Positions 1 through 37,225 of a DNA stretch of 37,225 nt are shown here, one piece after another. The position numbers and the translations under genes are program-made. Below the pieces are notes generated by a model. The model was not told where the DNA came from and did not search any database. It saw only the letters and a list, made by a program, of their open reading frames with translations. Origin of the DNA: a virus; the IMG/VR virus record IMGVR_UViG_3300046364_000025, positions 1 through 37,225 of that record, one strand, 5' to 3'. Positions within the stretch are counted from its first letter, which is position 1. Each line of letters begins with the position of its first letter.

Positions 1-11
1 GAAAATGGGTA

Positions 12-20
12 GGGGGGGGG
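12..20. repeat. Nine-base G homopolymer
   Basis: A run of nine G on the plus strand lies at the left edge of the window, in non-coding DNA. A second run of seven G lies at 1334-1340, so the two bracket the leftward gene 122-892. I noticed no other run of six or more G. A homopolymer at a contig edge can also be an assembly weak point. Confidence 0.9.
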
Positions 21-32
21 TGCCGCCAATCG

Positions 33-104
33 GTTGTTGTTGTTGTTGTATGACAACCATTTAGTTGTTGTAGGGGATTGCTAATTACTCTAACTAACAA
101 TCCC
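33..104. repeat. GTT microsatellite and inverted repeat downstream of the leftward gene
   Basis: Positions 33-49 are a tandem GTT run of about five and a half units. Positions 74-80 (GGGATTG) and 98-104 (CAATCCC) form a perfect 7-base inverted repeat with a 17-base loop. The repeat lies just past the stop of the leftward gene at 122, so it could end that transcript, but no U-run follows it on the minus strand and it is not a standard intrinsic terminator. Confidence 0.5.
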
Positions 105-121
105 TTTCCACTTCCACAAAC

Positions 122-892
122 TTAAATAAAGTCTTCCAAGTCTCCTTCATTAGCACGATTAAACAATTCATTCTTTAACTGAATTACTGCTCCTAAGTTG
201 CTACTAAGTTCCGTATCCGTTACATGACTAAAAATTCCCGCTAACGTATCTAACTGTTTCTCAGTAGGAATCATTTGCTCTATAGTTAACAACATTTTAA
301 TGGTTTGCATAATCTTTTTAGCGGATTCAAAGGAAATAATTTTCTTAACATCATCCCTAGCATAACTAATCATTGCTTCAATCAAACTAGTTTCAATCAA
401 TTTAAAGTACTCACCAGTGAAACTGATAGCTTTCCGAGTTCTACTTCTAGCCATAGTAGCGAACTCTACACAATCTAGCAGCTCTAATTTAATTACTTTA
501 CTTTGTGCATTGTAAGCAGCGTTAGCCATTTCTTTATAAGTAGCGTAGAACGTATCTTTAAGGTAAGTAATGACCTTAGAATCCACATTACTATCGACAT
601 CAACGTTTTCCAGAATGAACTCAATCAAGCCCTTAGTATCAATGGCTTTAACATTTACGGCAAAATCTACCTTATCTTTAGAACTAGTAATTAACTTAGC
701 ATTAACTAACTCTTTCTTTTGTTCAGGTGTCAGTCTATAGTAATTAGCCTTAGTAGTGATACCGCCTTTAGTGCTGCTGCCTATTTCCAAGGTAGCGCCA
801 ATAACTAATTGTCCTAAGCCAATATTGCTAATATCGTTAGCGTTAACTTCCGTATTGTTAACCTCTGTGCTTGCGTGTAATGAATCAACCAT
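122..892 (-). CDS. Hypothetical early protein, 256 aa
   Basis: I do not recognise this family. The frame is also open from an ATG at 925, but the ATG at 892 is chosen because AAGAAGAGGA lies about ten bases upstream of it, whereas the 925 start has no ribosome site. The predicted protein is soluble, mostly helical after residue 90, without membrane segments. It ends in an acidic tip with an aromatic residue (GDLEDFI), a type of tail also seen on single-stranded-DNA-binding proteins, though that alone does not assign a function. It is the only leftward gene left of the terminase genes and has its own promoter-like -10 box and structured leader. Leftward transcription would continue towards the replication block if the genome is circular or permuted, which suggests an early gene. 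Confidence 0.8.
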   Translation of the reverse strand: MVDSLHASTEVNNTEVNANDISNIGLGQLVIGATLEIGSSTKGGITTKANYYRLTPEQKKELVNAKLITSSKDKVDFAVNVKAIDTKGLIEFILENVDVDSNVDSKVITYLKDTFYATYKEMANAAYNAQSKVIKLELLDCVEFATMARSRTRKAISFTGEYFKLIETSLIEAMISYARDDVKKIISFESAKKIMQTIKMLLTIEQMIPTEKQLDTLAGIFSHVTDTELSSNLGAVIQLKNELFNRANEGDLEDFI

Positions 893-918
893 GATATATA
901 ATTCCTCTTCTTGAAAAT

Positions 919-969
919 AGAGCATAATTGCTCTGTTAACTAACTAACCTATTTAATTAGCTAACAGAG
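919..969 (-). promoter_or_regulatory. Structured leader with two overlapping inverted repeats
   Basis: Positions 919-934 are a perfect 16-base palindrome (AGAGCATAATTGCTCT). Overlapping it, 931-943 (CTCTGTTAACTAA) pairs with 957-969 (TTAGCTAACAGAG) at 12 of 13 positions around a 13-base loop. Both lie between the -10 box at 972-977 and the start at 892, so the two hairpins would be mutually exclusive in the leftward leader RNA. They could instead be an operator. Which of these applies is inference. Confidence 0.5.
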
Positions 970-971
970 AT

Positions 972-977
972 ATTATA
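972..977 (-). promoter_or_regulatory. Leftward promoter, -10 box
   Basis: The minus strand reads TATAAT at 977-972, a perfect sigma-70 -10 hexamer, about 80 bases ahead of the gene start at 892. No good -35 element is seen at 16-18 bases, so the promoter may be weak, activated, or not real. It points away from the promoter at 1463-1468. Confidence 0.4.
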
Positions 978-1462
978 CTTTTTTGCCTACCCTGAATCTG
1001 TCTCTTATTAACAACACTAGCAAAGTAAATAAACTATTACCTTACTTACTCTAATCTTAATAACTCCTCTAACCTCTAACCTCTACCTTAGACCAACCGA
1101 GCGACAAAAAAGTTCCCTAATATTCAATAAATATATGTAACAGATTGTAACTAACATAAACCTTACAATCCTTAGCCGCATCTTAACAACCATGTAACCA
1201 ACTGGACGCTAGCCAATCCTTAGCAGTTCCCACTAGATTCTCGAATCCTTAGTAACTAACTGCACCGCGCATTTAAATACTAAACAGTTCAGTCTTAACC
1301 TATACCGTACAGTCTAACTCTAATATATAGAGAGGGGGGGTAAGACCTTTTTCAGTTGCTGAGGTACTGTACTCTACTAGAAGACAAACAAATTTTTCTA
1401 AACTTTTTAAACAAGCATCTAAGGAAATCCCTTCTATCCTAAATAAAATTTTAAAAATCCGC

Positions 1463-1468
1463 TATAAT
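1463..1468 (+). promoter_or_regulatory. Rightward late promoter, -10 box inside an inverted repeat
   Basis: TATAAT lies about 30 bases ahead of the small terminase gene. It is flanked by TCCGC (1458-1462) and GCGGA (1471-1475), a perfect 5-base inverted repeat whose 8-base loop is the -10 box plus two bases. No clear -35 element is present. The nine bases GCTATAATA recur at the promoter at 19903-19911. The repeat could be an operator. Confidence 0.5.
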
Positions 1469-1497
1469 ACGCGGAAGCCTATGAAAGAATCCATCCT

Positions 1498-2004
1498 ATG
1501 CAAGATAAAATTATTGAATTACTAGCTAAAGGCCTTAACGGAGTTGAGATTGCGCGAGCTACTGGAGTAACGGAAGGTTACGTTAGCCAAGTAAATAACG
1601 ACCCAGATGCTAGAACTAAGATTAACGAACTCCGCAGTAAACATGTTGGCGAAACTGTTAAGATAGATGATGCCTATGACAGGCTGGAGTTATTAGGCAC
1701 GGAACGTTTACTTAAGCTTGTGGAAGAGAAAGCTCAGTTAATGGACCCAATGAAGTTACTAAAGATTGTGACTGCAGCTAACGTAGCTAAGCGTAGACTA
1801 GATACTAATCCCGCTCAGACTGCTGGCCAAGGCAATAGCTTTAATGTCGTACTTAATTTTCCTAACGTGCCTATGTCGCAGTTAACATTGGTTAAATCTG
1901 CTAACAACGAAGTATTGGAAGTTGGTGGGCAGCAACTACTTACTATGCCTACTGGTTTAGTTAAACAACGTGCTTTAGCCAGACAAGACTTAGAATCTAT
2001 TTAA
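1498..2004 (+). CDS. terS: Probable terminase small subunit
   Basis: The protein (168 aa) would bind the packaging site on phage DNA and load the large terminase subunit. An N-terminal helix-turn-helix is visible at about residues 14-36 (GVEIARATGVTEGYVSQV), followed by a charged helical stretch and a looser C-terminus, as in other small terminases. Its place two genes ahead of the large subunit supports the call. The ATG at 1498 has only a weak ribosome site (GAAAG, ten bases upstream); an earlier ATG at 1481 is in another frame and stops after 14 codons. The assignment rests on the HTH fold and position rather than on a family signature. Confidence 0.7.
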   Translation: MQDKIIELLAKGLNGVEIARATGVTEGYVSQVNNDPDARTKINELRSKHVGETVKIDDAYDRLELLGTERLLKLVEEKAQLMDPMKLLKIVTAANVAKRRLDTNPAQTAGQGNSFNVVLNFPNVPMSQLTLVKSANNEVLEVGGQQLLTMPTGLVKQRALARQDLESI

Positions 2005-2045
2005 TTTTACTAATTTTAACTAATTTTAACTAATGAAAGCTTACT

Positions 2046-2237
2046 ATGATTAACACACAGCCTAATGTAGCAGGTCAGGGTTTATGCTCTCCTTGCCAAG
2101 CTGCTGCCATGTCTCGCATGACTATTCCACAACGCTTAGATTACCTTAAACGGTTAGGCTTAACTGCTCAATTGCAAGCTTTGGAAGCTTCATTAAAAGC
2201 TACAGGCTATCAGTTACCTAGCCCTTCTGCTATTTAA
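2046..2237 (+). CDS. Hypothetical small protein, 63 aa
   Basis: I do not recognise this family. A CxxC pair sits near the N-terminus (LCSPCQ, residues 13-18), followed by a basic helix with a leucine-rich pattern (residues 27-50). It lies between the two terminase subunits and ends six bases before the large subunit, so it is co-expressed with packaging genes. The GAAAG upstream is a modest ribosome site. A role as a packaging accessory is a guess from position only. Confidence 0.6.
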   Translation: MINTQPNVAGQGLCSPCQAAAMSRMTIPQRLDYLKRLGLTAQLQALEASLKATGYQLPSPSAI

Positions 2238-2243
2238 CTTAAC

Positions 2244-3737
2244 ATGGAACTGCCAGCCGTTGTAGAACAAACAGTTTCCGCTAGTGTAGATAGGGCTGGC
2301 ATTATAAATGCTATGCGCACTAACTTAGACGCGTTCGCTAGTGTAGTTATGCCAGAGGATTTTAAGTTTGCATATCCGCCTTACTACCATGCTCTGTTTG
2401 ACGAATTAGTAAAAACACAGAGTATTCCTCGTAACTTTGCTAAATATGCTTTAGGCTTTCCACGAGGTTTTGCTAAGACTACCTGGATTAAACTATTTGT
2501 GGTCTATCTAATCATCTTTAGCCAGAAACGATTTATCTTAATCACTCTAGCTACTGACCGCATGGCGGAAAACTTTCTTAGCGACGTGGCAGATATGCTA
2601 ACGGGAGACAATGTAGTTTCTTTATTTGGCGACTGGAGACAGAACTGCGGCAAGAACACTTTAACAGATAAAGAGTTTAGCTTTGCTGGGCGTAAGTTAA
2701 AGCTTGCAGCTATGGGCGCTGGTAGTAGTTTGCGAGGTATTGTTAGAAATAACAAACGCCCAGACATACAACTAATGGACGATATTCAAACCAGAGAAGA
2801 TGCTGACAGTGACTTAAGCAGTGAAAAGTTATTTAACTGGATGCTAGGTACCTTACTTATGACTCGTAGCCCATTTGGCTGCCAGCATATCTTTGTTGGT
2901 AACATGTATCCTACTGAAAATTGTATACTTAAAAAACTTCGGGACAGTAAGGACTGGACAAGCTTTATTACAGGAGCTATTTTAGCTAACGGTGAGAGCC
3001 TTTGGCCTGAGCTACACCCTGTAACCGACCTTTACGACGAACTAGAAGGCTTGATGCGCTTAGGTAAAGACGCAATCTTTATGTCTGAAAAGATGAACGA
3101 CCCAACTCCCCAGCTTAAAGCATCCTTTGACCAGTCTAAAGTAGCAGTTCTTGACTTTGCTGACGAAGTGCATCAAGGTAATTTTGTAATTATTGACCCT
3201 TCTGGCCGTAAAAAGACTAGCGATAACACAGTAATAGGTTATTTTGAAATTTACGACAACAAGCCGCACTTAGTATCCTTACTTAATGAAGTTTTTACTC
3301 CTAAGCAAACAATCTCTGCCGCACTTGGGTTGTGTAGCAAGCATAGATGTGTAACTATTGTGTCAGAATCCGTAGCTTACCAAGAAACTTTATTATTTTG
3401 GTTTGAAGAAGCCTTAAGAGCGCTTAAAGTTACGCATATTACATTGATTCCAATTACTCCTAAAGGCGTATCTAAGAATTCTCGTATTTTAACAATGCTT
3501 AAACAACTACAAAGTAAGGAAGTCTCCCTGCATCCTAGAGTTCTTAGCGAAGTTATCAATCAAATCTACAAATTTAACCCTAAGAAGACTGATAACGTAG
3601 ACGACGTACTAGATATAGTAGCTTACGCACCACGTGTTGTGAATGAATATGGACTAATGATAGCTATCCCGGATGTGGACTCGGAAGAATACCTAGAAAT
3701 AGGTGTTGCTCCCGAACACGAAACTTCTGCAATTTAA
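2244..3737 (+). CDS. terL: Terminase large subunit
   Basis: This is the packaging motor and headful or site-specific nuclease that pumps DNA into the prohead through the portal. The ATPase domain has the Walker A variant GFPRGFAKTT at residues 71-80 and Walker B LMDD at 177-180, followed by a GN coupling-type motif at 219-220. The C-terminal RNase H-like nuclease carries D318 (VIIDPSG), E375 (VSESVAY) and the acidic cluster D453/D454/D457 (NVDDVLD). At 497 aa it has the usual length. It starts six bases after the preceding stop and is followed directly by the portal gene, the usual order. All catalytic residues seem intact. Confidence 0.95.
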   Translation: MELPAVVEQTVSASVDRAGIINAMRTNLDAFASVVMPEDFKFAYPPYYHALFDELVKTQSIPRNFAKYALGFPRGFAKTTWIKLFVVYLIIFSQKRFILITLATDRMAENFLSDVADMLTGDNVVSLFGDWRQNCGKNTLTDKEFSFAGRKLKLAAMGAGSSLRGIVRNNKRPDIQLMDDIQTREDADSDLSSEKLFNWMLGTLLMTRSPFGCQHIFVGNMYPTENCILKKLRDSKDWTSFITGAILANGESLWPELHPVTDLYDELEGLMRLGKDAIFMSEKMNDPTPQLKASFDQSKVAVLDFADEVHQGNFVIIDPSGRKKTSDNTVIGYFEIYDNKPHLVSLLNEVFTPKQTISAALGLCSKHRCVTIVSESVAYQETLLFWFEEALRALKVTHITLIPITPKGVSKNSRILTMLKQLQSKEVSLHPRVLSEVINQIYKFNPKKTDNVDDVLDIVAYAPRVVNEYGLMIAIPDVDSEEYLEIGVAPEHETSAI

Positions 3738-3754
3738 CTTTATCTAATTAACCA

Positions 3755-5614
3755 ATGATTAAACTAACTGAAAAGCAAGAAAAAGCTTTAATGTCTCTAT
3801 ACACAAAAGCGGTAAGCGGAATTACCCAGACTAACTTAAGTGCTACCTATATGGAAGCTAGAGACGCTACCTTTGCACGCTGGAAGAAGGTTAAGCAAGA
3901 CTCTACAGTGCAAGATAACAAGTCTGAGTTTGTAGTTCCTTTAATTATGTCTCAGGTAGATTCTGCCCGGGCTAAGCTAACTAATATCTTTTTAACTCCA
4001 GAACCTATTTTTGAAGTAGTAGCTCCTCCTTCTTTACAAGAAGTAGCTAACCAATACACTGCTATTTATGAAGCTGATAGCCAACACTTTGGGTGGAAAT
4101 CTGAATTATCTGTAGCTTTTTTAGACGGGCTTAAGTATAATAAGTTAGCAGTGGAAGCTGTGTGGGATACAGAAAGTACTTACTCGGCGGCTACCTTAGC
4201 TGAAGCGCCAGCAGGTACTAAGTTACCAGAGACTGAAATTATCTGGCAAGGTAACAAGCTTAAACGCATGGACATGTACAATACGTTCTATGACACTAGC
4301 GTAAGAACTAAGGATATTCATAAAGAAGGAGATTTCGCAGGCTATGTAGAGTTATATAGCCCAACTAGACTGCATCGTTTATTAGATAAACTAGATATCC
4401 CAGAGGCCAAACGTAAAGAAATTTACGAAGACTGCGGGTTATCGAATAAAACCTATGTAACTCCTAATATTGCAACCGCAGGCATGCGAGTTACTGCAGA
4501 AGACTCTGCAATTTACTTTGACTTAGACGAACATGAAATTAAGAGTGCTAGTTCTCGCTATCGTAAGCAAGGTATGTACGAAATTACCAAACTATACCTT
4601 CGCATTTTACCTAGTGACCTGGAATTAACAGCTACGGCTGGAATAATTAATCCTAAACAGCAGTGTATGCTAGAGATATACATTGTAAATGGTATTAAAA
4701 TTATTTCTACTTCACAGCTAAGCAACAAACACAACTACTTACCTATTGTGTTTTGTCAACTATTGGACGAAGGTATTGGTGACCAAGCTAAGTCGTTTAA
4801 CCACAACTTAGAAGAGCTCCAAGAAGTTGCTACGATGTTGATTACTACTGAGATTAAAAGTAATCGTCGTATGCTAACAGACCGAGGTATCTACGACCCT
4901 TTCTTAATTAACAAACGGGACATTAATTCACCTAATCCTTCCGCTAAAATTCCACTACGAACATCTGCTATTGGACGTAGTTTACAAGAAGCTTACTACG
5001 CCATTCCTTATGAAGACCGAGCACTAGGCAGTAGGATTCAGCAGACTGGTAGCTTACTAAGCTTTGGCAATGATATCTCAGGATTGAATAAAGTTGATAG
5101 TGGGCAGTTTGTCAAGGGCAATAAAACCAATGACCAGTTTAGCGAATCTATGGCTGCTAGTGGACAACGTTTATTAGCTTTGGCGCTTAACCTTGAAGAT
5201 AGTTTCTTTCTTCCTCTTAAAGAAATTACCCGCAGTAACATTATTCAGTTTCAACCTGTAGATAAAATACTGAGTCAGATAACTAAGACAGAAGTTACTA
5301 TCTCTCCATCTGAGTTAAAGAAGTTAATTCCTAGTTTTAAAGTTGCAGATGGACTAATCCCCGCTGACCGCATAGCAAATTCTGAGCTTATAATAACGGC
5401 TATCCAGACAATTTCTACTTCACCTGAATTGTCTATGCAATACAACGTAGCTGATATGACTGTGCATCTTTTAGGTGTAAAAGGCTTACGAGACTTAAGT
5501 AAGTTTAAATTTACTAAAGAAGAAGCCGCAGCTAAACAACAACAAATGCTAGCTCAACAACAGGCACAACAAGGAAACCCTAGTGAACAACAGCAACAAC
5601 AAGCAGCAACCTAA
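3755..5614 (+). CDS. Portal (head-tail connector) protein, podovirus type
   Basis: The portal forms the dodecameric ring at one capsid vertex, through which DNA enters and leaves. The call rests on length (619 aa), position between the large terminase and the scaffold, and the general pattern of podovirus portals: a helical N-terminus with a FVVPLIMSQVDSA-type segment near residue 65 and a C-terminal helical region. The last 35 residues are very Gln-rich, encoded by CAA/CAG runs at about 5530-5612, as in some long-barrel portals. The next gene starts inside this Gln-rich tail in another frame. No single motif proves the family. Confidence 0.85.
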   Translation: MIKLTEKQEKALMSLYTKAVSGITQTNLSATYMEARDATFARWKKVKQDSTVQDNKSEFVVPLIMSQVDSARAKLTNIFLTPEPIFEVVAPPSLQEVANQYTAIYEADSQHFGWKSELSVAFLDGLKYNKLAVEAVWDTESTYSAATLAEAPAGTKLPETEIIWQGNKLKRMDMYNTFYDTSVRTKDIHKEGDFAGYVELYSPTRLHRLLDKLDIPEAKRKEIYEDCGLSNKTYVTPNIATAGMRVTAEDSAIYFDLDEHEIKSASSRYRKQGMYEITKLYLRILPSDLELTATAGIINPKQQCMLEIYIVNGIKIISTSQLSNKHNYLPIVFCQLLDEGIGDQAKSFNHNLEELQEVATMLITTEIKSNRRMLTDRGIYDPFLINKRDINSPNPSAKIPLRTSAIGRSLQEAYYAIPYEDRALGSRIQQTGSLLSFGNDISGLNKVDSGQFVKGNKTNDQFSESMAASGQRLLALALNLEDSFFLPLKEITRSNIIQFQPVDKILSQITKTEVTISPSELKKLIPSFKVADGLIPADRIANSELIITAIQTISTSPELSMQYNVADMTVHLLGVKGLRDLSKFKFTKEEAAAKQQQMLAQQQAQQGNPSEQQQQQAAT

Positions 5615-5894
5615 GTACAGCTTGCAACCTTTAGTTATTTATCACTCATTACGCCAAGACTTAAGTGAAGTGGAAATGGAGGCTATTAATAAGCGACTAG
5701 CAGCTTCCACTATTTCTTTAGACGCCTGGTACTTCTTAGATGAGATGCGTGTAGAGGCAGTATCTACTTTAGCTAATATTCCTTTCTCTCCTGAAAACCC
5801 AGCCACTTATGCTGCGTTAGTACTAGATAATAAAGTACGAGCTATGGTGTTGAGTGAAATTTTAACAGAATTCAAAGACCGCATTCGCGGTTAA
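5583..5894 (+). CDS. Hypothetical protein in head operon, 103 aa, GTG start inside the portal gene
   Basis: The GTG at 5583 is favoured as start because AAGGA lies seven bases upstream (5571-5575). This makes the first 32 bases overlap the portal gene's Gln-rich tail. ATG at 5679 is a shorter alternative but would remove part of the well-formed N-terminal half. The product is a small, mixed-charge, probably helical protein (DAWYFLDEMRVEA near residues 47-59) with no recognised domain. Position between portal and scaffold suggests a head-assembly or packaging accessory role, by inference only. Confidence 0.65.
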   Translation: MNNSNNKQQPKYSLQPLVIYHSLRQDLSEVEMEAINKRLAASTISLDAWYFLDEMRVEAVSTLANIPFSPENPATYAALVLDNKVRAMVLSEILTEFKDRIRG

Positions 5895-5935
5895 GTAATG
5901 ATTTTTAACTAAGTAAATAGAAAGCAGGTAGTATT

Positions 5936-6691
5936 ATGCCAACAGGTATGCAAACAAGTAGCGGTAGCGCAGGTAACTCTAATCAAGATGCCTCAGGCTT
6001 CATGGCTAAGATGAAAAGTTTATTCGGTGGCGGTGACCAAGGCCAAGCTGACGCAGCTAACAATGGTGACCCTTGGGCAGCTGAAGAAGCAGCAGCAGCT
6101 GTACAAGCAGAGGCTAATAAGCCTAAAACTTTGGACGATTACAAAGAGTTATTTACTCCAAAGGCTGACCCTAATAAGCCCGCAGAGCGCGCTGACCCTT
6201 TTGCAGCAGTTAATAAAGAAAATTTAGCTAGTGCTGCTGCTAACATTGATTTTTCTTCTTCTGTAGACGAAGCTACTATGACTGCTGCCTTAGGTGGTGA
6301 CCAAGCGGCTATGCGTAAAGCTATTAACATGGCAACTCAAGCTAGTTTTACAGAAGCTATGTCAGCTAGTAATACGCTGATGCAAAAACGAATTAACGAT
6401 ACTGTTACTCATCAGGTAGAAGCCCTTGTAGCTGCGCGCTTGCAAGACTTTGACGTTAACAAAGAATTATCCAGTAATCCTCTCCTCTCCAACCCCGCAA
6501 CTAAGCCTCTCCGTGATATGCTTTCCACTAACATCCGAGCTGCTAATCCTGGCATTTCGGCTTCCGACCTTAACAAACAATTGACTGGTTATTTAACTAC
6601 AGTTGCCGCTAGCTTTAACCCTAACGCTCCAACTGCAGGTAAGGCTGCTAGATTGCAAAATAAGGCTTTATCAGAAGCTGCTAATTTTTAA
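5936..6691 (+). CDS. Capsid assembly scaffold protein
   Basis: Scaffolds shape the prohead and leave or are degraded before packaging. This 251-aa protein has the usual profile: low-complexity Ala, Gln, Asp and Asn-rich N-terminal half, Glu/Ala stretch near residues 48-60, a long helical middle and a C-terminus rich in Asn and Ala. It lies directly before the major capsid gene. The start has a good ribosome site (AGCAGG). No protease domain is visible, so a separate prohead protease is not indicated. The call is from composition and position. Confidence 0.75.
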   Translation: MPTGMQTSSGSAGNSNQDASGFMAKMKSLFGGGDQGQADAANNGDPWAAEEAAAAVQAEANKPKTLDDYKELFTPKADPNKPAERADPFAAVNKENLASAAANIDFSSSVDEATMTAALGGDQAAMRKAINMATQASFTEAMSASNTLMQKRINDTVTHQVEALVAARLQDFDVNKELSSNPLLSNPATKPLRDMLSTNIRAANPGISASDLNKQLTGYLTTVAASFNPNAPTAGKAARLQNKALSEAANF

Positions 6692-6753
6692 TTAAGAATC
6701 TAAAGCACTGATTCGGAAAAAAACAAACTTTTTTTTAATAAGGTAATTTTTAA

Positions 6754-8403
6754 ATGTCAACTCTTGGACTTTTTAACACAACTAACTGGGCTCCTAATCA
6801 ACTTGAGAAGAGTTTTAACTCTCGCTTGCTGACTAAATATCCAGGTACTCCTGCTATGCTTACAGCGCTGTCTGCTAAGTTTAAATCTCAAAACATTTCT
6901 AGCCATCGTCACCACTGGGCTGGTAAGTCTATGGTATTCAGCCGAGGGGCTATTACAGCACCTGTTGCAGCTGCAGCTACTGGCGCTCAAATGCAGATTA
7001 GTGTAGATGACTCAACTACTTTTGTTCCAGGTGCTGTAGTTTTAGTTAATAGCACTGATGAGCAAATGCGAGTTATGTCTATCGCAGGACCTAACTCTAT
7101 CATCGTTCGTCGCGCATTTGGTATTAGTCCAGGCTTGCCTATTGCAGCTGGCGCAATGATTTGGCAGATTGGTAACGCTTACGAAGAAGGCAGCTTGCGT
7201 CCGTTAGCTAAGAGCTACAGCTATGAAGAGTGGGATAATATTACCCAAATTTTCCGTAACTCTTGGGCATTGACTGGAACTGTGCACGCTGAAAATCCAA
7301 TGACTGGGGCTAAAGTAGCTGTTACTAGCAAAGCAGAAGCCGCCAGCTTCCACGCGATTGAAAAAGAAATGGCTATGATTTGGGGCGAGCGTCACTCTAG
7401 CTTTGAAGGCGGCCAGCCATTACGTAAGATGGACGGTATCATTAGCCAGATTAAGCAACATGCTCCTAGCAACATTCGTTACGCAGCCAGCACAACTACT
7501 TTCGAGCAGTTAGGTAATATGGTTAATGGTGTATTCGATGTGTCCACTGACATGACGATGGAAAATGACCGTTTGCTGCTAGTAGGTAACAAAGCGTACT
7601 CAGTTCTTAACGCATTGGGTCGTGAGTATGGTATCTTGCAGACTAACATGCAGACTACTAAGTTTGGTATGCAGTTCTCTGAGTTCCAGACAGACGTTGG
7701 TAACTTTAAAATCTTGAAGCATCCATTGTTTAACGTGAACCCTGAGTGGTCTAGCATGGCTTTGGTTGTTGACCCTAGCTCGCTGGAACTTAATTATCTA
7801 CGCCGCACACGGCACCACACATTTAACGCCGATGTTAATGACGAAGGTAACTACGATGGCGATACTGGCCAAGATGCGCATGGTGGTGATTTCCTTACGG
7901 AGTTTACACTTGCAAACATGGTGCCAGAAGCTAATGCTGTTATCTACGGTTTGTGTGAAGCTGCTAAGAAAATTATGGTTGCTGCTCCTGTCACCTTCTC
8001 TGCTTGTTTGTCTATTAGCAATCCTTGCGACTTGGGCGCTGTGGATGGGGGTGCTGTAGTTATCTTGGCTGTGCAAGGTTATGTACCAAGCGTTAACGTT
8101 AGTATCGCTAGCCCAACGGGTACTTTGTTGCCAGTGACTATCGATGCTAACGGTAATGGTACTGTGCAATACACAATGCCTGTTACTCCTGGTACTTACG
8201 CATTCGCTATTGTACCTGGCGCTAACAACGTAACTTGGACTAGCCCAGTTGTCGTTGCTTGTGTTAAAGATTGCTTGGCAGTTAAAGTAGAGTCTAACTC
8301 TGCTGAAGTTGACCCAATGCAAGGTGTTACCTCAGCAACTTTGATGGAATCTCTTAATAGCCCAACTGACATTATCACTGGCGTAGGCTCCGTTCAAAGC
8401 TAA
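6754..8403 (+). CDS. Major capsid protein with C-terminal Ig-like domain
   Basis: The product (549 aa) forms the icosahedral shell. Its first ~400 residues resemble the DUF5309/SU10-like HK97-fold capsid group, with the EEGSLRPLAKSYSYEEWDN and TQIFRNSWALTGT stretches near residues 147-180 followed by a charged helix (EKEMAMIWGERHS). From about residue 412 a beta-rich, Cys-flanked Ig-like domain follows (CLSISNPCDLG to VVACVKDC), with the PGTYAFAIVP pattern typical of such folds; it is probably exposed on the capsid surface. AAGG precedes the start. A strong terminator follows directly, which would favour high production from a separate short transcript. Confidence 0.85.
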   Translation: MSTLGLFNTTNWAPNQLEKSFNSRLLTKYPGTPAMLTALSAKFKSQNISSHRHHWAGKSMVFSRGAITAPVAAAATGAQMQISVDDSTTFVPGAVVLVNSTDEQMRVMSIAGPNSIIVRRAFGISPGLPIAAGAMIWQIGNAYEEGSLRPLAKSYSYEEWDNITQIFRNSWALTGTVHAENPMTGAKVAVTSKAEAASFHAIEKEMAMIWGERHSSFEGGQPLRKMDGIISQIKQHAPSNIRYAASTTTFEQLGNMVNGVFDVSTDMTMENDRLLLVGNKAYSVLNALGREYGILQTNMQTTKFGMQFSEFQTDVGNFKILKHPLFNVNPEWSSMALVVDPSSLELNYLRRTRHHTFNADVNDEGNYDGDTGQDAHGGDFLTEFTLANMVPEANAVIYGLCEAAKKIMVAAPVTFSACLSISNPCDLGAVDGGAVVILAVQGYVPSVNVSIASPTGTLLPVTIDANGNGTVQYTMPVTPGTYAFAIVPGANNVTWTSPVVVACVKDCLAVKVESNSAEVDPMQGVTSATLMESLNSPTDIITGVGSVQS

Positions 8404-8432
8404 ACAAAAATTGTTTAGTGTTTAGTTAGTAC

Positions 8433-8468
8433 AAAAGCCTTGTGGTTAACTCTGCAAGGCTTTTTTTT
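8433..8468 (+). terminator. Intrinsic terminator after the capsid gene
   Basis: AAAAGCCTTG (8433-8442) and CAAGGCTTTT (8455-8464) form a perfect 10-base stem around a 12-base loop, with eight T at 8461-8468. This is a standard rho-independent terminator 30 bases past the capsid stop. Partial read-through would give the downstream tail genes a lower dose than the capsid. Confidence 0.9.
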
Positions 8469-8490
8469 GTTTAATTTTTAAGGATATTTT

Positions 8491-8814
8491 ATGGCAACCG
8501 CAAAAGACATTATGGATAAAAAGTTATTAGCCGCAAAAGAAGCTAAACCAGTAGCTCCAGCACCCGAACCTAAGCCTACTATTGAGGTACCAGCAGAAGC
8601 TACCTCTGCACTAAGGACTCCTAACGTAGAGTGGAAACCTGCAGAACGTACTAATAGCTACGTATCACGTGCTCCTAACACAGAGATTTTTCTAGGGGAT
8701 AAAACTAGCTTTAAGTTTAACGGTAATTATTACACTACCTCTAACTCTAAAGAAATCTTTGAGCTAGATAGTTTATGCCGCCGCTCCCCTAACGTGTTCA
8801 GCAAGTCTGCTTAA
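8491..8814 (+). CDS. Hypothetical virion-region protein, 107 aa
   Basis: I do not recognise a family. The first 40 residues are Lys, Ala and Pro-rich and probably disordered (residues 17-36 contain EAKPVAPAPEPKP); the rest is a small beta-rich domain (FKFNGNYYTTS). AAGGA lies ten bases ahead of the ATG. It sits just past the capsid terminator and two bases before the next gene. A capsid decoration or head-completion role fits the position and the tail-plus-domain form, but there is no direct support. Confidence 0.65.
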   Translation: MATAKDIMDKKLLAAKEAKPVAPAPEPKPTIEVPAEATSALRTPNVEWKPAERTNSYVSRAPNTEIFLGDKTSFKFNGNYYTTSNSKEIFELDSLCRRSPNVFSKSA

Positions 8815-8816
8815 TT

Positions 8817-9416
8817 ATGACCTTCGACGACCTAGTCCAAGGGGTTGTGACCAACACTAACAGACCTGAGCTACTGGCTGAAACTAAGCAAGCCATTCGC
8901 CGTGCTACTATTAAGATGCACAATCTTGATTATTTCTTAGCTGACATTACAGAAGGTAAGCTTAGTATTACACCTACTATGCAACCCCGAGTCGACCTAA
9001 GCCAACTTGGCTCGTACTTTCGCAAATTTGCAGCCATATCTCCAGTAATAGACGGCAGAGTGGGGAATCCACTAGCTAAGCTAGAACCCGAAGTTTTTGA
9101 TAGCAAGAGTTCTAAAGCAGGCTACTATCAGCTAGGCGGAACTCTAGTAATTCGTAATTGCGGCGTAATTAGTGGTATTGTTTTTCAATACTACACTAGC
9201 CCTATTACGGAAGAGTCTCGCTACAATTCTTGGATTGCTAGCTCACATCCATTTGCCATTATTGACGAAGCCAGTAAAACTGTGCTTGCTAGTGTTGGTA
9301 ACTTGGAGAAAGCTAATTTCTACGCTAACTTAGTTGGCAGTAAACTACCTCGTCCTTCTGGGCACATTGCAGAAATACTTAGCGCCAATCCTATTGGCTA
9401 TGACTCTGCTGAGTAA
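8817..9416 (+). CDS. Putative head-tail adaptor (gp11-like tail tubular A analogue)
   Basis: A 199-aa protein whose N-terminus (DLVQGVVTNTNRPELLAETK) matches the pattern seen at the start of podovirus adaptor proteins, which attach to the portal ring and receive the tail nozzle. The pattern is a short helix, an RPEL-type turn, then an amphipathic helix with an ATxKMH core. The middle is beta-rich. Its place right before the long putative nozzle protein fits an adaptor. The family assignment is by gene order and general pattern and is tentative. Confidence 0.5.
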   Translation: MTFDDLVQGVVTNTNRPELLAETKQAIRRATIKMHNLDYFLADITEGKLSITPTMQPRVDLSQLGSYFRKFAAISPVIDGRVGNPLAKLEPEVFDSKSSKAGYYQLGGTLVIRNCGVISGIVFQYYTSPITEESRYNSWIASSHPFAIIDEASKTVLASVGNLEKANFYANLVGSKLPRPSGHIAEILSANPIGYDSAE

Positions 9417-9440
9417 TTAGATTAACTACAAGGAACCACT

Positions 9441-11063
9441 ATGGCTATTCGTGAATTTCGCTGCAATATAGAAGCCGCACACTTCCCTTTACTAAGCTCT
9501 TACTTTGGAAGGAGTGTAGCAGTACGTTCGCCTGATGATGGAGACTATATAGTTACTGATAGCTTTAGTGGAACCGCTGCTAATGATGAGATTGGAATTG
9601 CACAGCCTATCTATATGCACAACGTACTGCCCGTTAGTCATGGGCTACAGTCTGTTGGCTACAAAGTAGAGCTGGATAATAGTATGTTAGATAACACTGA
9701 CTTTGACCAAGCTATCATTCTCCGTACTCGGAACGAACAACAACACATCCTAGCTCCTGCAGCTGGGCGTAACTACGTTAACAAATTTGGGACTAACTGG
9801 AATACTGGAGTTCCTAGTGCTGCTATTAAATTAGGAGGCATAGTAACTAAGGCTTATGTTAGCCAACGTACTTTTATTTGCTACGAGCGTAACGGTATAT
9901 TTGAGTACGACCCTACAACTGGCGTGCTTAATCCTGTGCTACTTAACGGCGTAACTGATACTGACTTTGATGGCATTTGTTATAGTAACAACTTTCTCAT
10001 CGCCTACACTTCGGACACAGTGTTCTGGTCTAGCACATTAGACCCATTAGATTTTCAGCCAAGTTTGTCTAATGGAGCGAGTAGCTCTAAGCTAACTTTT
10101 GTACGCGGAGCTATTGTAGCAGTACTGCCTATTCATAATGGCTTTGTTATCTATACTACGCGTAATGCTGTCTCTGCTTACTGGTCAGGTGAACTGCAAG
10201 CGCCGTGGGTGTTCCGTGAAATTCCAGGGGCAGCTGGCATTACCAGCACTGAACATGTCAGCCATGACAGTAACTACGGAGCGCACTTTGCGTGGACTAA
10301 CTCGGGTTTTATGCAGATTAGTAAAGAAGCTGGAGTTGTTAGCTTTCCTGAAATTACAGACTTTTTAACCTGTGGTAGGCTGGAAGAATACATTGATGAT
10401 GTTAACCATAAGGGCAAAGGTACTGCTGAGTTTGCCAGCACTGCAATGGCTAGTGAGACGCAGGTCAGGTTTAACTCTGGAGGAGAAAACTTAGCTGTCT
10501 GGAAGTACACAACTCCACTAAAGATTAAAATGGCGTTTATTGGGAGTCGCTTTATATGCATATCTTATGGAATGAATAACCAGCTTACACACATACTGGT
10601 GTATGACCTAGCCCTTAAACGCTGGGGTAAACTACGAGCTAGTCATGTAGACGTCTTTGAATATCATAATCCAGTAGCAGAGATAGCTACTACAGTTAAA
10701 CATAGCTTTGGCTTACTACGTGCGGATGGAACTATCTTAACTGTAGATTTTGCTCACGATGTGTTAAGCCCAGATTCTGTATTATTATTTGGCAGAATCC
10801 AGCATAGCCGAAGTGCGATGACTACCATGCTATCTGCGAGCTTCGACGGCATTATCTACAAGTCTACTAAAGCTAGGTTTATTCCAAGTTTTGATGGAGC
10901 TACTAGCTTGCCAGATTACTACCCAGTTTGTGTTATCCACAATAACAATACTCTTAAAGTAGCAGGACGTTTGACAGCTAAGAGCTTTATGCTTAAATTA
11001 GCAGGCAGTTTCAGTATCAGTAACTTACAAGTGCAGGTAGAATCTGCGCAAGGAGATAGATAA
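9441..11063 (+). CDS. Putative tail tube nozzle / beta-propeller protein (tail tubular B analogue)
   Basis: A 540-aa beta-rich protein with repeated blade-like segments: runs such as FICYERNGIFEYDP, FLIAYTSDTVFWSS and FVIYTTRNAVSAYW, each an alternating hydrophobic strand pair ending in an aromatic residue, about 40-60 residues apart. This matches the beta-propeller nozzle proteins of short-tailed phages. It follows the adaptor candidate, the expected order. AAGGA precedes the ATG at 9441. The stop overlaps the next start as TAATG, so translation is coupled. The exact role is inferred from architecture and gene order. Confidence 0.55.
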   Translation: MAIREFRCNIEAAHFPLLSSYFGRSVAVRSPDDGDYIVTDSFSGTAANDEIGIAQPIYMHNVLPVSHGLQSVGYKVELDNSMLDNTDFDQAIILRTRNEQQHILAPAAGRNYVNKFGTNWNTGVPSAAIKLGGIVTKAYVSQRTFICYERNGIFEYDPTTGVLNPVLLNGVTDTDFDGICYSNNFLIAYTSDTVFWSSTLDPLDFQPSLSNGASSSKLTFVRGAIVAVLPIHNGFVIYTTRNAVSAYWSGELQAPWVFREIPGAAGITSTEHVSHDSNYGAHFAWTNSGFMQISKEAGVVSFPEITDFLTCGRLEEYIDDVNHKGKGTAEFASTAMASETQVRFNSGGENLAVWKYTTPLKIKMAFIGSRFICISYGMNNQLTHILVYDLALKRWGKLRASHVDVFEYHNPVAEIATTVKHSFGLLRADGTILTVDFAHDVLSPDSVLLFGRIQHSRSAMTTMLSASFDGIIYKSTKARFIPSFDGATSLPDYYPVCVIHNNNTLKVAGRLTAKSFMLKLAGSFSISNLQVQVESAQGDR

Positions 11064-11461
11064 TGTTGCAAGCTATTCTGACTCAAACTCCGGATAGTGT
11101 AGAGGGTTTTGACTCTTTACTACCTATCCACATGCAGCTTAATAAGCCAGAGAGAGCTGCTTCTGCTTTAAGCAAGTTTGCAATATCTGTAGCTCCTAAC
11201 AACTTCTTTGGGCCAGATGGTAAGGCGCCAACTAATCGTGTCTACGGGTTTAACGCTAATGGAGTAGCTACTATTGGCCCTAAGTTTGTTAGCTATATAT
11301 CTAGCCAGCCACTAGGAATGCCACTGTTTTATGTCAATGGTGTTATAACAGGGAATCCCTTCCTGGTGTCTCCTAACGCGACAGAAGTACAATACGTAGG
11401 AACTCAAATAACTTACGATGATTTTCTATTAGATATTAAGGAGCCTTATGGCAGGATGTAA
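11063..11461 (+). CDS. Hypothetical tail-region protein, 132 aa
   Basis: I do not recognise this family. It starts in a TAATG overlap with the nozzle candidate and its last 14 bases overlap the next gene, so it is tightly coupled on both sides. It appears to be a small globular protein without signal, membrane or coiled-coil segments. The GFDSLLPIHMQ stretch near residue 15 and a Gly/Pro-rich middle are the only distinctive parts. A tail assembly or nozzle accessory role is inferred from coupling alone. Confidence 0.65.
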   Translation: MLQAILTQTPDSVEGFDSLLPIHMQLNKPERAASALSKFAISVAPNNFFGPDGKAPTNRVYGFNANGVATIGPKFVSYISSQPLGMPLFYVNGVITGNPFLVSPNATEVQYVGTQITYDDFLLDIKEPYGRM

Positions 11462-12659
11462 TAGCTGTGGTGCTAGCCAATTGCACTCATGCGGATGTAA
11501 ACCTAAATTAGATATCTGGACACGGCCGTTAGCTATGGGTAGAGAGCCAGAAGCTAGTTGTGTGCCTCAAAGTAACAGTGATTGCGATTCGTGCAACGAC
11601 CCAGTTAATCCTACTTGTGCCTTTAACTGGTCGATTACTCCACTGCAAGCTATCAGTAATGGTGTAGTTACTTTTAATGGAACTAACTTTCCAGCTAATG
11701 GTGTTTTTCAAGTTAGAGTAGTTGGACCACAAGCTGATTACTACTGGACAGTAACTAGCGATAATGCTGGAGTAGTGTTAGCTACAATGCATATTGGCTT
11801 GTTGCCTGGTAGTTATCAGTTTACTCCAATTGTTCCTGATTGTGTTGGGCGCCCTAAGCGAAATGCTATTACGGTAGTAGCTTCTGGCCCTATTGATACT
11901 AGTGGGCCTTGTAGCTGCTTAGGTATGGTAACAATCACGCCTACGATTCTTAACCCAACCATCTACAGTGGAACTCAAATTCCAATTGTACTAGTGGTTA
12001 AGAATAGCAATTCTTGCCCTGCAACGGATATTATCCTAGCTCCTTTAGTGTTGCCTACTGGCTTGACTAGCTCTATTCCTATTCAGCTGACTGGGATTAC
12101 GATAGCTCCTAACAGTAGCCAGACCTTTACGTATTTAGTTAATGCTAACAATGCAAGTGCTGCAGACATTCAAGCTGGAGTTACAGTTCCTGCTAATATT
12201 GCTACCTATAAATGTGGAGGGGTTACGTTCTTTGCTGGAGGCGGTAGTAGCTACGGTACGATTAAATCTACGGTTACTGGTAATTGCGCAATTGCAATCT
12301 CTCAATTCTCAGTGGCGCCATTAACAGTGGCTAATGGTGGCTCAGTTACATACACATTAAAGATTCAAAATACTGGTACTAACCCTATCGTTAATATGAA
12401 TCTAGCTGCAGTACCAATAGCTAGTGGCGTTGTAACTTTTACTCCTGCTGCCAACTTAACAGCTGCTGGAATTAACTTAGCCGCTGGGGCAGAACATACT
12501 GTAACTTTAACTGGAACAGTAACTGCTTCTCCATTAGCTATAGGTGGACAACACGCACACCAAGTGTTGATAAATGCAGGTGCTGTAACTGGTACTTGCA
12601 ACTTTGGGCAAATTAGTAATATGCTACCCGCTGCTACTACTTTGATTATTAACGGATAG
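11448..12659 (+). CDS. Cys-rich, multi-domain Ig-like virion protein
   Basis: A 403-aa protein probably on the virion surface. It begins with a Cys-dense segment (CNSCGASQLHSCGC, residues 4-17, then CDSC near residue 46). A first Ig-like domain spans about residues 60-145 with a PGSYQFTPIVP pattern close to that in the capsid's C-terminal domain. It is followed by two domains of the DUF11/CARDB kind found in bacterial adhesins (VANGGSVTYTLKIQNTG near 290-308; NLAAGAEHTVTLTGTV near 340-357). AGGAG seven bases upstream supports the ATG at 11448. Likely a head fibre or host-surface-binding decoration; the attachment site is unknown. Confidence 0.65.
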   Translation: MAGCNSCGASQLHSCGCKPKLDIWTRPLAMGREPEASCVPQSNSDCDSCNDPVNPTCAFNWSITPLQAISNGVVTFNGTNFPANGVFQVRVVGPQADYYWTVTSDNAGVVLATMHIGLLPGSYQFTPIVPDCVGRPKRNAITVVASGPIDTSGPCSCLGMVTITPTILNPTIYSGTQIPIVLVVKNSNSCPATDIILAPLVLPTGLTSSIPIQLTGITIAPNSSQTFTYLVNANNASAADIQAGVTVPANIATYKCGGVTFFAGGGSSYGTIKSTVTGNCAIAISQFSVAPLTVANGGSVTYTLKIQNTGTNPIVNMNLAAVPIASGVVTFTPAANLTAAGINLAAGAEHTVTLTGTVTASPLAIGGQHAHQVLINAGAVTGTCNFGQISNMLPAATTLIING

Positions 12660-12707
12660 ACGGTAGCTTTGCATTTTTACATAACTTTTATTTAAGGAAA
12701 ATTTATC

Positions 12708-12911
12708 ATGGCATGTCCTCAAACTTGTTCTGACACTGGCATTTACAAATTCCGAGCTATTAGCTACGGCAAACCAGCTCCTACTCATGTTAATTTGATT
12801 GTTCGTCAGAACGGTCAGTTCCAAAACATGCCAGTAGGTTACATGATTCCTGGCGGCCAAGTTGAAATTACTGGAGTATTTCCAGTAGTTCAAACTCCCC
12901 CAGCTGTATAA
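12708..12911 (+). CDS. Small Cys-containing virion-region protein, 67 aa
   Basis: I do not recognise a family. It starts MACPQTC, so it shares the Cys-at-N-terminus feature of neighbours at 11448, 12917 and 16490. The rest is a short beta-rich domain ending in Pro/Val. TAAGGA sits eleven bases before the ATG. It ends five bases before the next gene. It may be a decoration or cement protein; this is inference from size and location. Confidence 0.65.
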   Translation: MACPQTCSDTGIYKFRAISYGKPAPTHVNLIVRQNGQFQNMPVGYMIPGGQVEITGVFPVVQTPPAV

Positions 12912-12916
12912 GCCTA

Positions 12917-13600
12917 ATGTTCGGGCAAAAAGTTAGCTGCGGCTGCCCCCCTTCTGGTACTGTCTGGGCGCCACAGGAAGAAATTCATCTACAAGGACAA
13001 GATTGCGCAGGCAACCTAGCAGATTTTGTTGGGAAGCCTACGCAAATTGTACAGACAGTACCTAAACCTGGAGCGGTGCAAGACGTTAGATTGTGTGGGA
13101 CTGTTGCATGCCAGCAATTGTTAGTTGCCGTAGTTCCTATCTGGGTTGATTTTGGAGAATCAGGTATTCAGGAAGGTTCTAGATATTGGTACCAAGATAG
13201 CTGCACTTTAGCTATAACAAGTATTAATCGCACCAGCTTTAATGAAGCTACTGGCTATAGTGACTATCCGCTAGGAGAAATATACACTATAGCAAATCAC
13301 GTACAGTGGTATTATGTAAAGCCAGTAAGTAATATTAATACCCCTTATCGTGCTACTAAACTAGCTCATATACAAGTCGATGCTGATGTTAGCGTATTTG
13401 ACATATTTGGCCATGAGTTAGTTTATGAACTTTACATAGAGCCATTAGTGGGTTCAGTGTGTTCTGTGGAGATTAATGCAGGTAGTATGCCGTTAACGAT
13501 AGGCACTGTTTATAAATTCACAGACATTGATGCAAACTCTGTATTTATCACGGATTCTGGTGCCCCAGCTAATTATAATGTGTGGTGTGTAGCTGGGTAG
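12917..13600 (+). CDS. Hypothetical Cys-rich virion protein, 227 aa
   Basis: I do not recognise this family. The N-terminus has a CGCPP motif (residues 8-12) and further Cys at about 30, 59 and 65. The remainder is beta-rich and acidic, with no membrane or signal segment. It lies between the Ig-like protein and the fibre-like genes and uses the start five bases after the preceding stop. A baseplate, fibre-anchor or surface role is likely from position; function is unknown. Confidence 0.65.
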   Translation: MFGQKVSCGCPPSGTVWAPQEEIHLQGQDCAGNLADFVGKPTQIVQTVPKPGAVQDVRLCGTVACQQLLVAVVPIWVDFGESGIQEGSRYWYQDSCTLAITSINRTSFNEATGYSDYPLGEIYTIANHVQWYYVKPVSNINTPYRATKLAHIQVDADVSVFDIFGHELVYELYIEPLVGSVCSVEINAGSMPLTIGTVYKFTDIDANSVFITDSGAPANYNVWCVAG

Positions 13601-13640
13601 TTGCCTCAACAATGCTACTTATTACAAAGGAAAATAAATA

Positions 13641-14486
13641 ATGCAAGTAACTGTATGTGTACCAGACCCAACGTCAGCTAGTGGTGGGCCAAGCCCAGAG
13701 CTAGTAGCTTTACAAGCTATCCGTACTAATCTGGAAGCTATTAATGCTAACACTGACTTAGTAGAGAGCTTGCAAGCAGCAGGTAACAATACTCTGACAG
13801 CTGTACAAGCTTATGTAGATGGGCTAGAAGGTTTGCTAGGAGGACTTCAAACTAGCTCTACTAGCCTAGAAAGTTTAATGGCTAGTCTAGGCATTAATAC
13901 TGATGGTATTGAAGCCAGTTTAGCAACTGCTAATGCGTTGGCCACTAGTCAGTACGAAGTATCTTCGTATCGCCACTACGGTGGTTGGGTGCGCACAGCT
14001 GCACTACCAGCAGGCATATATCCAAATATAGCTGGGACTGATTGTAGCCCTGCGTTAGTTATTATTAGAAATACAGCTCCAATAGGCGATTCACCCTACT
14101 TTGAGTTTAGTATCTTAGCTCGCGATACGTCTGGTAATATTGTAGATACTATTTATGGGATTCAGTGGTACGGACTTGGTGCTTATGGCGACTATAATGC
14201 AGGCATTGGACAAGCCCCTAAGCTAGTAGTTATCAATAATCCAGGTAGCCTACAAGGCTTAGATGATGGCGTTATTAGTATGCCAGTAGCCGTAGTTCGT
14301 AGCTTAGCTTTATTTCCAACTACCCAAGCTGTTGACTATTCCACAGATGCAGGAGCTACGTATATTCGTATTGCTAGTGGCTCTCGCGTATGGACAGCCC
14401 AACCAGGAAACACACTAAACGTAGCTAACATGCGCTTTAAAGGTAATGCAGTAGGAGCTATCTACGACATTATCTACGAGGTGTAA
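13641..14486 (+). CDS. Fibre-like virion protein with N-terminal coiled coil, 281 aa
   Basis: Residues 14-100 are a long helix with heptad-like spacing of Leu, Ile and Ala (ELVALQAIRTNLEAINAN, then SLESLMASLGI), suited to a trimeric stalk. Residues 110-281 are a beta-rich head with many Gly, Tyr and Asp. This stalk-and-head form is typical of tail fibre or receptor-contact proteins. AAGGA precedes the ATG. The stop is two bases before the next gene, so it is in the same transcript as the fibre-like proteins downstream. No specific receptor domain is recognised. Confidence 0.6.
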   Translation: MQVTVCVPDPTSASGGPSPELVALQAIRTNLEAINANTDLVESLQAAGNNTLTAVQAYVDGLEGLLGGLQTSSTSLESLMASLGINTDGIEASLATANALATSQYEVSSYRHYGGWVRTAALPAGIYPNIAGTDCSPALVIIRNTAPIGDSPYFEFSILARDTSGNIVDTIYGIQWYGLGAYGDYNAGIGQAPKLVVINNPGSLQGLDDGVISMPVAVVRSLALFPTTQAVDYSTDAGATYIRIASGSRVWTAQPGNTLNVANMRFKGNAVGAIYDIIYEV

Positions 14487-14488
14487 TC

Positions 14489-14716
14489 ATGGCTGGCGGC
14501 AGCAATGACGTTAGTAACGTAGTGTTGTTTGGCGCTGGATATCCAACTATTACTTCTTCTCTGCAAACTAACGACACTTACATGCAAACTGACACTGGCT
14601 TACCTAGCGGATTAGTCTTAGCAGAGTTTGTATTTAGTCGGGAGGCTAATCTCTGGGTTTTAACTCCAGGAGCTAGCTCAGGTAGCACGATAAGTTGGGC
14701 TGGCGCAAACTGGTAA
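14489..14716 (+). CDS. Short fibre-associated protein, 75 aa
   Basis: I do not recognise a family. The protein is Ser, Gly and Thr-rich with short strands and ends in Trp (WAGANW), as does the next protein (WSTTTW). Its segment VVLFGAGYPT followed by a DTYMQTDT turn resembles the first 45 residues of the next two proteins (PGTPAANSIYYV; QPDSPVVDTIYAI), which suggests one shared attachment module. It could be a standalone copy of that module. Tentative. Confidence 0.5.
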   Translation: MAGGSNDVSNVVLFGAGYPTITSSLQTNDTYMQTDTGLPSGLVLAEFVFSREANLWVLTPGASSGSTISWAGANW

Positions 14717-14751
14717 TTAATTAAATAATTTAAACTTTAAGGTATATTATT

Positions 14752-15312
14752 ATGGCACTTGTTAATTTTTTCAAGGAGACAGTACTACCTGGTACTCCTG
14801 CAGCTAACTCTATTTATTATGTAACAGATGCTGACCCTAACTATTTGCAGTTGTATGTAACTAGCACTGGCGGTGTAGCACGACGCCTTCCTACAGTCGC
14901 AGATATTCAAGCTTTAATCAATACTGCAATAGCTGGCGTAGCAGCTGGAACTGTAGTTGCTGATATTACTGCACGTAACGCACAAGCTGGGCTGACAGTA
15001 GGTAAGCAAACATTAGTGCTAGATGCTACTGGTGACGGCACTGTGCTTAGCGGCGCAGCTACTTATGTTGTACGTAGTACTGGCCCAGTAGTTTGGGCTA
15101 AAATCTCAGAAGCTGAGAGCTTGGACGTTATTCAGACTTGGGCTGCACTAACTGGTAAGCCAACAAGTTCTGTTGCAGCTATTGATGCTGCGGTAACTGC
15201 AAGTCACACTCATGCTAATAAGACACAATTAGATTTGATTGGGGAAACTGGGGGCTTAATTACTTATAACGGACAGCCTGTTAACCTTAATTGGTCAACT
15301 ACTACCTGGTAG
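14752..15312 (+). CDS. Tail-fibre-like protein, 186 aa
   Basis: An N-terminal module (NFFKETVLPGTPAANSIYYV) is followed by a helical linker (residues 45-66) and a middle domain. Near residues 130-165 comes the WAALTGKPT / SHTHANKTQLDLI pattern that recurs in phage tail fibre and baseplate-fibre proteins. It ends with a short aromatic strand (NWSTTTW). AAGG lies before the ATG. It probably forms a link or shaft segment between the virion and the larger fibre protein encoded next. Confidence 0.65.
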   Translation: MALVNFFKETVLPGTPAANSIYYVTDADPNYLQLYVTSTGGVARRLPTVADIQALINTAIAGVAAGTVVADITARNAQAGLTVGKQTLVLDATGDGTVLSGAATYVVRSTGPVVWAKISEAESLDVIQTWAALTGKPTSSVAAIDAAVTASHTHANKTQLDLIGETGGLITYNGQPVNLNWSTTTW

Positions 15313-15325
15313 GTAAGGAGCTACC

Positions 15326-16246
15326 ATGGGACAAGTTCGATTTGAACGGCTGCTTAGCCAGCCAGATTCTCCAGTAGTAGATACTATATACGCCATTAAA
15401 AATGGGGCAGGATTTGATTGGTACTTATGCGCTGCGGCAGGCGTCTTAACTCCAATGAATGCACCTGCCGCTAGTGCGCCTAGTCGTAATATGGGAAGTT
15501 GGACTTTACCAAACTTCGATAGTTCTCGCTACCCTGTTAGCAAATGGCAACCTTCTGCTAACTTAGCTACAGTACCTGGGGTAAGTGGGCTAGGAACATT
15601 TACTGCTATTACGGCAGGTGTTGCTAGGGCAATAACTACTACTAACGCTATGACGCGTAGACGCCGAATTGGTTATCCTACCTCAGCAGCAACGGCAGGT
15701 TTGTTAGCAGGAGCTAGAAGCCCTAATGCTTTCTGTAGCTTAGGGGCTAGTCCAGTTGGCGGCTTTTTGTTTACCATGGAGTCTGGCTGCGCAGATGCTG
15801 CAACAGTAGCTGGGGCTAGGCAGTTTTGTGGATTAAGCTCTAATACTGCTGCTCCTACCAACGTAGAACCTAGCACACTGCTTAACTGCATTGGTATTGG
15901 GCATGGTGCCGCAGATACTAACTTAAAAGTTTTCTATGGGGGTTCTGCTGCGCAAGCTGCGGTAGACTTAGGGGTTAACTTTCCACGAAGTACTCTTAGC
16001 ACAGATATGTACAAGCTTACTGTGTACGCTCCGATTGACCCTGTGTTAGCTGGTTTTAAACTAGCTTGGCATGTAGAACGTTTAGGCACAGCATTCACGG
16101 CTAGTGGTATCTTGACTGGGGCGGCAGGAACAACAGTGCCAGCAGTGACAACTCTTTTAACCACTAATAACTGGAGGTCTAACAATGCTACTGCTCTCGC
16201 CGTTAACATTGACCTAGGCGTTATGACTTTAACAACTTTAGACTAA
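15326..16246 (+). CDS. Tail fibre / receptor-binding protein, 306 aa
   Basis: The first 45 residues (FERLLSQPDSPVVDTIYAI) look like the start of the preceding protein and would be the anchor. The C-terminal domain from about residue 110 carries a recurring phage fibre signature: RRIGYPTSAATAGLLAG, then FLFTMESGCADAATVAGARQF, then APTNVEPSTLLNCIGIG and DLGVNFPRSTLSTDMYKL. I recall such domains from tail proteins of many phages, where they form the distal receptor-contact part. AAGGAG precedes the ATG. It ends four bases before the holin candidate. Host range probably depends on this protein. Confidence 0.7.
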   Translation: MGQVRFERLLSQPDSPVVDTIYAIKNGAGFDWYLCAAAGVLTPMNAPAASAPSRNMGSWTLPNFDSSRYPVSKWQPSANLATVPGVSGLGTFTAITAGVARAITTTNAMTRRRRIGYPTSAATAGLLAGARSPNAFCSLGASPVGGFLFTMESGCADAATVAGARQFCGLSSNTAAPTNVEPSTLLNCIGIGHGAADTNLKVFYGGSAAQAAVDLGVNFPRSTLSTDMYKLTVYAPIDPVLAGFKLAWHVERLGTAFTASGILTGAAGTTVPAVTTLLTTNNWRSNNATALAVNIDLGVMTLTTLD

Positions 16247-16249
16247 GAA

Positions 16250-16486
16250 ATGAAACTAGACATGCAAGACACGGCAATTACTACGAAGGCAGCCACTATA
16301 CCTATTGGTATGGAAGTTGCTAAGATATTAGGCGTTAGCATTACTGACGTCGGAACTTATCTTAGCCTCTTTATTGGTTGCCTTGTCGTTATCGACTACA
16401 TGTGGAAGTGGTATCGGAGATACAAAACTCCTATTGCTTTCCAGCACTATATAGATAAATTAGAATCCCAAGAAAATAAGGAATAA
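16250..16486 (+). CDS. Probable holin, one membrane segment
   Basis: A 78-aa protein with one strong membrane segment at about residues 33-54 (VGTYLSLFIGCLVVIDYMW), then a basic stretch (KWYRRYK) and a charged C-terminal tail ending in KE. Size, single span and basic flank are typical of small phage holins that open the inner membrane at lysis time. It heads a region that contains an endolysin and both spanins. With a membrane-anchored endolysin nearby it may act as a pinholin-type depolariser. Sequence alone cannot distinguish this from another small membrane protein. Confidence 0.55.
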   Translation: MKLDMQDTAITTKAATIPIGMEVAKILGVSITDVGTYLSLFIGCLVVIDYMWKWYRRYKTPIAFQHYIDKLESQENKE

Positions 16487-16489
16487 ACT

Positions 16490-17563
16490 ATGAGCTGTTG
16501 CCCTCCTAGCGCAGATTGCATCCAATGCCCTATTATTGTTAGTTGCATTCCTAACTTAATACTGCCTCCTGGACAACTACAATTCTGCCCAGATGCTTGC
16601 AAGTTCTACTACGATTGCGCAGGAGTTAAAACTTGCTTGAATCCAACGTATGGTCTTGGCTTACGTATGACTGAGAATTGCATATTGCAAGTAGGCCTAG
16701 CTCCTGGCCGTCCGTTAGTGTTTGATGACGCTGGCAATATTGATATTGATTGTGCTACGCTAATCGCGTGTTGCAATCTTGTTAACCAAAGTCAGCTTAA
16801 TACTGTAGTAACTAATATTTACAACACATTCCAAGCTGCCATTACTAATATTCAGCAGCCCAAGCAATGTGATGGAGTAACTACCTTAACTAGTGCTAAT
16901 GCCGTTTACCAAGTTGGTAGCTTGAAAAAGTCAACTGCAACTGGAGATGCGAACTTAGCTTGTGGGGATAGAGTTGTACTATGGGGCGACCTAATGAAAT
17001 GTATTGATGGAATTTTAACGCCATTAGTACGCGGGGACATTATTGTTACGCAAGCTACTTGCGAGCCTATAGTAGTGCCAGTAGGTAGCCCACCCGTTGG
17101 CTCTCCGCCAGTAGGTAGCCCTCCGGTAGGTTCTCCTCCTGTTGGTAGCCCACCAGTAGGTGGAGGTTGTTGTGACCTAAGTAATAGTGGCCCTAAAAAC
17201 TACATAGATAATTATACAAATAATGTGTATACTGGCGGAAGTGCTCCTGTCTGGGCATTTAGTTATGCTTGTGCTCTTAATGCATATATACCATTTGCCA
17301 TTGCTGTAGTTGCAGGTAGTTTACCTCCAGGTTTATCGGTTAATGGAGTTGACCCAAATTCTGATGGAAGCAATAACTACTATTTCCAAGGCTTTAGTGG
17401 AAGCTTGGTCGTGCCAGCTGTCACTACTACTTATAACTTTACAGTTAAAGTTGCACCTTTCGATATAAACAGTGCTTGCTATTCGTTAGCTGACATTGCT
17501 TATACAGTTAATGTAACTACTACAGCGCCTCCAGTTGGAGTTCCTCCTGGCGAAGGTGGTTAG
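16490..17563 (+). CDS. Cys-rich protein with five VGSPP repeats and an Ig-like (He_PIG type) C-terminus
   Basis: A 357-aa protein in three parts. Residues 1-190 are Cys-rich (CCPPSADCIQCPIIVSC at the start). Residues 198-222 are five perfect tandem VGSPP units followed by VGGG, an extended linker. Residues 225-347 form a beta domain with VVAGSLPPGLSVNG, the hallmark stretch of putative Ig (He_PIG) domains, and end in a Pro/Gly tail (PPVGVPPGEGG). It probably projects from the virion as a fibre or decoration. It lies between the holin candidate and a 2-oxoglutarate dioxygenase gene; its Ser-Pro-Pro repeats are plausible substrates of that enzyme. Confidence 0.6.
   Translation: MSCCPPSADCIQCPIIVSCIPNLILPPGQLQFCPDACKFYYDCAGVKTCLNPTYGLGLRMTENCILQVGLAPGRPLVFDDAGNIDIDCATLIACCNLVNQSQLNTVVTNIYNTFQAAITNIQQPKQCDGVTTLTSANAVYQVGSLKKSTATGDANLACGDRVVLWGDLMKCIDGILTPLVRGDIIVTQATCEPIVVPVGSPPVGSPPVGSPPVGSPPVGSPPVGGGCCDLSNSGPKNYIDNYTNNVYTGGSAPVWAFSYACALNAYIPFAIAVVAGSLPPGLSVNGVDPNSDGSNNYYFQGFSGSLVVPAVTTTYNFTVKVAPFDINSACYSLADIAYTVNVTTTAPPVGVPPGEGG
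17081..17155 (+). repeat. Five tandem 15-base units encoding VGSPP
   Basis: Five in-frame 15-base units each encode Val-Gly-Ser-Pro-Pro. The units differ at most synonymous positions (Val as GTA or GTT, Ser as AGC or TCT, Pro as CCA, CCC, CCG and CCT) while the peptide is identical. That pattern argues for selection on the protein repeat, not a recent DNA duplication. Confidence 0.95.
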
Positions 17564-17588
17564 TAGTCAATTTTAATAGGAAACACTG

Positions 17589-18284
17589 ATGTATAAATTT
17601 AATTCTGAATACTCTAAGCTAGCTTCCCAGTTTCCTGCCACAGACTTGCAAGACGCTAAGCCATCCCCAGTGGTACTAATTACAAATGCTGTGCCCCAGC
17701 AAGTCACCCGAGAAACTTATGCTAACGTATTGAAAGCACGCGGCGGCACTGGCAACTTCCAACGTGCTACTGTATATGGCCCTGATGGTATAAGTTCTAT
17801 CTCTGCAGAGCACTATCGTAAAACAGACTTATTTAACGCTAAGTTTGTATACAACAATGTTAGTGCTTTAGCCAAATTAACTAAGCAAGTTGAGGCTTCG
17901 GCCTTAGCTACTTGGGGAGTAGAAATTGAAGCTATATCTCCTTGGTGGGTAGCAGGCTACGGCGTTGGTGATAAGTTTGATTCGCACTGCGATGGGGCTA
18001 TTAGGCTAACAGACGGCAGCTATAAAGCGGTTGAAAATCGTGTAGTATCTGCGTTACTTTATATTAATACTAAAGATGACAGCTTGTTAGGCTGGGGTTA
18101 TAGTGGGGGTGCGTTGAGTTTTCCTGGAATTACTGATGACTATGGCGTACCGCTAACTATTAACCCAAAGGAAGGCGATTTAGTTATCTTTCCTTCTAAC
18201 TGGAATTATTGCCACGGTGTTAGCGAAGTTACAGCAGGTTACCGTGTTTGCTTAACTAACTTTTTTCGCTTGAAAGCTGGCTAG
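17589..18284 (+). CDS. 2-oxoglutarate/Fe(II) dioxygenase, prolyl-4-hydroxylase-like
   Basis: This enzyme would hydroxylate a substrate, probably a prolyl residue, using O2, Fe(II) and 2-oxoglutarate. The 231-aa protein carries the full iron triad: H133 and D135 in YGVGDKFDSHCDG, and H209 in FPSNWNYCHGV, with R219 placed to bind 2-oxoglutarate. GDLVIFPS before the distal His and a YGxGxxFxxHxD lead-in are typical of the prolyl-4-hydroxylase branch. It lies 26 bases after a gene with Ser-Pro-Pro repeats and three bases before the endolysin. Candidate targets are that protein, or a host protein such as EF-Tu, which some bacterial relatives modify. A sugar, base or other target is not excluded. 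Confidence 0.8.
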   Translation: MYKFNSEYSKLASQFPATDLQDAKPSPVVLITNAVPQQVTRETYANVLKARGGTGNFQRATVYGPDGISSISAEHYRKTDLFNAKFVYNNVSALAKLTKQVEASALATWGVEIEAISPWWVAGYGVGDKFDSHCDGAIRLTDGSYKAVENRVVSALLYINTKDDSLLGWGYSGGALSFPGITDDYGVPLTINPKEGDLVIFPSNWNYCHGVSEVTAGYRVCLTNFFRLKAG

Positions 18285-18286
18285 TA

Positions 18287-18748
18287 ATGGCAGGCACTAT
18301 TGCTAAAGTTGGAGCTGGAGTAACAGTAGTGGTTAGCTTAACCCTGGCTTTATTGCTTCCGCCTCCTAAAGAATCTAGTAAGACTGTAGAGTACCAACAA
18401 CGCTGTGCTTTAGCCCTGGCATTCCATACAACGTATGTTCCAATAGCTGCAAAGCAAGCTGGACTACCTAGTATGTTTTTTGTTAATGGTGAAGCTGAGC
18501 GTCCTAAGTGGGTAGCTTTACAGTACGCTAAACAAGGAATTGGTATAGCTAATAGTTTGCATACGCAGAAGCTGGCTATGGATAAGCACTTGTTCATTGA
18601 GGGAGTTTATGCAGAACGAACTTCGCAACATACGTTTTCTGGAATTATCTGGGAAGCTATCGGCCCTAGTTTTGGAGTCAATGCTCGCTGGGGTGGAAGA
18701 TTTACTAAACAAGATGGCAACCATTATGAGTGTGTGCCAAAGGAGTAA
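18287..18748 (+). CDS. Endolysin, M15-type peptidase with N-terminal signal anchor
   Basis: The protein (153 aa) would cut peptidoglycan stem peptides. Zinc ligands and catalytic residues of the M15 (VanY/L-alanoyl-D-glutamate peptidase) group are visible: H92 and D99 in SLHTQKLAMD, and H146 in DGNHYE, with the usual RWGGRF just before. An uncharged, Gly/Ala/Val-rich segment at residues 8-24 with no cleavage site fits a signal-anchor-release endolysin, exported by Sec and activated when the membrane collapses. It starts three bases after the dioxygenase stop and leads into the spanin genes. Confidence 0.75.
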   Translation: MAGTIAKVGAGVTVVVSLTLALLLPPPKESSKTVEYQQRCALALAFHTTYVPIAAKQAGLPSMFFVNGEAERPKWVALQYAKQGIGIANSLHTQKLAMDKHLFIEGVYAERTSQHTFSGIIWEAIGPSFGVNARWGGRFTKQDGNHYECVPKE

Positions 18749-18753
18749 CTAAG

Positions 18754-19155
18754 ATGATTGAACCGCCTAAGGAATTGCCTACTGCTACAGTAGCTCCAGT
18801 CCTTAATATTAAAACTTCTACTAGCTATAGTTTGCTAGCTTGGGTACTAGGTGTAGCAGTAGTAATTGCTGGATTGCTTTACCTTTGGGACTTAGCAGGC
18901 GACCAGCGTGAGGAAGAGGTAGTAGCTAGATACGAAGCGTTAGCAATAACTGACGCAACTGAAAAGCTAAACAATGGAGCCAAAGCTGAAGTAGGATTTA
19001 CAGAAGCTAAGGTTGAAATTCAAACTCGTTATGTGACGAAAAACAAGGAAATTATTAAATATGTGGAAGCTAAAAACAACAGTGCTGCTACTGAGTGTAA
19101 GCTTACTGATGAGTTTATCCGCGTGTACAACTCGTCAGGTAGCGGTAGTGAATGA
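18754..19155 (+). CDS. Rz: Inner-membrane spanin (Rz-like)
   Basis: The protein spans the inner membrane with one segment at about residues 26-47 (LLAWVLGVAVVIAGLLYLW) and extends a charged, helical periplasmic part, as Rz-type spanins do to fuse inner and outer membranes at the last lysis step. The frame is open from a GTG at 18730, but the ATG at 18754 has AAGGAG at a good distance and is preferred (133 aa). The outer-membrane partner begins inside this gene in another frame, the classical arrangement. Confidence 0.75.
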   Translation: MIEPPKELPTATVAPVLNIKTSTSYSLLAWVLGVAVVIAGLLYLWDLAGDQREEEVVARYEALAITDATEKLNNGAKAEVGFTEAKVEIQTRYVTKNKEIIKYVEAKNNSAATECKLTDEFIRVYNSSGSGSE

Positions 19156-19408
19156 TATAAAGGTTAGCAAGCAATTACAAACTCCTTGTGGTAAGTTCCC
19201 TAAGCTAAATGCGCAGGCAGGCGAACCGCTAGAGAAGGCTGTGCTAGTTAATCGTAACGAATCCGAAAGTGTATTAGCAGACTGCGATGCTAAACACCAA
19301 GGAGTACTGCAGGCGGCAGGCTTAAAGATGCCTAGTAAAGATAAACTATCTCGCTGGGAAATCTTTAAAGTTAAGCTAGGTAAACCAACTCAAAAACTTA
19401 AGGAATAA
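19061..19408 (+). CDS. Rz1: Outer-membrane spanin lipoprotein (Rz1-like)
   Basis: A signal peptide with a lipobox (LSAC, Cys at residue 22) marks this as an outer-membrane lipoprotein. It starts 95 bases before the end of the inner spanin in another frame and runs past it, an overlapping Rz/Rz1 arrangement. AAGGA lies eleven bases before the ATG. The mature part (~94 aa) is charged, somewhat long and less Pro-rich than classical Rz1. It is identified by topology and overlap, not by sequence identity. Confidence 0.75.
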   Translation: MWKLKTTVLLLSVSLLMSLSACTTRQVAVVNDIKVSKQLQTPCGKFPKLNAQAGEPLEKAVLVNRNESESVLADCDAKHQGVLQAAGLKMPSKDKLSRWEIFKVKLGKPTQKLKE

Positions 19409-19409
19409 A

Positions 19410-19841
19410 ATGAAACGTGTAATGATGCTGCTACTAATGGCAGGAGTGCTTTTTTTGTCAGGCTGTGCAACGGGTGAGTATGCTAAGTACGCAGACTCTT
19501 CTGTTGCTATGGATAAGGAAGAGGCTAACGAGCAATCTGCTAAACTAGAAGCTTTAACCATGATTGCTACTGACCCTAAAGCTTCAGATGCTACTAAGGC
19601 TTCCGTTGCTATGGCTATTGTAATGATGCCTTCTCCTAAGAAACGACAGTTGGTAGCTCCTAAAGACCCTGCTGACCTTGCGTTAGGTATGGCAGGTCTC
19701 GGACTTAAAGCTTATCAGAGCTGGATTGGACTATTCGAGTTTGGCATAAATGCTTCTCGTAAAGTTACGCAAGAAGCTGCTGACCCAGATGTTATCAATC
19801 GTGGCTTTAGTGCAGGCACTATCCAGTTTGGAGCTAAGTAG
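19410..19841 (+). CDS. Predicted lipoprotein, 143 aa, of unknown role
   Basis: A clean lipoprotein signal (LFLSGC, Cys at residue 19) precedes a helical, charged mature part of about 125 residues with no recognised domain. AAGGA sits eight bases upstream of the ATG, and the gene starts one base after the outer-spanin stop, so it is the last gene of the lysis operon. A terminator follows. It could aid lysis at the outer membrane, alter the host surface to block superinfection, or be a virion component. None of these can be preferred. Confidence 0.65.
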   Translation: MKRVMMLLLMAGVLFLSGCATGEYAKYADSSVAMDKEEANEQSAKLEALTMIATDPKASDATKASVAMAIVMMPSPKKRQLVAPKDPADLALGMAGLGLKAYQSWIGLFEFGINASRKVTQEAADPDVINRGFSAGTIQFGAK

Positions 19842-19858
19842 CAATTAGTTTTTATATT

Positions 19859-19898
19859 AAATAGCCTGCCTGGGAATCCTCCTAGTCGGGCTATTTTT
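19859..19898 (+). terminator. Intrinsic terminator after the lysis operon
   Basis: AAATAGCC (19859-19866) pairs perfectly with GGCTATTT (19889-19896) around a 22-base loop, followed by a short T-run (19894-19898). It ends the tail-lysis transcript just before a new promoter for the ejection module. Confidence 0.75.
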
Positions 19899-19901
19899 AT
19901 G

Positions 19902-19910
19902 TGCTATAAT
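19902..19910 (+). promoter_or_regulatory. Extended -10 promoter for the ejection module
   Basis: TGCTATAAT is a perfect extended -10 element (TGn plus TATAAT) 24 bases before the first ejection-module gene and directly after a terminator. No -35 box is seen, which extended -10 promoters tolerate. GCTATAATA is shared with the promoter before the small terminase gene. Recognition by host sigma-70 polymerase is the simplest reading. Confidence 0.65.
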
Positions 19911-19933
19911 AATTTTATTTTAAAGGAAGAATC

Positions 19934-20536
19934 ATGGCATTAACTCCATCCCAATCCGCAGCGCTAACAGCAGGTGGCGCAGCCGTAGGTAGTTTACTTG
20001 GGGACAAACCATCTGCAAGTTCTAGCACAAGCTCAGGCGTAGGTGAAAACTCCAGTAGTAGTAGTAGAACTATCTCAGGCGCAGGCGGCGCGGCACGTAA
20101 TGCAAGCTACGACGAATTAGTTAAGTTGTTAACAGATGATACGTTTAGCAAGGCAAACGCTATCAAAGATAGTGAAGGCGCAGTGGCAGAGCTATTTAAG
20201 CAATACTCTATTACTGATTTACCTAAGATTTTTAGTAGCCAGATTAGTAGCGGTGGTTATAATTCTACTGGCCACCAGTTACTGGCTAACGATGCGTTTG
20301 CTAATACTGCAGCTAAAGGTGCAGCACTGCGCAGCAAAGCTGTATTAGATTATGCTTCCGCTCGTCGTAACCAACTTGACCCATTGATTAGTTTACTTAA
20401 CAACGATTTTGAATCTAGTAGTTCTAGTTACGGATACAGCCTTAGTAATAGCAATGCTAATGGTGCCAGCGCAGGAGGTGCAGGTCAAGGCGCAGACTTA
20501 GCGGCTGCTGGAGCAGCTATTATTTCTGGTTTGTAA
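19934..20536 (+). CDS. Putative internal virion (ejection) protein, 200 aa
   Basis: First gene of a four-gene block that fits a podovirus ejection module. The N-terminus is Ala/Gly-rich and hydrophobic, then Ser-rich; a helical part (residues 57-160) contains a TGHQLLANDAFANTAA pattern resembling small internal virion proteins. The C-terminus is Gly/Ala-rich and may insert in a membrane. AAGGAAG precedes the ATG. Such proteins leave the capsid first and line the channel through the envelope. The call rests on position and composition. Confidence 0.55.
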   Translation: MALTPSQSAALTAGGAAVGSLLGDKPSASSSTSSGVGENSSSSSRTISGAGGAARNASYDELVKLLTDDTFSKANAIKDSEGAVAELFKQYSITDLPKIFSSQISSGGYNSTGHQLLANDAFANTAAKGAALRSKAVLDYASARRNQLDPLISLLNNDFESSSSSYGYSLSNSNANGASAGGAGQGADLAAAGAAIISGL

Positions 20537-20549
20537 GGAATTTTATATT

Positions 20550-21224
20550 ATGTATAACAAAGTACAATTTACTGTTAAAGACCTTAACACCATGTATGCT
20601 GCAGGCATCCTCCACACTAGAGAAAGCTTAGGCTTTGATAAAAACTTTAAAAAAGCTGGAGTTGAGAATCCAATAGATAACCCTGGTGCCAGCACTGAAA
20701 ACAAAAAATCTTTGGTCGGAGAAAATGCTGCACTTGCTCCCCTACTGGAAGACTTACTTGGCAAATTAAAAGGCTCTGGAGGAAACAGTAAGTCTAGCGG
20801 AACAGAAGGAGATGCAAGCACAAGTAGTAAGTCTACTACTGACGCTGCTAGTTCTCCTGTTAGTACTTCTGGAAAAGCTAGCTCTGGGACTGCGGATAAA
20901 GCTAAGGATTGGAGTAAAGTAGCTGGAGGCGTCGGTGGCTTGATAGGTGGCCCAGTTGGGACTTTGCTAGGCTTGGGCATAGGTAAGCTAGCTGAAAGCT
21001 ACCAAAATGGCGCTAACCAAGAGGAAGCTCTTAACCAGCAGAAGGCTATGGATAATTTGATTGGTAATATACAAAATAAAGAAACGACGCTTGACAGTCT
21101 CTTAGCTAGCATTCAAGAGCGGCCTACAATTGATTACTCTGGCGGCAGCACTACTGAGTATTCTGGCTATAACGGAGATAGCTTAAGCAACAGCGAATCT
21201 CGCTCTAATAGCCAAGGCTTCTAA
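20550..21224 (+). CDS. Putative internal virion protein with glycine-zipper segment, 224 aa
   Basis: Residues 70-110 are Ser, Gly, Thr and Lys-rich and probably disordered. A glycine-zipper-like membrane segment follows at about residues 127-146 (GGVGGLIGGPVGTLLGLGIG), then a charged helix and a Ser/Asn/Gly-rich tail. This pattern suits a protein ejected and inserted in the envelope. It lies between two other ejection-module genes, with AAGGA before the start. No family is recognised. Confidence 0.55.
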   Translation: MYNKVQFTVKDLNTMYAAGILHTRESLGFDKNFKKAGVENPIDNPGASTENKKSLVGENAALAPLLEDLLGKLKGSGGNSKSSGTEGDASTSSKSTTDAASSPVSTSGKASSGTADKAKDWSKVAGGVGGLIGGPVGTLLGLGIGKLAESYQNGANQEEALNQQKAMDNLIGNIQNKETTLDSLLASIQERPTIDYSGGSTTEYSGYNGDSLSNSESRSNSQGF

Positions 21225-21251
21225 TTAAACAAAACGAAGAAGGAAATTATT

Positions 21252-23681
21252 ATGTGGATTGAAGGAACAGTAGATAGCCAAGGAACTGGAACTAGCCAAG
21301 GGTCTAGTGTTTCTGGTACACCTAAGGATTTACCTTCTGCTAGTCAGCTGGGGGAGTTAGCTAAACAGTGGGCACCAGATATGCCTCCTGAGGTAGTTAA
21401 CGCAGTGTTTAACGTCGAGTCTCGCCATGGCACTAACCCTGCTAGCTGGACATCTCGTGACGTGGGTAAAGGCAGAACTGTAATTGGCCCAGGACAGATT
21501 CAAGATTCTGCTTATAGTTGGCAGGCTGGCAATCCTAAGTCATTGGCAGAAGCTTACTTTCCAAGTGATAAGCTTGGAGTTCCTTACCAGAAAGGCAATC
21601 TACAGCACGTAACAATTGCTAGCCTAGCGTTCATGAACGAAAAATGGACTAAAGCTAAAGGCGATATTCAAGTCTTTGCTGACGGTTATCATGGCAAAGG
21701 AACTAGCAACAACGGTGAAACTAATATTAGCTACGCCGCTAAGCTGCGAGACGCTGCTAATGGTATGGGCAAGAATGCAATTAACTTCTTTGCAGGCCGT
21801 GGCCAAAGTGAACAACAAGTTGCAGACTTAATCGGACGTACTGGAACGCTTGAAAACCTAGCAGCTAAGCAAGGTGAGATGCGTAAGATTAACGAGCAAG
21901 AGAAAGCTGTACTAGCCTCTGACAATGCTAACTTAGTTAGCAAGTTGCTAAACCTTGGTGACGCGGGCAAGAACATTATTGTGGCAGCCAGCCAAGAGTC
22001 TTTAGATAAAGCGCGGCAAACTAAAGACTTTATGACAAGGGCTTTAGGCTTTGATGTTACAGCGGATAGTACTAACTTAACTGCTGCGGGTAAGGCATTA
22101 GATAAAAACCTGGGTGATTTACTAAATTTGAAGGAAGGCTTAGATAAAAATAGGTCCAATCCAATTTATGCTATACTAGATGGCATGTCTGGTGGCAAAG
22201 TTAGCAAGCAGTTCACAGATAATATTAAACAGCTAGAAACGGAGTCTGCTAGTATAGGCAATGCTATGGCACAGATTCACAAAGCTGCGGATTCTGCGGC
22301 TAAGATTGGCATGGCTACTATTGCAGGTATGTCAGAAGCGGAGACTAGAGCTAAGCTTGAATTAAATACAGCTGAAACAGATTACAAGGTAGCCTTGACT
22401 AAGGGGCAAACTAATATTAAGTTAGTAGAGCTTGACCGCAAAACAGAAACTGCTATTAACGCTATTGAAAACGCGTCTACTCGCTTGGGCTTCCAGCAAC
22501 AAAGCTTGCAGATTACTGCGGCTAATGCTGATTTGAACAATAAGATTAAGCTACTTAATGAAGAGCGTAAAGCAGAAGCTGACCCTTTGAAACAACAAAT
22601 CTTAGAGGAAAGAGTGGCTGCGGTAGAAGCTGCAAGGGAAACTGCTAGAGTTAAACAACTTGAGCAAGTTAAGCTAGCTAAAGCATTTGAAAATGCAGGT
22701 ACTGCTACTGGGCAATCTCCTAAAGTTATTGAAGCCGCGTACAAAGCTAAAGACAAAGCTACTATGGAATTAGTTGCACTCACTAACAGTGATGCGCCTA
22801 GCCTTGGTTTGCTTAAGGTAATGGATTCTAAAGGTACGTTACCACCTGCGGATAAAACTGCTTTACGTGCTGCCGTTGGCTTAGGTGGTTGGGCTAATCC
22901 TACTACTAATAAGCTAGCTGCTAAAGTAGAGATGGATGTGTTGACTGAAGCTGCTAAACTCAAAGCCGTTGCTACTCCTAGTGAACGCGTATCCCGTGAG
23001 TTACTGATGGACGGACAACGTAGCTACGAGATTGGCTTGCTACAGAATCGTATTGTTAATAACGCTGATACAAAGCAGGATGAAAAGAATCCTTACGCGG
23101 CACCTCACTTGTTAATTCTTAGCAACAACAAAACCTTGTTAGCTCCGGCGTTGATGAACGACAAAGAAGCGCAGGAAATCTATGCTCGTGTTAGTAAGAG
23201 TAAGCTCCTTAATAACTTGCAAGGTTTGACAGCTAACGGTACTAAGGAGATTGGAGATAAGGATGTAGCTAACCAAGTTGCTACTATGCTTGCTTCAAAA
23301 TCTGGCACTGAGTACTCAGTAGCTCAGGCAGCGCAAGAAGGTAGTGATTACTTCAAGCTGGCTATTAAGCTTAATAACTCTGCTAAAAATTATACAGCGG
23401 CTGGCTTTAAGGAACAGACTGACTACGGAGTTCCATTAACTGTAATGACTCCTAGCTTAGTGTTTACGCCTGATAACCTACGCAGCTTGTCTGGCTTCGC
23501 AATAGGTATTCCGGCAGTTGGACCTAGCCTATCTGTGGCAGCGGCTAAACTTGCCGAACAACCTGCAGCAGGTATTGATGTTTCTGCTAAGCCTAAGGCT
23601 AAAGAGCAAGTAGTTAACTTGGCTAACGAGGAAGCATTTAAACGACTGGTGTTAACACTAGCTATTAAACAAAGGAATTAA
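21252..23681 (+). CDS. Internal virion protein with N-terminal lytic transglycosylase domain
   Basis: The first ~160 residues are a soluble-lytic-transglycosylase-type domain: catalytic E56 in VFNVESRHG, GPGQI at 79-83 and the late motif ADGYHGKG at 143-150, in the correct order and spacing. The remaining ~650 residues are long charged helices, probably a structural tube element. At infection such proteins (compare T7 gp16, which also has an N-terminal transglycosylase) open the cell wall for genome entry. It ends three bases before the giant protein, so the two are made together. At 809 aa it is shorter than T7 gp16, as if that role were divided between this gene and the next. Confidence 0.8.
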   Translation: MWIEGTVDSQGTGTSQGSSVSGTPKDLPSASQLGELAKQWAPDMPPEVVNAVFNVESRHGTNPASWTSRDVGKGRTVIGPGQIQDSAYSWQAGNPKSLAEAYFPSDKLGVPYQKGNLQHVTIASLAFMNEKWTKAKGDIQVFADGYHGKGTSNNGETNISYAAKLRDAANGMGKNAINFFAGRGQSEQQVADLIGRTGTLENLAAKQGEMRKINEQEKAVLASDNANLVSKLLNLGDAGKNIIVAASQESLDKARQTKDFMTRALGFDVTADSTNLTAAGKALDKNLGDLLNLKEGLDKNRSNPIYAILDGMSGGKVSKQFTDNIKQLETESASIGNAMAQIHKAADSAAKIGMATIAGMSEAETRAKLELNTAETDYKVALTKGQTNIKLVELDRKTETAINAIENASTRLGFQQQSLQITAANADLNNKIKLLNEERKAEADPLKQQILEERVAAVEAARETARVKQLEQVKLAKAFENAGTATGQSPKVIEAAYKAKDKATMELVALTNSDAPSLGLLKVMDSKGTLPPADKTALRAAVGLGGWANPTTNKLAAKVEMDVLTEAAKLKAVATPSERVSRELLMDGQRSYEIGLLQNRIVNNADTKQDEKNPYAAPHLLILSNNKTLLAPALMNDKEAQEIYARVSKSKLLNNLQGLTANGTKEIGDKDVANQVATMLASKSGTEYSVAQAAQEGSDYFKLAIKLNNSAKNYTAAGFKEQTDYGVPLTVMTPSLVFTPDNLRSLSGFAIGIPAVGPSLSVAAAKLAEQPAAGIDVSAKPKAKEQVVNLANEEAFKRLVLTLAIKQRN

Positions 23682-23684
23682 ACA

Positions 23685-26600
23685 ATGGCACTTGATAAAA
23701 ATAATCCGTTTATGCCTAGTGCTGACCAGTATTCCGGCATTGGCGCAGCGGCACAAGCGCACGACATGGTAGCTAGTGGTGGAATTTTAGACGGAATAGT
23801 AGAGTTTGGCACCCAGACCTTACCTACGTTTGCATCTGCGACAGTGGTTAACGTGTTAAACATTCCTCATGACTTAGCAGAGATTCCGTATTCTCTAGTG
23901 ACTGGAGACAAACTTGATAGTGGTAAGGTGGACCTGAGCAATGTCCTTGGCAATTTGGACTCCTCGCTTAATACTGACTTGGAAGATTACTACAGCAAGC
24001 ATAAGGAAGGCATTGATATGTCCAGCTATGTCGCTGCTAGTTTAGTTCCAGGAACTATTGGTATTAAAGCTCTGCGTATGGGCATGGGTACAACTGCTGC
24101 GGCTACTGCTAGTGAAGCGGGTTTAGTAGGTCGTGCCATTGGTACGTTTGAAGGACTAGGAGCTAAGAGCTTGCAAACAGCTAAGCTTGAAGTACTCAAA
24201 GGTAGTCCGTTTAGTTACCTTAGCCGCGAAGCTCTTAACCTTGCTGCTGCTGGAGCTACAGTAGGCGTTGTTGAAACTCTAGCTTTCAATACTGCTGCAA
24301 CTCTAGCTTTACATAGCAGTCCGTATCTGGATAAGAAGGATGCTTGGGAGCTAGCTAAAGATGCAGTAACGGACAGTTTATACTTTGGTTCTATTGCAGG
24401 TGGCCTGCTAGGAAGTTCCGTTAAAGAAGCTGGAGCAGTAGGCTTACTAGGGTTCCGTCAAACTCTTAAACCATACAAAGGGCAGATTGATAGCTTAGCT
24501 CGCGAAGCTGATAACATTGGCGGCGCTGCACAGTCCTTAGAAGCAGGCTTGCCATTCACAGCTAAAGTTGGTAAAGGTAAGTTAACACCGAAGGAAGCTA
24601 CGCTTTCCGGCGGAGATTTAGCCATGTCTATTAAAGACAACTTGGATAACCTTAAGGCTGCTGATAGTTTAGATGACTTTGCCTTACTAGAACGCAAAGG
24701 TTTGCTGAGTAAAGACCCAGTTTTTAGAGAAGCTGAATGGCGTAAATTTGTAGCCGACAAAGATGCCTCTATTACTAAACAAGAACGCTTGCTTGAGTCT
24801 AAAGTTAAAGAGTTGTTTGCTGACGTTAGCGAAGTTGTTGGTGTTAGCCAGTTGGTCAAAAGCATCAGTAGTTCGTCTATTGAAAAAGCTGGTGCGTTGT
24901 TAGCTGGCCTTAAGAAGCTGCATCCTGCTACAGACTTAGCCCTAGAGAACTTAGAGAAAGTTCGTGCTGCTGGTCGTACTTCACAGACAGTTGTTATGGA
25001 TTTAAAAACCAATACTGTAGTTAACAAACCTGCTGGCGCTAGCATCTTTGACTTACCTAAAGCAGAACAAGTTACAAAGGTAGCTAATGCTAAGGTAGTT
25101 CCATTTACTGAAGCTTCTTTGGCGGATGGTAGTCTGACTGGAATGTCTGGCAGTATTATGTATAAGAAAGCTCTGGAGGAAACTGGGCAAACAGCTGGTA
25201 GTTTAACTGCTAAGAGCGCAGGCTTTAACTTTACGCTGGAGAAAGATTTAGCTCTAATTGATGTGTTAGCTAATAAAGCTGCAACACTACACCCAGAACT
25301 TAAGATTAAAGTTGCTGGCGTGGAGCGCACAGTTGACGAAGCTATTAAGTTAGTTGCTGAGCGTAAGATTGACTTGATTGCAGAAGGTGCTGCTAGTGGT
25401 AAGTCTGTAGAAGAGCTATCGGCCATGCTGCATATGCCTGATGCTAAGGTTATGAAGCCTGACCTAATCGGTATGACTAACGAGCTGGCTAAGAAGGAAG
25501 GTCAAAGCCCACGTTACTTATTGGCTGAGTATGATAAGTTGGTTCGTCCTACAAGCGTAAACAGATTCCTTGCTGAAGGCAGCTTGGATTTTAAAGCACG
25601 TATTAAGTTAGTAGCTGAAGAACGTGAGCTTAGCTTGAACAAGATGTTTGCAGAGGGCATGGCTTTCGGTAAGCTTCCTATTAGCGACTTTAAAGGCTCA
25701 GGTGCTGCAGGTGTTCTTAAGTTTGCAGATGCTAGCTGGGGCGATGGTTTCCAACAGAAGCTACAAACGCTAACTAGGCTATATGCTAAATTAATGAACG
25801 ATGCGGCAGGCACTAGGTTAGCTGCTATTGACACTCCGGCTGAGCATGTATTAGCTGGTGGTAAAACTTCTACTGCGTATGCCGAAATGGCAGGAGTAAC
25901 TACGTGGTTAGAAACTTCATTAGCAAGAGGTCAAGGTGCTAATCTATGGCTAGCTCCTAACGGCAACTCGTATGTTGTGCAACGTAACCTGGTTACAGAA
26001 GCTGTAAACTCTCTTAAAGCTGAGACTGCTGCGGCTAAGAAAGCTGCTGAGGCTGGACAACAGTTTCAAGGCAGCGGTGCTAAGTCAGTAGCTGAAATGC
26101 TAGACGTAATGATTGGCAGCCGTCTTAAAGCTGGCATTACTCGCGAACAAGACTTTGTGCAGTTAACTACGGCAGAGACTAAGAACTATTTCTTAACTCA
26201 CGCTAGCTTAGATGCTTTGAGCTTAAAGAATAGTAATGAGTTGCGTCGCTTGCAAGGCGGTGCTCAGGTTAATCCTGGCTACACAGAGCCTGAGCTGCTT
26301 AGCTTGTACATGCCAGGTCCTAATAAAGCAAAGAATCCATTTGCGCTGATTGTTAAAGGTAGCGACAATCACCAGAACCCTGCATACGCTGGGCAGACTA
26401 AAGTCTTCACTTTTAAAGATGCTAAGGAATTATTAGCGGCTAAGTCTACTGCTATTGCTGACGGACTGGAAGCTTACACAGCTAAAGAAAGCAAGGACTT
26501 TTTTAAAGATATTGAGAAGTTTGATAACTCGTTGTCATTCAATGGTAGTAGCTTAAAGAACGAATTGGTTAGTAAGCATAAGATGTTTGCTAGTGCTCCT

Positions 26601-28718
26601 GAAAGCCGTAGTGTTGAGCAGTTCTTTGCAGACACTAGAGACTGGCATATGCGTAATGAGTTAGCTGTGCAACGTAATATGATTGCTATGAAACACGCTG
26701 ACGAGTTTGTTAGCCTTCGTGCAATTTCTTACCAAGAAGCTGCTGCCCGTGATAGTGGTATTGTTAAGCAGAACAGCATTCAACAGTATCTTGACAAAGG
26801 TAAGCCTACTCCGGCTGAACAAGTTATTAATCAACTGCTGGCGGTACAAAACCCAGGTGTAGTTAACGGCATGTTACGGTTTATAGATGAAGGGGGTAAC
26901 AAGTTCCTTAGCCCTGTGTTTGACGCAGTTAAGTCTGTGTTTAACAAGAAAGAAACTGCGCTGGACTTGGAAGCTTTAACTAAGACTTACGAGAAGTTAG
27001 GTATTGAGAAGAGCTACCAAGAAGCTATCTACAAAGCTAGTAACAAAACTGTAGGAGAAAACTCTGCTTTTGACAAAGCTGTCCGTAATAGCAACATGGT
27101 GTTGGTTACTGGTCAGCTACGGTTAGACGGACTAAACACTATTGTTAATATTATTGGCAGTCCAATCTTAGGCAGTAGTGTAGTTGGCTTAGCTATTAAA
27201 GACGTAGGTAACCGTATTGCTACTCCTGAAAGCCAAGCAATGTTTGCTAAAGCTATCGGCGTAGGCGAAGCAGGGTTCACTGGTAACTCAGTTAACTTTG
27301 TTAAGCTAGCGCACAAGTCTGTCTACCGTGATACAATGCTGGCTAAGGATAGCTTGCTTAAAGATTTTGCCAGTAATGACAAAGAAACTTTAGTACAGTT
27401 GTATAACCGCTTAGGCATTACTCAGTCAGGTGCTGAAGCTGTAAGGCAGGAAAGCCAAGTTGCTATGCTAGACATTATCAGGTCTGGCGAAATGCAGAAC
27501 AGCAGTAAGCTTAGCGAAGTACTAAAGAAAACTATTAACTTTGTTGCTAAACCTAGTGACTTTGTTGAAGGTAAATTACAGTTCTTAGCAGCCGATGCTG
27601 GATTGCAGATTGCCGAAGCCGCTAAGGAAGCTGGGCATGTAATGGCTCCTAGTGATATCTTGAGTTTGATGAATACTATCACGCAGAAGTTGCATGGTAA
27701 CTATACAGCTAGCCAACGTCCTCAGTTGTTCCAAGGTACAGTAGGTGCTGCTGTTGGTTTATTCCAGAGCTATCAAGCTAGGTTAGTGCATCGTGTGTTA
27801 GATGTTATTGACAGTGGGGACAAACGTATGCTGGCAGAAATGGCTGCGCTACAAGCTGGCATCTTTGGCGCTAAGTCTCTGCCAGGGTTCAATGCTATTA
27901 ACACGCATTTGGTAGCGGAGAACAACAAGGATAAGCAGGATATTTATTCTGGCTTGTTTGACTCTACTAACAGAGCAATGGCAGAAGGTATGTTGTACGG
28001 AGTAGGTAGTTCTATGCTTGGGCTTAACTTGTCCACGCGTGGTGCTGTAGACTTTAGAACCCCTAACAATATTACTGAAGTCCCTAGTGTCGCAATCTGG
28101 AAAGGAATGATTGGGCAGGTTAGTGATTTTGTTACGCAGTCAGCTAATGGTGCGGACTTATCTGCCACGTTTAGCCATGCTGTACAACACAATGTGTTCA
28201 ACCGTCCTGTACAACAGTTAGCTGCTGTTATGTCAGGCTACAGTACAACAATGTCTGGCAAGGAAGCTGTTAACATTCATGATAATAAGTTTCAACATCC
28301 TGACGATTGGATGCCACACTGGGCTACACAAACTATGCGTATGCTCGGAGGTAAGCCACTGGACGAAGCAGTTTACTTAGATACAGTGTTCCGCTTTAAT
28401 AACTATCGCTTGCAGGATAGAGAGAAAACACTGGAGCTAGGACAAGCTGTTATGTCGCATATGCGTGACCCTGATAATGAGATAACTCCTGAACAAAAGA
28501 AACAGTTTGCACAACAGTTCGTTAACAGAGGCGGCACACTAACTGGCTTTAACAACTGGTATAAAAATCAGCTAAGCAATTCTACTACTGATGCTGGTGA
28601 GCGACTAAGGAAGATGGTTAAAAATTCCGAGGAAGCTAAGCAGTTGAGTAAGATGCTAGGCGGCAAGGTAGAAATGATACCTGAAGCCGAACGTGATATG
28701 GAAGTTAATGTCAAGTAA
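23685..28718 (+). CDS. Giant internal virion (ejection) protein, 1677 aa
   Basis: The largest gene of the window; its size, place and composition fit the giant internal core protein of podoviruses that forms the channel for DNA entry. The N-terminal 250 residues contain hydrophobic Ala/Gly-rich stretches that may insert in membrane (VAASLVPGTIGIKALRMGMG; LAAAGATVGVVETLAFNTAA; FGSIAGGLLGSSV). The rest is mostly Lys/Glu/Ala-rich helix with a few globular parts. Near 1380-1460 is a more hydrophobic helical part (GTVGAAVGLFQSYQARLVH) like the C-terminal parts of T7 gp16-type proteins. No enzymatic motif is seen. It is the last gene of the rightward block and is followed by a bidirectional terminator. 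Confidence 0.75.
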   Translation: MALDKNNPFMPSADQYSGIGAAAQAHDMVASGGILDGIVEFGTQTLPTFASATVVNVLNIPHDLAEIPYSLVTGDKLDSGKVDLSNVLGNLDSSLNTDLEDYYSKHKEGIDMSSYVAASLVPGTIGIKALRMGMGTTAAATASEAGLVGRAIGTFEGLGAKSLQTAKLEVLKGSPFSYLSREALNLAAAGATVGVVETLAFNTAATLALHSSPYLDKKDAWELAKDAVTDSLYFGSIAGGLLGSSVKEAGAVGLLGFRQTLKPYKGQIDSLAREADNIGGAAQSLEAGLPFTAKVGKGKLTPKEATLSGGDLAMSIKDNLDNLKAADSLDDFALLERKGLLSKDPVFREAEWRKFVADKDASITKQERLLESKVKELFADVSEVVGVSQLVKSISSSSIEKAGALLAGLKKLHPATDLALENLEKVRAAGRTSQTVVMDLKTNTVVNKPAGASIFDLPKAEQVTKVANAKVVPFTEASLADGSLTGMSGSIMYKKALEETGQTAGSLTAKSAGFNFTLEKDLALIDVLANKAATLHPELKIKVAGVERTVDEAIKLVAERKIDLIAEGAASGKSVEELSAMLHMPDAKVMKPDLIGMTNELAKKEGQSPRYLLAEYDKLVRPTSVNRFLAEGSLDFKARIKLVAEERELSLNKMFAEGMAFGKLPISDFKGSGAAGVLKFADASWGDGFQQKLQTLTRLYAKLMNDAAGTRLAAIDTPAEHVLAGGKTSTAYAEMAGVTTWLETSLARGQGANLWLAPNGNSYVVQRNLVTEAVNSLKAETAAAKKAAEAGQQFQGSGAKSVAEMLDVMIGSRLKAGITREQDFVQLTTAETKNYFLTHASLDALSLKNSNELRRLQGGAQVNPGYTEPELLSLYMPGPNKAKNPFALIVKGSDNHQNPAYAGQTKVFTFKDAKELLAAKSTAIADGLEAYTAKESKDFFKDIEKFDNSLSFNGSSLKNELVSKHKMFASAPESRSVEQFFADTRDWHMRNELAVQRNMIAMKHADEFVSLRAISYQEAAARDSGIVKQNSIQQYLDKGKPTPAEQVINQLLAVQNPGVVNGMLRFIDEGGNKFLSPVFDAVKSVFNKKETALDLEALTKTYEKLGIEKSYQEAIYKASNKTVGENSAFDKAVRNSNMVLVTGQLRLDGLNTIVNIIGSPILGSSVVGLAIKDVGNRIATPESQAMFAKAIGVGEAGFTGNSVNFVKLAHKSVYRDTMLAKDSLLKDFASNDKETLVQLYNRLGITQSGAEAVRQESQVAMLDIIRSGEMQNSSKLSEVLKKTINFVAKPSDFVEGKLQFLAADAGLQIAEAAKEAGHVMAPSDILSLMNTITQKLHGNYTASQRPQLFQGTVGAAVGLFQSYQARLVHRVLDVIDSGDKRMLAEMAALQAGIFGAKSLPGFNAINTHLVAENNKDKQDIYSGLFDSTNRAMAEGMLYGVGSSMLGLNLSTRGAVDFRTPNNITEVPSVAIWKGMIGQVSDFVTQSANGADLSATFSHAVQHNVFNRPVQQLAAVMSGYSTTMSGKEAVNIHDNKFQHPDDWMPHWATQTMRMLGGKPLDEAVYLDTVFRFNNYRLQDREKTLELGQAVMSHMRDPDNEITPEQKKQFAQQFVNRGGTLTGFNNWYKNQLSNSTTDAGERLRKMVKNSEEAKQLSKMLGGKVEMIPEAERDMEVNVK

Positions 28719-28730
28719 AATGTAGACGAA

Positions 28731-28769
28731 AAAAAACCCCACAACTTTGATTAGTCTGTGGGGTTTTTT
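28731..28769. terminator. Bidirectional intrinsic terminator between the late and early blocks
   Basis: AAAAAACCCCACA (28731-28743) and TGTGGGGTTTTTT (28757-28769) form a perfect 13-base stem with a 13-base loop. T6 follows the GC core on the plus strand, and A8 (28729-28736) gives U8 on the minus strand. It would stop both convergent transcripts. Confidence 0.95.
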
Positions 28770-28782
28770 GTTGGATGAAATT

Positions 28783-29079
28783 TTAGAAAAAAATTGTAGG
28801 TAGTTTTGCCAAAGCCTTTTTACTAGGAAGATGATTAAGTTGATATTTGTTATCTGCTTGTACAGCACGTACTACTTTAATAAAATTTTGCACTACTATT
28901 CTGCTTTGTATGTCTATCTCATAAGTGCTTAGAGATTTTGAGCTTAGTAAACTTTCTGCGTTAATTCGTAAACGCTCTAAGTTTCCAGCGTCTAAGAACA
29001 GTTTGCATTGGGTTTTTTGCACTTCGCTTGGGGGTGGACGTTGCCGTTTAGGTTTAAGTAGAGCTGCTAGATTGTTCAT
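28783..29079 (-). CDS. Hypothetical basic protein, 98 aa
   Basis: Last gene of the leftward block, ending 14 bases before the bidirectional terminator. The product is basic (KPKRQRPPP near the start, SKKALAKLP near the end) and mostly helical; it may bind nucleic acid, but no domain is recognised. Its start overlaps the preceding gene by 26 bases and lacks a clear ribosome site, so the start is uncertain and translation is probably coupled. Confidence 0.6.
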   Translation of the reverse strand: MNNLAALLKPKRQRPPPSEVQKTQCKLFLDAGNLERLRINAESLLSSKSLSTYEIDIQSRIVVQNFIKVVRAVQADNKYQLNHLPSKKALAKLPTIFF

Positions 29080-29275
29080 AGTTAGCTGGATTAGTTAATT
29101 GAAAAACTTCAAACTGTTCATACCATTCATCCATAGTTAACGCAGTAGGCCAGTCTGGTTTCCAATTGTTGCAAAAGGCTTCTATACATTTTTGTAGCTC
29201 AAGCTTAGCTTCTTCTAAGGTTAGCATAGTTACTTTAGTTGGATAAAAATTATATAGTCCCATATTGTTGCTCAT
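29054..29275 (-). CDS. Hypothetical small protein, 73 aa
   Basis: I do not recognise a family. The protein is acidic with aromatic residues (EAFCNNWKPDWPTALTMDEWYEQF near the middle, split by Pro). Three starts are possible: ATG at 29275 (GGGAG is only one base away), ATG at 29263 (GGGAG at about 13 bases) and ATG at 29227 without a site. The longest form is listed. It overlaps genes on both sides. Confidence 0.5.
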   Translation of the reverse strand: MSNNMGLYNFYPTKVTMLTLEEAKLELQKCIEAFCNNWKPDWPTALTMDEWYEQFEVFQLTNPANYEQSSSST

Positions 29276-30509
29276 TCTCCCATAGGGTTTTCATGTTGCA
29301 ATGTAAGCTTTCGTTTCCTCCAGGCTTAGGTTTTTTGTGCACGTAAGTCATTCCTGCCCGTGTAGCTTGTAGTCTATCAGCTGCAACAAGGTTCATGATA
29401 ATATCCTTACATTCTTTTAAGTCCCTTACATCTGTAGCTACAGCTTTGTAAATTTCGTCTACTTGTATTAATGCACTAGGATGGTTCTTAACTGTATCTA
29501 AAATTCTCCCTACCACTGGACTAGATTTACTTAGCCCGTGTTCTCCTAATGCATCTGGCATATGCCGCTCAGCAAAAGTAAGAATGGTATTAGCTTCTAT
29601 AACATATTCTTTAGTTACTAAAACTCCGCCATAACTGGCAGCTATCACGATACATAACTTTAACAACTGCCGATAGCGGCGACTTCCGTAGCTAGCAAAT
29701 CTACTATCTTCAATGTTATGCCAATTTTCATATATATCTTTAAGGATACTCTTAGCTCCAGCAGTTATAATAATTTCACCTTCCAACTTGCTCACTTGCA
29801 CTAGCTTGCCGACTAGGTTTTTGATTAAGCTAGGGTCTGGGGTCTCAGGCCAATAAAGTTTCTGCCTAATTTTACCCGAGTTAATAACTAAAGTCCTACT
29901 CACTAAGCCTTGATTCAATACGTTAGCTGGGAAAGCTGCTGCGAATCCATCTGCTGTATTACCCGCTAGAATATTAAGCAACGGATTAATGATTGCTACC
30001 TTCTTCCCGTGCTTAGGTCTATACTCAAAAACACCAGTGTAATCCCAGAGATTAGCTAAGCTAGTGTACATGCCAATATTGTTCAACCCAGCAAAGTCAT
30101 TAAATTCGTCAGCAATTACTGTGTAGTTAGTGCTGATTTTCTCTAAGTCTGGTGGGTCTAATAATCCTGCTAGATAACTGTCCCTTGTGTCCTGGTCAAC
30201 CATACTAGCAAAGTCTTCGAAAAATTGTTCACGACTTGTAGCCGCTGCTGCTAGGTTAACGTACTTGGCCTCCTTTAATAATTTAGCTGCATACTTAATA
30301 GCAGTTGACTTACGGCTACCCGCAGAACCTACTATCATGATGTAAAAATTAGGGTACACTTTTGTGCCCCCAAAATTAATATACACTTTATCTCCAAGCA
30401 AGCTAGCAATCGTACTAATTGCAGCCCACCTGTGACAAATCCTAGCAGACTCTGTAGCTTCTACCGCGCGGAAGTAGTCCTTAAACAGAGATTGGCTAAA
30501 TAACGACAT
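29250..30509 (-). CDS. Replicative helicase-like P-loop ATPase (DUF3987-like)
   Basis: A 419-aa ATPase with Walker A GSAGSRKST (residues 61-69), Walker B VIADE (131-135), a sensor-type Asn in LAGNT (181-185) and a probable arginine finger in GLVSR (R205). The C-terminus (about 330-390) looks like a winged helix (ILDTVKNHPSALIQVDEIYKAV). This matches DUF3987-like ATPases placed in phage replication regions, thought to act as helicases. No primase zinc or TOPRIM domain is present. It overlaps the exonuclease gene by 49 bases and belongs to the leftward replication block. Helicase activity is inferred from family-like architecture and neighbours. Confidence 0.65.
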   Translation of the reverse strand: MSLFSQSLFKDYFRAVEATESARICHRWAAISTIASLLGDKVYINFGGTKVYPNFYIMIVGSAGSRKSTAIKYAAKLLKEAKYVNLAAAATSREQFFEDFASMVDQDTRDSYLAGLLDPPDLEKISTNYTVIADEFNDFAGLNNIGMYTSLANLWDYTGVFEYRPKHGKKVAIINPLLNILAGNTADGFAAAFPANVLNQGLVSRTLVINSGKIRQKLYWPETPDPSLIKNLVGKLVQVSKLEGEIIITAGAKSILKDIYENWHNIEDSRFASYGSRRYRQLLKLCIVIAASYGGVLVTKEYVIEANTILTFAERHMPDALGEHGLSKSSPVVGRILDTVKNHPSALIQVDEIYKAVATDVRDLKECKDIIMNLVAADRLQATRAGMTYVHKKPKPGGNESLHCNMKTLWENEQQYGTI

Positions 30510-31087
30510 TGGTCTTCGTACCTTATTTCTATGTTGTAAGCTGCGGCTACTATTTCTATATTGTGCATTGCATCGACTAATGCGTTATGATTATTGAGAG
30601 GGGCAGGGGTGGCAGATTTAATAGAAGGTATAGAGTGTAAAGTACGAATGTCATGGTGGCATCGGTAGTTAACTGCTAGTGGGTCAAAATTATAGCAGAA
30701 ATTCTTCAAGATAGGTAAGTCAAAGTGCCCACGTGTAAAGTATTCTTTAGCTTTAAACTCGTCGCGTAACTTATGGTCTACTACAGACCGATGCTGGTCT
30801 AAAGTTAAGTCACTACTTTGGTTGGGTAAGTTGTATAAATCTCTACCACTAGAACTGTGCCACCAGTCAATTGTGCTAGCCTCAATGCGAAACTGGGTAT
30901 CTACAGAATAGAGTCTGGCTGGAATGTTGTACACTTCAGCAGCTAAGATAGTAAGAAATTGTTTATCTTTAGTAAACAAAATCATTCCTACTTCAACAAC
31001 GGCAGCGTTACCACTTGTGCTTAGTGTTTCAATATCTAAACTAAGACATCGGTCTAATTCGCTAGGAATACTATGCTGCTTAATCAT
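30461..31087 (-). CDS. DEDDh 3'-5' exonuclease (DnaQ/RNase T-like)
   Basis: The 208-aa protein has all exonuclease motifs: Exo I D18 and E20 (LSLDIET), Exo II D123 (GHFDLPIL) and Exo III H167 and D172 (NNHNALVDAMHN). The His in Exo III places it in the DEDDh branch, unlike the polymerase's own DEDDy domain. The HHDIRTLHS stretch near 144-152 is like small phage and Rv2179c-type exonucleases. It starts in an ATGA overlap with the small membrane protein upstream. A role in trimming recombination or replication ends, or in RNA decay, fits. The polymerase next door seems to carry its own proofreading domain. Confidence 0.85.
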   Translation of the reverse strand: MIKQHSIPSELDRCLSLDIETLSTSGNAAVVEVGMILFTKDKQFLTILAAEVYNIPARLYSVDTQFRIEASTIDWWHSSSGRDLYNLPNQSSDLTLDQHRSVVDHKLRDEFKAKEYFTRGHFDLPILKNFCYNFDPLAVNYRCHHDIRTLHSIPSIKSATPAPLNNHNALVDAMHNIEIVAAAYNIEIRYEDQCRYLANLCLRTTSAR

Positions 31088-31293
31088 GCTATAAACCTCC
31101 AGAGAAGATAGGACAGGAATAGTCCTAAGTTAATGAACACCCAGCCCCATGCCATAGCACGTAGGTAACTGCAACACTCGCAGTCCAGGCGGCACAGTTG
31201 AATAAGCTTACGGTAAAACCAGCCGTTCTGGTACACGCAAGGGTTTAGTAAGACTAGCTGCACAATTAGTTTATCTTTAAAGGACATAGTCAT
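31084..31293 (-). CDS. Small Cys-containing membrane protein, 69 aa
   Basis: A basic N-terminal half with several Cys (CRLDCECC near residues 34-41) is followed by one strong membrane segment at about 44-68 (AMAWGWVFINLGLFLSYLLW). It is coupled by ATGA overlaps to the polymerase gene upstream and the exonuclease downstream, so it is clearly expressed with replication genes. ATG at 31287 is an alternative start. A membrane anchor for replication or a host-takeover protein are guesses. Confidence 0.6.
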   Translation of the reverse strand: MTMSFKDKLIVQLVLLNPCVYQNGWFYRKLIQLCRLDCECCSYLRAMAWGWVFINLGLFLSYLLWRFIA

Positions 31294-33569
31294 TTCCAGG
31301 TTAGTTTAGGTTTATCTGCTTCAAAAGGAATCTTTAGTATTCTACCATGAACTTCGATAGGTTCGTTCATGAGGGATTCTACTATAGGTAAGAGCTTATG
31401 TATTTCCGTAGTTCTTACTTGTATCAATAAGCTGTCGTGAATTTGCGCGCATAATCTAAAGTTAGTTTCGTTGCGCAGTTCTTTATTACTATGGATACGC
31501 AGGATAGCTCTGTTAATAAGTGCAACCGAAAGATTTTGACTTGGGTGCGCAACGTATTTGTTAAGAGCTGGCTTGCTAGTCATCGGGTCACTAAAGCAAT
31601 ATCTAGTGTAGCCTAACGGACTTACTAGCATGTTGGTAGCTTTAATCTGTAGTATGAGTTCACCATAATAAGTGTTGTCATTTATCAGATGCTTAACTCC
31701 ATTAGTGTGAAACTTTTCATTTACATAGTTCGTACCTTTCAGGCGTGGGTAGGTATTGCAGAAGCCTACTAACAAATGCCTAGCAATTTGTTGTAACCCG
31801 TAGGGGTCAGGAAGTTTAAGTAAAGCCTTAGCTTGCCATAGATTCTTCTCGCCCATAGTAGAGATTAAAACAAAGTCCCCCATGTTATAGTTAGCGCCGT
31901 GGTTAGTACGCTTACTCAGGTCACGGATACTGAAGGTATGATTTTTCTTAGCTTCCTTAGCTTCGGCTACAATGTAATCAAAGTCTAAGCCAAAGAACTT
32001 AGAAGCATTGTGACTATGAAAGTCTGGAGAGTTTTCAACTGCATCTATTAGGGCTAAGTCCTGTGCTAAGTAACCAGTAGTTCTACTCTCTGCTTGACTG
32101 TAATCAATCTCTAAAATAGAAAATCCTTCATCAGCATCCACGAAAACTTTAGCTTCTACTGGAACGTTCTGGATTTGAAATCCATAAGATACATAACTAG
32201 GCTTTCTACCAGTTCCCCAATATTCGTTAAAGTTAAAGTGGCTACCGCTGCTGCTGAATCTGCCTGACTCTGTGCCCCAAGGATTAAGACTGTAATGCAG
32301 TCTGCCGTTAAGTAAGTTGACCAATGCATAGTTACTGTGGAACTTTAAGTTCTCTCTGTAGGTGGTTAGCTGAAAACCAAGGATACTGTTGAGTGGGTGC
32401 TTAGAGCTAAAGGCTACTGTAGCTTTAGCATCGGTAGAGTCTAGTTCCTTAGCGCCATAGATATGAAACAAGGTAAGAACCTGCTTAGGACTTCCAGGAT
32501 TAAAGTTAACATTGTCTGCCATTATAGCTAGGCGTCTGCGACTGACCTCAATATTTTCTCTTGCTTTTACTTCAAGTTCAGAAAGCTTTTCTTGATTAAC
32601 TTTAAGACCTCGCATGCCCATAAGTAAGCAGCAAAACTGCAAAGGAAAAGTGTGGCTGTAATTAATATAAGCCCAATCAGGCATTTCCAACAGTAAGCTA
32701 ACACACGCATGTAGAGTAAAGAAACTATCACGCGCATTGTAGCGTAGAAATTCGTGCCTGTCTCCAACCTTGTCGTCTTTCCAGAACTCAGCATCTTGTA
32801 ATGCAAACGCTGCAATAAAGTCAAGTCGTCTAGGTAGTTCTGCATACCAACTATGAAACAAACCCATAGTATCAAGTAGATAATTATAAGGAATAATTCC
32901 GTACCGTAAGAGATAAGTAATGTCATACTGTCCATTCTGAAAAATCTTAATAGCGGCTGTTGTTCCTAGTGCAGTACGTAGCCATTGCACATTAGATAAG
33001 GAAGTGAACTCCAAGACATAAGTTTTTGTTATTCCTAGCTTAGAGTTATATCCAGCTAACGCAATACAACTAATGCTTAGTTCTTTACCTGGAGTTTCAA
33101 TGTCTGCAGCTATTAAACTACACTGCATAAGGAAGTGTATGGCTGCCTTAGCTTCTATAGAATCCTTGGCTAAGTCTAGTATCTGCCACGTGAACTGCCC
33201 TGCTTTGTAAAAACTATCCGGATTAAGAAGCTTACGAAGAAAACGCTTAGCCAGAAAAGCGTAAGTATCAACAGTTCTATAATGCTCAAAAGGATTAAGC
33301 ACCAATACGTTACCTTCGATAATTGTTCCGTAAAAGTCATTGATAGTAGCTTTGCGCGCACCGATTTTATCTGCAAGAAACTTTGGGCAAGTAGTAATGT
33401 ATAAAGCGCACGGAGCTTCTGGGTTAAGAATGAAATCATAGGTGTCTTTATAAGCTACAAGCAAAGGGTGTATCAGCAGTGCGTACTTTTTATCTTCTAG
33501 TGCTGGAACCACGCCTACTCTGATTAAAGGTTTTTTAGTAACTAAGTATGTGCTTGTGTCTAGTTTCAT
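31290..33569 (-). CDS. Family A DNA polymerase with 3'-5' exonuclease domain
   Basis: This is the replicative polymerase (759 aa). The exonuclease domain has D156 and E158 (AADIET), D216 (QNGQYDITYL) and Y277/D281 (RYNARDSFF), all intact. The polymerase domain has TESGRFSS (433-440), QNVP (467-470), motif A with D489 (EIDYSQAESR), motif B R549/K553/H557/Y561 (IRDLSKRTNHGANYNMG) and motif C 711-713 HDS (QIHDSLL). Motif B has His at the position of T7 Tyr526 or E. coli Phe762, and motif C has Ser where Glu is usual. The catalytic Asp residues are present. It starts in an ATGA overlap. A thioredoxin-binding loop is not evident. Confidence 0.95.
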   Translation of the reverse strand: MKLDTSTYLVTKKPLIRVGVVPALEDKKYALLIHPLLVAYKDTYDFILNPEAPCALYITTCPKFLADKIGARKATINDFYGTIIEGNVLVLNPFEHYRTVDTYAFLAKRFLRKLLNPDSFYKAGQFTWQILDLAKDSIEAKAAIHFLMQCSLIAADIETPGKELSISCIALAGYNSKLGITKTYVLEFTSLSNVQWLRTALGTTAAIKIFQNGQYDITYLLRYGIIPYNYLLDTMGLFHSWYAELPRRLDFIAAFALQDAEFWKDDKVGDRHEFLRYNARDSFFTLHACVSLLLEMPDWAYINYSHTFPLQFCCLLMGMRGLKVNQEKLSELEVKARENIEVSRRRLAIMADNVNFNPGSPKQVLTLFHIYGAKELDSTDAKATVAFSSKHPLNSILGFQLTTYRENLKFHSNYALVNLLNGRLHYSLNPWGTESGRFSSSGSHFNFNEYWGTGRKPSYVSYGFQIQNVPVEAKVFVDADEGFSILEIDYSQAESRTTGYLAQDLALIDAVENSPDFHSHNASKFFGLDFDYIVAEAKEAKKNHTFSIRDLSKRTNHGANYNMGDFVLISTMGEKNLWQAKALLKLPDPYGLQQIARHLLVGFCNTYPRLKGTNYVNEKFHTNGVKHLINDNTYYGELILQIKATNMLVSPLGYTRYCFSDPMTSKPALNKYVAHPSQNLSVALINRAILRIHSNKELRNETNFRLCAQIHDSLLIQVRTTEIHKLLPIVESLMNEPIEVHGRILKIPFEADKPKLTWK

Positions 33570-33829
33570 AGTAGTCCAAGTTCAATTTCTAATCTACGAA
33601 TGCGTTGTTCCAGAGATAAATATTTGTGGTGAGTTTCTTGGTAGCTAGGAACTTTTTCAGGCAGTTGCTTACTCTCGTACTCTTTATAGAGAGCTGTGTT
33701 AGCTTGCCTAGCTTTCTTAGCTCCAGCTATATCATAGGCTCTTATGCTGGCTTGTTTAATTTTCTCATTACTTAAACAAAGTCTGGCGTATTCTGCTAAG
33801 TCAAATGGGGATAAACGTAGTTTAGACAT
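33566..33829 (-). CDS. Hypothetical small helical protein, 87 aa
   Basis: I do not recognise a family. The protein is basic and helical, with a C-terminal coiled-coil-like end (LEQRIRRLEIELGLL). AGGAAAG just upstream is one of the clearest ribosome sites in the leftward block, and the stop is coupled to the polymerase start as ATGA, so it should help set polymerase levels. It may be a polymerase or helicase partner, by inference. Confidence 0.65.
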   Translation of the reverse strand: MSKLRLSPFDLAEYARLCLSNEKIKQASIRAYDIAGAKKARQANTALYKEYESKQLPEKVPSYQETHHKYLSLEQRIRRLEIELGLL

Positions 33830-33865
33830 TCTTTACTTTCCTGTTTGTTTAATAAATAACTTTAA

Positions 33866-33899
33866 GATAAAGACAACAGTATAAACTTTTATCTTTATC
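33866..33899 (-). promoter_or_regulatory. Inverted repeat in the gap before the polymerase sub-operon
   Basis: GATAAAG (33866-33872) and CTTTATC (33893-33899) form a perfect 7-base inverted repeat with a 20-base loop in an 80-base gap. The minus strand also reads TATACT at 33883-33878 inside the loop. It may be a weak promoter with an operator; no -35 box or U-run supports a firm call. Confidence 0.3.
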
Positions 33900-33909
33900 A
33901 TGAAACTAT

Positions 33910-34299
33910 TTAACTTCGGATAACTGTGCCTAACAGACATTCAATACCGTCGTCGGTTAATCCCGCGCGTTCGTCTTGCAACTTATCCATGCAGCCAGCG
34001 TAGCCTGCAATGTCTAAGATAGAATCTTTGTGCATTGGCATATGTGCTAGGCGTGCAATTTTAACTTGCATCATAAGCAAGGCTACATCTTCTGCAGTAA
34101 TGACCTGGGTAGGGGCTAGCTTACGAACCAGTGTGCCAGTCATCAGCATAGCGATTTGCGTAAAGTTAGTTAGTTTATCGCCGTAGTCTTGTTGACGTTG
34201 ACCATTGATAGTAAGGTCGGCACGCTCTAGCAAAGACAGTGGTTTGGTTGGAGCGTCTGCAAGCATTGGCTTGCGGTGGAGATTAGCTTTAGTAATCAT
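33910..34299 (-). CDS. DUF6378-like protein (MazG-like fold candidate)
   Basis: The protein has the core pattern I know from the DUF6378 family of phages: RQQDYGDKLTNFTQIAML, then ITAEDVALLMMQVKIARL, then KDSILDIAGYAG. The spaced acidic residues in these helices suggest an all-alpha nucleotide pyrophosphohydrolase relative, but no reaction is established here. The frame is open from a GTG at 34335; the ATG at 34299 (129 aa) is preferred because it makes an 11-base stop-start overlap with the upstream gene, as also seen at 34907-34917. It is in the same operon as a true MazG-like gene. Confidence 0.7.
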   Translation of the reverse strand: MITKANLHRKPMLADAPTKPLSLLERADLTINGQRQQDYGDKLTNFTQIAMLMTGTLVRKLAPTQVITAEDVALLMMQVKIARLAHMPMHKDSILDIAGYAGCMDKLQDERAGLTDDGIECLLGTVIRS

Positions 34300-34543
34300 A
34301 TGTAGTATTAGATGGATGGGTAGGTTTACGAGCACGGAAGCGCATAACTTGTCTAGTGTTAACTAGCTCGTTGTGCTGGCGAATCTCTTTCTTAGTGGAC
34401 ACACAAGTATGCTTGCCGTAGGTAGCAGCAGGTACTTTAGTTCCCCCGCCATAGTTAATTAAACTAGGCAGAGTCCGTACAGTTTTGCCAGCAAAAGTTT
34501 GTTCAAACAAGCCCATAAGACTTACTAATAAATTAGCTTTCAT
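34289..34543 (-). CDS. Hypothetical basic protein, 84 aa
   Basis: I do not recognise a family. The protein is basic (RFRARKPTH near the end) with a Gly/Thr-rich middle (NYGGGTKVPAATYG). It starts in an ATGA overlap with the MazG-like gene and ends in an 11-base overlap with the DUF6378-like gene, so it is sandwiched between the two putative nucleotide hydrolases. No function can be given. Confidence 0.6.
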   Translation of the reverse strand: MKANLLVSLMGLFEQTFAGKTVRTLPSLINYGGGTKVPAATYGKHTCVSTKKEIRQHNELVNTRQVMRFRARKPTHPSNTTYDY

Positions 34544-34917
34544 TGTTTATCTTTTCTCGCAGTAGCATCTGCGTCAGTGTAGGTTAAAGAATCGTAACGT
34601 TTCTGTAGCTTAGCTACATTCATATCTATTACGTCGGTTAGCTGGATGCCTAGTAGTTCCATTAGACCAGTCATGTAGAAAGCTAGGTCTCCTAGTTCTT
34701 CCTTAACATTGGTCACGTCCAAGTCTTTGTTGTAGATTGCCCACTTCTTAATAGCGTCCACTAATTCGCCTGCTTCTCCTGCAATACCTAATGCCATGTG
34801 CGTAGCGTCTGCCTTGGCAGCTGTCATCTCTTTGATAAGAACTTCTGGAGGCTTTTTTAACGCTGACACAAAAGCAAGGTAGGCATGAAAGTTGTTTACT
34901 GCAAGCTTAGTTGTCAT
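34540..34917 (-). CDS. MazG-like nucleotide pyrophosphohydrolase
   Basis: The 125-aa protein would hydrolyse (d)NTPs or alarmones to monophosphates. The MazG acidic motif is visible: GEAGELVDAIKKW, then KEELGDLAFYM, giving the E-x2-E ... E-x2-D metal site, followed by the usual final helix (DVIDMNVAKLQKRY). The frame is open from 35028, but the ATG at 34917 gives an 11-base overlap with the upstream gene and starts the recognised domain region, so it is preferred. Phage MazG enzymes adjust nucleotide pools or host stress signals during replication. Confidence 0.85.
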   Translation of the reverse strand: MTTKLAVNNFHAYLAFVSALKKPPEVLIKEMTAAKADATHMALGIAGEAGELVDAIKKWAIYNKDLDVTNVKEELGDLAFYMTGLMELLGIQLTDVIDMNVAKLQKRYDSLTYTDADATARKDKQ

Positions 34918-35296
34918 TGGTTGCTGCAGTAGCATTAATGCTAACCACGTTTCCTGTAGTAAGAGTAGAAGTTTCACCTCCAACAGCAGACTTAGTTTGC
35001 TCTGCTTGGTTAGTGGTAGGCGCAGCAATCATACTGATTTCAGTTAGAGTAGATTCCAACTTAGTTTGCTGCTTTTGGATATTGTCAATCGTAGCAGTTA
35101 AAAATATCTGCTTACCACTTTCAATAACAAGTGCTGTTAGTTGATTGTTAACAGTGTGCATTAGGTTAAAGTCTACAGGATTACCCCGAGACATAGAGCT
35201 ATGCATTTCAAAGTATGTCTGGGCTAAGTTAGTAGCATACTCTGCGCATTTAGCAGGGTTTCGCAAGGCATCTTGCATTTGTTCTTGAGCGTACAT
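34907..35296 (-). CDS. Hypothetical helical protein, 129 aa
   Basis: I do not recognise a family. Residues 1-95 are predicted helical with a short coiled-coil-like segment (IDNIQKQQTKLESTLTEI); the C-terminal 35 residues are Thr, Asn and Ala-rich and disordered. No clear ribosome site precedes the ATG. A leftward terminator lies just upstream, so this gene and those after it may be expressed less than the SSB-like gene before it. Confidence 0.65.
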   Translation of the reverse strand: MYAQEQMQDALRNPAKCAEYATNLAQTYFEMHSSMSRGNPVDFNLMHTVNNQLTALVIESGKQIFLTATIDNIQKQQTKLESTLTEISMIAAPTTNQAEQTKSAVGGETSTLTTGNVVSINATAATNDN

Positions 35297-35331
35297 AATA
35301 GGTTAGTGTTTAGGTTATAAAGTGTTAAAGG

Positions 35332-35369
35332 AAAAAATAAGGCAGAAGTTATTAGCCTCTACCTTATTT
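35332..35369 (-). terminator. Leftward intrinsic terminator inside the early block
   Basis: On the minus strand, AAATAAGGTAGA (35369-35358) pairs with TCTGCCTTATTT (35346-35335) at 11 of 12 positions around an 11-base loop, and six T follow (35337-35332, partly shared with the stem). It lies 22 bases past the stop of the SSB-like gene. It would make the upstream genes more abundant than the downstream ones unless anti-termination acts. Confidence 0.7.
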
Positions 35370-35390
35370 ACTTACATAACTAACGTTGGC

Positions 35391-35840
35391 TTAGATAACT
35401 TCGAGCTTGGCGATAACCAAGTTCTTGTACTCTTTACCTTCGTTCTCGCCTGAGCCTTTGCTCTCTTTGTACTTAAACGTAACTGCTACGTTCAGGTCTT
35501 TAGTAGCTTCAATAATCTCAGAGATTTTACCGGAAGTACTTAGTGCAGCTTTGAACTGTTTAAGGTGTGGCTTCATGAAGCCCAAGCCTTGCTCAGTATA
35601 GCCATACAGTACGCCAAACTTTTGCCCAACAACGTGAGGATTGTCAAGCTCTTGTGTGCCCAATTGCTTAGTTTCAATAAGCTTGAAGTCAAAGCTAACG
35701 TACTCTTTGTCTTTCAAGGTTTTTTGAGCCAAGCTAAGAGCACAAACGTATTCGCCACTAGGAGGCGTATCAAAACCTGGTAGGTCTTCGATATCATCTA
35801 AGTCTAAGTCTGGCATTTGATTCATTGATTGTTCTGACAT
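35391..35840 (-). CDS. Putative single-stranded-DNA-binding (OB-fold-like) protein
   Basis: The 149-aa protein has an acidic N-terminus (DLDLDDIEDLPGFD) followed by a beta-rich domain (GEYVCALSLAQKTL, EYVSFDFKLIETKQL, KFGVLYGYTEQG) and a final strand pair (YKNLVIAKLEVI), consistent with an OB-type or DUF669-like fold. In phages carrying Sak4-type ATPases an SSB is often encoded nearby, and the Sak4-like gene lies three genes upstream here. No canonical SSB tail is seen. The start lacks a clear ribosome site. Confidence 0.5.
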   Translation of the reverse strand: MSEQSMNQMPDLDLDDIEDLPGFDTPPSGEYVCALSLAQKTLKDKEYVSFDFKLIETKQLGTQELDNPHVVGQKFGVLYGYTEQGLGFMKPHLKQFKAALSTSGKISEIIEATKDLNVAVTFKYKESKGSGENEGKEYKNLVIAKLEVI

Positions 35841-35873
35841 GGTAGTAATGTTTCTATATAAATGTTAAAGGTT

Positions 35874-35909
35874 GTTAAAAAGATAGGGAGATTGTGATAG
35901 CTTTTTAAC
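35874..35909 (-). other. AT-rich inverted repeat between leftward genes
   Basis: GTTAAAAAG (35874-35882) and CTTTTTAAC (35901-35909) form a perfect 9-base inverted repeat with an 18-base loop in the 107-base gap between leftward genes. It may be a weak terminator, an RNA processing signal or an operator. It has no GC-rich core and no long U-run. Confidence 0.4.
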
Positions 35910-35947
35910 CTAGGCTTGTGGCTTTGGTCTAACTAAGTTATCAGTAG

Positions 35948-36184
35948 TTAGGTTTCTGGGAAGTCTGGAGCTTGCACTACATCTTTTATACGGGCTTTCC
36001 AACTTTCTGAATCTCTCCAGTTAGGGAAAGTTTCTTCATCTGGCGGAGTAGGGTCTAATGTAACGCTTAGGTAGCCATTAGCCAGCGCAGTCTTGCGTAG
36101 CATTTCAACTTCTGTTTCGTTGCGTACAGCATAAGATTGCCAAATCATACCACCTACAGTGTTTCTAATGTACAAGCCTTTCAT
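35948..36184 (-). CDS. Hypothetical small protein, 78 aa
   Basis: I do not recognise a family. It starts in an ATGA overlap with the upstream gene. The product is a small mixed alpha/beta protein (GMIWQSYAVRNETEVEMLRK) with an acidic, Trp and Pro-containing C-terminus (PPDEETFPNWRDSESWKAR). No motif gives a function; it belongs to the replication and recombination block by position. Confidence 0.65.
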   Translation of the reverse strand: MKGLYIRNTVGGMIWQSYAVRNETEVEMLRKTALANGYLSVTLDPTPPDEETFPNWRDSESWKARIKDVVQAPDFPET

Positions 36185-36375
36185 ACTGTTTCACACGCCA
36201 ATCCTGTTGCGTACATAGCAAGCTCTTTGAAGCTAAGATGTTCCATAAGAACTTCGTCGTCTTCGTCGTCTTTACCTTGTACTAATTGAAACGCATTGTC
36301 GTCAATATCGTAGTGAGCTTCTTGGTTTTGCAGTTCTAACTGCTGTGCTATGTCTAGCATATTAATTAACATCAT
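36181..36375 (-). CDS. Hypothetical acidic protein, 64 aa
   Basis: I do not recognise a family. The protein is strongly acidic in the middle (GKDDEDDEVLMEH) with flanking helices. Size and charge would fit a DNA-mimic or protein-binding early protein, but this is inference. AAGGA lies about eleven bases before the first ATG (36375); the second ATG is in tandem at 36372. It is coupled at its end to the next gene. Confidence 0.6.
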   Translation of the reverse strand: MMLINMLDIAQQLELQNQEAHYDIDDNAFQLVQGKDDEDDEVLMEHLSFKELAMYATGLACETV

Positions 36376-36377
36376 GA

Positions 36378-37175
36378 TTAAACAATTCCTTTATTGTAAA
36401 TAAGTTGCAAGGGTGAATAGAGCTTGTTAACTTCTTCCGTCTTAACATTAAGCCTACTACCAGTAAGTACATTAGGTACTTTACCTGGGCCTGAGCTAGC
36501 TACGAAGGAACCACCGCGTTGCTCTGTGTAAACCACGGTGTCGAAGTACTTACTGGTAGTCACTGCGAACTTGCTACTACCTGCTACTGGCACAATGCGT
36601 TTCTTACCATCTTCAAACTCAGCTACTTCTTCGTGAGTAATGGCAATGATGTTGCACTGTGCTAACTGTATTACGCTAAACATACGTTCCATATAAGACT
36701 TCATCTTACCCCAGTCGTCAAGTTGATACTTGTAATCGTCTGGCTTGCCACGAGTCACGTAAGCCAAGCAGCTAGTAGTAAGCTGGGTTAAGCTATCTAT
36801 CACTACGATGCGGGCAGGATTTTTCTCTACGATGGAGAACTCTGTGCTAGGTAATTTAGCTTTAATGCAGAAGTCACACTCAGCTTTGCCATGTTCGTCG
36901 CATATAGTAGTCTTAGGCGTAGTCAGCATACGGTAGAGACTTGTAAACATAAGTCCGTTGTCACCATCGTCTGGTAGGCGGAATAGATTTATATTCTCTA
37001 AGTATTCTGGCAGTAAGTTTTCCTTAGAAAGAAATGTACTGCTGCCATTCTCGCCGTCAATGTAGTCTAGTCTGTAGTGCTGGGCTAAGCGGCCAACCAT
37101 ACGTGTCTTACCAGTCTTGGCTGCACCAAATACTACAGTCTTAGAGTAGGGGGATTTTTCGGTAGAGATTTTCAT
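36378..37175 (-). CDS. Sak4-like (RecA/Rad51-type, AAA_24) ATPase with zinc motif
   Basis: A 265-aa RecA-fold ATPase, probably a recombination mediator or annealing factor working with an SSB. Walker A is GAAKTGKT (residues 17-24) and Walker B is IVVIDS with D127. Between them a CxxHx4CxxC set (C92, H95, C100, C103) should bind zinc, a feature seen in several phage AAA_24 proteins. ITHEE near residue 180 follows as a probable sensor. It starts in a TAATG overlap with the gene cut by the window edge. It could also serve in replication; it is not a DnaB-type helicase. Confidence 0.75.
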   Translation of the reverse strand: MKISTEKSPYSKTVVFGAAKTGKTRMVGRLAQHYRLDYIDGENGSSTFLSKENLLPEYLENINLFRLPDDGDNGLMFTSLYRMLTTPKTTICDEHGKAECDFCIKAKLPSTEFSIVEKNPARIVVIDSLTQLTTSCLAYVTRGKPDDYKYQLDDWGKMKSYMERMFSVIQLAQCNIIAITHEEVAEFEDGKKRIVPVAGSSKFAVTTSKYFDTVVYTEQRGGSFVASSGPGKVPNVLTGSRLNVKTEEVNKLYSPLQLIYNKGIV

Positions 37176-37225
37176 TACAGCACGATGGGAGTTTTAATCT
37201 TACGCTTACGAATTACTGGCTGGGG
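37175..37225 (-). CDS. Partial gene at the right edge, C-terminal 16 residues only
   Basis: Reading leftward from the edge, the frame PQPVIRKRKIKTPIVL ends in TAA at 37177-37175, which overlaps the ATG of the Sak4-like gene as TAATG. A basic C-terminus and tight coupling suggest a genuine gene of the same operon, most of which lies outside the window. No function can be assigned. Confidence 0.6.
   Translation of the reverse strand, partial: PQPVIRKRKIKTPIVL

Follow-up and report, generated by a model that had tools for sequence, protein, structure and literature searches.

The 37,225-nucleotide virus DNA examined here (the window, i.e., the whole stretch analysed; positions 1 to 37,225 of the uncultivated bacterial virus record IMGVR_UViG_3300046364_000025 in IMG/VR) contains no GATC on either strand by exact count, the site being a palindrome. 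This absence is due to selected avoidance and not to base composition, and GATC avoidance, which is close to all-or-none with few intermediates among the podoviruses related to the record, has, by the terminase phylogeny, arisen independently on at least five or six occasions in that family.

Absence of GATC from the window

The preliminary description had reported no GATC in 37 kb, as the exact count confirmed, against an expectation of more than 100 sites. The latter figure holds for base composition alone (138 expected) but not for stricter models (~70): a maximal-order (trinucleotide) Markov model predicted 72.6 sites, and synonymous-codon shuffling of 35 genes (300 draws, with protein sequences and codon usage kept fixed) predicted 69.8 ± 6.4 (z = -10.9), the lowest draw having 51. 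Under the Markov model, GATC was the most depleted of the 256 tetranucleotides (z = -8.5), followed by TATA (z = -4.0), and there was no equal depletion of many 4-mers. The gap was therefore specific to GATC, as had been claimed, with only milder depletion (observed/expected) of CCGG (12/33), GGCC (38/70), and TCGA (24/41). GGWCC (7/28) and GGNCC (19/48) were likewise thinned, and CCWGG was normal (46/53.5). Synonymous shuffling also showed AGCT (434 vs. 276 expected) and TTAA (339 vs. 265) to be strongly over-represented and AATT to be low (164 vs. 267).

Codon choice around potential sites carries a clear fingerprint of this loss. Ahead of a codon starting with C, Asp was encoded by GAC 66 times and by GAT never, while elsewhere in the record GAT was the commoner codon (295 vs. 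211 GAC). Following a codon ending in G, Ile was encoded by ATT (73) or ATA (20) and never by ATC, and no GGA, AGA, or CGA codon stood ahead of a TC- codon. GATC sites have therefore been removed in all three frames, largely at synonymous positions. Chance, mutational bias, or codon preference acting without selection on GATC would be in keeping with the mildly low content of ordinary relatives (pooled GATC observed/expected of 0.78), but the finding of zero sites where shuffling gave 69.8 and never fewer than 51, together with normal-count relatives that have gene content and similar G+C in common with the record, leaves this explanation a negligible probability. Indeed, the shuffle and the relatives' counts rule it out, and they bear out the earlier claim of counter-selection against one palindrome.

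Gene content and affiliation of the record

The record carries a podovirus gene set, including genes for the small and large terminase subunits, for the portal, capsid, and tail, and for lysis and replication. On the plus strand, the large terminase subunit (497 aa; 2244..3737; PHROG 38, E = 1.7e-59), upon which the family tree was built, is 33-35% identical to those of Tiera, EBPR podovirus 3, P5, and 119X, and 68% identical to that of locus L001, an 8.5-kb fragment that is the nearest IMG/VR relative of the record. It is followed by genes for the portal protein (619 aa; 3755..5614; phrog_15554, E = 3.4e-57; 69% identity to L001) and the major capsid protein (549 aa; 6754..8403; phrog_1328, E = 2.9e-26). 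Farther along the same strand, a 1677-aa protein (23685..28718) is encoded where 119X and P5 have their giant virion protein, judging from its size and its synteny with 119X gp25 (1849 aa) and P5_0008; a sequence search of viral contigs returned zero homologs of it. The minus strand encodes a primase/helicase-like protein (DUF3987; 29250..30509; phrog_14296, E = 2.1e-60; PF13148), an Rv2179c-like exonuclease (30461..31087; PF16473, E = 1.9e-15; phrog_255), a Family A DNA polymerase (759 aa; 31290..33569; phrog_17, E = 1.6e-58) whose closest described phage counterpart is that of P5 (32% identity), and a Sak4-like AAA ATPase (36378..37175; phrog_124, E = 2e-19; PF13479). The record stops after this ATPase, ahead of where relatives have a helicase gene. 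Since those relatives are 39-46 kb long and carry the helicase gene, absent from the record, near their far end, the record is probably a partial genome.

Several further features lie between the capsid and giant virion protein genes. An ORF at 16490-17563 contains ~5 tandem copies of a PPVGS repeat near its middle, and a 2OG-Fe(II) oxygenase gene (17589-18284; PF13640, E = 2.7e-13) had matches, among described phages, in marine virus contigs only. At 18730-19408, a membrane-anchored ORF and a lipoprotein ORF overlap in different frames, the latter weakly resembling the Rz1-like LysC (E = 0.008); the two are a probable spanin pair.

By terminase and DNA polymerase, the closest described phages are P5, EBPR podovirus 3, Tiera, and the 119X/PaP2 group (28-35% identity). 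The record is a podovirus and distant kin of Pseudomonas phages 119X and PaP2 (Fredfastierviridae), Polaromonas phage Tiera, and Aeromonas phage P5; its terminase and polymerase are homologous to those of 119X, but at 32% and 31% identity. Fredfastierviridae, Tiera, and EBPR podovirus 3 have virion and replication genes in common with the record, but 119X, Tiera, and EBPR podovirus 3 retain normal GATC content (177/231, 154/190, and 135/187 observed/expected, respectively), unlike the record's zero. Aeromonas phage P5 resembles the record in its terminase (34% identity), portal, DNA polymerase, and gene order, and also in having few GATC sites (3/154). However, by the terminase tree it became an avoider independently of the record, and its CCGG, GGCC, and TCGA are not depleted.

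Distribution and origins of GATC avoidance

GATC observed/expected ratios were computed for 113 loci, and the terminase tree includes 89 of these. Most of the relatives in the tree had ratios near 0.8. Ratios of 0 to 0.09 were found at 10 loci in six separate lineages of the tree: the record (0/73) with L001 (0/28); P5; L074/L076 (whole record G007, 0/93); L077/L083/L086 (whole records G009, 0/108, and G008, 0/64); L109 (1/64); and L098 (whole record G010, 12/162). Intermediates were L051 (whole record G005, 63/162) and L052 (8/33). Intermediate avoidance was also seen at L118-L120, from G010, and at L121-L123, from G005; the first 13.5 kb of G010 are GATC-free, and its remaining sites are scattered over the rest.

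Avoiders are scattered among ordinary relatives, and the tree alone gives no direction of change. The low-GATC state required six changes on the tree of 89 loci, which includes P5, and five on a careful tree of 58 terminases without P5 and other long branches; these counts come from the terminase gene only, and loci from one record or from near-identical records are not independent. A single ancestral loss of GATC behind all avoiders was rejected with the 58 terminases (p-AU = 7e-43).

To compare GATC with other sites, we scored the 16 four-base palindromes as purged where more than 15 copies were expected and the observed/expected ratio was below 0.1. By this measure, 10 of 86 loci had purged GATC and 2 of 39, both from a single lineage (L080/L081), had purged GGCC; no locus had purged any of the remaining 14 palindromes. 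GATC is thus the sole four-base palindrome that is repeatedly purged in the family. Other avoidance patterns were observed in individual relatives: L025 (1-15975) had 2 TTAA sites where 20.8 were expected and low GTAC (26/64), and GGCC was nearly gone from L080, L081, and L032 (1/17, 1/16, and 3/18) with GATC normal. The nearest relative of the record, L001, had CCGG at 0/7 and GGCC at 6/17. The thinning of CCGG, GGCC, TCGA, and GGWCC with normal CCWGG suggests extra restriction pressure on the record's lineage.

Phage-encoded enzymes and host searches

Profile searches, whose positive controls matched in E. coli, found no Dam-type (MethyltransfD12, PF02086) or N6_N4 (PF01555) methylase in 23 records, including the probably incomplete record of the window, and no MutH family member (PF02976) in the window and 22 related records. 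Phage self-methylation or a MutH-type nuclease of the phage's own is accordingly unsupported, and the pressure on GATC most likely comes from the host. Another reading of the absence is that a GATC-specific nuclease of the phage destroys host DNA and spares the phage, which lacks the site. Host-DNA degradation is common among phages, and several ORFs of the record have no family match; yet the only nuclease family recognised in the window is that of the Rv2179c-like exonuclease, which lies outside known GATC-specific nuclease families, and independent origins within one family are what changing hosts would give. We therefore consider a phage nuclease very improbable.

Searches for a host gave no convincing link. 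Three metagenome-assembled genomes (MAGs) holding non-avoiding relatives had no MutH and no Dam-type methylase, although these MAGs may be incomplete and their phage contigs misbinned. DNA similarity across 274 genomes of the class of a Coxiella-like MAG yielded marginal matches of 28-50 bases, with no convincing host link or spacer; two segments matched in the Coxiella MAG, in a prophage-like contig that is itself related to the phage. Scanning genomes with a terminase profile returned four contigs from MAGs, and no close relative of the record was among them. Podovirus-family contigs L106, L107, L108, and L109 are binned in MAGs labelled Thermoprotei archaeon, Coxiella sp., Anaerolineae, and a bacterium, and this spread of labels suggests misbinning; among these contigs, L109 is the one avoider.

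Comparison with known GATC avoiders

That virulent phages avoid GATC was already recognised in the 1980s, and the record is a further instance. The enterobacteriophages T7, N4, and phiX174 show similar near-complete losses (T7, 6/141; N4, 1/153 in its first 50 kb), in contrast to Pseudomonas phage LUZ19 (190/250), and T7 and N4 share the codon fingerprint: in ORFs of at least 150 codons, Asp before C was GAT/GAC 2/118 in T7, 1/120 in N4, and 0/65 in the record. Unlike these phages, the record has an absolute zero over 37 kb and an extra, milder loss of CCGG, GGCC, and GGWCC. Staphylococcus phage K likewise has exactly zero GATC (0/112 in its first 50 kb), and zero GGCC as well (0/13.5), but it is a herellevirus of Gram-positive hosts with an unrelated genome. 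Loss of GATC in staphylococcal phages is generally ascribed to Sau3AI-type restriction.

The phiX174 genome has 0 GATC where 20 are expected (PMC5014478). As relayed in that paper (citing McClelland, 1984; Deschavanne and Radman, 1991), this absence takes the phage out of MutHLS repair, and phage yield is lowered in dam- mutH+ cells. When sites were restored to phiX174, its mutation rate fell via MutHLS with no clear growth cost, and the authors concluded that the forces driving avoidance are unclear and may be several (PMC5014478). Among open-access full texts, we found no description of repeated, nearly all-or-none GATC loss within one phage family.

Source of the selective pressure

The preliminary description had proposed that the host has an enzyme acting at GATC, belonging to a restriction or a Dam/MutH system, and this remains the best reading: we infer with high confidence that the host lineage has a GATC-directed endonuclease. 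The single most likely agent would be Dam/MutHLS methyl-directed mismatch repair in a Dam-positive host, to which we give about an even chance. A fast-replicating virulent phage may outpace Dam methylation, leaving its GATCs unmethylated; MutH, activated at mismatches, could then nick or break the phage DNA or otherwise disturb replication and packaging, and mutations removing GATC (mostly synonymous, e.g., GAT to GAC before C) would be favoured until zero sites remained.

The hosts of the described relatives are in line with mismatch repair as the agent. The sole cultured avoider in the family, P5, has an Aeromonas host, and the cultured non-avoiders infect Pseudomonas (119X) and Polaromonas (Tiera); EBPR podovirus 3 is also non-avoiding. 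Aeromonas possesses both Dam and MutH, and Pseudomonas is not known to possess either. The MAGs with non-avoiding relatives, which lacked MutH and a Dam-type methylase, agree with this pattern. The coliphages T7 and N4, with the same codon fingerprint as the record, and the phiX174 precedent also speak for mismatch repair. Moreover, purging of GATC only, in at least five or six lineages, is more readily explained by a widespread cell function specific to GATC than by assorted restriction enzymes. Against mismatch repair, no Dam or MutH was linked to a host of the record's lineage; the record, G007, and G009 retain not a single GATC, whereas some sites often survive where MutH drives avoidance (6 in T7, 3 in P5); the thinned CCGG, GGCC, GGWCC, and TCGA of the record are not explained by it; and phiX174 showed no measurable slowing of growth once 20 GATCs had been added (PMC5014478).

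The main rival is conventional restriction, in which the host lineage would carry a type II enzyme that cuts GATC (Sau3AI/MboI/DpnII type, or DpnI of type IIM) and a virulent phage would have escaped by losing all its sites. This is a serious candidate, which we rate at somewhat less than an even chance. Loss to exact zero is as in Staphylococcus phage K, and the thinning of CCGG, GGCC, GGWCC, and GGNCC in the record, with CCGG and GGCC also low in L001, is as in restriction-rich hosts. Orthodox type II sites are nearly completely lost in ~1/10 of viral genomes, and GATC was under-represented in 46 of 46 phages whose hosts encode type IIM systems (PMC6286503). However, the family purges almost GATC alone (six lineages vs. 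one for GGCC and none for GCGC, CCGG, CATG, GTAC, TCGA, and others), mixed restriction systems would be expected to hit the other four-base palindromes more frequently, and no restriction system for GATC was linked to a host. Either a Dam/MutH host or a GATC-restricting host can produce the observed loss; GATC-only purging across the family favours the former, and the exact zero with extra thinned palindromes favours the latter.

GATC might instead be avoided as a binding site, e.g., for SeqA sequestration or Dam-dependent host regulation, and not as a cutting site, but we regard this as improbable. SeqA binds best to paired sites, and removal of every site regardless of position exceeds what interference needs. 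In its favour, a sea-ice study proposes that a Psychromonas prophage, in which GATC is mildly depleted, thereby avoids regulatory interference (PMC12570018).

Implications for the podovirus family

The record adds a clean case in which an uncultivated phage lineage has lost every copy of a site, and its lack of GATC gives a simple host clue for an orphan phage genome. More useful is the comparative set, comprising within one family at least five or six purging events along with intermediates. With hosts assigned, this set would bear on the long-standing question of whether Dam/MutH or restriction is the driver: under Dam/MutH, avoiders should be found in dam+ mutH+ hosts irrespective of the restriction systems present there. 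We advance only tentatively, as a possibility with perhaps a one-in-three feel to it, that complete GATC loss in this family, nearly all-or-none and repeatedly evolved, reports the Dam/MutH status of the host. If so, GATC loss could place uncultivated phages in host groups, and the rate of site purging after a host switch would become measurable.

Follow-up and report, generated by a model that had tools for sequence, protein, structure and literature searches.

A prolyl-hydroxylase-like oxygenase gene paired with a VGSPP-array gene in a podovirus, and the recurrence of this pairing in other phages

We analyzed a viral DNA of 37,225 bases (IMG/VR virus record IMGVR_UViG_3300046364_000025; the whole stretch is called the window below), in which a gene for a prolyl-hydroxylase-like oxygenase lies just downstream of a gene whose product contains an exact VGSPP array. 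Our main finding is that genes of these two kinds are found together in several unrelated phages, and this leads us to suggest that there are phages which chemically modify the proline-rich stalks of their own tails. For the window, we favor the reading, at a probability of roughly 0.6, that the enzyme hydroxylates the VGSPP prolines of its neighbor, presumably a protein of the tail or another surface protein, and thereby stiffens a stalk. The wider proposal is that phages have repeatedly acquired the strategy of hydroxylating prolines in VG[STA]P(P) tail stalks, which would give a first concrete substrate for part of the phage 2OG-Fe(II) oxygenases and provide virions with hydroxyproline-rich, extensin-like segments; we would put this at even odds.

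The window encodes a terminase, a portal, an SU10-type capsid protein, a polymerase and a primase. Among named phages, it is closest to the podoviruses PaP2/119X, Polaromonas phage Tiera, EBPR podovirus 3 and Aeromonas phage P5, with terminase or capsid identities of about 31-35%; we regard it as a podovirus distantly related to PaP2/119X. IMG/VR scans returned no close relative of the two proteins of the pair or of the capsid protein, and a close relative of the window was reached through the terminase only (L002, an 8.5-kb fragment that ends short of the array and oxygenase region). The two genes are placed between a holin-like ORF and an endolysin/lysis group (Table 1). They are separated by 25 bp, and each start is preceded by a Shine-Dalgarno sequence of the AAGGA or AGGAAA kind.

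Three other proteins of the window deserve mention. A 186-aa phrog_7946 protein (14752-15312; 3.8e-56) is also found in Microcystis myoviruses and in many Pseudomonas temperate phages, and is widely exchanged. The capsid protein (6754-8403) has a C-terminus about 140 residues longer than those of its Tiera and EBPR podovirus 3 relatives, and this extra part gives a weak Filamin/Ig-like match. Finally, a 403-aa protein (11448-12659) with a weak DUF7507/DUF11-like match has a Cys-rich N-terminus, MAGCNSCGASQLHSCGC, that resembles the starts of the array protein and of the product of 12917-13600.

Table 1. Coordinates of the gene pair, its motifs and its neighbors in the window
Feature	Position	Strand	Remarks
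Holin-like ORF, 78 aa	16250..16486	+	Hydrophobic stretch judged by eye; Pfam match sub-threshold; upstream neighbor
Array gene, 357-aa Cys-rich protein (21 Cys), proposed substrate	16490..17563	+	No family match
VGSPP x5, exact, residues 198-222	17081..17155	+	DNA of each unit different
Prolyl-hydroxylase-like 2OG-Fe(II) oxygenase, 231 aa	17589..18284	+	PF13640
Fe ligands H133-x-D135	17985..17993	+	Intact
Fe ligand H209 and 2OG-binding R219 (H plus 10)	18213..18245	+	Intact
Endolysin, M15 peptidase-like	18287..18748	+	Weak matches: PF13539 0.028, phrog_1768 lysis 0.0011; downstream neighbor
Rz/Rz1-like spanin pair, overlapping genes (starts 18730/19061)	18730..19408	+	LysC match, weak

The array protein is made of an N-terminal segment, the VGSPP array and a C-terminal segment. 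Its tandem span reaches 28 residues; when the protein was shuffled 2000 times, the span never exceeded 10. A preliminary description of this DNA had noted five perfect repeats kept by means of synonymous codons, and this is what we find: the units are all distinct from one another in DNA, at a synonymous divergence (pS) of 0.72, with zero amino acid differences. Moreover, their serine codons alternate between AGC and TCT, which are not interconvertible by a single synonymous base change, so that the array is not the product of fresh slippage. Saturated synonymous differences without residue change, together with this alternation, point to an old array held at the protein level. The arrays of L111, L112 and the VGTPP gene of L110 (see below) behave likewise, with pS values of 0.75-0.82, saturated synonymous sites and no residue changes. 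In a plain linker one would expect drift away from such exactness, but not in an enzyme substrate or a strict polyproline structure. No homologue of the array protein was detected in Pfam, PHROGs, the PDB or phages; the array scores weakly on Pfam Extensin_1 (0.0066), and a single-sequence AlphaFold model was uninformative (pLDDT 35). An Ig-like C-terminal segment, proposed by eye, was dropped as it had no supporting Pfam match.

The oxygenase matches Pfam PF13640 with an E-value of 2.7e-13 and 51.1 bits (curated cut-off 27), and H133, D135, H209 and R219 are invariant in a four-member alignment (A4), in line with the earlier description of a dioxygenase with intact HxD...H and Arg residues directly after the VGSPP gene. 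The residue ten positions after the distal His is Arg in the window enzyme and in L015, L110 and L251, and Lys in L111/L112; the window oxygenase lacks the Lys that characterizes collagen/plant-type prolyl 4-hydroxylases (P4H) at this position. Used alone as a query, its sequence gave PiuC as a weak best match (E 0.0018) and no other. A profile of four enzymes compared with solved structures matched prolyl 3-hydroxylase 1 (2.1e-11) and P4H (5e-7), and PKHD enzymes too.

The fold of the oxygenase was predicted with AlphaFold from a three-sequence alignment (pLDDT 67, pTM 0.72). The top structural matches of this model all have the double-stranded beta-helix fold, and the best 50 VIA-align rows are, 50 out of 50, prolyl or lysyl hydroxylases or PiuC. 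Pseudomonas PPHD, in a structure in complex with EF-Tu, comes first (Z 16.2), with the HIF hydroxylase PHD2 at about 16, Chlorella-virus vCPH at 15.5 and an algal P4H bound to (Ser-Pro)5 at 14.7; lysyl hydroxylases and PiuC are close behind the prolyl hydroxylases. The window enzyme is thus predicted to be prolyl-hydroxylase-like in structure, a shared fold being no proof of function.

IMG/VR was then searched by DNA pattern for arrays only, the enzyme not being used in the search. The pattern VG[ST]PP x2 yielded 16 stretches in 15 records, four of which encode a PF13640 protein (L015 (G055), L014 (G054), L022 (G061) and L020/L021 (G060)), and in all four the array is coding. A prediction that PF13640 would be found in new (PVG[ST])x3 records was noted before the next scan; this gave 34 new stretches, and the prediction was borne out once in 32 new records (L251), while a clear array gene, in L245, came without the enzyme. 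Extra records collected with a broad pattern contained PF13640 in one case out of 36 (L213). We then applied a fixed rule, namely at least three VG[STAE]P(P) units on the longest ORF, with the window excluded; L213 is not an array by this rule. Among the 152 pattern-only records, PF13640 is present in 5 of the 11 with an array and in 3 of the 141 without a coding array (Fisher p = 3.7e-5), a sample with few array records, many contigs that are fragments, and about six known lineages. Two alternative array rules gave p = 1e-4 and 2e-4. An earlier, stricter rule (at least four S/T units), applied before the last 36 records joined, gave 4/8 versus 3/108 (p = 3e-4, or 2.6e-3 with a homologous pair collapsed).

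Six array records under the fixed rule are devoid of PF13640. Several of them consist of short, fragmentary or doubtful ORFs; the clearest case is the L245 contig (45.5 kb), where VGSP x5 lies in an ORF that no other frame competes with. Some pattern matches were rejected, two as antisense or wrong-frame, their coding strand reading GVPTG or GEPTG (L024, L010), and four as spurious-looking (L016, L017, L019, L023). Arrays from bacterial genomes, mostly GC-rich or antisense frames, were excluded, and the phage oxygenase profile matched no ORF in the bacterial 8-kb array loci.

Relatives of the window itself were gathered through the capsid protein. None of these 53 records (49 contigs, some of them fragments, and four named phages) contains PF13640, and no comparable array is present in the loci fetched from them, which argues that the window lineage gained both. 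As an argument against a functional link between enzyme and array, it had been proposed that close relatives might frequently have one gene but not the other. The capsid-found records carry neither. The pairing also comes back in phages outside the window's lineage, which supports the link well beyond what the window alone could show.

In these other phages, the arrays often reside in tail proteins or near their genes. L015 has VGSPP2-VGEPP3 at the C-terminus of a protein whose gene adjoins that of a minor tail protein; L014/L112 has VGTPP x5 in a protein of 1055 residues; L022/L111 has VGTPP x7 in a protein of 1194 residues with a tail protein match; and L110, from a 177-kb phage, has three VGTP(P) array genes among its tail-fiber genes. 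In L251 (631-1998), PASTA domains are separated by three (VGSP)n blocks, with the prolyl-hydroxylase-like gene downstream. L213 has a shorter VGAPP array in a gene that ends in PVGAPPVGAPPVGG, within the same tail module as G060. The oxygenase gene starts 25 bp after the array gene in the window, 437 bp in L015, 614 bp in L251, 594 bp in L110 and 338 bp in L213, and these five close pairs are always on the same strand. In L111/L112, about 9 kb separate the oxygenase gene, which directly follows the major capsid gene, from the array gene further downstream. As to L110 (G060:82000-101000), its three tail-region genes end in VGTP/VGTPP arrays of up to 15 units, and ORFs judged by eye to be GNAT-like and fatty-acid-desaturase-like lie just downstream of the oxygenase.

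The comparison of L111:11547-15131 with L112:12431-15598 indicates what such arrays may be for. Residues 1-394 of the two proteins are 62% identical, the array begins at 404, and the sequences beyond it are unrelated, the C-terminal tip of L111 being a beta-lactamase-like domain (beta-lactamase/lysin-like). No relative of the L112 tail anchor was found among named phages. The alignment reads as a clean exchange of tips across the repeat stalk and, as the similarity ends at the array, the latter resembles a stalk that connects a conserved tail anchor to a tip that can be swapped.

Whether the pairings are independent was judged from the enzymes. The array-linked oxygenases share 23-37% identity over longer alignments, except for the L111/L112 pair (61%). 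A tree including cyanophage members needs four label changes, at least two of which are forced by supported branches, its long branches making finer statements unsafe. On this tree, the array-linked enzymes do not appear as one clade, which argues for a recurrent pairing, with some kinship among the paired records (L111 and L112 are related, and L110 and L213 share a tail module).

These observations lead us to propose that 17589-18284 encodes a phage peptidyl-prolyl hydroxylase whose substrate would be the VGSPP array of the neighboring protein; this array would itself form an extended stalk of polyproline-II type, with a folded part at either end. The enzyme would be made in the infected cell and would hydroxylate array prolines before assembly, with Fe(II), O2 and 2-oxoglutarate. 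As 4-hydroxyproline favors the extended polyproline-II form, the modified stalk would be stiffer, and perhaps protected from proteases. The same solution may have arisen or been acquired in several phage lineages with VG[STA]P(P) arrays in tail proteins. Glycosylation of the array, which the preliminary description had also considered, is without support here because the window ORFs that we scanned include no glycosyltransferase. Several points speak against our reading. The window array protein has neither a homologue nor a direct sign of being in the virion, and sits in the lysis region; its enzyme, by sequence alone, is matched best by PiuC; six array records do without PF13640; the two genes of L111/L112 are far apart; and many cyanophage members of the enzyme family have no array close by.

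The main rival is that the enzyme serves host takeover by hydroxylating EF-Tu, a ribosomal protein or another protein of the host, the array being an ordinary polyproline linker and both genes having entered a shared insertion hotspot near the lysis genes. The role generally proposed for phage 2OG oxygenases is one in host metabolism (PMC9602691). The top structural match is, moreover, a hydroxylase in complex with EF-Tu, and the interval between holin-like ORF and endolysin is a plausible cargo site. Array-less 2OG oxygenases are common in cyanophages, many of whose PF13640 members have no proline array nearby, so that the family has other uses; two control-set oxygenase records (G088 and G159) likewise have no VGxPP array in the stretches examined. 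One of these control phages (L220; G088:12000-30910) encodes, on the same contig, a protein of about 1900 residues with imperfect PxQGPP repeats, perhaps a different array type. A host target with coincidental linkage accounts for the enzyme family; however, it does not predict that the enzyme is enriched in independently gathered array phages, that five records have the two genes 25-614 bp apart, or that arrays stay exact at the protein level. We consider it unlikely, if still credible.

Alternatively, the enzyme might modify the array or another virion protein elsewhere or otherwise, by prolyl-3-hydroxylation or on Lys, Asn or Asp in folded domains, the array serving only for recruitment. 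A profile of the Arg-type members is matched better by PKHD enzymes and prolyl 3-hydroxylase 1 than by P4H, and lysyl hydroxylases also match the oxygenase model. On the other hand, the array is the common feature of partner proteins that are otherwise unrelated, and the L111/L112 enzymes, with their H...K plus 10 pattern, clearly match collagen-type P4H (1.1e-11); when both are added to the profile, the top matches to solved structures are all prolyl 4-hydroxylases. This alternative seems to us distinctly unlikely. As for chance and shared ancestry, whereby a few phages with large tail loci would happen to carry both genes, the small number of lineages (only about six) and the kinship noted above lend it some substance, but the association under three array rules (p from 4e-5 to 2e-4), the 0/53 count in kin, the non-monophyletic enzymes and the tight same-strand spacing make it very improbable.

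Phage 2OG-Fe(II) oxygenases are widespread and are mostly attributed to effects on the metabolism of the host; a 2026 annotation paper names EGLN3-like folds as the commonest of the human matches in phages (PMC12774648). The recurrent link to arrays, both physical and statistical, points to a virion substrate that can be tested. If our reading is true, bacteriophages too have hydroxyproline stalks of the sort known from collagen and plant extensins; these would depend on O2 and 2-oxoglutarate in the infected cell, and enzyme plus array would form a compact natural hydroxylation module.

Among known systems, the preliminary description had invoked the algal and plant P4H that act on extensin-type Ser-Pro and Pro-Pro repeats. 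The likeness to Cr-P4H-1 (PDB 3gze) holds for the fold (Z 14.7), the HxD...H motif and the S-P/P-P-rich repeat protein. The residue that binds 2-oxoglutarate is Lys in algal, plant and collagen P4H, and Arg in PHD-type enzymes, including the PPHD/PHD2 group. The window enzyme has Arg and a weak sequence match, so that the analogy is looser than stated; furthermore, no glycosyltransferase was seen, and the setting is a phage, not a secretory pathway. The best structural matches, Pseudomonas PPHD (4iw3) and PHD2, share about 21% identity with it, and their targets, EF-Tu or HIF, are globular or a short degron rather than tandem arrays. Chlorella virus PBCV-1 vCPH and Mimivirus L230 are also virus-encoded and match in structure, but these collagen-type hydroxylases belong to viruses of eukaryotes and their partner would be collagen-like or proline-rich, whereas here a bacteriophage VGSPP array is concerned. 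Cyanophage 2OG-Fe(II) oxygenases (PHROG 61; PF13640) belong to the same Pfam family and often lie near tail-fiber genes, but those tested, unlike the window enzyme, lack a proline array within 12-20 kb. Collagen-like (Gly-X-Y) tail fibers of phages likewise provide a repetitive, proline-rich stalk in a tail protein; the VG[ST]PP/VG[ST]P units differ in having no Gly at every third residue and in being paired with a hydroxylase. Literature searches on the repeat strings, and on prolyl hydroxylase with phage tail fibers, found no link to proline arrays of virion proteins. The chemistry and the fold are therefore of a known kind, and it is their pairing with a proline array in phages that appears to be new.
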